Assembly (NCBI GenBank): GCA_951799425.1 | Contig: OX637407.1 | Coordinates: 1,495,501-1,559,500 of the forward strand | From: Ilex aquifolium | Taxonomy: Eukaryota; Streptophyta; Magnoliopsida; Aquifoliales; Aquifoliaceae | DNA: 64,000 nt | Direction: 5' to 3' | Shown: positions 1-64,000 of the stretch, in pieces | Numbering within the stretch: position 1 is the first letter of the stretch | Layout of the letters: each line of letters opens with the position of its first letter | Program-made: the position numbers and the translations under genes | The notes under the pieces: model-generated | Told to the model about the DNA's origin: nothing | Databases searched by the model: none | Seen by the model: only the letters and a program-made list of their open reading frames with translations

Positions 1-383
1 TCCCGCATTGTCCTTGGTGGAGGGTCAAGTTGGATGTTCCCTTCATTCCTAGGTGGGGGAAATTGCACTCGTGGGTTGGGCATCCTAGGTGGTTGAAATC
101 CCCCACCCATTTGCCTATTTGGGTTAGCATCCTCATTATCAAAAACATCGGGAGGGGGATATTGCATTCTTGGGTTAGGCATCCTATTTTCGGGTAACCC
201 CCCACCCCTTTGAGCATTTGGATTTGCCCCGACATTGTCAAAATTTCCACCCCCTTGCATGTTTGGGTTGACATCCACATTTTCAAAATTGTCACCCGCA
301 TCCTCGGGTGGGTCTTGGTCGATGTTCATATTGGGGCCTAAGGGTTGTCTAACTAATCGGTGATAGTCGTCCCTTCCCCACAT
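1..383 (-). CDS. gag: gag N-terminus, Athila-type (partial, runs off window)
   Basis: The frame opens at the ATG complementary to 381-383 (MWGRDDYHRLVRQPLGPN) and stays open for 127 codons to the window edge. The start matches the gag start at 31791 (MWGRDEQNRLVREPLGPN), which supports this ATG. This N-terminal part is low in complexity and carries direct repeats: two or three copies of a NPNxQxGGG segment and two copies of RMPNPRxQ(Y/F)PPP. It is richer in these repeats than the copy at 31791. The retrotransposon gag core would lie beyond the edge. Gag forms the virus-like particle in the cytoplasm. Confidence 0.75.
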   Translation of the reverse strand, partial: MWGRDDYHRLVRQPLGPNMNIDQDPPEDAGDNFENVDVNPNMQGGGNFDNVGANPNAQRGGGLPENRMPNPRMQYPPPDVFDNEDANPNRQMGGGFQPPRMPNPRVQFPPPRNEGNIQLDPPPRTMR

Positions 384-521
384 GCAACAAAATATCTATA
401 CAAATGAAATTATAAACAAACAAGAATATATACACGAGACAACGTACCTCAGCCCGTGATGAAGATCACGGGACTTACCTCCGTTGTTCGGAAATCACTT
501 CCTTGATTTGACACTTGCCTT

Positions 522-538
522 CCCCGGCAACGACGCCA
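522..538 (-). other. Primer-binding site, tRNA-Asp type
   Basis: On the minus strand this reads TGGCGTCGTTGCCGGGG, close to the complement of the 3' end of plant tRNA-Asp (TGGCGCCGTTGCCGGGG). It begins four bases after the LTR end, the usual place. Athila and Tat elements are known to use this primer. The 384-521 interval is an untranslated leader in which I see nothing else. Confidence 0.8.
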
Positions 539-752
539 AAAATGATTGATTGGAAACTATGTCTTTCCTAACCCCTAAAATGCTATCCCTCAAATGATGC
601 AATGTATGAGTGGAAGGAAGGATTTCTCCCCCTTTGGGATAGTGTGAAAAGAAAGGGCAATGAGGAAAGGGAAATGGGAAGATGTAAATATGGGATATGT
701 ATGCACAAAAATACTCCCCAATCGCAAGGAGACTTTCGTGTGTTGTGAGTTA

Positions 753-771
753 CTTGGAAGAGTATTCCAAG
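753..771 (-). other. Conserved LTR hairpin (copy 1)
   Basis: CTTGGAA, five-base loop, TTCCAAG. The same position in six LTR copies of this window holds the same stem; the copy at 17995 has a compensatory A-T to G-C change. It lies in the transcribed 3' part of the LTR. Confidence 0.6.
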
Positions 772-1868
772 GTCGTATCCATAGGGAAGGAAGTGAATCA
801 AGATTGAGTTGATTTGGTGAAAAACGGAAATGTAAAATCTTTTGTCTTGAGAGTTGGTTTGTGAAGTGTATGCTAATGAAGATGTAATGATAAAACAAGT
901 GTTGGCAATTCCAAGAGACCACTCCAATGGGTATACCACCTCAACTCAAATCACTCCTCCGATTGAGCATGAATGAATGCTTGAATCACGGAAAGCCGAG
1001 GATGACGTCGGTGAGTATCTAACTATAAACCGTGACTAGGCCTACGGTTTATCAAAGACTCATCGACTCATCCATCTTCCATCCGGTCAAAACGAACCAT
1101 TTGACTCTAAAGGGAAGGAGGAGAAAGAGTTGAAATGGTATCCCCAAAGGAGATCCCTCTTGGTCTTGCCAACTAAAGGATTTAGCTACTCATACTTGGA
1201 GTGGAAATGACTATGTAATGAAAGTGCATTGCAAATTTATGAACTTCTAAACCTACTAAGTACAAGAATTCATGAACTAAAAGAAAATGCATTTAAACCC
1301 ATTACATAGCTATGAACATGAAGAACTTTAATTCATTAATGGTAGAAAGTGGAAGAGAACATTAAACTAGTGAAAAGCATGGAAGAGCTAACATTAATGG
1401 CATTGAAGAAAGTTCTAAAGAGTCTTAGAGAAGAATGCAAGGCAATGTACTGGAAAATAAGTGAAAATTACAACTTTTTCTCTCTAGAATCTACTATTCA
1501 TCATCTCTACGCTTGGAGCATCCCTCTCTAAAAACTCTCTAATGTAATACATTATTTTTCGCCCCTTGCAGGAGACTCTTGCTTTGCCAAAAAAACGTGC
1601 CTGGAGAGAGAGGTGGATCTACAGATGTGATTTACATCCATAGGGATGCAGCAGCCAGGGAAAGACAGGGGGTGGCAGAGCATGTCTGCACACCCAGCAC
1701 ATCCCATCCTCTCTCACTTCATTTAATGCCTTAACTCCACAAGTCTAGAAGGAAGTGTGAATCATGATGAACAGTAAGGTGGGCGTGCCAGAGAAGTGGG
1801 GGAGACTTGATGGTGGGACCCTTGAAGCGGCAGAGAAAGGCCTGCAGAAACTGGGCTGAATCAAGATT

Positions 1869-2087
1869 GACTACCGGTAGATCGAAAACAGATACCGGTA
1901 GTCATGACTCCAGTGGCTATTGACTACCGGTAGTGGGGACTCCAGTGGCTATTGACTACCGGTAGTGGGGACTCCAGTGGCTATTGACTACCGGTAGTGA
2001 CTACCGATAGATAATTCCTTGTACTGCAACATTCCTGTTTCCTCCACCCTTTAGTTACGGATACCAGTAGTGACTACCGGTAGTTGT
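1869..2087 (-). repeat. Palindrome array, core GACTACCGGTAGTC
   Basis: Six perfect ACCGGT cores and two decayed ones. Three of them sit in a 32-bp tandem unit (starts 1921, 1953, 1985) that also carries GGACTCCAGTGGCTATT. In LTR sense a TATA-like AT stretch lies roughly 150 bases downstream (around 1725). Confidence 0.75.
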
Positions 2088-2331
2088 CAGCTGGATATGC
2101 CCAATTCATCCTTCCTTCTTCATTCACTCCATCATCAAAGCTCATTCTCATCTCCATTCATCCAAGATCAGTTTGGAGACACTTTAGAAAGCCTCTTTTG
2201 CATTGTTTGACTGCATTCATCAAATATCTTTGTTAGGTACTTAATCAAAACAATTTCCATTATTTAAATTCCAAAATCAATTAAAACAATATGATTAGCA
2301 CATTGAAATGTACAAAATTATGTGCGAATCA

Positions 2332-2602
2332 CGTATCCCAATAGGTGCATCTAGACGAAAGACATGCGTTCGGACGCAGGTAGCTATATTCATGATCTTT
2401 GACCTGGTCAACACACACGTCCGAACAGTGATCTCGTGTCCTAACGTTGATACATCGTGTTGTCAACTAATGGTTCACACGCATTCCCATGTACGAACGA
2501 CTCTAAATCTCTGAAATTGACATCTTCAATAGCCGCGTCCCAACGGATAAACGGCGTCCGGACGGACATCTTCTGTATTGTCAATTCAAATTATCCATTC
2601 AG
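2332..2602 (-). repeat. Fragment of copia-type LTR (continues at 11605)
   Basis: This strip lies between the Athila-type LTR and the Tekay-like element. It carries the palindromes GCGTTCGGACGC (2366-2377) and GGCGTCCGGACGG (2553-2565). The same motif class recurs just beyond the Tekay-like element (GCGTCTGGACGC, 11659-11670). The two strips are therefore read as one LTR split by the 2603-11604 insertion. Short open frames here are not genes. Confidence 0.6.
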
Positions 2603-3228
2603 TGTAACACCCCAAAACACACCCTGGACGACATTACATACTAAAACCATTTACATCATGAGAGCACTAATATCATCCATAAATAAATTAAACTTCATTC
2701 ATTATCCATAAAATATTTACATCATTATCCAAAAGAATATGCCCAACCATGGCATTTACATCTCAAAAATTAACTAATGTAGCGCGGCGGAAATAACAAA
2801 ATAAAACTAGACTTTACAAGGTTCAAAATGAATATCCTAGTCTAGAACAAAAGGAAGTGTCGCTCTAGGCGTCCACCTCGGGATCCACGCTCCCGTCTAT
2901 CGGAGTCTCCCAGTGTGCGGGCTCCTCGACTCCCAGCTCTTCCTCGAGAGGGTAATCTGAAAATTTTTAGCGGTAGGGGGTGAGCACGAAGCTCTGTAGA
3001 AAAATTCTCTCAAACCCAAACAAGGTTTAGAAACGTATTTAAAATGGCCGGTCTCATTTTTAACATAACGTAGATACATAATTTGAAATAAAGCAGTGAC
3101 ATTTCAACAAGGATCTCAAGTTTAGATAGTAATAGTACTAGAAATGAACAATAATAACCCATTTTAATAAACATCCATTTTCAAAATATAAACCATTTCC
3201 CACACATTATATAATATTGTCCTCTTTT

Positions 3229-3682
3229 GGCATGAGCATCCTTATAAGGAACCTCTCACCCTCAAGGCTTGGTTATTCAAGCATCCTTATAAGGAACCTC
3301 TTGAGGAAAATCACATACTATCCTCTTTTGGCATGATCATCCTTATAAGGAACCTCTCACCCTCAAGGCTTAGTTTCTTAAGCATCCTTATAAGGAACCT
3401 CTTAAGGAAAATCACATACTGTCCTCTTTTGGCATGAACATCCTTATAAGGAACCTCTCACCCTCAAGGCATCACAAACTCAAGCATCCTTATAAGGAAC
3501 CTCTTGAGGGAAATCACATACTCTCCTCTCTTGGCATGAGCATCCTTATAAGGAACCTCTCACCCTCAAGGCATCACAAACTCAAGCATCCTTATAAGGA
3601 ACCTCTTGAGGGAAATCACATACTCTCCTCTCTTGGCATGAGCATCCTTATAAGGAACCTCTCACCCTCAAGGCATCACAAA
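3229..3682. repeat. 101-102-bp minisatellite with CCTTATAAGG palindromes, 3' LTR copy
   Basis: Units start at 3229, 3330, 3431, 3533 and 3635, giving about 4.5 copies. Each unit holds two copies of CATCCTTATAAGGAACCTCT, so nine CCTTATAAGG palindromes in all. In most units CTCAAG before and CTTGAG after one palindrome are complementary; in one unit both have become CTTAAG and still pair. Confidence 0.9.
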
Positions 3683-4221
3683 CAACCCAACCAAGCATAC
3701 CATTCCAATATTTATATCATTTTACAAGCATCTCTCCAAAATCCCCAAGATATATTATGTAACAATTCCCCAACCAACAAGGAAAATACATGAGATCACA
3801 ATAACATCATTTTTCTACCCAACACAAACAACTACGATTTTCGAAGTTCATAATAAAGAAGCATTTAAGAAGAAATACATCACTCTCCCAAAAACTAGGG
3901 TTTTAAAGCTAGAAAAGAGATTTAATGGGTATTAAACCCTAACAATGTAATCTTTGCAAAGAGCCTAAGAGATGATGATTCTATAGCATATATATACCAT
4001 TGATAGCAAAAACATACATATATAAATACCCTAGCCTCAATGTAAGTGAGTGAGAGAAAACCCCTACCTTAATGTTCTTGGAAAAATTAGGGCTTTGATC
4101 TTGAATCAACCCTTCAATCTCTTGTTTTCTCTTGATCTTGTGTTTCTCTCTTTCTCTCTTCCTCTCTTATGTTTTCTAGGGTTTGGAGTAGTGTAATGAA
4201 GGCTAAGGAGGTGACAAAAAT

Positions 4222-4231
4222 GTATTTATAG
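4222..4231 (-). promoter_or_regulatory. TATA box of Tekay-like LTR (3' LTR copy)
   Basis: CTATAAATAC on the minus strand, about 50 bases after the GTACCGGTAC array. Its counterpart in the 5' LTR is at 11100-11109. Confidence 0.65.
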
Positions 4232-4280
4232 TGGAGGAAAAATCGGCTTGTTCGCGACTTTAAAATAAACAGTCTGGTTT

Positions 4281-4411
4281 CGGTAGTACCGGTACTGGGT
4301 ACTGGTACCATTCAGTACCGGTACCCAGTACCGGTAGAAGAAACCTTCTGGAATCGGGGTACCGGTACTCAGTACCGGTACCATTTAGTACCGGTACCCA
4401 GTACCGGTACC
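4281..4411 (-). repeat. Palindrome array, core GTACCGGTAC, 3' LTR copy
   Basis: About seven ACCGGT cores, most flanked as GGTACCGGTAC and separated by CATTTAGT or CCAGT. It lies just upstream of the LTR TATA box. The same core type occurs in the unrelated Athila-type LTRs at 28797 and 62262. Confidence 0.85.
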
Positions 4412-4727
4412 ATTTACCCAGTTTTGCCTATTTCTTTTGTTTTCCATTTCCAATCCATTCCAAAACTAACCAAATCCATCACAAACCTCTCCAACACATA
4501 TTTATACACCAAACCTATCTAATACAAGTTATAGGACCTAATATTTTATATTTTCACTCACTAAAACTAAATTTCAACTATGATTTTCATTAACATTTTA
4601 AATCTTTACTTTTCAAATTTACAAAGTTCAAACACACTTCAATACCCCTATCCACATCTTTACAACCATTATTTGCTATATCTATATATCTATATGCATA
4701 TATAAAAGAAAAATGCGGGGTGTTACA

Positions 4728-4741
4728 ATCCACCCCCCTTA
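4728..4741 (-). other. Polypurine tract of Tekay-like element
   Basis: The minus strand reads AAGGGGGGTGGATT directly before the 3' LTR, the expected plus-strand primer for reverse transcription. Confidence 0.8.
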
Positions 4742-4768
4742 AAGAAAGTTTCATCCTCGAAACTTACC

Positions 4769-7700
4769 TCAAGTAGCGAATAAATGTGGATACTTCTCCC
4801 ACATTTCTTGCTCCGGTTCCCAAGTAGCTTCTTCCACTCCATGGTGTTGCCACAAAACCTTCACTAGTCGGATGACTTTGTTACGGAGCACCTTCTCTTT
4901 GGCATCGAGAATCTTCAACGGTTGTTCTTCATAGGTTGCTCCCTCTTGAATTTCAATATCTTCCAAGTCTACGACCGGCGTTACATCCGATTGACACTTT
5001 CTCAACATCGACACGTGGAACACGTCATGTACCCCATACAACTGAGCTGGTAATCGCAACTGATACGCCGCTTTTCCCACAACTTTGATCACTTCAAATG
5101 GCCCGGTATATCTTGGCGCTAACTTTCCCTTCTTGCCGAATCTAAATACTCCTTTCTTGGGCGACACTTTGAGAAATACGTAGTCTCCCACCTTGAATTC
5201 TAAGGGTCTTCGTCTGTGGTCCGCATAGCTCTTCTGTCTACTTTGCGCCGTTCGTAGCCTCTCTCGGATGAGTTGAATCTTCTCCGTAGTTTCTCGAACA
5301 ATGTCCGGTCCCAACAAACTACTCTCGCCGGCTTCTAACCAACACGTCGGTGATCGGCATGGTCTTCCATACAATGCTTCATACGGTGCCATCCCAATAC
5401 TTTCCTGATAGCTGTTGTTGTAAGCAAACTCCACCAACGGTAGGTGGTCGCTCCAACTCCCCTTGAAGTCCAACGTGCAAGCGCGTAACATATCCTCCAC
5501 AATCTGTATCACCCTCTCGGATTGGCCATCCGTTTGGGGATGAAAGGCGGTGCTGAAGTGCAACTCAGTCCCCATAGCTCTTTGAAGACTTTGCCAAAAT
5601 TGCGCTACGAAACGAGAATCACGATCTGACACAATGGATAGCGGGACTCCATGTAATCTCACTATCTTGCGAATATAGAGCTTGCTCAGGGTCTCTAACG
5701 TGTCGGTGGTCTTCATACCCAAGAAGTGAGCGGACTTGGTGAGTCTATCAACAATGACCCATACGGCATTATGCCTTAGTGAAGTCCGTGGAAAGCCAGA
5801 TACGAAGTCCATGGTGATGTGATCCCACTTCCACTCTGGGATAGGCAAAGACTGTAGTAATCCTCCTGGCTTTTGATGTTCGATCTTCACCTGTTGGCAC
5901 ACTTCACATCTTGCTATGAACCTTGCCACATCCTTCTTCATTCCCTTCCACCAATATTGGCGCTTCATGTCTCTATACATTTTTGTGCTACCTGGGTGGA
6001 TAGCAAACTTGGAGCGATGACACTCTCCAAGTATTTCTTCCTTTAGGGACGAGTCGTCGGGAACGCATAATTTCTCCCCATATCTTAATTCTCCGTTTCT
6101 TAAAGACCAACCCTCCATAGTTTCTCCATTTTCCAATTTAGCTCGCATCGACGCTAATTCAGGATCCACGCATTGCAATTCCACAACCCTACGTTGGAGA
6201 GTAGGTTGAGCCACAAGGTTGAACAAACATGGTCGGGATCCATCTTCTCCAACCCATAGATCAAAATCTCCAAGGGCATCCTTCAACTTCCATTTATTTG
6301 CAAGAACATTGAGTTCACCCCGAGACTTCCTGCTAAGAGCGTCAGCAACTACATTTGCCTTCCCCGGATGGTAGTTGAGCGTGAACTCATAATCTTCCAA
6401 GTACTCAATCCACCTTCTCTGCCGGAGATTCAAGTCTTTTTGTGTGAAGATATACTTGAGGCTTTTATGGTCTGAGAACACTTGAAATTTCTCCCCGTAT
6501 AAATAACATCTCCACAACTTAAGAGCAAACACCACAGCGGCTAACTCCAAGTCGTGAGTGGGATAGTTCTGGTCGTGAGTTTTGAGTTGCCTCGATCCAT
6601 AAGCAACTACCTTCCCTCCTTGCATTAGAACACATCCCAAGCCTCGTAGCGAAGCATCCGTGTACACATCATATCCCTCCCCACTGCTCGGAATAATGAG
6701 GACAGGAGTCGTCGTCAACTTCTCCTTCAAGGTGCGAAAGGCTAGCTCACACGCTTGAGTCCACACAAATTTTTCTCCCTTCTTTGTAAGGTGATTCATC
6801 GGCATCGCAAGCTTTGAGAACCCTTCTACGAACCTCCGATAGTAACCTGCTAAACCTAAGAAGCTACGTATCTCGGTCACATTCTTCGGTGGTTCCCATT
6901 TCATCACAGCCTCAATCTTTACAGGATCAACAGCTACTCCTTTCTCGGACACAACATGGCCAAGGAACTTCACTTCCTTCATCCAGAACTCACACTTGCT
7001 CATCTTCGCATATAACTTATGTTCTCTCAATGTTTGTAGCACCATAGAGAGATGACGAGCATGTTCCTCCTGGGTCTGTGAGTAAACCAATATGTCATCA
7101 ATAAACACAATGACAAATTGGTCGAGGTAAGGCCGGAAGACTCTGTGCATCAAGTCCATGAAGGCTGCGGGGGCATTAGTCAATCCGAACGGCATCACCG
7201 TATACTCGAAATGACCATACCGGGTACGGAAAGCAGTCTTAGGAATATCCTCCTCCTTAATCCGCAGCTGATGATACCCCGTGCGAAGATCAATCTTGGA
7301 GTAATACTTTGAACCCTTCAACTGATCAAATAAGTCATCAATTCTCGGCAACTGATACTTATTCTTCACGGTAACCCGATTCAACCTCCGGTAATCCGTG
7401 CACAACCGTAGAGTCTCATCCGTTTTCTTCACAAAGAGGACCGGGGCTCCCCAGGGTGAAGTGCTTAGACGGATAAACCCAATCGCCAACAAATGATCCA
7501 ACTGCTTCCTTAGCTCCTTCAACTCCAAAGGTGCCATCCGGTAGGGAGCAATGGATATGGGTTCGGTTCCCAGATAGAGATCGATCTTGAACTCAATTTC
7601 CCTATGGGGCGGTAATCCGGGTAATTCCTCGGGAAAAACATCTGAAAACTCCGATACAATTAAAACCACATCCGTATGGAGTTTATCCCTGTCATCTCCC

Positions 7701-8428
7701 ATCAAGCTAGCTAAGAAACTCAGTTGACTTCCCGCTTTCGCTTTTAAAAATCTACTACCCGTAGTAGGAAATGGATGGAAAGAATCTCGGTTATTCACAA
7801 AACTAAAAACGACTCCTCCCGGTAACTGAAATGTAATCCGCTTGCGGAAACAATCCATTATCGCCCTGAAAGCGGACAACAAGTTCATCCCGAAAATCAC
7901 ATCATACCCCTTTATCTCTAAGGCAATCAAATCCACAATCAATTCGTGCTCCCCAATGCGAAGCACGCAATCCTTGCAGACTCGGCTAGAGTCTAACCGT
8001 TCTCCCGTGGGCAAGCTAATATTCATAACATGCTCTAACTTCGCGAAACTCAATCCCAAATCAAGTGCGTATGTCGTGCGTACAAATGAGTGTGTTGCAC
8101 CGGGGTCAAATAATATGCGGGCCCAAGAATTATAAATAAGGACGATACCTTCCACAACGGCGTTGGCAATGTCCTCCTCCGGCTGAGTCAAAGCAAATAC
8201 TCGCCCTTGGTTGGCGCCGCCGGGGGCGTGAGCTTGTATCGGTCGCTGCGGTGCAGGCCTCGGTGGTGGTGGTTGGGCTGCTGGTACCTGTCTGGCGGTC
8301 TGGATCGGCCCCTGAGGTGGATAGACTGGGCAATGCATCTGAAGATGTCCCACACCTCCGCATGCAAAGCAGGATCGTGGGATAAAACCAGCTCTAGTCT
8401 GAGTGTCTCCCTCTCCTCGGGCTGTCAA
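4769..8428 (-). CDS. pol: Gag-Pol C-terminal polyprotein of Tekay-like chromovirus (1219 codons)
   Basis: One uninterrupted frame. It opens with a gag zinc knuckle ([14 protein letters not shown], residues 20-33) and an aspartic protease (around 105-190). Next come reverse transcriptase (about 290-500, with [20 protein letters not shown] and the FIDD active site at 442-445) and RNase H (585-700, YTDAS and ADALSR). Integrase follows: an HHCC finger (CEVCQQVK at 841) and a D-D-E core (D874, D935, E971). It ends in a chromodomain (about 1150-1215, [20 protein letters not shown]). Chromodomains are known to steer chromoviruses into heterochromatin. The true gag start is upstream at about 9290; the listed start is only the first ATG of this frame. 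Confidence 0.93.
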
Positions 8429-8515
8429 AAGTCGCTGTCCCTCTGTCTGATCGGGGAGACGGTAAGGTGTCGGTCTCTGTGCCCCACTAGTGCTAGCACC
8501 CGTCCGTATCGGACC

Positions 8516-9292
8516 TCATCTCGAGAGGCCCAGTCGTCGCTGGCTATCCTCTATGTCTCTCTCTACCAGTGCAGCTCTGTCCACCAAGTCCCCAAATTCA
8601 CGGATCCTGAGAGCTACCAACTTTTCCCTAATAGCTGGCCTCAGACCCTGCTCGAAGAGCTTGGCCCTGTCGGCCTCAGTAGATATAAATCCGGTAGCAT
8701 AACGGGAGAGCTCGTCGAACTGCCTCTCATACTCAGCCACAGTCATACCACCTTGTCGTAATGCAAGAAAATCCGCCTTCATTCGGTCTCTGACTGATTC
8801 AGGGAAATATTTATCTTGGAAAAGTTGATCGAATTCTTCCCAAGTGAGTATGTCGGTGTCCCTTCTCCTCTTTATGGCATCCCACCAACAGTCGGCCTCC
8901 CCCTCAAACAGGTAGGTCGCCAAACCCACTCTCAACTCCTCGGCAACTCCCATGCCGTCACAGATCATCTTCACTCGGCGGATCCATCTATCCGCCTCCA
9001 ACGGATTGGAGCTCCCTTGGAAGTTGGGTGGTCATTGTCGTAAGAATTCCCGAAGAGCTATCATCCTTCGGTCTCCGTTCTCATTGCCTGGTACTTGAGC
9101 GAGAGGATGAGCTCCACCATTGTGGTTGTTGTTACCATTTTGGTTTTGTACTAAAGTGGTGAGCTCCCTCAAGCATTGGTAAATGCCTTGCATGGCATCC
9201 GGAGGTGGTGGTGGTGGTGGATTTGCTTGACCTCCACGGCCACGGCCACGTCCACGTCCGCGTCCCCGTGTCCCGTCCATCCTGCACATCAA
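8516..9292 (-). pseudogene. gag: Gag of Tekay-like chromovirus
   Basis: The N-terminal part starts MDGTRGRGRGRGRGRGG and is rich in Arg-Gly and proline. It is followed by the retrotransposon gag core (EADRWIRRVKMICDGM, EGEADCWWDAIKRR, WEEFDQLFQDKYFP, EYERQFDELSRYA). The zinc knuckle lies in the pol frame just downstream. Broken at about two places, otherwise well preserved. Gag builds the particle that packages the RNA. Confidence 0.85.
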
Positions 9293-9464
9293 TCCATAAT
9301 TTAGTTCCCTTGATGTGCCAGATATAAACTACAGTGATATGTAGGATGTCTTGATATAAGCACAAGGCATATACAAAATTTAACTTAACAATTTCCTCCA
9401 CCCTAACCTACATCTCTAGTGGTAATCCATAACCTACAGCTCCCATGTAAGACCTAAAGCCTAG

Positions 9465-9476
9465 GCTCTGATACCA
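9465..9476 (-). other. Primer-binding site, initiator tRNA-Met type
   Basis: TGGTATCAGAGC on the minus strand, a few bases inside the 5' LTR edge. It is complementary to the 3' end of plant initiator tRNA-Met. The 9293-9464 interval is leader. Confidence 0.9.
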
Positions 9477-10106
9477 ACTTTGTAACACCCCAAAACACAC
9501 CCTGGACGACATTACATACTAAAATCATTTACATCATGAGAGCACTAATATCATCCATAAATAAATTAAACTTCATTCATCATCCATAAAATATTTACAT
9601 CATTATCCAAAAGAATATGCCCAACCATGGCATTTACATCTCAAAAATTAACTAATGTAGCGCGGCGGAAATAACAAAATAAAACTAGACTTTACAAGGT
9701 TCAAAATGAATATCCTAGTCTAGAACAAAAGGAAGTGTCGCTCTAGGCGTCCACCTCGGGATCCACGCTCCCGTCTATCGGAGTCTCCCAGTGTGCGGGC
9801 TCCTCGACTCCCAGCTCTCCCTCGAGAGGGTAATCTGAAAAATTTTAGCGGTAAGGGGTGAGCACGAAGCTCTGTAGAAAAATTCTCTCAAACCCAAACA
9901 AGGTTTAGAAACGTATTTAAAATGGCCGGTCTCATTTTTAACATAACGTAGATACATAATTTGAAATAAAGCAGTGACATTTCAACAAGGATCTCAAGTT
10001 TAGATAGCAATAGTACTAGAAATGAACAATAATAACCCATTTTAATAAACATCCATTTTCAAAATATAAACCATTTCCCACATATTATATAATATTGTCC
10101 TCTTTT

Positions 10107-10560
10107 GGCATGAGCATCCTTATAAGGAACCTCTCACCCTCAAGGCTTGATTACTCAAGCATCCTTATAAGGAACCTCTTGAGGAAAATCACATACTGTC
10201 TTCTTTTGGCATGATCATCCTTATAAGGAACCTCTCACCCTCAAGGCTTAGTTTCTTAAGCATCCTTATAAGGAACCTCTTAAGGAAAATCACATACTGT
10301 CCTCTTTTGGCATGAGCATCCTTATAAGGAACCTCTCACCCTCAAGGCATCACAAACTCAAGCATCCTTATAAGGAACCTCTTGAGGGAAATCACATACT
10401 CTCCTCTCTTGGCATGAGCATCCTTATAAGGAACCTCTCACCCTCAAGGCATCACAAACTCAAGCATCCTTATAAGGAACCTCTTGAGGGAAATCACATA
10501 CTCTCCTCTCTTGGCATGAGCATCCTTATAAGGAACCTCTCACCCTCAAGGCATCACAAA
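10107..10560. repeat. 101-102-bp minisatellite with CCTTATAAGG palindromes, 5' LTR copy
   Basis: Same phase and copy number (about 4.5) as in the 3' LTR. The number has therefore not changed since insertion. Confidence 0.9.
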
Positions 10561-11099
10561 CAACCCAACCAAGCATACCATTCCAATATTTATATCATTT
10601 TACAAGCATCTCTCCAAAATCCCCAAGATATATTATGTAACAATTCCCCAACCAACAAGGAAAATACATGAGATCACAATAACATCATTTTTCTACCCAA
10701 CACAAACAACTACGGTTTTCGAAGTTCATAATAAAGAAGCATTTAAGAAGAAATACATCACTCTCCCAAAAACTAGGGTTTTAAAGCTAGAAAAGAGATT
10801 TAATGGGTATTAAACCCTAACAATGTAATCTTTGCAAAGAGCCTAAGAGATGATGATTCTATAGCATATATATACCATTGATAGCAAAAACATACATATA
10901 TAAATACCCTAGCCTCAATGTAAGTGAGTGAGAGAAAACCCCTACCTTAATGTTCTTGGAAAAATTAGGGCTTTGATCTTGAATCAACCCTTCAATCTCT
11001 TGTTTTCTCTTGATCTTGTGTTTCTCTCTTTATCTCTTCCTCTCTTATGTTTTCTAGGGTTTGGAGTAGTGTAATGAAGGCTAAGGAGGTGACAAAAAT

Positions 11100-11109
11100 G
11101 TATTTATAG
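11100..11109 (-). promoter_or_regulatory. TATA box of Tekay-like LTR (5' LTR copy)
   Basis: CTATAAATAC on the minus strand, about 50 bases downstream of the palindrome array. This is the copy that would drive the element. Confidence 0.65.
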
Positions 11110-11157
11110 TGGAGGAAAAATCGGCTTGTTCGCGACTTTAAAATAAACAGTCTGGTT

Positions 11158-11288
11158 TCGGTAGTACCGGTACTGGGTACTGGTACCATTCAGTACCGGT
11201 ACCCAGTACCGGTAGAAGAAACCTTCTGGAATCGGGGTACCGGTACTCAGTACCGGTACCATTTAGTACCGGTACCCAGTACCGGTAC
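11158..11288 (-). repeat. Palindrome array, core GTACCGGTAC, 5' LTR copy
   Basis: Same seven-core layout as 4281-4411. Confidence 0.85.
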
Positions 11289-11604
11289 CATTTACCCAGT
11301 TTTGCCTATTTCTTTTGTTTTCCATTTCCAATCCATTCCAAAACTAACCAAATCCATAACAAACCTCTCCAACACATATTTATACACCAAACCTATCTAA
11401 TACAAGTTATAGGACCTAACATTTTATATTTTCACTCACTAAAACTAAATTTCAACTATATTTTCATTAACATTTTAAATTTTTACTTTTCAAATTTACA
11501 AAGTTCAAACACACTTCAATACCCCTATCCACATCTTTACAACCATTATTTGCTATATCTATATATCTGTATGCATATATAAAAGAAAAATGCGGGGTGT
11601 TACA

Positions 11605-12504
11605 TTTAGTTTTTCAGAAGCATTCTTAATTCAATCATTGAGTCAAGATGGTGAAGTTGCGTCTGGACGCACCTATCTATCCAGAACTTGGTCCCACTTC
11701 ACCCAAGGTTGACCAGTTGAATCATTTGTTAATTACACTTTGAACCCCTTGATTTACTTGTAATCTTCAATTGTATGGTCAATTTTTCAAGCATTTTGAT
11801 TTATCCCAATTCACCTATTTTACCTGATAAATTCACCAAAAACTGAAAACCAATCAAAGCATAAAATCAGAGAATAATCCAATTAATAGCTCAGAATTAA
11901 TGTAATCCATCATAAATAATAAAGAAAGATCTGACACTTTTGATGACGAATCAAAGAGATACTCTCTATTTATAGGCTTGAAATAGGGTTTGTCTTGAGG
12001 ACCAATAAAACACAAATTGGCGAACGACCACTCGAGCATTCTTTTTTCATTCCAGCAAATATAGGCTAGTCCCTACTGGTTTTTAAGCTAGAAACCAAGC
12101 AAAAACTTGTGTCCTTGAGCATTAAAGAGTGTTTGCTCAAGTGGGATCCGAGGATCCGATTAATGACTCAAGTCTATGTTTTCAAAAATTCATTTAGGGT
12201 TTTAAAAAAAAATTCTTGAAAAACACATAGTTTTTATTAATAGATCAATCACTGATTCCATTTTACCTAATCTGCCTAATTTTAATAAATTAAACCAGGA
12301 GTGCTAAGGTCTCTAGGTCATTACCTTATCCTAAGCAAGAAAGTGCATACAGAGAGTCTCTCGATGTAGCTTGAAGCACAATCTCCACCCTTCTCTTGAA
12401 GCTTTTGGATATTCTATGTTGTAACATCAAGACCATAGAATAGGTTAAGATTTTTAAAAAGACTTCACAAAAGTAGCCAATTACTAACAATATCCTAACA
12501 ATCA
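11605..12504 (-). repeat. Copia-type LTR, main part
   Basis: In minus-strand sense the LTR starts TGATTGTTAGGATATTG at 12504, directly after a GGGGG polypurine tract. That is a typical junction in the SIRE/Maximus group of Ty1/copia elements. It has a TATA box CTATAAATAG (11966-11975). It continues beyond the Tekay-like insertion at 2332-2602. The low-coordinate end is hidden by the Athila-type insertion. Open frames here are not genes. Confidence 0.65.
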
Positions 12505-13262
12505 CCCCCTTTGGCAATTTCGTGATAAAATACACAAGAAATTTAAGATTACAACCTACAAAGCACTAGAACAAAACGAATTATAATCAAATCTCAACAC
12601 TCATGTACAAGTTTCTAAATCTCAATATCTCTATACAAGAACTGTCTTCTGATGAATGCTTTAAAAATCATAGTCCTACACGTTAACGGTCAAACCAATA
12701 ACTTGTGAAAAACATAATATGTATGAAAGACATAACATAATCACAGGCATGGTAAGCACCAAGAGAAGCATATGACATTTTGATGTTAAAATTATGCAAG
12801 TGTTAATATGTTACATCTGTCAGAAATACTGACCCAATATGATTGAGAACCTATGAATATAGCAATCAAAAAGCACAATAAGTTCTCCCCCTTAGTTGTG
12901 TTCACAAGTAAAATAACAAGTGAAAAATAGGTGACTTCATGTCAAGTTTGTGTACGTACTCCCCCTGAGTATTAGAACAAACTCCCTCTCACTCTATTTT
13001 CATGCACTAAATCACTCTATCTAACGAAAAAATTTCTCCCATATTACCCCAAAACACCCCCCTTTTTGTCAAAAAAGTGTCAAATAGAAGTATGTCACAA
13101 CAAGAAAAATAAAAAGGAACAAATTCAGCAACAAAAAAAAAAATACAAACTATATGGTCCAATACTAAGTCTCCAACAAATCAAGCAGAGCCTGTAGTTG
13201 TATCATCACCATCTCCATCACATGGCTGTGTATCAGGCTTATCGTCATCATTAATAAATTTA
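12505..13262 (-). mobile_element. 3' internal region of copia-type (SIRE/Maximus-like) element, degenerate
   Basis: The minus strand shows several separate polypurine-like tracts. One adjoins the LTR (CCAAAGGGGG, 12505-12514); others are AAGGGGGAGAAC near 12890, CAGGGGGAGTACG near 12965 and AAAAAGGGGGGTG near 13062. Multiple tracts in the 3' region are known for SIRE-type elements. Near 13176-13262 a short acidic reading frame (DGDGDD) could be the end of a coding region. No protein domain is recognisable and the left part of the element is missing. Confidence 0.5.
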
Positions 13263-13559
13263 GCATTCCATAGCAATGATTTGACAAGTAGGTCTCACTT
13301 TGTTACATAGACATATATAACTTTTGAAGAAAAGCATGTGACAGTCAGTAACGATCTCAAGTTTCAATGTACAAATAGAAACATTCACAAAGGAGTGGAA
13401 CTAATTCTCAAAATCATAACAAGTATATCTCATGTACGTAAGTAGACTAATATTAATCCACACATCGAGTATATCTTGGCCCACACATGCACACAACAGA
13501 GTATTTATAGTGTCAAAAAATGAAGAAAACCCTAACAATTGATCAAGAATATTTTTAGC
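13263..13559 (-). repeat. Unclassified LTR-like segment (left part)
   Basis: No coding potential. A minus-strand TATA box (CTATAAATAC, about 13502-13511) lies about 130 bases, after subtracting the solo LTR, downstream of the palindrome pair near 15126-15157. This suggests one old LTR interrupted at 13560-15046. Boundaries unknown. Confidence 0.35.
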
Positions 13560-15046
13560 TGTAACATCCTGACTCGAAAGAGATTACACTACTAAACTAT
13601 TTGAGGTTAAATTATAACTTACATATAGATAAAAAGTCTAATTGGGGCTAAAATACTACTTATTGAAACTAAAAAAAAAAAATACTAAAGTCACTAAATA
13701 AGTAGAAAATATGGAAAGTTATAAATAAAATATCATAAAGTTGGTTAAATCGTGGTGACACATGCCACTCTTGCTAGGCGTATGAATTGTTTAAGTGTCT
13801 AGAGCTTATATCAATGGGATAAGTATAGAAATAAAGTAATAAAGTAATAAAAGACATAACATAATCACATAATCAAAAACAAAAAATAAAGTGATAAAAG
13901 CTTGTCCATCGGTTGTGTGTGTAGTGGTGATTAACTAGTTGGTTGGATAATAAGAATGAATAAATAAAAAGAAACATGAGGTGTAAAAGGACACTTGTTA
14001 CTTTCTAAGAGTGCATGGCCTATGTTGTGTCTTTGTGTTGCACAGGTGAAGAGAGACTTATAAAGGAAGAAAACAAAAGCAATAAAGAATTTGAGGAAGA
14101 GAAGAAAGAGGTGGCAACTATAAGATAGATAAAAAAAATATGGAGAAAACCGAGAGGTAAAGAGGATGGCAATGAAAGGAAGCATTAGATCCATGAGGTT
14201 TCTACGACAAATCGAATGGTGTGAATATAATCTGATTTTTGAGGGTGATTCGATCTATTGATATTAATCATGTTGGGCAAGTGGTTTGTTGTATACAATA
14301 CACTCCTGATTAATCTCTTTATAGAGAGTATTTTATTAATATCATCCTAATCATATTTTAATGGTGGTATCGATTGGTTTCGAGTTTCGGTATAACGTTC
14401 CATTAGGTTATTGATGTTTCGATATTCCGTCAGGTTTTTCATTTGATGTATCATTGATCGTTGTAATGAAATTATTTGTGTTGGTGGAGTGCCAGCGACT
14501 TATCGACATGTGCATTAGGCATGCTTGATGACATGGTTATAGTTGTGAGACGTGTTTGTGGCCCTGAGGGGCATATGTGAAAGAATGAAATGCACTGTTT
14601 TAATGTACTTATGCTCTGTGAATTATCGTGTTAATTCATGTGTCCTTGATTGATTATTGGTTAGTTGAATAATTGTTCATCTCTCTCTCTCTCTCTCTCT
14701 CCGTATATTATGTTCTAAATTATTGACTGGACCTCCCAAGCTCACCCCCCCTTTACTCTCTCAGTTACAGGTTGAACTTGAAATAAAATTTGGTGGAACA
14801 TCGAATCAATTAACGAATCGCAGATGTTCAATCGATTGTAATTAATTTTATTATCGGGAGATTATTTATTCATCATAGAGGGTCTTAGTGATTTCGAAAT
14901 TTAAAAGAATGCAATGAGCATTGAATCAATTGAAATGGATTTAATTTATTGTTCTAAGGAAATTGTGTACAATTTATGGAAATTGAATTTGTGTTGTGGA
15001 GATTCTTAACGCTTTGAATATTATGAAATTGGGTCAGGGCGTCACA
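13560..15046. repeat. Solo LTR, chromovirus-like ends (1487 bp), TSD ttagc
   Basis: The ends form an imperfect inverted repeat: TGTAACATCCTGAC at the left, GTCAGGGCGTCACA at the right. It is flanked by perfect 5-bp duplications ttagc (13555-13559 and 15047-15051). No internal region remains, so it is a solo LTR left by recombination between two LTRs. Orientation cannot be fixed, since TATA-like boxes exist on both strands. It includes a (CT) microsatellite at 14681-14701. Two short open frames inside are not genes. Confidence 0.9.
14681..14701. repeat. (CT)n microsatellite
   Basis: Ten uninterrupted CT units inside the solo LTR. Confidence 0.95.
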
Positions 15047-15051
15047 TTAGC

Positions 15052-15989
15052 GACGCATCCAAACACCCCCAACATACTATTTCTGCTTTATTATGCTTAG
15101 ATGCAAATTTTCATTGTTTTGAGAGGCGTCCGAATGCTTCTTGGGGCATTCGAACGCCGGTATCTTTCGGTATAGACTTTCAGCTTTATTTTGACGTAGT
15201 TAGAAGTTGATTTACGAAAATTTCATGAAATATACTTTTGTAGCTCTTGAAGTCTACTTTTTAATGCCACATGAGTCAGCTCAATTGGACACAGGGGTAA
15301 AAACTTATGGCTAAAAGACTAAGATAGTGTCAAATTTCTTTCTACCCGAATTCTCTCAAAAATGCGTTTTAACTCCAAAATACTTCCAAACTTCTAATAC
15401 ACCCATATCAGCTATCCCAAGGTTTTTTGACATTTTGGATTCAATGGTAGCATTCTTTTGACCCAAAATCATTTAGAAACTAACCTACTCACCCTGCTCA
15501 ATCTTAAACACATTCGAAACTAAATTTGACATAAAAGTCAATACGCGTGAAACTCAAACTTCATGATCAATCTTTCAACAATGCTTCAAAGTTTCTACTA
15601 TCATGTTATTTATCTTAGGAGAAATTTTAAGATTATATTATCCTTATTTAATTTCAATATGAGATCTTATAAAATATCAATTGTAATAAGTTTATAGCCA
15701 AATTGATTAACCACCAAAAGTACTATTTTATTGTATTTAAAGATTAATTCATTGCATATTATTTATGATTAAATGTGGTAGATTCCTCAATTTTATATTT
15801 TGATACTTTTATAGTTTTTTGAATTATTTTGTATGTAATTAGATTGATTTAAAAAAATAATAGATAAGACAAGTGAAACAAACACTAGAGGAAGCGTCAC
15901 AGTTGAGAATATGATATTTGATAGGGATTGAAGGGCCAAGATTAAAAGATGAAGAGTTGGATAAGGCAATAATTTAATCCTTATGAGTG
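15052..15989 (-). repeat. Unclassified LTR-like and AT-rich segment (right part)
   Basis: It contains GCGTCCGAATGC (15126-15137) and GCATTCGAACGC (15146-15157), a palindrome pair like those of other LTRs here. The rest is AT-rich without coding signal. It is probably the continuation of 13263-13559, but I cannot mark its ends. Confidence 0.35.
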
Positions 15990-17146
15990 TCCAAATTAGT
16001 AGTAAACGCATTTAGAGTTGGATTAGAAAAGTACTCTAGAAGATAAGGTTTTGACATATCTTTAGTATTTTGGTCTTAAATTTTTATCTCGATGTCCGAT
16101 TGACCTGATTTTTGCGGCATTGGAAGGAAGACTTCAAGAGATACAAAAGTATATTTCTTGAAAAGTTTGTGAATCAGCCTCTACCTATACGGAAATTGAG
16201 CTTGAAGTTTGAGAAGATATGGTATCTTCTGCGGCCCAAAACCAAAGCTAAAAAGACGGTATACGAAAATTTGATGCACGAGTTTTGACCTAAAAAGACT
16301 CCTATTTGGCATGTACTTGTCCCAAAGACATCCCCACCCTCCCTAGTATAAATATAGGTTCTTTCTTTTGAGAGGGGGGAATTCTAGATCCCATCTTCTA
16401 CATATTTCTTTATTTTTTTTCATGTCTACGGATTGCTAAATCCCCAACTAAAGTTAGGGGAGATACTTTCAATGAAACACAATATTATTTTTGATCCAAT
16501 ATTCTTTTAATGTATAATTTATTCCATTAATTTTATTTTTTTCTTTTTGTAAAGTTTTTGCTATGTATAATTTCTTGATTCATTGTGTCATGTACATCGA
16601 ATGATTGAGGTTCCCTACGAGTCAAATAACTAGCTATTTCATGCTTGATTAATTAAATATATTTTTTCATAAAACAAGTTAATTTCTTATTTGTTATAAA
16701 ATTAGGGTTTATTTGTTGAAAAACTTGATTTATTGTAGACTCTGGGTACGGTGAATGCTTGTATCTACGAGTAAATTCCTAAATTTATTCAATTAAGTTA
16801 TTAATTATAATTTTGATGTTTTCATATTATCACCGCTAAATATTCTGATTGGAATAATTCTTTAGCTGATTCTTAATTCAGTTTGAAAATAGTAATAATT
16901 GTAGTATGGAATTGAAAGGGTATCCTCGATGCTTTAGTATTTCAAATTTCTGATTTTATATCAAACAACCTTGATTCTTTTGAACAAAAAAATTCCTACA
17001 ACAAATTTCAAAGTATTTTTCTTTTATTTTTTCTTGTGTTATTAGTTTTTCCAATTCCTTGTGGTACGACCTCGGACTTCAAAGTATTATATTACTTCGC
17101 GACAACCTGCACCTGGACGAACAATCTTTAAGTTGTAGCAAGTTTT
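15990..17146 (+). repeat. 5' LTR of a Tat-like Ty3 element (left end uncertain)
   Basis: The right end is fixed by the primer site at 17147. Sequence shortly before it (TACTTCGCGACAACCTGCACC) is typical of Tat/Retand-type LTR ends. A TATA box (AGTATAAATATAGG) lies near 16345-16360. Bases 15997-16270 recur almost identically at 22882-23154. The left boundary is only a guess. Confidence 0.6.
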
Positions 17147-17164
17147 TGGTGCTATTGCCAGGGA
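17147..17164 (+). other. Primer-binding site, tRNA-Asp type (decayed)
   Basis: TGGTGCTATTGCCAGGGA resembles TGGCGCCGTTGCCGGGGA, the tRNA-Asp complement used by Tat and Athila elements. Confidence 0.65.
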
Positions 17165-17411
17165 TTTGTTTGAAGACAAGGAACACACTGCCATCTATTA
17201 AGGTTTGCTAGATTTGAGATTCGTCACAGATCCGATAATCTCGTTCCCTACTTTTTTATTTTAATTTTTTTTTTGTCATTTAATTTTTGTTCTCTACTTT
17301 TTTATGCACTTGTGATTTCTCGACCATAAAAGGCATTTAGTTAAAGTAGATTTAGATATTTTTTGTGGTAGTTTGTTTGATTCTCATGTTCACTCTTATA
17401 CACTTAGCACG

Positions 17412-17793
17412 ATGGCTGATAATGGTAGTAATCATAGGGAGAATTTCATTATTTCATTACATACTTCTCTACTATTATTTCATCTCCTTAAATTAATTAT
17501 GTACATATATTTAATATTTCATGTATTTATTTCAACTTTAATTATTGATTTTAACTCTAATGATGTTCATATCATTATGAGTAACAACAAAAACAGTGCA
17601 CTACCACCTTTTTGTTTCTCCATATAATGGACTCGACAACTTTTGATCTTCTAATTCTAACCACATGAATTTATTTGAGGTTTTAATGTTTGTAGGCCAA
17701 AATTTTTTTCTGACTACAAGAAAGCTCGAAAATTTTCTCCTAAGTTGATGTCTGGGTTTTATGGACATGGAAAAACCAAGAGTTTATGGTAAC
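17412..17793 (+). pseudogene. gag: Start of gag, Tat-like element (remnant)
   Basis: An ATG in the expected place after the leader opens MADNGSNHRENF, a typical Tat/Retand-type gag start. Downstream coding similarity fades quickly. The element is broken at several places and is interrupted by the solo LTR at 17794. No later domain can be assigned. Confidence 0.4.
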
Positions 17794-17994
17794 TGCTTGC
17801 TTTATTTCCTTGTTGTTCCTAACCTCCTAACATCATCCCTCAAATGTATGTATGATATATGTGTGAAAGGGGGGAGTGTCACTCTCCCTTGGAATGATGT
17901 CAAAAGAAAGGGCAAGGGAATGGTGGAAAATGAAATGTGTGAGTGAACAAAAATGCTTCTCAAGTGCAAGAAGACTTTTGTATGTCGTGTTTTA

Positions 17995-18012
17995 CTTGGA
18001 GAGTACTCCAAG
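17995..18012 (-). other. Conserved LTR hairpin (copy 2, compensatory change)
   Basis: CTTGGAG, four-base loop, CTCCAAG. Relative to CTTGGAA/TTCCAAG in the other copies both arms changed together, keeping the pair. Confidence 0.65.
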
Positions 18013-19089
18013 GTTGTCTCCTTGGGGAAGGATGTGAATCGTGTAGAAGGTGATTTTGATGAAAAAAAAGTGTAAAATCTTTTGTTGTTTGGAATTGGTT
18101 TGTGAATTGTTTTGTGATGAAAATGAATTAGGAAACAAGTGTTGGCTAATTCGAAGGGTTCACTCCAATGGGGATGCCAAGACAACTCGAGTCTTTCCTC
18201 CAATAGAGCATAGATGTACGATTGATTCGTGGAAAGTTAGGGACGAGATGGAAGTGAGGAGCCAAGCATAACCCGTGACCAGGCCTACGGGATATCAAAG
18301 ACTCACAATTTCGTCCACCCTCAACCCAGTCAAACCGAGCCATCGTACTCTGAGAGGAGGAAAGAAGATGAGTTGTAATGGCATACCCAAGTGGAGGTCT
18401 CCCTTGGATTAGCCAACTTAATAACTTAGCTACTCATGCTTAAGGTAAAAACAACAATGCAATAAGAAGACATTATAAAGAGATGAAGATTGTAGTTAAG
18501 TTAATGCAAGAAAACCTAAACTAAAAGAGAATGCATTTACTACCCATTTTAAGCTAAGAAAATGAAGAACATGAATGCCTTAATGGTAAAAGCTTGAATA
18601 GATGATTAAACTTAAAAACAACTTGAAATAACTAGCATTAAAGACTTCAAACAAAGCTTAGAAAAGTCTTACAATGGATTACAAGGCAATGTATGGAAAG
18701 AAAATGAAAAAATATTAACTTCTCTCTCTAACACTATTCATCTTCTTCCTTGCACTCTCTCTCTATATTACAATGTATATCTCATAATGCAGAATAATGG
18801 AGTCTTCCCCCTCCAAAAATGTCCATGGAGTGATGCTCTAGCCCTCTGATAGGATCTCCAAGCCTAGGGTTGAGAAGGGATGGGCTGGACAGGTTTAGTG
18901 CAGACCTTGTCTCCACACCCAGCACCTTCTCTCTCCTCTTCCTTATTTATGATCAAACATCCAAAAGTCCATGGAGAGGTGTAAGAGGGATGTCCATGGT
19001 GTTGGGAGTGGCAGGGGCAGGTAGGAGAATGTCTGGTGGGACCCCCAAGACTGCAGAGCTTGAGATTCAGAATCTGACACTTATCAGTA

Positions 19090-19200
19090 AAACCTACCGG
19101 TAGGTTTCACCCCAGTAGGCAAAAAATACCGGTATGTCTGGCGGTAGGTGCAGGTCCAGTAGCTAAAACCTACCGGTATTGCCTACCGGCAGGTTTTCCC
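19090..19200 (-). repeat. Palindrome array, core CCTACCGGTAGG
   Basis: Two perfect cores and several decayed ones, spaced by CCCAGTAGGC and GGTCCAGTAGC. Same class as the arrays at 21811, 30201 and 53329. Confidence 0.7.
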
Positions 19201-19487
19201 TTGTTTTGCTGATTTCTTGGTTTCTTTGCCTCCTGAGCTATCATCAAGCCATCCTTTCATCATCATTCATCTCGAGCACTATGAGAAGGCTTTAAGAAGC
19301 ACCATTTATCACCTTTTATCTGCAACCATACCGACATTCCATAAATAGCGCAAACAATGCATAACAACTCATTTAACCACAAAAACCAGCACAAAACAGG
19401 GATGCAAAAGCACGTTAAATATACAATGTTTTGTGCTAATCAATAACTACAAAAAAATTTAAATTTTTTTTCTCTCTTTCCTAAAAT

Positions 19488-21561
19488 GCCCTGAGCCTGA
19501 TCCATATACTATAGCACGAACTGTCCAACAGTCTCGAGTATCTGCCACTCCCGGGAAGCTACACTAGCCAAGACTCCCTATGACTTCGATTGAGTGCATC
19601 AGCTACCACATTTGCCTGACTAGTATGGTAATACAAAAGTGAAATCATAGTCCACCAATTACTCCATCCACTTGTGCTACCTCATGTTAAGGTCCCGATG
19701 CGTGAAGATGTATTTTCAGACTCTTGTGATCTGAAAAGATGTCAACATGCTCTTTGTACAAATAGTGGCGCCATGCCTTCAAGGCAAAGACAACGGTCGC
19801 CAACTCTATATCGTGTGTGGGGTAGTTCTGCTCGTGGCTCTTCAACTGCCATGAATCATAAACTACCACCCTCTCGAACTGCATTAGGTTACATCCAAGT
19901 TCATCATTTGAGGCATCACAATAGACTGTGTGCCTCTACCTCCTCTCTGGAACTACAAGAATAGGAGCTGAAGTAAGCTTCCTCTTCAACTCTTAGAATA
20001 CCCTCTCACATGAGTCATTCCACTGAAATTTGACCTCTTTCCTAGTTAACCTAGTCATAGGTGCAGCTAGTCGTGAGAAGTCCTTAATGAACCTCCGATA
20101 ATATCCTACCAATCCTAAAAAACTGCATATCTCGAAGACTGACTTTGGCCTCTCCCAACTCATCACTACTCCAACCTTCTCTGGGTCCACTAACACACCC
20201 AAAGCAGACACCATGTGTCCTAAAATTTTTACCTCTGTCGTCCAAAATTCACACTTGCTGAACTTGGCATACAACTGGTGGTCTCTTAAGGTTTGGAGAA
20301 TGATCCTTAAGTGACCCTCATACTCCTCCTCAGACTTGGAGTAGATTAGAATGTCATCAACAAATACTACAACAAATTGATCTAAGTTGGGTTGGAACAC
20401 CCTGTGCATGAGATCCATGAATGTTGCTTGGGCATTTGTCAAACCAAAGGCCATAACGGTAAACTCGAAGTGCTCATATTGTGTCTTGAACGTCATCTTA
20501 GGGATATCGGCCTACCTAATCCTCAACTGATGGTATCCTGTGCACAGATTTATCTTGGAGTAAACCCGTGCCCCTCTCAGTTGATCAAAAAGATCATCGA
20601 TCCTTAGTAGTGGGTAGTTTTTCTTGATAGTGACCTGATTTAACTGCCGGTAGTCAATACATAGCATAAGGGTCCTATCCTTCTTCTTGGAAAATAATAC
20701 TGGAGCGCCCCAAGGTGAGGTACTCGATCTAATGAAACCCTTGTCTAATAATTCTTGCAACTGGACCTTGAGTTCTTGTAACTTCGCAGGTGCTATCCTA
20801 TACGGTGTCATACAAATAGGGGATGCATCGGGTTATAACTCAATGGTGAAGTCTACATCCCGACGTGGAGGCAATCCCGATAACTCGTTTGGAAAAACAT
20901 TTGCATACTCGTAAGCTACCCGATGTAGACCCAACTCCTGCCTCGACTCGTCCTCAAGTATAAGGCTCGCAAGCAAACCCATCAACTGACCATGCCAACG
21001 AGAATCATACCGAGCTTGAGGTAAAGCATTATATTTTTCTCCCTAAAATTTGAAGCAGACACCCTCTAGTGTATAAGTAGTGATTATCTTCCAATCACAG
21101 TCAATGACGACTTGGTGTGCCGCCAACCAGTCCATCCCAAGGATGACGTCAAATTCAAACATGTCCATGACCCTAAGGTCCACAGAGAGTTGAATCCTGA
21201 GATCTCTAAGTCACATCCCCGACATATCTTATCAATGCGTACCCTAGCTCCTAAGGGTGAACTTGTATGCAATGGCTCCTCTAAGGTCTCAACCTCTAAG
21301 CCCAAATGTCTTACACATGATGCAGCGATAAATGAATGAGATGCACCCGAATCAAATAACACCCTTGCCCATTATCAAGAGAGTAGAAATGTACCCTAAA
21401 TCATTGACTGATCCACTAGCTCAATTTATGGTGTGATGGCGAAGACTCGCCCCTAGGTCCCTGATGTCCCTGCCGATTTGCTCTGTCCTCGGCCTCGGCC
21501 CACACCCTAGCCCATCTAGCCTAATTACGGAGTCCCCGCACGTGAAGTAGTAGGGGCTTGT
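19488..21561 (-). mobile_element. Chromovirus pol fragment (Ty3), truncated both ends
   Basis: Minus-strand parts in order: aspartic protease (about 21080-21360, LFDSGASHSF), reverse transcriptase (about 19990-20830, [11 protein letters not shown] and FVDDILIYS) and RNase H (about 19690-19890). No integrase, gag or LTR is present. It closely resembles the pol of the chromovirus at 40040-51485, so it is an older relative. Broken at about five places; the right end is cut by the LTR at 21562. Confidence 0.85.
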
Positions 21562-22881
21562 TGATTAGCACAAAAGATTGCACATCATTTACACATTTGC
21601 ACCCTTTTTAGACTTGTTTTTGTGGTGAATATGGGAGGAATTGCATTATTTCTACAATTAATGAGGTTTCAATATATTTGCAGGCAACTAGTTGGAAATG
21701 GCGTGAGTTAAGCCCCCATCGTAGTGCTTAAAGTAAATGGAGATGAAGGGGAGGCTTGAAGATGGCATGGAAGGTGAAAGGACTAAGATTTGCGCAAAAC
21801 AAGTAAAAATATATCGGTAGGTTTGTTCATAAAACTACCGATAGGTTTGGGCTACTGGAGTTGGTTCTATCGGAAACCCTCCGGAAGGTTTTGGCTACTG
21901 GAGTAAAATCTACCGGTAGGTTTTTCCATCGACCTACCGGTAGGTTTTGCTGAAACATGCCAGATTCTACAACTCAAGCTCTGTCACGTTGGAGGTCCCA
22001 CCATTGATTCTCCCACTTGTCCCCTGACATCCCTTACACACAGACATGCCTCCCCATACCTAGGGTTGGACTTTGGAGGCCATTGCATTTATGAGGATGA
22101 TAGAGAAGGGGGGAGCATGGAGAGTTGCTGGGTAGGCTGTTCCTAGCTTGTGCAATGCATCAACTCAGCCTCCTATGGATGAGAGGCCTGTCACACACCA
22201 GAGAAGACCTCCATGGACGAAAATGCAAGCAACACTTCATATTATTCAGTTTTGTAGAGCATTGTAGAGAGAGAAGCTCAAGGTAGAAAATATAGTTGTA
22301 GAGAGAGAAAGCTTAGATTTTTGCATTTCATCCACTCATTTCACTTGTAATCTTCTGTAAGACTTTTGTAAGCTTCATTTATTACCTTTAATGTCATTTA
22401 TTTCAAGTGCATTGCAATATTAGTTACACATTTTAGATTTTACCATTGTTGTATTGAGTTTTTCATTTTCAAGCTTTTAAAATGGGTATTCAATGCACTA
22501 CTTCATAGTTTAACTTTTCTTGCATTAATTTAAGTTCCAATCTTCATTTCTTCACAATGTCTCTTTACTTCACATATGTTCTTGCATTAAATATGAGTAG
22601 CTAAGCTTTAAGTTGGCTAATCCAAGGGAGAATTCCTCTTGGGTATGCTAAATCAACTCCTTTTCATTCCTCCTCGTAGTGAAATACGGTTTGGTTTGAC
22701 TAGGTTGAGTGTAGACGTGGTTGTGAGTTCTTGATACACCGTAGACTTGTCACGGGGTATGCTTGAATCCTCACCTCCATTTTAGTCCATCGCTTCCTAC
22801 AAATCAATCGAATGTCTAGGCGCCATTGGAAGAATGTCTAGAGTTGATTTGGCATTCCCATTGGAATGACCTCTTTGGATT
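21562..22881 (+). repeat. Athila-type LTR, 3' end missing
   Basis: Starts TGATTAGCACAAAAGATTG. Its first 47 bases match the LTR start at 56990, so it may be the 5' LTR of element A1. Similarity to full LTRs stops near 22881, where Tat-LTR sequence begins, so the last few hundred bases are absent. It contains an ACCGGT array (21811-21950). Confidence 0.75.
21811..21950 (+). repeat. Palindrome array, mixed CCTACCGGTAGG and CTCCGGAAGG cores
   Basis: ACCGGT-type cores stand beside one CTCCGGAAGG core within one array, separated by TTTTGGCTACTGGAGT. The mixture bridges the two core types seen in different elements. Confidence 0.7.
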
Positions 22882-23154
22882 AGTAGTAAACGCATTTAGA
22901 GTTGGATTAGAAAAGTACTCTAGAAGATAAGGTTTTGACATATCTTTAGTATTTTGGTCTTAAATTTTTATCTCGATGTCCGATTGACCTGATTTTTGCG
23001 GCATTGGAAGGAAGACTTCAAGAGATACAAAAGTATATTTCTTGAAAATTTTGTGAATCAGCCTCTACCTATACGAAAATTGAGCTTGAAGTTTGGGAAG
23101 ATATGGTATCTGCGGCCCAAAACCAAAACTAAAAAGACGATATATGAATCTTCC
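22882..23154 (+). repeat. Tat-like LTR fragment, duplicate of 15997-16270
   Basis: Near-identical over about 270 bases to the Tat-like LTR at 15997. It joins a broken Athila LTR on the left and a broken copia element on the right, so both junctions are rearrangements rather than clean insertions. Confidence 0.8.
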
Positions 23155-23460
23155 GGTGTGCCCAATCTTCCTCTTCGTCTTGAGATCCTGAAAGACACAA
23201 TAAGAGGGATAAAAAGTTATAGAACAATTAAGAGAATGGGTAATCTTGTTAATGGAAAGTAAACTAAAAAGAAACTGATGAACAAATAACATGGAGGATA
23301 GGGACATATCAGGACTCAAGTGAGTAGTCCCCAAACCTGAAACTTTAGAACAAGTACCATTAGAAAGAGTAAAAGTACATGTGGAAGTAGTAGGCTGATA
23401 AGTAGAAAAAAATACTAGACGCACCAGTCATGTGGTCAGAAGTGCCAGAGTCTATGATCT
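23155..23460 (-). pseudogene. pol: Copia pol start: protease to pre-integrase linker
   Basis: The minus strand encodes TLSNGTCSKVSGLGT, LSPDMSLSSMLFV and LLSINKITHSLNC. This is the well-known segment between protease and integrase in copia polyproteins (compare LSSVLHVP, LLSVSKI in the family). Integrase, reverse transcriptase and RNase H are absent. Confidence 0.75.
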
Positions 23461-24540
23461 AGGAACTGCGAGTGGAGGACAATAAATAAGTGGAAACAGT
23501 ACCTGACTGGGCAAAAGTAGCAGTGGAGGGAGATGGAACAACCTGTTGGTGGGACAGGAACTGGGCATACTCCTCTCGTGTAATAGTAACCAACCCAGTG
23601 TCTGGTGGCGCTGACTGAGGTATAGAAGCAACACCCGAGGTATCATCCTGATAGGAAGCCTAATTAGCAGTAGCAGAAGGTTTTCCATGTAAATCCCAAC
23701 AGAAATCAACAGTGTGCCCTCCACGACCACAGTGAGTATAGGAACGGGGTCCACCACGGCCCCCACGACCACCCGTACACCTCCTCGACCACCACGACCT
23801 CCACGTCCACCTCGATGACCATCACTGTGGCTGCTAGGAACCACAAGAGTTGTGCGATCAGTGGAGACACCATGATCAATGCCTGAAGGAGTAGACAAAG
23901 TAGCCCGCTGTAAGCGAGAGAAAACCTCAAGCAGTGAGGGAAGACTAGAACCACCCAAAATCTGAGAATGAATAGCCTCATATTCAGGTTTCAACCCTAC
24001 CAAAAACCTAACAACATTCATATCCTCATGTTGCTTTTGCCAAACTGCTGCATCAGTAGTGAATGGATGGTAGGTCTTCATCTCCTCACAGACTCCCCGA
24101 ACGTGAGAGTAATAATCCTCAAGTCTCATAGTATCCTGCTCCAACCGGAAGTACTCCTTACACACCTCATAAGCACGGGTAAAATTACCTGTACCAGAAT
24201 ACATAGTGGCCAAGTGATCCCATATCTCTTTGGCAGTGTCAAGATAGAGCAGAGCAGAGCTAATACTAGGCTCAATGCTATTCAACAATAGAGAAATAAT
24301 CTGAGCGTCCTCTTGTTCCCACTGATCATATCCAGGAGTGTCTTCCATTGGTTTAGGATTAACCAAATATTTCTTAAAACCTTTGCCTCGAAGGTAGACT
24401 TAAACAGAGCGAGACCATAAAGTATAATTGGTCCCATTAAGTTTAATAGAAGTCATAGGACCATTGAGAAGAGTTGGAGCAGTAGAGGCAAGTGACAAAG
24501 ATGGAGTAAGGGAGTTGGCATCTTGCTTGGGTTCCATAAT
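23452..24540 (-). pseudogene. gag: Copia gag (UBN2-type)
   Basis: The N-terminus carries the classic LNGTNYTLWSRSV motif. The gag core follows: WEQEDAQIISLLLNSIEPSI, AKEIWDHLATMYSGTGN, LRLEDYYSHVRGVCEEM-like text, FLVGLKPEYEAI and ILGGSSLPSL. A Gly/Arg-rich tail follows (GGRGGRGGRGG). Broken at a few places. Gag packages the element RNA. Confidence 0.85.
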
Positions 24541-24599
24541 TGTGCAGCAAATAGCAAACAAGAGAGTCTTACTATGGGTAGATTGCTGAACAGGACCTA

Positions 24600-24900
24600 G
24601 ATTAGCTATTGGACCACTGAATCGGAGAAGAAGAGGCTGATGGAGGGCTAAATCGGGCTGGATCACCAAGTTGGTCCGCTGAACCGGACAGCCTGGGGGT
24701 GCTAGACTGATGAACCGGAAGAGGAACTGAATGAACCGGTGAAAAAATAGCTGAACCGGACTAAAGAAACCAACTGGACCTCTGAACCGGAGTCGCACCT
24801 GAAGGAACCGGTCTGAACTGGTAAAACTTGAACCGGGATTGAACCGGTCGAAGATGGACCGGGAGGGAACCGGTCTAGGCTGGACCGTGGGTTGGGCTTG
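24600..24900 (-). repeat. Low-complexity leader rich in AACCGG
   Basis: About a dozen CCGG tetramers, several as AACCGGT, lie between primer site and gag. Translated frames here are an artefact of the repeat. Confidence 0.6.
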
Positions 24901-25019
24901 AAATGAGTTAAACCCATGGACTCGGGTCGAGTTCAGGTCCTGTATCCAAACCTGTGGAGTCGGGTCTGGATCTTGTCTTCCTCGTAGATTAGGGTTTCAA
25001 AAATGCTGGTCTTCGATGG

Positions 25020-25345
25020 CGGCGTCTTACAGGGACACCACCACAACAAATGACACCACACCACCACCACCACTAACGGCAGCGCCTTCACTATGACAAA
25101 CGACAGTGCCACAATCGACGACGATGATAAATCCACAACCCAAAATCAACAGTGCCACAATTGACACTACAGAGGCCACCACAACAATCGTCAACACCAT
25201 AGAGGCCACCACAACAGCAGCACCACACCACCACCATGAACGACACCACTACACCAGACAACACAGCCACCACCAACGTCCACAGAGGCCACCACAAGTG
25301 TTTCCACCACCACGATGACTTCGACGGCAGCACCACAACCAAACT
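25020..25345. repeat. CCA/CAC-rich simple repeat in copia leader
   Basis: Imperfect (CCA)n/(CAA)n tract. It yields open frames on both strands with His/Thr or Val/Gly-rich translations, which are not genes. Confidence 0.8.
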
Positions 25346-25398
25346 CAGTAACCCCAAAATATTTATTTATTTTTTTTAATTTATTTACGATTGTAATT

Positions 25399-25410
25399 GC
25401 TCTGATACCA
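25399..25410 (-). other. Copia primer-binding site, tRNA-Met type
   Basis: TGGTATCAGAGC directly adjoining the LTR. Confidence 0.9.
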
Positions 25411-25580
25411 TGTTAAGTTGAGAGAATTAACACAATATTAGAGAGAAACAGAGAGAGGTCAAAAAAATTAACCTAGCTCTCATACAAACTTGTATTTATA
25501 GTTAACTCACAATAATAAGAATTACATATACACCCTCTTACTATTAAAAATTTACACATACTACCTTAATACTCTTAACA
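25411..25580 (-). repeat. Copia 5' LTR (170 bp)
   Basis: Plus-strand ends TGTTAAGTTG and ACTCTTAACA form an inverted repeat. The next bases, ctttt, may be half of a target duplication whose partner is lost. Confidence 0.85.
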
Positions 25581-26330
25581 CTTTTAAAGAACAAGAAAGG
25601 TTGATTTTGCTATCTAATGCCCTAGCATTCCTTTCATGAGATTATGCCAATGTTGTTTCCTTATTATGCATACTTCATTTTTGGATTATATGTGAGCATA
25701 ATTCATTTTGTGCACAAGATTCCATGTCACATATACACATGGAGAACATGCCAGGATAACTAGAGTGTGATTCATTATTGAGAGACACCCTTGGTGAGTT
25801 TTGCATTAAAGCTTAATTAGGATAGCCAAAGTGAATGTGAATTCCGTTGTATAAATTTTTAAATTACATGTCCATTTCACACACACGAGTTTGAAAATGA
25901 ATGTGTAGCTGCATACTCTAGACTAGTATTTAAAGCCATGGTGTTGCTCATATGTGCTTGGTTCGGGTATTTGAACTATTTGTTATGTAACCATATGCTT
26001 GCGGGATGGTGGAATATTGCTCAAGCTTTTGATATTTGTAAGAATTAGGAATGCCTTTGTCATTTGAATACGTGTTTTACATTTTGGGTGTTCATTTTGG
26101 TAGGTAAATGTAGAAATCCAGGCCTTGTGTGTTGAAAGCATCAAAATTTTAAATCATATTGCAATTTCAGTAATGACTTGGGGCACGATCGCTCAATTGT
26201 GGTACACAAGTGTAGCTCATGTTTTTGGGGGAGTAGAGGTCATGAATAGGGTGTTAGAATGTGTAGGAGTTGAAATGAAGTGGAGAAGAAGTGATTTGGA
26301 GAGCACAAGTTTTTTGCAAATAAGTGAAAA
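25581..26330 (+). other. Post-pol noncoding block of A1
   Basis: Noncoding sequence with landmarks such as TTTCATGAGATTATGCCAA and GTGAGCATAATTCATT. It aligns with 38870-39580 in A2 and, in reverse, with parts near 58400-58440 in B. No gene seen. Confidence 0.65.
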
Positions 26331-26476
26331 CCTACCGGTAGGTTTGTACATAAAACTATCGGTAGGTTTTGCACACTGGATCTGAACCTACCGCAACAAT
26401 ATCGGAAGGTTTTGCTCACTGGAGTAAAACCTACGGTAGGTTTGGGCATCGACCTACCGGTAGGTTTTGCCCAGAA
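26331..26476 (+). repeat. Palindrome array upstream of A1 env-like ORF
   Basis: Cores CCTACCGGTAGG, CTATCGGTAGG and ATCGGAAGG alternate with TTTTGCACACTGG and TTTTGCTCACTGGAGT. The same core class occurs in the A LTRs. The array ends about 285 bases before the ATG at 26760. Confidence 0.8.
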
Positions 26477-26759
26477 TGCCAAAAATGAGGGTTTTTAATC
26501 AGATTTTTTCGGGAGACTGTTCATTGTCTTCCCAACTTACGAACTCTCAGGCATTTCTCTCTCCCCCCAAACATCTCTAAGCTTCAAAATTCCTCACCCA
26601 TCACCTTAATACCTCATATTTCACTGCTAGGGTCGTTTATTGAGTGAATTTTGTTGAAGATTGGTGGACTTCATCACTTAAACCCTAGGTTTGCCGATTT
26701 CCCCCCCCCCCCAATTTCTATTCTCCTTAAATCCTTCCAAAAGTTTCAAATTCCTTGCA

Positions 26760-28092
26760 ATGGCTCACACAGGGAAGGTCATTCTTGATCTTGTGGACCC
26801 TATTGAGGGGTTTTTTATGGAGTTCTTGTCGCTCTTGGTGTTTTGGGCACTGTTGCTTTGCATGGCCAGCACCAAGCGCACTGGGCCGGGTTCCCTACAA
26901 CCCGCAGGTGCTAGTGGCCGCAATAGGAGTGGTGAGGGATCAAGTGGTGATAGGAGGGAGCAACGGAAGAAGGCTCGCAATGATGTTCACTACCAAAGCA
27001 TCGAAGAGAAGAATGTGACCTATGAACGATTTGTGGATCGGATTTCCCTTGGCCCGAACAACGAGGTAGTGAGGATCATTGAGGCCAATGGGATAAGGCT
27101 CTAGTTTGAGCCCGTGAGTGCGTTCAACTTGGCTCTTTGTAGAGAGTTTTACCAAAAATTAAAGGTGGTGGACGAGGATGCATGTATTTTGAGAACGAAT
27201 GTGAGGGGGAAAACCTTCGATGTTACCCCAAACGTGATTGCTACCCTAATGCAGTATGAGAGGCCACCTCCCAGTGTCCTAGTGTTTCCCCACAACATCC
27301 CTGGGGTCAAGACTATTCCGGAGTATGCGAGGTTGATGTACGAGGACCCGACCCAATTCAGGGGAACGATCCAAGTCGGGGGCCTCAAGCACGCTTATGG
27401 GATGATGAACAAAGTGTTGCATTATAATTTGCTACCCAAGGGAGCTGAGAAGAGCCCAAACGTGGAAAAACTAGCCTTCCTGCACGCTGTTATGACCGGG
27501 AAGGCCATGGACATAGCCTTATTGATATGGGAGTTTATGAAAGACTTCGCTTAGGCTAGGAAGCCGAAAACAAATCTTCCCTTTGGTAATCTGGTCACCC
27601 AGATGTGCGACCACTACAAAGTCAAGGGATATGTCTCTGAATCCCTCGGAGACCGGAGCCATTGGGAAGGCGAACAGTAGCAAAAAGACGGCTATGACAT
27701 GGGGTAAGCCAGCCAGGGTTCCGAGGCCCGAGTCATCGGCTGTAGGACCATCCTCTGCGGGGCCGTCTGTCCTTGGGCCATCTACTTTTGCACCTGTGCG
27801 CACAGTATTACCGCGCCTAGACGTGTTGGATGAGACAGTGCAGGGGATATCGGCGATGATGACCAGGCTCTTCTAGCATACCTTTCCTGGTGAGCCGATG
27901 CCCGGTGGACCACAACCTCCGACTGCTAGACCTTCCACCTCTGCCCCCTCAGCTTCCACTGTTGTTGAGGTGGGAGATTCAGATGAGGACGACGATAACG
28001 AGGAGGAGGAGGGGACTAAGGACAACATTGAGGATGAGGATGCTGGAGAGGAGGATGCTGGAGAGGACGATGATAGAGATGAGGGTGATGAC
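26760..28092 (+). pseudogene. Env-like 3' ORF of A1 (putative plant transposon protein domain)
   Basis: The ATG at 26760 (MAHTGKVILDLVDPIEG) is chosen because it matches MARNVLIIHEATDPIEG in A2. A hydrophobic segment (FFMEFLSLLVFWALLLCMAS) could span a membrane. Next come a basic Ser/Gly/Arg stretch and a globular domain (TYERFVDRISLGPNN, FNLALCREFYQKLKVV, VRGKTFDVTPNVIATLM, LHYNLLPKG, LPFGNLV-like). It ends in an acidic tail. The globular part resembles the domain often labelled putative plant transposon protein (Transposase_32-like) that sits in the env position of Athila elements. Broken at about three places and cut at the tail by A2. Function unknown. Confidence 0.7.
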
Positions 28093-28796
28093 TGATTAGC
28101 ACAAAACATTGCATATTTAAAGTGCTTTTACATCCCTTTTGTGCCAGTTTTTGAGGTTAATATGAGTTGACATGCATTGTTTGTGCTATTTATAGAATTT
28201 CGGCATGGTTGCAGATAAAAGGTGATAAATGATGCTTGTTAAAACCTTCTCATAGTTTTTGAGATGAATGATGATGAAAGGATGGCTTGACGATAGATCA
28301 AGAGGTGAAGAAACCAAGAAATCAGCAAAAGCCAGGTGATGAGCGCATAATATTGCATATTTGAAGGGCTCATTACATGCATTATAACTCAACTTTTGCA
28401 TTTAAATACTTAGTGTTAGCCAAAATTGTCTATAATGTTGATATTTTGATGTTGCAACCTTTTATAGCTTAAATGATTGATTTTAGGACATTGCAACCTT
28501 GATGGATGTGTGGTGAAGGCATGAACACAATACATGAAGAATTGGAGGCTTAAAAGTGAAGAAATCAAGAAGGCATTGGTGCTTGGGAACAAGGGCACCA
28601 GGTGCAGCAACAATTGGAAGCACTGCCTCGGAATTCCTCCAGTTTGACCATGATATACTCAGAATTTGGAAAAGTTTAAAACATGAAAGTTGTAGATATG
28701 GGTGTCTTCTGTTTGGTGTCAAAATTTTAGCTCAATCCAACGGTTAAATCAAGAGTTATGCCGATTCTACAGAAGGTGGTCCAGTGCAGAAAAACA

Positions 28797-28856
28797 GTAC
28801 CGGTACTCGGTATCGGTACCAAATGGTACCGGTACCTAGTACCAGTACTCCGGACC
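28797..28856 (+). repeat. Palindrome array, core GTACCGGTAC
   Basis: Three to four cores (GTACCGGTAC, GTATCGGTACC, GGTACCGGTACC), then GGACCTTCTGG and TCGCGA. The Tekay-like LTR at 2603 also combines this core with CCTTCTGG and TCGCGA. Confidence 0.75.
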
Positions 28857-29934
28857 TTCTGGTCGCGAAAACAGCCTGTAACTCAACTTTGAGGCTTGGG
28901 GGTCCCACCTACACTTCTCCCACGCCTATCCCAACATTTCCTTACACATTTACAGGCCTCCTACACTCAAGTGGAAGACTTTAAAGGCCAATGCATAAAA
29001 GGAGGAATGGGGGGAAGTGGGCTGCCCAGGCTATGATCTCCTAGCCTGTCAAAGCCATCCATTCAGCCCTCTCTTGATGGGAGCTCGTACACACAGCTAG
29101 GGGGGAGCCTCATGGACGAAAATGCAACTCTCTCACACCATTATATTCAGCATTCCATTCATTTGTAAAGAGTTGGCTACCTAAGCTTAGTTTTAGTTCC
29201 ATGTAGAAGATGATGAATAGTGTAATGTAAGTTTATGTTTTTGCATTTTCCTTTCCATTTCAATTGTTGTAAGCTTTAAACTTCTTGTAATCTTCATTCC
29301 TTGCACTTTAATCTTAGTTGTTTCAAGTTTATTCCAAGTTTACTTGCATGTTTTAGATTTCACCATTGTTATGCTTTCATGTTCTTCATTTTCATGTTTT
29401 AAATTGGGTATTGTATTTCTTTCTTCTTAGTTTAAGATTTCTTGCATTTAGTTAAGTTCCATGCTTCATTTCTTCTACATGTCTTCCATTTACATTAATG
29501 TCTTTCCTTTCAAGCATGAGTAGCTAGATTTAAGTTGGTTAATCCAAGGGAAAATTCCTCTTGGGAATACCATGTTCAAATCTTCTTCATTCCTCCCTTT
29601 AGAGTCAAATGGTTCGGTTTGACGGGGTTGAGAGTGGATGAGTTGGTGAGCCTTTGATATTCCGTAGTCCTAGTCACGGTATATGCTTAGATACTCACCA
29701 ATCTCGTCCCTAGCTTCCCCCGAATCAATCGTTCATTCATGCTCAATCGGAGGAAGGCTTTGAGTTAATTTGGTATTCCCATTGGAATGAACCCTTTGGA
29801 TTAGCCAACACTTGCTTTATTTGCATTTTCATTTACAAACCAAACACAAAACTCAAACAAAAGATTTTACATTTTCTTTTCACTTTTGCAAAATCACTTT
29901 CACAAAACTCCCTTTCCTTCCCTGAGGAGACGAC

Positions 29935-29953
29935 CTTGGAATACTCTTCCAAG
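29935..29953 (+). other. Conserved LTR hairpin (copy 3)
   Basis: CTTGGAA, TACTC loop, TTCCAAG. Confidence 0.6.
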
Positions 29954-30200
29954 TAAAACACCGACAACGAAAGACTCCTTGCGATTGGGGAGCGCTTTTG
30001 TTCACACCCACATTTCATTCCACATATTTTGTTCATTCCACATTTCCATTCACATTCACATTTGTTGTTGCTCCTATATCTCTTGCATTATCCGGAGGGA
30101 GAGTGACACTCCCCCATCACTATAAGCCACATACACACATTGAGGGTGAGGGTGATGTTTAGGGGTTAGGATACAACAACGTTTCCAATCAATCACCAGG

Positions 30201-30325
30201 AAAAACCTACCGGTAGGTTTTGGCTACTGTCCTGCACCTACCGCCAAACCTACTGGTATTTTTAGCTCACTAGAGTGAAACCTACTAGTAGGTTGATGGA
30301 AACCTACCAGTAGGTTTTACTGAAA
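30201..30325 (+). repeat. Palindrome array of A2 5' LTR, core CCTACCGGTAGG
   Basis: Begins directly after the solo LTR. It has one perfect core and several decayed ones, with TTTTGGCTACTG and CTCACTAGAGTGAAACC spacers. The better-preserved partner is at 53329-53460. Confidence 0.75.
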
Positions 30326-31405
30326 CAGCCCAGATTCTGCATGTTAAGCTCTGCCACCTTGGGGGTCCCACCAAGCACACTCCCACTTGTCCCTGACACT
30401 TCTTACACTCTGAACAACCCTTCCTCAACCTACATTGGAATTTTGGAGCTTTGGGCATTAATAAAGAGAGAGGAGAGAGAAGATGTTGGGTGTGCAGGCA
30501 AAGCCTGCACTTGCCTGCACCAACCCATCCCTTGCAGGCCCCTATGGATGGAGATCACATCACACAGCTAGGGCATCACTCCATGGACGTTTTTGGAAAG
30601 GAGAATAGACCATTATTCAGCATTATGCAATACACATTGTAATATATAGAAAGAGAGAGAGTATAGGAAGAAGATGAATAGTGTTAGAGAGAGAAGTTGA
30701 GATTTTTGCATTTTCTTCGACCCATTGTCTTGTAATTTCATGTAAGAATCTTCTAAGCTTTGTTTGAAGTCTTTAATGCTATTTATTGCAAGTTATTTTC
30801 AAGTTTAGTCTTCCATTAAAGCTTTCACCATGAATGCATTCAAGTTCTTCAATTTCTTAGTTAGAGATGGGTATTCAATGCACTTTATTTTAGTTTATGT
30901 TTTCTTGCATTTACTTAGCTAGAATCTTCAATTCCTTAGAATGTCTTCTCATTACATTGTTTTCTTTAACTTAAGCATGAGTAGCTAAGTCTTTAAGTTG
31001 GCTAATCCAAGGGAGACCTCCTCTTGGGTATGCCATTTCAACCCATTTTCTTTCCTCCCCTCGGTGTACGATGGTTCGGTTTGACTGGGTTGAGTGCGGA
31101 CATGGTTGTGAGTCTTTCATATCCCATAGGTCTGGTCATGGGTTATGCTTGGATCCTCAGTTCCATCTTGTCTCTCACTTCCCACGAATCAATCGTTCAT
31201 CTATGCACCATTGGAAGAAGGTTTCGAGTTGACTTGGAATTCCCATTGGAGTGAACCCTTCGGATTAGCCAACACTTGTTTCCCATTTCATTTTCATCAC
31301 AACACAATCACAATCCAAACTTCAACCAACAAAATATTTTACACTTTACCCTTTTCTACCAAAATCACCTTCAACACGATTCACCTCATTTCCTGAGGAG
31401 ACGAC

Positions 31406-31424
31406 CTTGGAATACGATTCCAAG
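31406..31424 (+). other. Conserved LTR hairpin (copy 4)
   Basis: CTTGGAA, TACGA loop, TTCCAAG, about 205 bases before the LTR end. Confidence 0.6.
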
Positions 31425-31635
31425 TAAAACATGACAAGCAAAAGTCTCTCTGCGCTTGGGGAGCATTTTTGTTCACACACACACATTTCATTTTCCACCA
31501 TTCTGTTGCCCTTTCTTTTGACATCATTCCAAGGGAGCGTGACACTCCCCTCCCCTTTTCACACATACACCATATACACATTGAGGGATGATATTAGGAG
31601 ATTAGGAACAACAAAGGAAAATGACCAAGCATTTT

Positions 31636-31653
31636 TGGCGCCGTTGTTAGGGA
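31636..31653 (+). other. Primer-binding site of A2, tRNA-Asp type
   Basis: TGGCGCCGTTGTTAGGGA, four bases after the LTR end. Confidence 0.8.
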
Positions 31654-31790
31654 AGGCAAAGCGTTGAATCAAGAAGGTGATTTCCAGACAACGGAGGTAA
31701 GTCCCGTGATGTTCATCATGGGCTGAGGTACGTTGATCCTTGTACATACTTTTGTTTGTTTGCATTTTCAATTGTAGATAGTTTTGTTAT

Positions 31791-33509
31791 ATGTGGGGAC
31801 GGGACGAACAAAACCGACTAGTTAGAGAACCCTTGGGCCCCAATATGAACATTGACCAAGACCCACCCGAGGATGCGGGTGATAATTTTGAGAATGTAGG
31901 TGCCAATCCAAACATGCAACGGGGTGGGGGGGGACAAGAACCTAGAATGCCCAATTCGAGAATGCAATTTCCCCCTCCCGTGAATGAAGGGAACAACATC
32001 CACATTGAGCCTCCGGCGAGGTCAATGAGGGATTTACTTCAACCCACACGAAGCACCACACCCTCACGCATCCTCCTTCCGTTCCAAGCTCATCTCTTCC
32101 TAGTTAAACCGGGAATGTTGCAACTACTTCCCACATTCCATGGAATTGAGAAGGAGAACCCCTATTTGCACATAAAGGACTTCGAGGAAATATTTGCAAC
32201 CTTCCTCACCAATCATGGTATGGAAGACATAGCTAGGTTGAAATTGCTTCCCTTTTCCCTGAGAGATAAGGCAAAAACATGGCTTAATTCCTTGAGACCT
32301 CGATCCATAACATCGTGGAACCAAATGCTCTCCAAGTTTTTAAACAAATTTTTTCCGGTGCATAAAACCATCGCTCTAAAAAAAAAAATTCAAATTTTTT
32401 TGGAGAAATCCAATGAGCAATTTTACCAATGTTGGGATCGATACAAGGAATTACTACAATCCATTCCACACCATGGCTTTGAACCATGGCAATTGGTGAG
32501 TTTCTTCTATGAGGGAATCACACCGGGCCATCGACAGTTCATCGACATGATGTGTAATGGGGCGTTTTTGAACAAGGACCCCGATGAGGCCTTAGATTAC
32601 TTTGATACATTGGCTCAGAATGCACAATCATGGGACATTACGGATCCCACCGATGTACCAAGGTCTTCTCCTCAAGGGATTAGTTAAACTCATGGGGGAG
32701 GGATTTATGACTTGAGAGACCGAGAAGACTTGCTTTCCAAAATTGCCAAGTTATCTAGGAAGGTTGAGAGTCTTGAAGTCAATAGGAGACACGAGGTGTC
32801 TAATGTTTCAAAGATCGATGAGTTTTGCTCTATTTGTGAGAGTGGGGAGCATTCCATATCGGAGTGCCCCAACATTATGGAACTTAAGGAAGTGTATCAT
32901 GAGCAAGTCCATGAATTCAATCAAACGAGGCAATCATTATCCCCTCATTCTAACATGTACAATTCGGGTTGGAGCAATCACCCTAATTTTAGTTGGAGAA
33001 ATGATAACCCCATTCCTCATGGTTCAAATGCATATTCACCTCCCGTGCCTCCTAGGCAAAATCAATTTCAATCCCAAGGTCAAGCGTCTAGCTCCCAATA
33101 CCCCCGGTCCAATCTGCAAGGGTATTCATCAAATCCACCCCCACAACATTTCTCCCAAGGTCCACCTCCCCAAAGTTCTCCCCAACAAGGACCATCCAAT
33201 CATCCCACCTACCAACCTCCCCATAAGAGGAATTTGGAGGATATGGTTCATGCTTTCATTCAAAGCCAAACTACCTTCAACCAAAATCAAACCGCCATCA
33301 ACAATCAAAATGCTACATCTTTTAATGACATTCGAGCCCAACTCACAAAGTTGACAAACTCTATGGGAACATCACAACAAGAGAAGGGGAAATTCCCCGC
33401 TCAACCCCAAGAGAACCCTAGAGGTCAACATGTTGTTGATTCATTGGAGCCCTTAAGAGAGAGTTGTGAGCAACTCAAGGCAGTTACCACCCTTCGTAGT
33501 GGCAAATAA
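31791..33509 (+). pseudogene. gag: Gag of A2 (Athila type)
   Basis: The start MWGRDEQNRLVREPLGPN agrees with the gag start at the left edge of the window. The retrotransposon gag core lies at about codons 100-270 (FHGIEKENPYLHIKDFEEI, LKLLPFSLRDKAKTWLNSL, WDRYKELLQSIPHHGFE). A zinc knuckle CSICESGEHSISEC follows, then a Pro/Gln/Ser-rich tail ending before protease. About one break. It would form the particle and bind RNA through the knuckle. Confidence 0.88.
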
Positions 33510-33524
33510 ATTGATAAAACAATT

Positions 33525-36500
33525 GTGCCAAAAGTCTCTCCCAATGCCACATTGCCATTAGAGAAGGAGACCAAGGGTGACACCGATGAGGGTGAGGTGA
33601 GTCAGAAGAAAGAAAGTGAGGTGGTTGAGAAAGAAAAATTGATTGATGAAAGTGTGCATGTTTCCCCTATCCCTGCTCCTTTTCCTAATCGTTTGAAGCC
33701 ACCTGTAAAGGTGACTAATTATGCTGATATACTTGAAATGTTTAAGCAGGTAAATATCAACATTCCACTCCTTGATGTCATAAAGCAAATTCCATAATGT
33801 GCAAAGATCTTGGAAGACTTATGCACGGTGAAGAGGAGGCTCAACGTCCACAAGAAAGCATTCCTCACCGAGCAAGTGAGCTCGATTTTGAGGACAAACA
33901 CTCCTCCAAAGTTTAAAGACCCCGGCTGTCCTACCATTGCATAACCATTGGGAATTGCCGGGTTGAGCAAGCACTCTTTGATTTGGGGGCTAGTGTGAAC
34001 CTCCTTCCGTACTCAGTGTACCAACAACTTCAGCTCGAGGAATTGAAGCCTACTCCAATCATGCTTCAACTGGCGGATCGTAGTGTCCGAACACCGTGGG
34101 GAGTAGTTGAGGATGTCTTAGTGCAAGTTGATAAATTTTACTTTCCTGTTGATTTTATTGTGCCTGACACTCACCCAGTTGCAAATCTTAGCTCCCAAAT
34201 CCTTGTAATACTTGGTAGACCTTTTCTTGCCACCTCTAATGTTGTGATTAATTACAGGAATGATCTTATGAAGCTAGCATTTGGGAACATGACTATGGAG
34301 CTCAACGTGTTCAACTTGTCCAAGTAACCGAGGGATGATGAGGAGGCACATGAGATTAACCGGATTGACACCTTGGTAGAGGAGCACTTGGAGTTAATGA
34401 ACACCTTCAAGTTGGAAGAGAAGGGATTTGTTGTTATGAAAGAGATTGATGAGCAGGATGAGTTGGAGAGTTTGAAAGGGGTAGCAAAGTGGATCCCTAC
34501 ATTTGAGAAGCTCCCATACCAAGACAAGAAGATTTTCCCATCAAATTAGCAAAAGCCCAATTTGGAATTAAAGCCATTACCTTCCCATTTGAAGTATGCA
34601 TATCTTGGGGAAAATGAGACATTTTCGGTGGTAATTAGCTCAACATTGGAGGCTAAGCAAGAAGAAGAGCTATTGGAATTGTTGAGGAGGCATAAAGGGG
34701 CAATTGGTTGGAGAATTGCCGACATAAAAGGAATAAGCCCCCTCATTTACACACACCGTATTTATCTTGAGGAGGATGCCAAACCGTCTCGACAACTACA
34801 ATGAAGGTTGAAACCAATCATGAAGGAGGTGGTAAGGGACGAGGTGTTGAAATTACTTGACGTGGGCATCATTTTTTCGATTGTTGATAGTAAGTGGGTT
34901 AGCCCCATGCAAGTAGTACCCAAGAAGTCGGGAGTCACGGTTGTAGAGAATGAAGAGAATGAGCTTATTCCAACAAGGGTGATCACAGGTTGGAGAGTTT
35001 GTATTGATTACCGGAAGCTCAACCTGTGCACAAGAAAAGACCACTTCCCAATGCCATTCCTCGACCAAGTGCTGGAGCGAGTAGTGGGGCATCTATTCTA
35101 TTTCTTCTTAGATGGATACTCTGACTACAATCAAATTGAAATTGCACTGGAAGACCAAGAGAAGACCACCTTCACTTGTCCCTACGGTACCTTTGCTTAC
35201 CGTCGCATGCCTTTTGGGCTATGTAATGCCCCTGGGACCTTTCAACGTTGCATGATGGGAATCTTTAGTGATATGGTGGAGAAGATTGTTGAGGTGTTTA
35301 TGGATGACTTCTCGGTCTTTGGGGATTCTTTCAGTGGATACTTGGAAAATTTGGAGAAAGTGTTGGAGAGATGTGAATAGAAGAGTTTAGTCTTGAATTG
35401 GGAGAAGTGTCACTTCATGGTGACACAAGGAATTATTCTCGGGCACATCGTCTCGGCGAAAGGGATCGAAGTTGAAAAATCAAAGGTGGAGGCCATCTCC
35501 AACCTCCTTACACCGAGAGTCGTCAAGGATATCAGGTCGTTTCTGGGTCATGCTGGATTTTACCGTCGTTTCATAAAAAAATTTAGTACATTGGCCCGAC
35601 CCTTGACTAATTTTTTGTCTAAGGATGTCCCATTCGAGTGGTCGGATGATTGTGAGGCATCTTTTACAAAACTTATAAACATGCTTGTCACGCCTCCAAT
35701 TATGCGACCACCCAAGTGGGATTTATCTTTTGAGCTTATGTACGACGCGATTGATTACGCGGTCGGTGCAGTGCTCAGTAAAGGGAGGATAATAGACCCT
35801 ATGTAATATACTACGCTAGCAAAACGCTCAATGAAGCCCAAATGAATTACACTACCACAGAAAAGGAGCTGTTAGCGGTAGTATATGCACTAGATAAATT
35901 CCGGTCCTACATCATTGGTTCACTGATAGTTGTATATACTGATCATTCTACTTTAAAGTATATGTTGTCTAAGAAGGATGCCAAACCGAGACTTATCAGG
36001 TGGATCCTCTTACTCTAAGAGTTCAATCTGACAATCAAAGACAAGAAGGGAGTGGAGAACGTGGTGGCGGACCATCTATCTCGACTAGTGGTGCAAGCGG
36101 CCGATGAGTACATTCCTATCTTAGATTTCTTCCCTGATGAACATTTACTTTCTATTCATTCTATTTGTCCATGGTATGCTGACATATGTAACTATCTTGC
36201 AACAGGACAAATACCACCGCAGTGGAGCCCGGAGGATCGAAGGAGATTTATGGCGGATGTGAAGTACTTTTACTTTGACAACCTGTACCTGTTCAAGTAC
36301 TGACTTGACCAAGTCATAAGGAGATGCGTACCAGAAAATGAACAGCAGGAAGTCCTAGCATTCTGCCATTCAGAGGCATATGGTGGCCATTTCTCAGCGA
36401 AGAAAACTTCGGCAAAGATCCTACAATCAGGTTTTTACTGGCTCTCTCTGATAAAGGACTGTATTTCATTTTGTAAAGAGTGTGATAGATGCCAACATTT

Positions 36501-37476
36501 GGGTAGTGTGACCCGAAGGAATATGATGCCCCTCTCCCTTGTACTTGTTATAAAAATATTTGATTGTTGGGGCATCGACTTTATGGGTCCCTTCCCTATG
36601 TCATTTGGCTATCTATACATTCTACTGGCAGTGGACTACGTGTCCAAGTGGGTGGAGGCTATCCCAACCAAGACCAATGACCACCGGGTCATGGTCAAGT
36701 TCCTCAAGGAGAACATTTTTTCGAGGTTTGGGATGCCTCGTGCAATGATAAGTGACGGTGGATCACATTTCTGCAACAGACCATTTGCGTCTTTGATGCA
36801 CAAATATGGTGTCACACATAAAGTATCCACTACATACCACCCACAAAACAATGGCCAAGCCGAGTTGGCTAATAGGGAGATCAAGAATATCTTAGAGAAG
36901 ACAGTTAACCCAAATAGGAAAGATTGGTTAGACAGACTGATTGATGCCCTATGGGCTTACCACACCGCCTACAAGACTGTCTTAGGCATGTCTCCCTATC
37001 GGCTCGTCTTTGGAAAGGCTTGCCATTTGCTAGTCGAGATGGAACACAAGGCCTATTGGTCCATAAAGACTTTAAATTACAACCTGAGAATTGCCGGTGA
37101 GCATGGGAAGTTAGAATTGAATGAATTGGAAGAGATACGAAGAGAAGCGTATGAGAGGTCTAAATTTTCAAAAGAGCGGGCTAAGATCTTTCATGACAAA
37201 TCCATTGTACGGAAGTCATTCGAGCCCGGCCAAAAAGTGCTTTTATATAACTCTCGTCTCTCCATTTTCCAAGGCAAACTCCGATCCCGTTGGGATGGCC
37301 CCTATCTTGTCAAGGTGGCCTACCCCAATGGAGTTGTGGAATTCACAAACCCCGAGAATGACCAAACATTCAAGGTCAATGGCCAAAGACTTAAGCCATT
37401 CTTTGAGGGTTTTGAAGGACAAGGAGTGGAGGAGGATTTGACAGATCCGGTGTATCTGGAATTTGTGGAGGAATAA
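33525..37476 (+). pseudogene. pol: Pol of A2 (Athila type): protease, RT, RNase H, integrase
   Basis: Parts in order. Protease is at about 33960-34330 (GASVNLLPYSVYQQL, ILGRPFLATSNVVI-like). Reverse transcriptase is at about 34800-35600 (WVSPMQVVPKKSG, GWRVCIDYRKLN, FMDDFSVFG). RNase H is at about 35700-36100 (VVADHLSRL end). Integrase is at about 36340-37300, with an HHCC finger ([11 protein letters not shown]) and D-D-E core ([36 protein letters not shown]). There is no chromodomain, as expected for Athila/Tat elements. About eight breaks. Confidence 0.9.
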
Positions 37477-39584
37477 CCAGTTTTTATGTTTTTTTTAGTG
37501 TACAGTCTTTTTATTTACTTATGTTATTTGTATTTTTCATGTTACTTACTTTACTTGGTCGTATAGCATTGTTCTTCTTAGTTTTAGATATTGGTGCTTT
37601 TTTCAAAGCTCAAGTGCGAGGTGTTCTCTAACCCTACTCATCTTTTTACTATCCTTCATTGCATATCATATCTTTTTATTGCATTGAGGACAATGCATGA
37701 ATCAAGTTGGGGGGTGAGGTGCACCATTTGCATGTTACACCAATGGTTGTGGAAATTTTTGTGATAATACCAATTTTTGGGGTGAAAATTCACCTTTCAC
37801 ATATCATACAGATTTTTGTTTACATTAGTGCAAATTATATGAAAATTTTGAAAATTTTTTGTGGAAAATATCTGAATGTTGATATATATTCCCTTATTAA
37901 GAGTATTTGGGTTGGATGATATATTGATCTTTGTTTTGAACTTTGAGCACATGAGCATACTATAGAAGTTAATCCTATGCGTGAGTATCACATATGTATC
38001 TATTTTTTACCTCAACCGTACGTGCCCTTTGAATGTGTAATTTCAGTAATTTACGGACTGGATTCATATTTTAGGCTTGACATAAATAGTGGAGATGAGT
38101 AAGGACCCAAGAGAGCTTTAGTGCCAATCCTTTTTGGAGGGAACTTACATTTACTCAAGGAACAATTTTTCAATGTCAAATTTGTTCAATAATCTCATTA
38201 TGTTTGTCTTGGCTGGGTGCATTTGGGGTAGTATACTGATTTTGTCTTGTCATGTACAATGTCCTCCCATGCGTATCTAGAAGTGATGTTAGGCCATCTT
38301 TGATTATTTCGAGCCTTTGCCTTTTTCTTGACAAAATATTATCCCTAGTGTCGTGATTGAGCCTAATTTAAATTCGTTTCTACGCCACATGTTTTGACCA
38401 AGCCAGTGAAAATGATAAATACCTACCTTACCTTGGTTGTTCCTAAAGCTGAAAATGAGTGATCGCAAAAGTAAAGGAAGTATGGTGTGGAAACTCAAAC
38501 AAAAGGGTGAATGATGTTGGAACTCAAAGAGTTGAATGGAAAAAGAATGAATCCAAGAAAAGGAGAAAAAGGGGATCGAAGAAGAAAATAATTATCAAAA
38601 AGAAAAGGAAAATGTTGAGGAAAAGATGAAAAAGAAATAAAGAGTGTGGTGAAGGGTTTGGACTGAAAATCCCATGAAAAGGGAGATGTTTTTTGAAATA
38701 CAGGTCTTTTACTTGGAACAACCCTCTTTGTTATCTTATATCCTTCGTTTCTTTTCCCTCAATATCACCCCAAGGCCCCATTATAGCCTTTAAAGTCCTA
38801 AGTGATCTAGAGAAATATGGGAGATGCATGTTTTTAAAGAAAAAAGGTGAGTTAGTCTTTCTACCCAATGCTCCAGCATTCTTTTCATGAGAGTATGCCA
38901 AAGTCGCTTCATTTGCATACATGAACTTCATTTTTGGATTACATGTGAGCATACTTTGTTTTGGCCACAAGATTCCATCTCACATGTACACATGGAGTGC
39001 ATACCAGGATAACGAGAATGTATTTCATTGTTAAGAGTGACTTTTGGTGAGTTTTGCATTGAAGCTGAATTTGGCTAGCTAATCGAATGTGAATTTTGCT
39101 GCGTAAATGCTCAAATTACTTGTCCAATTCACACACACATGAGTTTAAAAATGAATGCGTAGGTGCATACTTTAGACTAGTATCAACAACTATAGTAATG
39201 TCCATGTGTGCTTGGTTCGGCCATTTGAGCAATGTATTATTTAGTTCCATGCTTGCAGAATGGGGGAATATTGCTCAAGAGTTTGATATTCGAATGAATC
39301 AAGAATGCCCTTGTTGATTGCATGTGTGTTTTATATTGTGGGTATTCATTTTGGTAGTTAAAAGTAGGAATCCATGCCTTGTTTATGGAATGCATCAAAG
39401 TTTAAATCATGTTGCAATTTCGGTAATGATTTGGGCATGATGGTTCAAATTGTGGTTTACAAGTGGAGTACATGTTTAGGGTGGAGTAGAGGTCATAAAG
39501 AGAGTGTTAGAATGTGTAGGGTAGGTCTTGAAATGAAGAAGAGTGGAGGTGTGTTGATTAGCAGGGTATTTTGAAAATAAGCCA
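37477..39584 (+). other. Post-pol noncoding block of A2
   Basis: 2.1 kb between pol and the env-like ORF without a convincing gene. It holds a second polypurine-like tract (37704-37716). A stretch (about 38090-38400; TTAGGCCATCTTTGATT, GTCGTGATTGAGCCT) also occurs in element B in reverse near 58920-59280. From 38870 it aligns with A1. Confidence 0.7.
37704..37716 (+). other. Internal polypurine-like tract after pol
   Basis: AAGTTGGGGGGTG, preceded by TTGAGGACAATG. The same text stands before the real 3' LTR (53070) and after pol in B (63841). A second plus-strand priming site is possible. Confidence 0.55.
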
Positions 39585-39660
39585 AAACCTACCGGTAGAT
39601 TTTGGCCATTGGTGTGAAACCTACCGGTAGGTTTTCATCGACCTACCGGTAGGTCTTACC
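39585..39660 (+). repeat. Palindrome array upstream of A2 env-like ORF
   Basis: Three CCTACCGGTAGR cores; the last two are separated by TTTTCATCGA. It ends about 275 bases before the ATG at 39936. Same class as the LTR arrays of A2. Confidence 0.8.
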
Positions 39661-39935
39661 CAGAATGCTAAAAGTAGGGCTTTTAATCGAATTTTTTTCG
39701 GAGGAACCCTTCATTTTCCTCCTTAATCACGAACCCTATATCATTTCCCTTTCACTCATTTCTCTCCAAAGCCTCCAAATCCCTAACCTACCGCACAAAT
39801 CTCTCAATCCTCAAACCCTAGGTCTTTTGATTTGGTGATTTTTAGTGAAAATTCGAAGGTTTCATCTTCCAAAACCCTAGGTTGTCTGAAAATCTACAAG
39901 CCCTAAATTCCTATATTCTCTCCAAAATCTCTCAA

Positions 39936-40039
39936 ATGGCTCGTAATGTGCTGATCATTCATGAGGCTACGGACCCAATTGAGGGCCTCTTCTTGATTCT
40001 CTTCTCACTTTTGACTATGGGGGCACTGTTGCTTTGCAT
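39936..40039 (+). pseudogene. Env-like ORF of A2, N-terminal part
   Basis: MARNVLIIHEATDPIEG, then a hydrophobic segment (LFLILFSLLTMGALLLCI). The reading is interrupted here by the chromovirus at 40040; the remainder is at 51491-52903. The start is supported by the match to A1. Confidence 0.7.
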
Positions 40040-42770
40040 TGTGACGCCCTTAAAACCGGGGGTCCTTTATCAACCGTTGATCACCCATCAACCCGCGGAA
40101 ATACCCGTGATTATCGCACAACCCGACATCATGTCAATAGTCACCCCTTAACCGGGATCACAAAAACCAAAATTTTGGATGGAGTCTCCCTTATACCTGG
40201 CACTCCCAAACGCATAACTTGTTTACCTTTAATCACATGACCCATCCGAGGTCCAATATTCATTAATTTAAACTCAATTATTGTCCATTTATAACATTAG
40301 AACAAAAGGACTCAACCCCGGAAGCATAGGAAATCATTCTTAAAATTTCAAATTTTTGGAAAACCTTCCGGAACGTTTTGGTCGTCCTTCCGGAAGGTTT
40401 TGCCCACTGGAAAATTCCTTCCAGAAGGTTTTGATCGACCTTCCGGAAGGTTTTGCCTACTGGAAAAGTTCTTTCGGAAGGTTTTGATCGACCTTCCAGA
40501 AGGTTTTGCTTGCTGGAAAAGTTCTTTCGGAAGGTTTTCATCGACCTTCCGGAAGGTTTTGCTTGCTGGAAAAGTTCTTCTGGAAGGTTTTCATCGACCT
40601 TCCGGAAGGTTTTGCCTGTTTTTCTACAATTCCTTCCTTTTTCAATTCCAATCCATTCGAATCCATTCCACAACCATCCAATACATGTTTAAAGAAAATT
40701 TTCACATAAAACATGATTCATACAAGTTCTATTACAAACAATTCCATAAATTTACATGCCAAAATTAAGCTTTCATAATAATTTTACAAAAACTCAAGAT
40801 AAAGCCACATCTCGGATTTTCCTCCATCTTTGAGGCCCCGAGTGAGAGCCTTTCACCAGCGTATAGCCCGCACCTGAAATGTTTTCCCATAAAGGGTGAG
40901 CTACGCTCAATAGGGTATCTCCTAAAGAGGTCACTCCCCAACCTAAGTGCATATGAAATGTGCTCATGCAACAATCAACAAACATCATCCATTCCAATTA
41001 AGAATATGCAATTCAATGTTGGAATTCTACCATACCATGCCATGAAATGAGATGAGACTCACTCATGCACTTTAACCCGAGCCCACTCCAGCTCCCACAA
41101 CACAATGCAATGCCAATGTGTAATAAATCCATCATTGATGAAATACATCCAATGATCATTTTGAAATAAAATTCATATGTTTATAAAACCAAATCATTGT
41201 TGGATGTTACACATTGAATGACTATTTTATAAAACAAAATCAAGTGTCTTTGTTGAGTATCGAATTTTGGAATCACACCGCTGGTTCCGTACAACATTAC
41301 ACTTTTTCGGAATTTCACCACAGAGGAGTGTATGAACCAAGTAGCCGGGTCTTGCACCCGAGGGAGAATCTAGCCCTTCTTGCTCTACCTGACACAAGTT
41401 TTTCATGCAACCATGCAACTCAGCTGGATCTTCGATCCAGCCTTCCCGAGTCCACTTATCAACCACCAAGAATTGTGTTTAATCAACCATGCACACACAC
41501 CCACACCCATGCCTCATGCCCATGAATGTGATGCCTCAGTGCATATGCAATGTAATGAACAATTGCTACACCAATATCATATTCATATGTAATGGATGCC
41601 ATATGGATTATTTCTACCACATCTTAACACATACCAAGGATAATTACATCCTAAGCATATAATATCCATAAATCATCACAACGCCAATATATCATGATCA
41701 CATATCAACATTTACATTTCCAATGGTAATTCACATCATCCAAGCATAGGATTTCAATTTACCCCATCATCCAAACATGCTATCTCAATTTCATCAAAAC
41801 AACCACTTCAATCATTCAAGGTATTTTATCAAGTACCCATATAAGGCACAACTCATGTAAACACATAACATGCCCCAAATTCCACATTTCTCAAGAAATC
41901 ACATTAGGCAATTTCTACATATCCAATTCAAAATAAAGTTTATTCTACCCATTTTCAATACCCATTTCACCAAAACAACGACAATAGGCAAGTGTTAAAT
42001 ATCTCTAACAACCTACCCATTCCATATAATCACCCTATGTTGGAAATAAACCTAAGTAGGAGGGAACCCAATCTCTTGAAGCGTAAAGAACAACCGTAGG
42101 AAACTTTCAAGAACCCGATTCAAGCTAGAATCTTCACTTCTCCAAAATCCCGCCCTTGGAATCTCGCCCAAACCCGACCTCCTTGGTATGGTTTTGTAGC
42201 CCTTGGCAAGGAGAACAACTTTTGTTCTTGGCCCGAGTGGATTCGAGCACCCGATCTCCGTAGATCGTAGAGAGAAGGTGGAGAGCCCAAGCTTTTTCCC
42301 TCTCTTCTTCCTCTCTCTTTTTAATCAAGCAAAAGGCTGAGAGATTGGGGAAGAAAATATGATTTTCTTCCCCTTTTTATAGTCCCCAATTACTTGGTCC
42401 ACAATTCGCCACACGTCCTCCTTTTTCCGGGTCCGTTTTCGCTCCGAAATAATTAAATTTCGCCCCGGTTCAAGTTCAGAATATTTTTATTTCAACTTGC
42501 TTTAAATTATTTTCTAACTTTCAAAATTTATTAAAAATTTCGTTTTTGGGTCACCCGAGACCCGATCGCCTCGTAAAATGCCAAAAATTCAACCATCTCG
42601 GAATTCGATGAAAATTGACAGGGTTGCTAGATTTCGCGAGACAAATCCAACGGTGAGATCCGTTTCTTCATCCGAGCTCTAGAAAAATTCAGGTTTTCAA
42701 CCCATATAGTAGTGACAAATTACCGTTTTGCCCAATTTCGTAAAAATTTCAAATTTACCGGGGTTTTACA
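40040..42770 (-). repeat. 3' LTR of chromovirus (2731 bp)
   Basis: In element sense it starts TGTAAAACCCCGG at 42770 and ends GGGCGTCACA at 40040. A TATA box CTATAAAAAGG lies near 42372-42384, and the CCTTCCGGAAGG array (40362-40612) is about 1.8 kb downstream, near the LTR end. This is unlike the other families, where the array precedes the TATA box. Open frames in the array are repeat artefacts. Confidence 0.92.
40362..40612. repeat. Palindrome array, core CCTTCCGGAAGG (about 53-bp tandem unit)
   Basis: Five perfect TTCCGGAA cores alternate with decayed ones. Spacers are TTTTGATCGA or TTTTCATCGA between the two members of a pair, and TTTTGCCTACTGGAAAA between pairs. The 5' LTR copy (48755-48935) has about one unit fewer. 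Confidence 0.88.
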
Positions 42771-42788
42771 TTCTTCCCCCCTTAAAAG
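42771..42788 (-). other. Polypurine tract of chromovirus
   Basis: AAGGGGGGAAGAA on the minus strand directly before the 3' LTR. Confidence 0.8.
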
Positions 42789-42879
42789 AATTTCGCTCCC
42801 GAAATTCACGTACACATGCACATTCAATCACATGCATATGCTACGGTTATATAACATAAATGACTAGAAGAATTGTACC

Positions 42880-45800
42880 TCCTTCCTCGAATAAGAACAG
42901 ATAACTGGTATGTATGGTGTCCTCACGCTCCCATGTTGCCTCCTTCACGCCTCGGTGCTGCCACAACACCTTCACTAGCCTCATGGTCTTACCTCGCAAA
43001 ACCTACTCCCGGCTATCCATCGTACGTACCGGTCCCTCCTCAAAGGTCCCATCCGCATCAACAATCAACTCGCCCCAATCCACCACATGTGTCGGATCTG
43101 GAGTATACTTCTGGAGCATAGAGACATGGAACACCGTGTGAACACCAGATAAATTTGGCGGTAACACCAACCGATAAGCAACTGCATAAACCCTATCGAG
43201 TACCTCGAAGGGCCTGATATACCTCGGTGACAGCTTTCCCTGCTTTTCGAATCTGACCACTCCTCTCTTAGGCATCACCTTCAAGAAGACATGATCTCCC
43301 ACCTCAAACTCTAGAGGTCGCCGCCGTCTGTGAGCGTAGCTCTTCTGCCGGCTCTGAGCCGTGAGAAGAGGCTTCCGTATCAAGTCCACCTTCTCTGAGG
43401 TGTCCCTAACCAATTCTGGACCCGTAAAGGGTCTCTCTCCGACCTCCGTCCAACAAACCGGAGAATGACAAGGCCTCCCATATAGTGCCTCATAGGGTGC
43501 CATTTGTATGCTCGCCTGGTGACTATTGTTGTAGGCGAACTCTACTAAGGGTAAATGCTCTTCCAAGCTACCCTTGAGGTCTAGGACGCATGTCCGTAGC
43601 ATGTCCTCTAAAATCTGGATGGTCTTCTCCGAATGACCGTCCATTTGGGGATGAAAGGTTGTACTCATCGTCAACTGTGTCCCCATGGCCCGCTGGAAAC
43701 TCTCCCAAAAATGGGTAGTGAACCTGGGATCCCGATCAGATACTATAGAGACGGGCACCCCATGCAACCGGACAATCTCCCGTATATACAACCTACAAAA
43801 TTCTTCAAATGTGTAGGTCATCCGCACCGCCAAAAAGTGTGCCGACTTGGTAAGTCGATCAACTATCACCCACACCACATCATGCCCATGCGATGTCCAT
43901 GGCAAGTGAGTCACAAAGTCCATCATGACGTGCTCCCACTTCCACTCAACCACCTCCAATGACTATAGCAACTCTGCTGGTCTCTGGTGCTCAACCTTAA
44001 CTTGCTGACACGTGAGACATCGGCTAACAAAGTCTCCAACGTGCCTCTTCATCCCACTCCAATAATATTAGCGACGAAGATAATGGTACATCTTCGTGCC
44101 GCCTGGATGCACAGCAAAACAGGAGCAATGGAACTCCCTAAGGGTCTCCTCTCTCAGATCCGCCGACTGGGGAACCAAAATCCTTCCCCTAAATCGAAGA
44201 CTACCATCCGAGTGAATGGCCCAGCCCTCGTCACCTGTACCCGACCGTACTCGGTCCTTGATGGACAATATCTCCGTGTCTTGTCCCTAGGACTCGATCA
44301 CTCTGCTCAGTAGGGAAGGCGTAGCCACCAAAACTCCCCACGGTACCCTGAGCCTGTCTCATGTAGTGTAGCCCGAACTGTCCTATAGTCTTGAGCATCT
44401 GCCACTCCCGGGAAGCCACACTAGCCAAGACTCCCCGTAACTTCCGACTGAGTGCATCAGCCACCACCTTTGCCTTACCAAGGTGGTAATGTAAAGTGAA
44501 GTCATAGTCCGCCAAATACTCCATCCACCTACGTTGCCTCATATTGAGGTCCCGCTGTGTAAAGATGTACTTTAGACTCTTGTGGTCTGAAAATACCTCA
44601 AACTGCTCACTATAAAAATAGTGGTGCCATGCCTTCAAGGCAAAGACAATAGCCGCCAACTCCATGTCATGCGTGGGGTGGTTCTACTCGTGGGTCTTCA
44701 ACTGTCGAGAACCATAAGTCACCACCCTCCTGGACTGCATCAACACACATCCAAGTCCGTCCATGGAGGCATCATAGTACATTGTGTACCTCTGTCCCCT
44801 CTCCAAAACTACTAGAATAGGAGGTGAAGTAAGCCTCCTCTGTAATTTTGGCAAATAGTACCGAAGCGCCCGAAGGTGAAACATTCGGTCTAACGAAGCC
44901 CTTGTTCAACAATTCTTGTAATTGGACCTAGAGTTCTAGCAACTCTACCGGTGCCATTCTATGTGGAGTCATAGAAGAAGGTGATGTATCGGGGTACAAC
45001 TCTACAGTGAAGTCTACATCCCGATGTGGAGGTAATCCTAGAAGTTCGTCCGAAAAAACATCCTCAAACTCACAAACCACCCGAGGTAGGCCTAACTCTT
45101 GTCTCATCTTGTTCTCCAGAGTAAAGCTTGCAAGCCAACCCATCAATTGCCCGTACCATCAAGAGTCATACACGGTCTGGGGTAAATCATCGTGCTTTTT
45201 TCCTTGAAATTCAAAACAAACACCCTTCGGTGTGTAGGCAGTGACCCTCTTCCGATCACAATCAATGACGACTCGATGTGCCGCAAACCAATCCACCCCA
45301 AGGATGACATCAAACCCCGACATGTCCACGACCCTAAGGTCCACGGTGAGTAGAATCCTCGAGATCTCTAACTCACAACCGACATATTTGATCAAAACAT
45401 ACCCTAGCCCCTAGGGTTGATTTTACCCATAAGGACTCTTCTAGGGTTGTGATATCTAAATCTATATCATGCACAAGAACGTGAAAATGAAAGTATGTGA
45501 CACACTCAAATCAAATAACACGTGTGCCCATAAATAAGGAATAAGAGATATACCGTGGGTTGCCGACTGATCCATCGGCTCACTCTATGGTGTAACGTCA
45601 AAGACCGTCTCTTAGGTCCCCAATGTTGCCGCTTGAGAGTCCTGTTCCTGGCCTTGGCCCACATCCTGGCTCATCCGGCCGGATTGCGGAGTCTCCACAC
45701 GTGAAGCAGTAGGGGCTTGTGCAACACCCTGTGGTTGGAACTGATTTCCCTGGTTCATAATGGGACAGGGAGGAACAACATGTGCTTGTGTGAGTCCTAC

Positions 45801-46202
45801 TGATGACTAGGATTGAGGCTTCTCGAAAATCTGTGAGCTTTGCCTCAAGGGACAATTCTTCCTCACATGGCCCAGTTGTCGACAATAGAAACATATCTTT
45901 TGACCCCCTCGATATGTCCCCTTAAAGCCATTCCCTCTTTGGGAAGACTGACCCTGGGCTTGGCCCTGCCCCTGTGATCCTTGTGGGCTAGATGTCTTAT
46001 GCTTTTTCCATGAACGTTGGTGGTCCATAGAACTCAAACTCCTTTGGATGGCTTGAGCCCCTTGGCTCAAATTGGCGTTTGCATGCGCTAGGTTAGCAGC
46101 CATCGTACTCATAGCCTCTATATAGGCTTGTTGGTCAAAGGTCGGTGGTGGTTGGGCATTGTTCCGTCCATCACCTCGGTGTCCTCTTCCTCTATTTGTC
46201 AT
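42880..46202 (-). pseudogene. pol: Gag-pol of chromovirus at 40040
   Basis: Minus-strand parts. Gag N-terminus and zinc knuckle are at 45807-46202 (MTNRGRGHRGDGRN, CFYCRQLGHVRKNC). Protease is at about 45160-45400 (VILGVDWFAAHRVVIDC). The start of reverse transcriptase is near 44930-45150 and RNase H at about 44470-44880 ([22 protein letters not shown]). The integrase finger is near 43990-44120 and its core at 43003-43959 (MMDFVTHLP, IVSDRDPRF, GHSEKTIQILEDML). A chromodomain-like end ([10 protein letters not shown]) is near 42890-43000. Broken at about ten places. Related to the fragment at 19488-21561. Confidence 0.85.
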
Positions 46203-46542
46203 CTACACACATCTCAGTAGCAATAAAGCACTAACTTAGTATCCCAAAATAGGGATCAAAGTCGAACCTTTGAGATTTATCTCCTTGTCTCCCTAGTAGA
46301 GCTTATGCTACCCACTAGTAGACATCTACACCCTGAACCATCCCGTTCATTCTATTTCCGACCCTCAAGGTTATGTTCTCTAACCCTAGTGTCTCTTTTT
46401 CCATATACATTTCAACATGCATATAATTCACTTAACATATAACACATACATGTGGCATTTGAAGCACATAACATGAAATGCACAATGAATGCAATGGTCT
46501 AGACCCATGCCCCATCAAGCCCTAGGTAAATCGTATACCTAG

Positions 46543-46682
46543 GCTTTGATACCAAGCTGAGATGCTCATCAAAGCCTAAGCTACATCATGGACTCTAAAC
46601 CTCTTTCACTCTTGCAATGGAAGATGATAGACTCATTTCCCACAAGGCCCATATAAGATCGATGGCCTATGCTCTGATACCA
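46543..46682 (-). other. Primer-binding site, tRNA-Met type, with a second upstream copy
   Basis: The functional-position site TGGTATCAGAGC is at 46671-46682, next to the LTR. A near copy TGGTATCAAAGC stands at 46543-46554, embedded in similar flanking text (AGCTTGGTATCA and CCTAGG or CATAGG), 128 bases away. The leader start thus appears duplicated. Confidence 0.7.
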
Positions 46683-46801
46683 AGCTGTGACGCCCCTAAA
46701 GCCGGGGGTCCTTTATCAACCGTTGATCACCCATCAACCCGCAGAAATACCCGTGATTATCGCACAACCCGACATCATGTCAATAGTCACCCCTTAACCG
46801 T

Positions 46802-48543
46802 TGATTCACACTTTTTTGTTGTGATCTGATTTATATTATACACCCAAGTATAAGTGGTCGAATTGTAGTTTTCTCGGTTTTAAGTCCAAGTATCGATCCC
46901 ACGAAAAGTTTTAATAATTAGGAAATAAAATGAAAATAGTGAAGTTTTTTTTTTGAGCGGACATCATGTGATAGCTTGTGATGTGAGCTTAGATTGATAA
47001 CTAGTTTAATTAAACGTATATTTGCAGATAGATTGTTTAAAGACAGTAATATAAAAAGTATCCTTCAGTTTAAGGATCCCATATGCGTTATATTGGTCAA
47101 GTACTGGAAATGCTACCTTACAACAATTAACTTCCATGTTACTAGAAAGTTAACCGGTAGGTCTGATGTATATAAACCATCACACAACAACTTCTTAGGT
47201 TAGCTGGTGGTATCCATGACAATTGATTAATTCAAGTAAACCAGAAGGACAAGCCATTCATGAGGAATACTTGAATTACTCAATTGACCCCATGATAGTA
47301 AGTGCATATATAATAAACCATAACACAACAACTTCTTAGGTTAGCTGGTTATAGATGTGCCAATTGACTAATTTGAGTAAACCAGAAGTACAAGCCATTC
47401 ATGAGGATTACTTGAATTATTCAATAGGTCATCTTTAGTATATATATACCAGTTAAACATCCTCAGTGCCTTTGGAGGTCAAGCCATACCGGTGGAACAC
47501 CGTAGATATTCGACTGGCAATATTATTATGTATATAAGTTAAACAACCCTAATAACCCAAAAAGACAAGCCATTCATGAGGATCATTTAGGTTTTGTACC
47601 ATGCAACAGTAGAACATCCTCAGTGCTCCGGTGGAGGTCAAGCCATACCGATTGGAACACCGTAGACGTTTAATCGGCAGGTTGATGATGCACTGATGAC
47701 ATAATTCCAGGCACAGCACCGAAATTACGTACATCACTGTATCATGCATGAAGTGTATAATACATATGTATATATATAAAAATATAAATAAAACATCAAC
47801 ATTTCCAGAAGTTAACCAATATTTTACATATGTTCACCTCTCACTGGAGGATAGAAGTAACTACTCACACCCCATTACTACAGACAAGCAAGGAGTGCGA
47901 GCAGTTTTCATTACAATAGTAAATACAGTACAGACTCAGACACTTCTTTCACAAGGAATCACTGAAATACAATCACCTTTTGTATCAGTTACGACAAAAA
48001 GGTGACCACAGTTCAATTATCCAAATAGAAAGATAACACAGAAATGTAGAAATACACAGTCTCAGTTGGAGTGTATGACAGACCGGATTTGTGTATGACT
48101 TCCTCTTTTTCTCTTTCTTTTTCTTTGGAATTCTCTCTTAAGCTCTCTCTCTACCCGGCCTCCCGTTCAACTGAAGAAGAACATGCATATTTATAGGAAG
48201 AAAAGAAGCATGAGGTAGAGGAATTGCATGAGCCGTCTTTGGCAACCGTCAGGACGCCCCTCCACCGTCCAGACGGTGGAGCCTTGCTGGATTATTTGTG
48301 GTGTGCTGAATCTTCTCTTGGTTGAATTACACTTTGGTCCTTTGCTCTTTCAAGCTTCAATATATTGTTCCTTGCATTTTTCGGTAAGTCCGCATCAGTC
48401 CCTGAAATTTCAGACATAACACAATTAAAACCCTAATTTACGCACAAACACTAATTGACTCTAATTGATAGTTTTTAGTTATTTTATCTTACCAATTTGC
48501 CTTGTTTAACGATTCTAATTCATATACAAATTAGGTTTAATCA
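46802..48543 (-). repeat. Solo LTR (1742 bp) inside chromovirus LTR, TSD accgt/accgg
   Basis: Minus strand, TGATTAAACCTAATTTG at 48543 to GTGTGAATCA at 46802. Flanks accgt (46797-46801) and accgg (48544-48548) differ at one base; the empty site is seen at 40150. Same family as the solo LTR at 54515. Palindromes ACCGTCCAGACGGT (48264-48277) lie about 70 bases upstream of a TATA box at 48186-48197. Confidence 0.88.
48186..48197 (-). promoter_or_regulatory. TATA box of solo LTR 46802-48543
   Basis: CCTATAAATATG on the minus strand, just downstream of the CGTCC/GGACG palindromes at 48244-48280. Confidence 0.6.
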
Positions 48544-48754
48544 ACCGGGATCACAAAACCCAAAATTTTGGACGGAGTCTCCCTTGTAACGGACACTCCC
48601 AAACGCATAACCTGTTTATCTTTAATCACATGACCCATCCGAGGTCCAATATTCATCAATTTAAACTCAATTATTGTCCATTTATATCATTAGAACAAAC
48701 GGACTCAAGCCCCAGAAGCATAGGAAATCATTTTTAAAATTTCAGATTTTTGGA

Positions 48755-48935
48755 AAACCTTCCGGAAGGTTTTGTCCACTGGAAAATTCCTTCTGGAAGG
48801 TTTTGATTAACCTTCCGGAAGGTTTTCCCTATTGGAAAAGTTCTTCCGGAAGGTTTTCATCGACCTTCCGGAAGGTTTTGCCTACTGGAAAATTTCTTCC
48901 GGAAGGTTTTCATTGACCTTCCGGAAGGTTTTGCC
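48755..48935. repeat. Palindrome array, core CCTTCCGGAAGG, 5' LTR copy
   Basis: About three 53-bp units against about four in the 3' LTR, so copy number has changed between the two LTRs. Confidence 0.85.
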
Positions 48936-49372
48936 TGTTTTTCTACAATTCTTTCCTTTTTCAATTCCAATTCATTCCACAACCATCCAATACATGTTTA
49001 ACGAATTTTTTCACATAAAGCATGATTCATACAAGTTCTATTACAAACAATTCCATAAATTTACATGCCAAAATTAAGCTTTCATAATAATTTTACAAAA
49101 ACTCAAGATAAAGCCACATCTCGGCTTTTCCTCCATCTTTGAGGCCCCAAGTGAGAGCCTTTCACCGACGTATAGCCCGCACCTGAAATATTTTCCTATA
49201 AAGGGTGAGTTACGCTCAATAGGGTATCTTCTAAAGAGGTCACTCCCCAACCTAAGTGCATATGAAATGTGCACATGCAACAATCAACAAGCATCATCCA
49301 TTCCAATTAAGAATATGCAATTAAATGTTGGAATTCTACCATATCATGCCATGAAATGAGATGAGACTCACT

Positions 49373-50084
49373 TATCAAACTTAAATGGCACATCTTTCTC
49401 TAAAAGGTTACACAAAGGCTTTGTGATCTTGGAAAAGTTCTTTATGAATCGCCTATAAAATCCTGCATGACCCAAAAAACTTTGAATTCCCTTGACTGAT
49501 GTTGGTGGTGGTAGTTTCTCAATAGTCTCTATTTTTGCCCTATCCACCTCTATGCCATTAGAAGAAACTTTGTGCCCCAAAATAATACCTTCTTGAACCA
49601 TGAAGTGATACTTTTCCCAGTTTAACACCAAGTTTGTTTCCACACATCTTTTCAGCACAAGAGTTAGGTTCTCTAAACATAGGTCAAAGCTATCTCCAAA
49701 TACCGAAAAATCATCCATAAATACCTCAAGATTTTGCTCGAACATGTCGGAGAATATTGTCATCATGCATCGTTGAAACGTTGTAGGTGCGTTGAATAAC
49801 CCAAAAGGCATCCTCCGGAATGCAAAGGTTCCATAGGGGTAGGTAAACGTAGTCTTCTCCTGATCCTCGGGTGCTATTGCGATCTGATTATAGCCGGAAT
49901 ACCCATCCAATAGACAATAAAATACATGCTCAGCCAATCTGTCAAGCATCTGATCAATGAATGGTAGAGGGAAATGATCTTTTCGAGTTGCCTTATTGAG
50001 TTTGCGATAATCCATACATACTCTCCACCCAGTCACTGTTCTTGTTGGGATTAACTCATTGTTCTCATTGGACACTACCGTCAT
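49373..50084 (-). pseudogene. Athila-type reverse transcriptase fragment
   Basis: Palm and fingers motifs are well kept: GWRVCMDYRKLN, LLDGYSGYNQIAIAPEDQEKT, MPFGLFNAPTTFQRCM, FMDDFSVFG. It ends in the connection region (FLGHAGFYRRFIKNFS). It resembles the A2 RT but is more regular. A fragment only. Confidence 0.88.
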
Positions 50085-50551
50085 GGTTGATTGTTCTCAT
50101 TGGCCACACAATCATATACTAAGCACAAAATATGACAAACAACTTATATATGATCAACAAGAACTAGAAACGAGAGTAGATCAATTTAACTAAACATTAG
50201 GTTCCGTTGCAATCTTAATAAAAATTTAGTTCATAATGTAATTGAAAAACATCTTTCTCAAATTAAACAACTTCTCAAAAAATCAAGAACTAAAAGTAAG
50301 AGAAAAGGAATGAAAACTTAGTTGCAATCTTCAATCTCTCTCTAGCCTTCAATCCCGATTTTCTTCGCGTCGCTTCCTTCGATTCTTGCCTTCAATTTTC
50401 TATCAATCCTTGGTCTTCTTCTTATGTTTTCAGCCCCCAAAATCAGTATATCCCTTTCCAACTCAAACCCTAGCATATATGTAGCATTAGAGTCCAATTT
50501 TGGGTCAAAAACAAGTCAAAATTCGCGTCAAGAGCCAACACAAGCAACACA

Positions 50552-50630
50552 AGCGCCTAGGCGCTGAAAAGGCGCTGCTTGGACAGTATGTGGGCGTAGG
50601 GGCGCTGAAAAGGCGCTGGAAAGGCGCTGC
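50552..50630 (-). repeat. Palindrome array, core AGCGCCTAGGCGCT
   Basis: One perfect 14-base palindrome (50552-50565) followed by repeated GGCGCTGAAAAGGCGCTG. A TATA-like CATATATGC lies about 70 bases downstream on the minus strand (near 50475). Confidence 0.7.
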
Positions 50631-51490
50631 CCCATTTTTAGCCTAAAGCCTCCCTTGTTGCTTAGCCTTCAAAAATCTAACATTTAGGCTCCAAATTGAC
50701 CTAGTTTCCATCCAAATGATCTTGTTGCTTCCAAATGATGATTCCTACCAAATAACATCAAAACACAAAAAAATAAAATAAAAAAGAACATAAAATAATT
50801 GAAAACTTGCAAATTCCTCAAGCCGAAAGTACTCAATTCGTAGGTATAAAACCCACTCATCACCCGTCCTTGGAATCTCACCCAAACCCGACCTCCTTGG
50901 TATGGTTTTGTAGCCCTTGGCGAGGAGAACAACTTTTGTTCTTGGGTCGAGGGGATTCGAGCACCCAATCTCCGTATATCGTAGAGAGAAGATGGAGAGC
51001 CCAAGCTTTTTCCCTCTCTTCTTGCTCTCTCTTTTTAATCGGGCAAAAGGCTGAGAGATTGGGGAAGAAAATCTGATTTTCTTCCCCTTTTTATAGTCCC
51101 CAAATATTTGGTCCACAATTCGCCACACGTCCTCCTTTTTCGGGGTCCGTTTTCGCCCCGAAACGATTAAATTTCGCCCCAGTTCAAGTTCAAAGTATTT
51201 TTATTTCAATTTTCTTTAAATTATTTTTCAAATTTCAAAATTTTATTAAAAATTTCGTTTTTGGGTCACCCGAGACCCGATCGCCTCGTAAAATGCAAAA
51301 AATCTGACCATCTCGAAATTCGATGAAAATTAATAGGGTTGCTAGATTTCGCAAGACGAATCTAACGGTGAGGTCCGTTTCATCATCCAAACTCTACAAA
51401 AATTCAAGTTTTTAACCCGTACCGTAGTGGCAAATTACCGTTTTGCCCCTTTTTGTAAAAAGTTCAAATTTACCCAGGTTTTACATGCAT

Positions 51491-52903
51491 GGCCCGAACC
51501 AAGCGAACCGCACCCGACTCCTCTCAACCCGAGGAGCCTGACAGTCGCAAGAGAAGTGGAGAGGAGTCTAGCGGGGACCGGAATGAGTAGAGAAAAAAAG
51601 CCAAAAATGAGGCTAGGAACCAACTGATTCAAGAAAAGAATGTCACATGCGAGCGGTTCCTCGACACATTTCCATTGGTCCGAGGAACGAGGTTGTTAAG
51701 CTCATTCTTGCCCATGGCATGGCATTCTGGTTCGAGCCTGTGGATGGGTATAACTTGTCCCTATGTAGGGAATTCTATCAGAAGCTAAAAGTTGTGGAGG
51801 TGAATGAGGTCGAAACATTAAAGGCAAACATCAGGGGTAAGGCATTTTAGGTGACCCCCGCCGTCATTGCCACTCTCCTAGGAAATTATGAGAGAACGCC
51901 CTCCTCCATGCCAGTTTATCCTCACAACATCTCCCGAGTCAAGACAGTTGAAGAGTATGTGGCATTAATGTATGAGGACCGTAGTCAGTTTAAGGGAATT
52001 GTCCAAGTTGGGGGGTTGAAGCACTCTTATAGACTTTTGAATAAACTTCTTCATTACAATCTTCTACCGAGCGGCGTAGAAAAGACGCCGAATATTGAAA
52101 AGTTGGCTCTTTTGGACGATGTCATGTCAGGAAAGACGGTTGACTTCGCTCTTTTCATTTGGGAAGTGATGAAAGATTTCGCTGAGACACAGAAGCCCAA
52201 GGCCAATCTTCCTTTCGGGAGTTTGGTGACCCGGATGTGCTTGCATTTCAAGTGCAAGGGTTACGCTTTTGACAAAATCACTCCTCCCGACACCGGGGTA
52301 ATTGGGAAGGCAAGTAGCAAGAAGAGAAAGGCGATGAGTCGGGGGGAGCGAGTTAAGGCTTTAAGACCAGACTCTAAGGCTGCTAGGCCTTCATCTTCTG
52401 CTGGACCCTCTTCATCAGTCCCATCCTCTTCTGCATCAGAGCGCTCAATACCTCAGCGCCTCAATGCATTAGAGGTGTCTGTACATGGTATTTCAGTGAT
52501 GATGACGGAGCTTTTCATGCATACTTTCCCAAGGAGGCCCATCCCGGGTGGACCACCACATTTAGCTTCTGAACCTATACCTCCTGCCTCGGTCCCATCT
52601 GCCTCCACAGTGGTTGAGGTGGACGGTGATGATGAAGACACAGATGAGGATGTGGAGGGAGAGAGTGACTTTGATAGGGATGATGATGGGGGTAGTGATG
52701 ACAGAGACGGAAATGACGATGATGATTATTGTTTTCATTGTGGTTGTTTTTGCCTTTATGGAGGAGTAGGATATTGTAGGTTCTATCTTTTCTTTTTGTT
52801 TTGGAGTGGAGTAACTGGCCTTGTAGAAGAATCCTTAGGTTTTAGGCCATTTTGTCTCTTTTTGATGTTTGACTCCATGTACTATAACCTTGAACCACAT
52901 TAA
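51491..52903 (+). pseudogene. Env-like ORF of A2, main part
   Basis: It continues after the chromovirus with a basic stretch (ARTKRTAPDSSQPEEPDSRKRSGEE in part). The globular domain follows: REFYQKLKVVEVNEVETL, VTPAVIATLLGNYERTP, VYPHNISRVKTVEEY, LHYNLLPSGVEKTP, LPFGSLVTRMCLHFKCKG. Then come a Ser/Pro linker, a strongly acidic run (about 52620-52720) and a Cys-rich, partly hydrophobic end. It is close to A1's ORF, so the protein is conserved between copies. Domain type as for A1. About two breaks besides the insertion. Function unknown. Confidence 0.72.
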
Positions 52904-53065
52904 TGAAATACAACAGTTTTTGTTCCATTTGTGCCAAGTTCATTACGTTAATTGCATTATGATTTTTATATTTTGAGTGTTTGATGGATGAGTTGTGGAA
53001 ATGGTTTGTTTCAGTGTTATACTTGTTATCTTGTTATGAAAATAAATTTTGCTAGGGACTAGCAA
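52904..53065 (+). other. 3' UTR of A2 env-like ORF with pre-PPT hairpin
   Basis: It ends in TTGCTAG-GGA-CTAGCAA (53049-53065), a perfect 7-bp stem with three-base loop, immediately before the polypurine tract. A1 has the same hairpin at 56955-56971. Confidence 0.65.
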
Positions 53066-53082
53066 AACTCAAGTTGGGGGTG
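53066..53082 (+). other. Polypurine tract of A2
   Basis: AACTCAAGTTGGGGGTG-type text directly before the 3' LTR start TGATTAGC. Confidence 0.8.
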
Positions 53083-53328
53083 TGATTAGCACAAAACATT
53101 GCATATTTAAAGTGCTTTTGCATCCCTTTTGTGCCGATTTTTGAGGTTAATATGAGTTGACATGCATTGTTTGTGCTATTTATAGAATTTCGATATGGTT
53201 GCAGATAAAAGGTGATAAATGATGCTTGTTAAAGCCTTCACATAGTGTTTGAGATGAATGATGATGAAAGGATGGCTTGACGATAGCTCAGGAGGTGAAG
53301 AAACCAAGAAATCAGCAAAAGCCAAGAA

Positions 53329-53460
53329 AAACCTACTGGTAGGCCCTACCGGTAGGTTTTGGCTACTGTTCCGCACCTACCGCCAAACCTATCGGTATTT
53401 TTAGCTCACTAGAGTGAAACCTACCGGTAGGTTTCCATTGAACTACCGGTAGGTTTTACT
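53329..53460 (+). repeat. Palindrome array of A2 3' LTR, core CCTACCGGTAGG
   Basis: Cores are spaced by TTTTGGCTACTG, CTCACTAGAGTGAAA and TTTCCATTGAA. Better kept than the 5' copy. Confidence 0.8.
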
Positions 53461-54782
53461 GAAACAACCCAGATTCTACATATCAAGCTCTGCCACCTTG
53501 GGGGTCCCACCAAGCACACTCCCACTTGTCCCTAACACTTCTTACACTCTGAACACCCCTTCCTCAAACTACATTGGAATTTTGGAGCTTTGGGCATTAA
53601 TGAAGAGAGAGGAGAGAGAAGATGCTGGGTGTGCAGGCAAAGCCTGCACTTGCCTGCACCAACCCATCCCTTGCAGCCCCTATGGATGGAGATCACATCA
53701 CACAGCTAGGGCATCACTCCATGGACATTTTTGGCAAGGAGAATAGACCATTATTCAGCATTATGCAATACACATTGTAATATATATATAGAGAGAGAGA
53801 GAGAAAGTCTAGGAAGAAGATGAATAGTGTTAGAAAGAGAAGTTGAGATTTTTGCATTTTCTTCGACCCATTGTCTTGTAATTTCATGTAAGAATCTTCT
53901 AAGCTTTGTTTGAAGTCTTTAATGCTATTTATTGCAAGTTGTTTTCAATTTTAGTCTTCCATTAAAGCTTTCACCATTAATGCATTCAAGTTCTTCAATT
54001 TCTTAGTTAGAGATGGGTATTCAATGCACTTTATTTTAGTTTATGTTTTCTTGCATTTACGTAGCTAGAATCTTCAATTCCTTAGAATGTCTTCTCATTA
54101 CATTGTTGTCTTTAACTTAAGCATGAGTAGCTAAGTCTTTAAGTTGGCTAATCCAAGGGAGACCTCCTCTTGGGTATGCCATTTCAACTCATCTTCTTTC
54201 CTCCCCTCGGTGTACGATGGTTCGGTTTGACTGGGTTAAGTGCGGACATGGTTGTGAGTCTTTGATATCCCGTAGGTCTGATCATGAGTTATGCTTGGAT
54301 CCTCACTTCCATCTCGTCCCTCACTTCCCACGAATCAATCGTTCATCTATGCACCATTGGAAGAAGGTTTCAAGTTGACTTGACATTCCCATTGGAATGA
54401 ACCATTCGGATTAGCCAACACTTGTTTCCCATTTCATTTTCATCACAACATAATCAAAATCCAAACTTCAACCAACAAAAGATTTTACACTTTACCCTTT
54501 TCTACCAAAATCACTGATTAACCCTAATTAAGTATAAATTAAAGTTATTAATAAAGTCAAATTAGTGTAATAAAATAACTAAAAAGTGGTAAATATTATG
54601 AATTATAGTTTGTATGTAAATTAAAAGTTTTACATTTTATGTCCAAAAGTTTCAGGTTTAATGCAGAAATACTACAAAATACAAGGAACAAACTGTCAAA
54701 GCTTGAAAGGACAAAAGGCCAAAGTGTAATTTCTACAAAGCAAGAGTCATCACATGCAAGTTGCAAACATCCAGCAAGGTTT

Positions 54783-54819
54783 CACCGTCCAGACGGTGGG
54801 ACTGCCGTCCGGACGGTCA
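54783..54819 (+). repeat. Palindrome pair, core CCGTCCGGACGG
   Basis: CACCGTCCAGACGGTG (54783-54798) and CCGTCCGGACGG (54805-54816), six bases apart. Confidence 0.8.
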
Positions 54820-54866
54820 CCTTTGTCAGAATTCAAGTTGCCCACTTGCCCACTTGCCTTCCCACG

Positions 54867-54878
54867 CCTATAAATAGG
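54867..54878 (+). promoter_or_regulatory. TATA box of solo LTR 54515-56394
   Basis: CCTATAAATAGG, itself a perfect palindrome, about 50 bases after the CCGTCCGGACGG pair. Confidence 0.75.
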
Positions 54879-55315
54879 CTGCTCCTCTTCAGCTTTAAGA
54901 AGGCCGGGCAAGATAATTCTGAGAGCTCCTGAAGCTTGTTCAAAGAGAGAAAAAAGAGAAAGAAAAGATAGAAAAGAGAAGTGAAAACACGCGCCGGTCC
55001 GTGTTATACTTCAGCCCTACGTCCTGTATTTTTATATTTTCGTTGTATCTTTCCATTCAGATAGTTGAACTGCTGCCACTTTTTCATCTTAATCGATCAT
55101 AAGAGTGGTTGTGTTTCAATCGTTCCCTGCGAAAGACATTTAAATTCCGCACTTTACTTTCTGTTGTAATGACAACTGCTAGCTCTCCTTGCTTGTCTAT
55201 AGCAATGGAGCGTGAGTAGTTCCGTATATCCTCCGGTTCGAGGGGAACATATGTATAATATCAGTCTGTTTATGGAATTGCTGATGTTTTATTTATATGT
55301 TTATTATATATATGA

Positions 55316-55990
55316 GACGGGCCTACTAGAATAACCCCGGCGTTCCTACCGGTATGGTTAACCCTCCACCGGAATGCTGAGGAAGTTCCACTGACGCCTG
55401 GTATTACTATATATAATAATATTGCCTACTAGAATAACCCCGGTGATCCTATCGGTATGGCTAGTCCTCCACCGGAAAGCTGAGGAAGTTCTACTGTCAA
55501 TATATATATTACAAGATAACCTATTGAATAATTCAAGTATGCCGTTTGAGTGACTTCACTTTCTGGGTGATGTATCTAAATACAGTTAGCCTAAGAAGCG
55601 GTTGTGTTATGATTAACTACTAACGGTGACCTGACAAGTCACCGGAAGATAGTCTGTACCCCCTGCGGATTTTACTTGGATTACTCAATTGGACATCTAT
55701 GCCCAGTGTAGCCTAAGAAGCAGCTGTGCTATATATTACCACCAGTGTAGCTTAAGAAGCAGCTGTGTTATGGTTTATTATATACGCATTTGCAATCATG
55801 AGATCAAGTGAATAACTCAAGTATTCCTCATGAATGGCTTGACCTTCTGGTTTGCTTGAGTTAATCAGTTGACGTGGATATAACCAGTGTGGCTTGAGAA
55901 GCAGCTGTGTTACAAAATATTACCACCAGTGTAGCTTGAGAAGCAGCTGTGTTATGGTTTATATACATCAGACCTGCCGGTTAGCTTTCC
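55316..55990 (+). repeat. Diverged internal repeats in solo LTR
   Basis: Two sets intermingle. One is a roughly 110-bp unit with AGAATAACCCCGG and CTGAGGAAGTTC (two copies). The other is a shorter unit with AAGAAGCAGCTGTGTTA (about five copies). They lie in the transcribed part after the TATA box. No coding potential. Confidence 0.7.
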
Positions 55991-56436
55991 AGTAAAATGG
56001 AAGTTAATTGATGTGAGGTAGCAATTCCATAATACAACTAATATAACGCATGTGAGATCCTTGAACTGAAGGATATCTTTTATATTTCTGTCATTAATCT
56101 ACTTTACTTACGCATTTCATTATTGTTGCAATTTAATTCCGTCTTTTAATTAAGTTAAGTTACTCGAACAGACTAAGCTCACACCACAAGCTCTCAAACA
56201 TCAAACTACTCCAAACAACCTCTTTATGGCTTTATTTTTATTTTATTGTTTTTATTTTATCTTTAATCTCTAATTACTAAAACTCTCTGTGGGATCGATA
56301 CTTGGACTTAAAAACCGAGAAAACTACAATTTGACCACTTATACTTGGGTGTAATATAACAATATAATTCAGACACACTAAAAAGTGCGAATCAATCACC
56401 TTCAAAACGATTCACCTCCTTCCCTGAGGAGACGAC

Positions 56437-56455
56437 CTTGGAATACGATTCCAAG
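56437..56455 (+). other. Conserved LTR hairpin (copy 5)
   Basis: CTTGGAA, TACGA loop, TTCCAAG, same as in the 5' LTR. Confidence 0.6.
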
Positions 56456-56662
56456 TAAAACACGACAAGCAAAAGTCTCTCTGCGCTTGGGGAGCATTTT
56501 TGTTCACACACACACATTTCATTTTCCACCATTCTGTTGCCCTTTCTTTTGACATCATTCCAAGGGAGCGTGACACTCCCCTCCCCTTTTCACACATACA
56601 CCATATACACATTGAGGGATGATGTTAGGAGATTAGGAACAACAAAGGAAAATAACCAAGCA

Positions 56663-57036
56663 ATGACTAGGATGATGGGATGTTTTGTTTCTCTTTTGTT
56701 TCAGATTTTACACAATAGGGTTAGTTTTGTCGGCCTAGTAGAAGTGTCTTTAGGATTTTAGGCCATTTTGTTTTGAACTCTAACCTTTTGTACTGAACTT
56801 TTGAAATGATTAATGAAAAATGCCACAGTTGTTTGTTCCATCTTGACGAAGTTCATTTCGTTAATTGCATTGTATTTTTGCATTTTAAATGTTAGTGATA
56901 TACTTGTTTAAATGGATTGTTGTAGTTTTATGCTTTGTGGTTGAAAATAAAAGTTTGCTAGGGACTAGCAAAACTCAAGTTGGGGGGTGTGATTAGCACA
57001 AAAGATTGCACATCATTTACACATTTGCACCCTTTT
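56663..57036 (+). other. A1 3' UTR, polypurine tract and start of A1 3' LTR
   Basis: It starts with the duplicated atgac, then A1's 3' UTR. The TTGCTAG-GGA-CTAGCAA hairpin is at 56955-56971, the polypurine tract at 56972-56989 and the LTR start TGATTAGCACAAAAGATTG at 56990. After 47 bases element B begins. Confidence 0.85.
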
Positions 57037-57245
57037 TGGAAAGAAAATAAAGAAAGTAGAAGAAAGCTAGTCACTTTTGGAGGGTTTCCACCGCAACCAA
57101 AAGGGGATCTATCTTCCTTCTTGCAAGTAATTGAAAGCCTAAGTTTAAGACTAATTCTATAACAAACTAAGAGATGTTGGTCTAATGTCAAACCAATCTC
57201 AAGAACCACTCTCCAAGCTCCCCCTTGAAGCTCCCACAATGGGAG

Positions 57246-57255
57246 TATTTATAGG
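57246..57255 (-). promoter_or_regulatory. TATA box of B LTR
   Basis: CTATAAATAC on the minus strand, downstream of the TTCGAA array. Confidence 0.65.
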
Positions 57256-57346
57256 CAAGGAGGAGGGGACAAGAGGGGGTGAAGGAATAGTGTATGCCAC
57301 CCAAGTCCAAGTGAAAAGCCAACCACTCTGTAGCTAGTCTGGAGAC

Positions 57347-57655
57347 AACGTTCGAACATTGTCTGGCGTTCGAACGTTGTCTCTGTCTTTGCTTGATAGG
57401 AGTTCGAACGTGCTGATGGGGTCTGACCTTCCCACTCAAGTGGCCTGTAGTCTTCTGTGAAGTCCAATTCCACACTCCATGCAGCAGTCTGGTCTTCAAA
57501 TAATTAAAGGGGACATTCGAACATTGATTGGCATTCGAACGTGGTACTCAAGTACCTCAGTCTTCCTTCTTGGCTGTAACACACCATGTCTCAGCAGTCT
57601 GGCCTTCACATGTTTCAAGGGAACGTTCGAACGTGAGTTGGCGTTCGAACGTTCC
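57347..57655 (-). repeat. Palindrome array of B LTR, core ACGTTCGAACGT
   Basis: Seven TTCGAA cores, mostly in pairs of the form ACGTTCGAACGCCAA, three bases, ACGTTCGAACGT. Confidence 0.85.
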
Positions 57656-57808
57656 TGCTTTGTTCCAAGCTTTTCCCATTCAAGTGTGATTCTTGTTGCC
57701 CTTGAGCCCTTGTTCACTTTAAGACCTGAAATGTCATCATTTACACTCCATCAAAGTATAATTAGTCTTAAAAAGGCATAGTGATATGCTAATTTTAACT
57801 ACTAATCA

Positions 57809-57820
57809 CACCCCCAACCT
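57809..57820 (-). other. Polypurine tract of B
   Basis: AGGTTGGGGGTG on the minus strand directly before the 3' LTR. A decayed form of the pre-PPT hairpin lies beside it. Confidence 0.75.
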
Positions 57821-59805
57821 AAATATTGCTAGTCTCTAATAATACAACGCTAGTCTCTAATAATACAACAATTGAAAATCTATTTCTAATGCCATTTTCG
57901 TAGGTCATCCGGTTGCATTTAGCGTATGCAACAAGCCGTTGAACCACTAGGTTTACCCTAGCGGACGAGTGTTATCTCATGAGGGTTTTCAGTGAAGCTA
58001 CCCACAAAATTCTATTGAACAAATATGTACATGAGAGATTGCAGGTTAAAGTAAGTTAGCATCATGGTCGTTTGGACACCCATCCCTCAATTCCAACTTA
58101 TCTCCCGCACAATCCTCTTTCATTGGTCTTTATTCTATGCGAAAATTAGAAATCTGTTACATTGGCATTTGAAATTCCCTGTGTAGTAGGAATGACCATT
58201 CTAGCAACAAGAATTGTTATATAACAACCATTCCATCTTACCACCTTCCATGGATAGCTTTGATTTCACAAACCTCTCTTAGCATGCTCTCAGCAAAAAA
58301 TTGCTCCGATTATAGTGACTTGTCTCTCAAGGGGCATGTGATCAGAAGGTGGCCAATCGAAAAATCACATGCACAATTAGTAAGGGAGTGAAGTTTAAGG
58401 AAACAAACTAATCATGTTTTGGCATAATCTCATGGAGGAATAATGATGTAATTAAAGAAATACTATTTAACATACCCCAACTTTTGGTTGACGATCTACA
58501 TATGCATCAGACTTGAGATCAATTAGGGCTTTTCATAGGTTGTAATGTGGCCAGAGGTCAGTGGCTAACAAAATGACGTCAATGGTATTCAAAAGCTATC
58601 ATCTGTTTATGTAGTGTAGCACACCTCTTTCTAGTCTTTTTGAAATTTCGCCTATAGATGTCATTTCTTTCTTTCATTTTTCTCATTGTTCATTTTCTTG
58701 GCAATATTCTGTTTTTTTATCTCTCTTTTTCGGTTGTTCTCACCGAAGTTTCTTTCCTTGAGCAGTGGCCACCATCGTCTTTTTTGTTTCTCTTGCTTTT
58801 CTGTTTCATATTGATTTACAAGAGGGTGCAAGAAAATTAGATAGCAAGGTATGTCAAGTATATTTTCTTGTGGCTCGGTTAGCATATGGGTTTCTTGAAG
58901 AAGAGATCATACATTGAAGGCTCAATCACGGCTAACTAGGAATATAATTTTGTAAAAGAAATGGCTAAGGCTCAAAATTAAATCAAAGATGGCCTAAAAT
59001 CCTTTCTCAAGTATGTGCATATTCATGCGTCGTTTGAACGGATTCCTTGTGGGATATGTCAATAGATCGCTTTAGTTGCGTCAATCAAAACAAGTTTAAT
59101 GAGATTATTCCAAAAAAAATTGAGGGTGAAAGACCTTACTTGAGTAAATGTTGATCGTCTCTCAAAAGTATTGCAAGGCTCGAAACTTACCATGGTATTT
59201 TTTCGTTATCTCCACTGGTTATGTCTGGTTTCTTATGAAATGTCGGTTATATATCAGTTCCATTTTCGAGTCTGGTCATCTTGTACCTTAGGAATAACAA
59301 ATACCAATATACATTTGACAATTTAAGCATAGAGAGAAACACCATTTTTCAAGGATCTGTGGTGATAAGTTTAAATTGCTAAGTTAGGTGTCAAACTGAT
59401 CATGTGATTAATTACTTTAGCAAACAGTCTCAGAGTCCACCTTTGTTCCATCATTTATCAACAATCAATATAATGCTAATTCTACACATGCATTTAAACA
59501 GATAAAAGTGATAAACTGAATCATTCATTTCACAAAATATGATCGTTTAATACAAACACCAAAGATTCAATTCATCCAACCAAAGAAGTAACAAAACACA
59601 AAAACTTTCAAACATCCACAACAATTCACAAAATAAGAAGCTTTGTCCACAAAAGAAGAAACAAACACACAAAACCACAATCAATTATAGAAATATCTCC
59701 TCCTCACTCTCCACCAGCTCTTCTAACTCCACCCGCTCCACCAGCTCCACCCCTCAAAAGGTGAAGAATCTCATCCTGCTTAGCTTCGATGCTAAGCATG
59801 ATCTC
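57821..59805 (-). other. Noncoding block of B between env-like ORF and 3' LTR
   Basis: 2 kb without a gene. About 58400-59280 aligns on the minus strand with the post-pol block of A2 (about 38090-38900; TAGGCCATCTTTGATT, GTGATTGAGCCT, CATGAGATTATGCCAA). In A2 that block lies before the env-like ORF. Open frames near 58660-58885 are AT-rich chance frames. Confidence 0.6.
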
Positions 59806-60816
59806 TCAAAGTGAGCGACGGGTGCTGGTGCTGGTACTGGGCCCTGTCTCCTCCTGATTCTGCATATGCTCCCTCTCTAACTCTCTCTCCTCCTCTGCAT
59901 CGAGCTCATCTTGCACCTCGTCAACTCCTCGAGTAGGGGGATCCTCATGTCTGGCTGCCGAGGTACCACTATGACCTTGGCTCCTCCGGAAGGAAGCATT
60001 GTTCAGTGGCCCCATCGGCTTTTGGATAGTCATCTCCGGCCTCACCTTAATCCCATGTTCCTTGCACATCTCCATGACCAAGGTGCCAAAAGGGAGAGAG
60101 TTTCTCTTCACATCGCATCCCTTCTTCATTTCATTCAAGATTAGTGAGGGGAGGTCTATGTTGTGGCCTTTCCCAAGTGCGTAGAGTAGGTGGGCCATCT
60201 CGGGGAAGATCTCGTTCTTGCGCCCAATTGGGGTGAAGTTCGAAACCGCAATCAAATTTAACATCTTATATTTATCAGTCAGTTCCCCTTGTCGAAAAAA
60301 TCTCCGCCCAGCCCAAGAAAAGTTAGACACCCCCGTCAGCTCCGTCCACACAATGTTCATCGCCACATTCTTTCTAGGAGGGTAGGTAGGCCTTGGTACT
60401 CGAGGCACCTCCTATCTCAAATCCCGGATGTATTCTTCATGTACATCAATATGGGCCCCCCTCACATACGTTTTGATTGCCCCATTGATGATCTCGGCAT
60501 TGGAGTAGAACTCTCGCACCAAGTCAACCACGGCTTCTCCACCATTTCTCAAATACAATATCCATCCTCTCCTCTCCATATCCTAAAAAATTCCCAACCC
60601 AGCAAAATCACCCAATACCACATCTCGCTCATAGACCATAGGTTGTTCTCGGTACAAATTTTCATACCTGTTTGCCTTGAGGGCGTTGGGGAAGCGGGTT
60701 CGATCATATCTCCGCACAATGGGTCTCCCCTCCCTTTCGTCGATGACCTCTTCCACCATATTGGGCTCCTAAGTTGGTGGATTACGCCTAGCAAGTAGCT
60801 TGACCCTAGGAGGCAT
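59806..60816 (-). pseudogene. Env-like 3' ORF of element B
   Basis: The start ATG is complementary to 60814-60816 (MPPRVKLLARRNPPT). The globular domain has VDLVREFYSNAE-like text, RRFFRQGELTDKYK, PIGRKNEIFPEMAHLLYALGKGHNIDLPSLI and LPFGTLVMEMCKEHGIK. It ends in a Glu-rich, Ser/Thr tail (EEERELEREHMQNQEE). LPFGTLVMEMC matches LPFGSLVTRMC of A2, so it is the same domain type. No hydrophobic segment is seen at its start, unlike A1 and A2. About three breaks. It follows a TATA box (62704-62716) by about 210 bases once the solo LTR is discounted. Confidence 0.72.
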
Positions 60817-61160
60817 GATGTTTCGGGTTTGAGGTTTTTAGGGCTCGAGAGTTTTGATTTCCTTGTGAAAATGAGGATTTTTGATGTGGGAATGGTTTTG
60901 GGAGGGTTGATTTTAGGTAGAAATGGGGACTGAGGGGTGTTTTGAGGGCTGGGTGCTTGATGTTTTTCCTTGTTATCCCTAACCCCTAAATATACTCCCT
61001 CAAAATGTATTGTTTATGGATGGAGGGGAGTGTCACACTCCCTTTGAGGAGTGTCAAAAGAAAGGGCAAGGAGATGGGAAAATGAGATGGTGGAAATGTG
61101 TTATGTGTATGAACAAAAATGCTCCCCAAGCGCAAGGAGACTTTTGTGGGTCGTGTTTTA

Positions 61161-61177
61161 CTTGGAGGTATTCCAAG
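61161..61177 (-). other. Conserved LTR hairpin (copy 6)
   Basis: CTTGGA, short loop, TTCCAAG; slightly shortened. Confidence 0.5.
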
Positions 61178-62261
61178 GTCGTTTCCACGGGGAATGATGT
61201 AAACCGATAGGAATTGATTTTGGGTGAAAGAAAGTGTAAAATTCTTTGTGATTGAAAGTTGTTTGGTGAAGTGTGTTTTGGTGAAAATGAAATGAGAAAA
61301 CAAATGTTGGCTAACCCAAGAGGTCACTCTAATAGGAATGTCATCTCAACTCGAATCCTTCCTCCAATAAAGCATAAATGAACGATTGATTCGTGGGAAG
61401 CTAGGGATAAGAAGGGTGAGTATCTAAGCATAAACCGTGACTAGGCCTACGGAATATCAAAGACTCACCAGTTTATCCACCCTCAACCCAGTCAAACCGA
61501 ACCATTGAACTTTGAAAGAAGGGAGGAGAATGAGTTGAAATGTCATACCCAAGTGGAGGTTCCCCTTGGTTTAGCCAACTAAAGGCTTTTAGCTACTCAT
61601 GCTTTGGATGAAAATAACAATGTAATGAGAATGCATTGCAAATGAATAAAGTTCTTGAGTAACTAAATGCACACAAACATAAGCTATAAATGATAGCAAT
61701 GAATACCCATTTTATAAGTAAGAAAATGAAGAACTTTGATGCATTGATGGTAAAATCTTTAAAAGAGAATTAAACTTGCAATGAACTTGTAGGAACTAGC
61801 ATTAATAACATTAAATGAAGCTCTAAAGAGTCTTATAGGAGATTACAAGACAATGTATTGAAGAAAATGTGAAAATCTCAATTTTATCTCTCTAGAACAC
61901 TATTCATCATCTTCTACCAAGACTATCTCTCTCTATATCTGTATATCCTTGTAACTAATACTGAATCCCCAATGCTGGAGAACTCTTTTCCTCCAAAAAA
62001 CGTCCCCTAGTCTCCTCTATAGCTCTCTGATGTGAATCTCAATCCTTAGGGGTCAAGGGGGACAAGCTGGACAGGGTAGTGCAGAGCTAGCCTGCACACC
62101 CAGCTGTCTTCTTCTTCTCTCTCTTCATTTATCCTTCCAGCTTTCCAAGTCAAAGTGGGGGTGGTACAACGTGCAGGAGGAGTCAGAGACAAGTGGGAGA
62201 ATGATTGGTGGGTCCCTCAAAAACGGCTGGCTTGAGTTACAGAGATTGGGCAGGAATAGCA

Positions 62262-62395
62262 GACCGTACCAGTATGCGGTACCGGTACCCCGAACTCCAG
62301 AGGCTGGACCGTACCGGTACTGTGTACCAGTACTCTATGTTCCAGTGGCCAAATCGTACCGGTATTGCGCACCGATACGCTTCTGCTGCTTTGTC
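62262..62395 (-). repeat. Palindrome array, core GTACCGGTAC (decaying)
   Basis: GGTACCGGTACC, GTACCGGTACTG and GTACCGGTATTG cores with GGCTGG and CCAGTGG spacers. Same LTR family as 17794, but with the other core type. Confidence 0.7.
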
Positions 62396-62703
62396 TGATT
62401 TTTCTGATTTCTTCACTCCTGAGCCACTCTTTAGCCACTCTTTCATCCTCATTCACCTCAACTCATTTGGGAAGGATTTAAGAAGCCTCATTTAGCGCTC
62501 TTTTTCTGCAAACACCAAAAATCATCATTAAGCACAATAATAAAACAACTCCAATCAATTAACCCCAAAAGCACTTGAAAATAGGATGATTAGCACCTAA
62601 AATATGCAAAGTTTTGTGCTAATCACTGGGTAATGAAGAGGCACTCAAGGGTTTGGAGGTTTTTCAAAATTTTGGGGGGTTTTGAAGTGAAGAAGACGAA
62701 CCA

Positions 62704-62716
62704 GGTATTTATAGCC
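62704..62716 (-). promoter_or_regulatory. TATA box upstream of B env-like ORF
   Basis: GGCTATAAATACC on the minus strand, about ten bases after the TTCGAA array and about 210 bases (without the solo LTR) before the ATG at 60816. Suggests a dedicated internal promoter. Confidence 0.6.
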
Positions 62717-62723
62717 TGAGAAG

Positions 62724-62995
62724 TGACGTTCGAACGTTACTAACGTTCGAACGTGTATAGAAGGATTTTAAAATTATCGTTCGAATGTGGATTAACGTTC
62801 GAACGTGGCGAGCTCCCAGTACTTTTGAGTTTTCATCAGAGACCAAAGTACTGTAAGCTCTTCTCATTCGAACGTTCTATTGGCGTTCGAACGTGGAGAG
62901 CTCCCAGTACTTTTTGGTTCCATCAGAGACTTCATCAGAGGCAGAGTACTACAAGTAGGTGACATTCGAATGTCACTTGGCGTTCGAACGTTAGA
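62724..62995 (-). repeat. Palindrome array upstream of B env-like ORF, core ACGTTCGAACGT
   Basis: Eight TTCGAA-type cores in four pairs. Two pairs have the ACGTTCGAACGCCAA layout found in the B LTR. Between pairs a longer text recurs (AGTACTGGGAGCTC, GAAGTCTCTGATG). Confidence 0.82.
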
Positions 62996-63157
62996 TCAAA
63001 AATCAAAAGTTTTTCTGTACATCAATATACACAATAAGAGAAGGCTATATACACAAATTTGAACCAAAAAATTCATGGCGTCTCAGGATAAGTCCCTACC
63101 CACGCTTTAGGTTGGTATTTTGGGACGTTACTTACTCGGCCCATGTTTTCATTTCAG

Positions 63158-63651
63158 TCAAAAGAGTTTGTACAAAAAGTTTTTACACTTTTTACAAAAA
63201 TTCGGACCCTTGGCTTTCATCCCCAAAACACAATTTTCCACAGTTTTGTTAGAAAGCAGTCTAATCCGAGTCATCCTCTGTCTTTGTGCTATTTGAAGCA
63301 TCAGTGACTCTTCTAATTTCTTGTCGCACAAACCGGTTAAGCAAAGTACCGAAATAGGATGGCGTGTCAGGATAATCCTTACTCTGCACATTCACTATCC
63401 AGTCTAATCGATCGAGTGCACGACCAAAAATTGGTTCAGAACATTGATTATATCTTTTCTCGTGAAAGACTCTGGCACACTGTTGGCACGACGACGTTTA
63501 GTAAAGGTGTTTTTGCCACAAAGTGGTTTTCTTGCTGTTCTTGGATTTCGACTTTCCTTACCAGTCTTGTTTTTCTCATGATCAAAGTATGAATATCAGA
63601 TGAAAAAGTGCGTAGAACTCCCACACTAAACCAAAAAAGTTTAACATCCAT
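63158..63651 (-). pseudogene. Unrecognised coding remnant of element B
   Basis: Two overlapping-range minus frames (MDVKLFWFSVGVLRTF and MCRVRIILTRHPISVL starts) lie between the polypurine-like tract and the env promoter. One contains RQEIRRVTD-like and acidic text. I do not recognise a domain. They may be remains of an extra ORF between pol and env, or chance frames. Confidence 0.3.
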
Positions 63652-63783
63652 ATTTTCTAAGCTTTAAGACTCACTATCTGGTTCTTTAACGTCTGTTAGT
63701 CACAAAGATGATTGAAGCTGACTCACAGGCATAATCATTAATTTATACAAAATACAAGGAAAGGTACACAATATGATCAGAAA

Positions 63784-63808
63784 CAGCAACAACAACAACA
63801 ACAACAAA
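63784..63808. repeat. (CAA)n microsatellite
   Basis: About seven CAA units in the post-pol region of B. Confidence 0.85.
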
Positions 63809-63840
63809 ATTTATGGGCACAAAATATGAACTATAGTTCT

Positions 63841-63853
63841 CACCCCCCAACCT
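63841..63853 (-). other. Polypurine-like tract after pol in B
   Basis: AGGTTGGGGGGTG preceded by TTGAGGACAATG, the same arrangement as at 37681-37716 after A2 pol. It suggests that pol ends just right of 63900. I see nothing else to 64000. Confidence 0.55.
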
Positions 63854-64000
63854 AAACTGAACATTGTCCTCAATGTTTCGAATTTACCAGTAAATGGATC
63901 TTGGAGATGAGGTTGAAAAGGTAGAGATCTGTTCATCTGCCGAAACCTACAAACAAAATAGAACCATTAATCATCTTTTGGGAGATCTGGGTTTTCGCTT

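Follow-up and report, generated by a model that had tools for sequence, protein, structure and literature searches.

The window, the whole 64,000-nucleotide stretch of Ilex aquifolium DNA that was analysed, contains the retroelements A1 and A2 on the forward strand and B on the reverse strand. A2 (28093–56662) is flanked by the target duplication ATGAC, indicating that it is nested within A1. A1 comprises a pre-env array with the A core, ACCGGT (26328–26465), a broken env-like open reading frame (ORF; 26760–28092) interrupted by the A2 insertion at 28093, and a continuation behind A2 (56663–57037, right limit approximate) with the 3' spacer, the PPT and, from 56990, the beginning of A1's own 3' LTR. 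Because this LTR is cut off near B, no LTR array of A1 can be assessed in the window.

The 5' LTR of A2 (28093–31632) contains a 1.86-kb solo LTR (28337–30195, duplication CCAGG), whose array differs, and an array of three A-class sites at 30206–30314; an A-class site is defined as the 12-mer with at most 2 mismatches. The pre-env array of A2 (39588–39653) consists of three CCTACCGGTAGG-class sites with the ACCGGT core. The env-like ORF of A2 is split by a large insert after about 105 bases (first part 39937–40041, read from the sequence, with the right limit approximate from blast), and its later open frame, taken stop to stop, lies at 51851–52900. The 3' LTR (53083–56662) has an insert at about 54515–56394 and an array of four A-class sites at 53332–53453. 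All four ACCGGT arrays of the first-pass annotation are thus present, but its pairing of the array at 30201 with A1 fails: since A2 is inserted in A1, that array is A2's, and A1 no longer counts as a separate element that has an LTR array. The distance from array to env ATG is about 277–295 bases, against the 275–285 bases first given.

Element B is read on the reverse strand. Its pre-env array (62726–62991) has eight ACGTTCGAACGT-class sites with the TTCGAA core and is followed by TATAAATA at 62713–62706, the TATA box of a putative internal promoter. Between this TATA box and the broken env-like ORF (59700–60816, left limit approximate; ATG at 60816) lies a solo LTR that belongs to another family (60954–62625, reverse strand; GTACCGGTAC core, duplication CCCAG), so a transcript from about 62690 would enter the solo LTR. 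The 3' LTR of B starts at 57808 and bears an array of seven B-class sites with the same core (57348–57652), and TATAAATA of the LTR promoter lies about 96 bp past the last core (57246–57253). Both TTCGAA arrays and the internal TATA box are where they had been placed before.

The domain order of A2 is gag (PF03732), RVT_1, H2C2 and rve, and PF20167, followed by the PPT and the LTR, which is the order of Athila (Ty3/gypsy). Athila elements are further recognised by an extra sense ORF related to ATHILA ORF1/Transposase_32, and the extra ORF found here matches PF20167 (Transposase_32), with E 2.8e-12 in A2 and 2.2e-12 in the other window piece, in B at 59809–60411. PF20167 is related to PF03078 (excerpt of PMC11728184). 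Because the domain order is that of gypsy and not of Copia, the elements are not Sireviruses.

Palindrome arrays at the LTR and the pre-env position

The window holds 73 perfect palindromes with arms of at least 6, compared with 11–21 in 5 first-order resamplings. Across the 800-Mb genome, AAACCTACCGGTAGGTTT occurs at 1543 places and its reversed control at 0. The arrays of A2 and B are confined to the LTR and the pre-env place within the parts read. Specifically, A-class sites are absent from A2 across 7,908 bp of gag-pol and 1,583 bp of its env and 3' spacer, and neither the opening 105 bp of env nor the remaining LTR parts that were read contain one; B has no B-class site in 4,882 bp on the pol side or in the 3,145 bp from env to PPT.

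The leading core class is identical at the LTR and the pre-env place in 19 of the 22 elements that were scored at both, which bears out the expectation that the two cores would match within more elements; owing to the small number of families, this corresponds to only about two independent core changes. The three that differ are L028, in which a foreign LTR piece occupies the pre-env place, L029, whose LTR array is cut off after one unit and is classed otherwise, and L048, which has a core mixture at both places. The count leaves out A1, in which A2 is nested; L009b and L019b, which have no LTR of their own; L031, L035 and L037, in which the pre-env place is outside the stretch or behind an insertion; and L044, whose scored region is not a pre-env region by alignment. 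L019b was also dropped as a pre-env array, as its flank matches no pre-env flank and an LTR start adjoins. In a sample of 10 loci taken blind to the palindromes, 5 agree, 2 do not agree strictly, and 3 are unreadable.

Family C is represented by only one clean element. In L015, of this family, the pre-env array is 97% identical to its own LTR array over 106 bp, spacers included. With the palindromes masked, L015 and family A have homologous pre-env flanks (78% over 68 bp). The pre-env position of L015 and family A is thus homologous, while the core is different and agrees in each with the LTR of the same element. In family A, an element's LTR array is closer to its own pre-env array than in permutations, which keep shared ancestry (n = 13, P 0.0012; n = 12, P 0.021 without L048). 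The own pre-env array is the best match for only 5 of 15 LTRs, and that of L029 ranks 14th of 15. In family B, the LTR and pre-env arrays have a palindrome pair unit of 31–35 bp in common, and with the palindromes masked no similarity between them is detected at E 0.01.

Env-bearing elements are not the sole carriers of arrays. The LTRs at 2603–4727 and 9481–11604 each contain nine TCCTTATAAGGA, and the pol of this gypsy element (2603–11604) has 67% nucleotide identity over 946 bp to an element with CCTTCCGGAAGG LTRs. In L013 and L025, no PF20167 match is found in the 4.4 kb and 2.0 kb before the PPT, respectively, though an LTR array is present; the only A-class sites of L013 before its PPT are 4.3 kb upstream of it, and a gag-like frame follows them. 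In L025, an LTR with ACTACCGGTAGT cores is preceded at about 1.96 kb by a C-class array. This array looks like part of another LTR, and in its flank there is a match to a C-type LTR (75% over 83 bp); if internal, it would be a core mismatch with its own LTR. When LTR kinds are told by the first ten bases only, at least 3 different cores are found in LTRs that start with TGATGAGC, and each of the A, C and D cores follows two or more kinds of start.

TATA boxes behind the arrays

In family B, TATAAA is present behind the internal array in all seven elements, 14 bp after the last core in six and 48 bp in the seventh, whereas it occurs in 7.3% of random 85-bp stretches of the window. In the LTRs of the same family, TATAAATA lies 95–116 bp behind the array in 7 of 8. 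The module TTCGAACGTCAC-CTCAG-TATAAA has 256 exact copies in the genome, and its reversed control has 0; among the matches listed, it is 27 bp long in 99 of 100, although the pattern allowed gaps of 0–12 and 0–6. Descent from a single amplified family also accounts for the copy number and the fixed length.

In families A and C, none of the 16 cases has a TATA[AT]A up to 80 bp from the internal array, which leaves B as the only family in which a canonical internal promoter is seen. The TATA box proposed in the first-pass annotation is accordingly conserved behind both arrays in B and lacks a counterpart at the internal site of A and C. Nor does a TATA box occur in 15 stretches behind the LTR arrays of A and C, although several of these stretches do not reach far enough past the array.

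The PF20167 ORF

The function and expression of plant retroelement "env-like" genes are long-standing open questions. The term is used here as a label only. In Pfam, with E up to 0.01, PF20167 is the sole match of the two window pieces and no envelope homology appears; it is likewise the sole match of P0002 and P0003 with E up to 1. The ORF is under purifying selection, with a median dN/dS of 0.15 in family B (ratio finite for 33 of 41 pairs) and 0.14 in families A and C (ratio finite for 15 of 33 pairs). Each of the two C elements has its nearest env-like protein in the other, with dN 0.159 compared with 0.24–0.51 to others.

Basic clusters, such as KKRKAMSR, occur in A2's piece, P0002, P0004 and P0005, and acidic stretches are located near the C-terminus in A2 and P0001–P0005. 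B's pieces lack an acidic stretch as well as a strong basic cluster, and the N-terminus of A1 has a hydrophobic stretch. A sunflower Athila protein with PF20167 is predicted to be nuclear (excerpt of PMC11728184). The homologue search returned 5 proteins for A2's piece and only itself for P0002; no IMG/VR relative was confirmed, and the best match in the solved-structure search (E 0.55) was not accepted.

A proposed regulator common to both arrays and its relation to known systems

The combination of a family-specific array at the LTR and the pre-env place with the fixed-spacing TATA box of B makes env-like expression directly testable. From the arrangement of the sequence, the putative internal promoter probably has activator sites in common with U3, with one dimeric factor acting at both places. 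Specifically, the arrays would be clusters of dyad-symmetric sites for a DNA-binding protein acting as a dimer, upstream of two RNA polymerase II promoters in one element, one in U3 and one internal. The U3 promoter would drive genome-length RNA, and the putative internal promoter would drive a separate RNA for the PF20167 ORF. Both array copies could change core together by array copying between the places within an element lineage, and selection for sites readable by the same factor would also keep the two arrays matched.

The putative factor may come from the host or from the element. A host transcription factor that reads the arrays, with the elements tracking host factors and exchanging sites, is a serious candidate, at somewhat below even chances, and the variety of cores behind TGATGAGC-start LTRs, as well as the variety of LTR starts before A, C and D cores, fits it. 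A tobacco retroelement is known to be under MYB control, and ACCTACC within the A core presumably resembles the plant MYB AC element, which points the same way; however, to our knowledge no single known factor fits TACCGGTA, GTTCGAAC, TTCCGGAA and CTTATAAG, and a host factor alone leaves the joint change at both places unexplained, unless there is one factor per family. Less probable is an element-encoded regulator, in which the PF20167 protein itself would recognise the palindromes of its own family both in U3 and at the internal promoter, by positive feedback as with foamy virus Tas or by anti-silencing of its own element as with VANC. This would account for a core that is family-specific yet agrees at both places, and it is in line with the basic clusters and acidic stretches, the predicted nuclear sunflower relative and the closeness of the two C proteins. 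It is at odds with B's pieces, with the LTR arrays of L013 and L025, with the gypsy element at 2603–11604, which has arrays and no PF20167 in its scanned 1248-aa ORF, with the failure to find a DNA-binding fold in the solved-structure search, and with the hydrophobic stretch of A1, which fits a membrane protein. More doubtful still is the fuller proposal that the PF20167 protein is a self-specific transcription activator or anti-silencing factor, not an envelope, which, made from the internal promoter, would bind its own family's palindromes there and in U3 as a foamy-like early-late feedback switch, protein and sites changing together in new families.

The matching might instead reflect mere sequence copying, by gene conversion or template switching between repeats. 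The near-identity of the C arrays, spacers included, and the own-element similarity in family A would follow from such copying, but in B the two arrays are alike in palindrome pairs and not in spacers, the TATA box is at a fixed spacing, and A2 and B, as far as read, have their sites at two places only, which makes copying without a shared regulator unlikely. That the ORF is expressed only via spliced genome-length RNA, the internal array being a relic, is quite improbable: splice acceptors are predicted for the env of Athila and BAGY2 (excerpt of PMC2829016), but the array-TATA module keeps one length in nearly all B copies among the matches listed, and the internal cores are in step with the LTR. 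The palindrome-rich LTR regions of maize Sireviruses are small-RNA mapping hotspots (excerpt of PMC5311732), and the palindromes could act in host silencing, as RNA hairpins or as targets of small RNAs, instead of as promoter sites; this would not predict a TATA box at a fixed distance behind the internal array, and we regard it as very improbable.

The two-place array has its closest counterpart in Sireviruses, described here from excerpts of Bousios et al. 2010 (PMC2829016), in which palindromic repeats precede both ENV and the TATA box of the LTR. The earlier statement that no such system is described therefore needs limits: it holds for Athila among the literature matches listed, and the two-place array is an Athila variant of a layout already published for Sireviruses. 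As in Sireviruses, LTR repeats precede a TATA box (7 of 8 B LTRs), the LTR motif is repeated upstream of env (19 of 22 elements), the motif varies between elements and is common within one, and an internal promoter has been proposed. Unlike the present gypsy elements, Sireviruses are Copia, and their core is CGG-CCG in all but one; the B core, GTTCGAAC, is by inspection outside this signature. In the same excerpts no internal promoter could be named, compared with the TATA box that family B keeps at a constant distance, and ENV-less Sireviruses are without internal copies. The core difference between A and C at one flank-homologous position also distinguishes the present elements from Sireviruses. 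Taken together, this suggests that gypsy (Athila) and copia (Sirevirus) apparently arrived at one two-site layout.

Foamy virus likewise has two promoters, LTR and internal, the internal one before an accessory gene and composed of a TATA box and response elements, as in the putative promoter here (excerpt of PMC3798896). It differs in that its internal promoter is inside env, whereas here it precedes an ORF downstream of pol and has palindromic arrays, and in having the transactivator Tas (excerpt of PMC3798896). In the present elements a transactivator is a candidate only. For maize Grande, we know of no array common to the LTR and the accessory gene. Grande resembles the present elements in an accessory gene in the 3' internal region, with a nuclear protein and its own promoter (from a title cited in PMC11963269); its ORF is antisense (excerpt of PMC7264820), unlike the sense ORF here. 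In VANDAL elements, VANC is the target-binding protein, a role that is putative here, and, as in the present arrays, the anti-silencing motifs are often tandem repeats that vary between related elements (excerpt of PMC5735166).

Nested elements and the position of their arrays

The window, from an 800-Mb plant genome, contains nested Athila-type elements. Element A2 (28093-56662, plus strand) has two LTRs and carries gag, RT, integrase and a PF20167 (env-like) ORF in gypsy order. It is flanked on its outer sides by the target duplication ATGAC and has inserted into an older element, A1, at the 3' end of that element's env-like ORF; A1 continues from 56663, with its PPT next and an LTR beginning at 56990. 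A solo LTR starting TGATGAGCGC (28337-30195, duplication CCAGG) lies immediately before the first palindrome of the A2 5' LTR array. Element B lies on the minus strand, with its LTR start at 57808, a palindrome array before its env-like ORF (pre-env array) at 62991-62726, and the ORF from 60816 to about 59700; its integrase and RT are located past the window end, as seen in the sampled stretch L006. A solo LTR of the GTACCGGTAC family (60954-62625, duplication CCCAG) sits between the internal TATA box and the ORF, so that promoter and ORF are parted in this copy. Another gypsy element (2603-11604, minus strand) has LTRs 99% identical and a 1248-aa pol ORF; each LTR contains a 102-bp tandem array with nine TCCTTATAAGGA copies and, in addition, a GTACCGGTAC array.

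Scanning with 12-base class motifs (at most two mismatches) places A-class sites of A2 in the 5' U3 (three), the 3' U3 (four) and before the ORF (three), with none in the gag-pol, env and 3' spacer, or other LTR parts read. Similarly, B has seven sites in U3, eight before the ORF and no B-class site in the remaining parts read. Within the A2 and B parts read, the arrays are restricted to these two places. A genome-wide count gives 1543 exact copies of the 18-base A palindrome and 0 of its reversed control. The array coordinates of the first-pass annotation hold, but the LTR array at 30201, which it gave to A1, is that of A2, this element being inserted in A1.

Agreement of LTR and pre-env cores

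That annotation had also claimed that the palindrome core is family-specific and the same at both places, and this agreement extends to further elements. The same leading class is found at both places in 19 of 22 elements (label permutation, P about 2e-5, with three core families, few and non-independent, underlying the result). The elements scored are A2, B and those of three samples. The first sample comprises 20 stretches around A-palindrome sites, from 50 among the matches listed, and takes in elements of types B and C as well; both places are present in L009a, L014, L015 and L019a, and all four match. The second is palindrome-blind, with 10 PPT/LTR junction places from 100 among the matches listed (238 in the genome), and yields matches in L030, L032, L034, L036 (B) and L033 (A). 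L031, L035 and L037 of this sample could not be scored; the LTR part read contains no class site in L031, and in L035 a single D-class site and a weak A-class one. The third, mostly family A, consists of 10 of 125 env-like places hand-picked from matches starting at the query start; nine of them show A-type sites in the LTR and before the ORF alike, and the tenth window does not cover the pre-env region.

Three elements differ. In L029 the ORF is preceded by a C palindrome, and the LTR array is cut short after a single unit, whose outer base differs. L048 has a mix of CATACCGGTATG and CCTACCGGTAGG at both places. L028 has B sites in the LTR, and its pre-env place is a piece of foreign LTR with a decayed array; at about 3750-4300 (minus strand) this piece, with its decayed TCTACCGGTAGA array, is joined straight to the B leader, replacing the B array.

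The masked flanks suggest how the match is kept. C and A pre-env flanks are homologous (78% over 68 bp, palindromes masked), indicating that the two arrays occupy the same place; between the C pre-env array and the LTR array of the same element, identity reaches 97% over 106 bp. The core change at both places thus reads as whole-array copying, as judged from one clean element. In family A, LTR arrays are closer than permutation predicts to the pre-env array of the element they belong to (n=13, P 0.0012; n=12, P 0.021 without L048), P values that include relatedness among elements. The own pre-env array is the best match in no more than 4 of 13 family A elements, or 5 of 15 with two C elements added; that of L029 (C) comes 14th. 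Once palindromes are masked, the LTR and pre-env stretches of family B have no similarity at E 0.01, and the palindrome pair unit alone is in common; copying alone would explain this sharing less well.

Promoter signatures and the Sirevirus counterpart

TATAAA follows the internal B array within 80 bp in 7/7 copies, at exactly 14 bp in six; in the remaining copy, L036, decay of the last palindrome means that the distance, 48 bp, is measured from an earlier one. For comparison, TATA[AT]A occurs in 7.3% of random 85-bp window stretches. Behind the B LTR array, TATAAATA lies at 95-96 bp in six of eight cases and at 116 bp in one; the L030 LTR has only TATATA, at 155. The internal B module has 256 exact genome copies (reversed control, 0) and one length in 99 of 100 among the matches listed, though the pattern permitted variation; both the number of copies and their uniform length are also a product of common descent. 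Together with its downstream flank, the A core is found 57 times in the genome (control, 0). In A and C, the 80 bp next to the internal array lack TATA[AT]A in 16/16 elements (A1 included), as do 15 LTR windows (one being the A2 5' LTR), several of them extending too little past the array to be informative. Because the TATA box is seen behind the array in B and not in A or C, the sequence gives good support for an internal promoter in B; in A and C one is proposed only by analogy. The idea of a shared promoter module, put forward in the first-pass annotation, has support from the sequence, and a single regulator may act at both places.

The closest counterpart is found in Sireviruses: Bousios et al. 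2010 (PMC2829016) describe repeated palindromes in their LTR, ahead of the TATA box, and again ahead of ENV. The internal repeats are described there as absent in ENV-less elements, and as support for an internal promoter that could not itself be identified. Sireviruses are copia elements, whereas the Athila-type elements here have gypsy order; the likeness concerns how the putative circuit would work, not the families containing it. Among the papers listed on palindromes, promoters and env-like genes of Athila, judged by title and abstract start, none describes such a layout for these elements. Within that scope the earlier remark that no such system is described in Athila elements stands; the layout, known in kind from Sireviruses, is seen here in an Athila-type version.

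The env-like protein and candidate readers of the arrays

Both ORFs (A2 and B) match PF20167. In codon comparisons, median dN/dS is 0.15 for the B ORF (finite ratio in 33/41 pairs) and 0.14 for the A/C ORF (15/33; others saturated), with some elements entered as two pieces. Among the matches listed in the genome, 20 of 125 are free of internal stops, with some ORFs represented by two pieces. Basic clusters and acidic ends are present in the A2 piece and most of the homologous proteins P0001-P0005, and absent from the B pieces. In sunflower, an Athila protein with a PF20167 domain is predicted to be nuclear (PMC11728184). No envelope homology was found in Pfam. The A1 ORF has a hydrophobic N-terminal stretch (26760-26880); by eye, L019a and L029 have a similar stretch before a second ATG, and the L015 ORF begins directly at MVRTKR.

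The distribution of the arrays speaks against a regulator encoded by the elements, for which the PF20167 protein would be the candidate. LTR arrays are more widespread than PF20167: L013 and L025 have them with no PF20167 match before the PPT, and the element at 2603-11604 has none in its pol ORF yet carries nine TCCTTATAAGGA per LTR. In addition, at least three cores occur among LTRs starting TGATGAGC. A host factor, or the borrowing of another element's factor, fits better with both observations. L013 and L025 were also read for internal arrays. The only A-class sites of L013 ahead of its PPT stand 4.3 kb away from it, in front of a gag-like frame, and probably belong to its 5' LTR. L025 has a C-class array (L025:8-76) 1.96 kb before an LTR with ACTACCGGTAGT cores, with no PF20167 match between; its flank is similar to a C LTR (75% over 83 bp), and the array is probably a fragment of such an LTR; if it is internal, its core does not match.

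LTRs starting TGATGAGCGC or TGATGAGCAC (L012, L013, L016, L019, L020, L024, L025, L026; window 28337) bear at least three different cores, so cores may have been exchanged between lineages, kinship being told from the first LTR bases only. CCTTCCGGAAGG cores are present in LTR arrays at 40365-40617 and 48756-48936, as well as in LTRs at L014:4987, L017:2266, L020:6378 and L024:3293. The spacers with CTGGAAAA in these arrays resemble the CTGGAGTAAAA spacers of Athila A arrays; the pol stretch of the CCTTCCGGAAGG-core element is nonetheless similar to pol of the 2603-11604 element.
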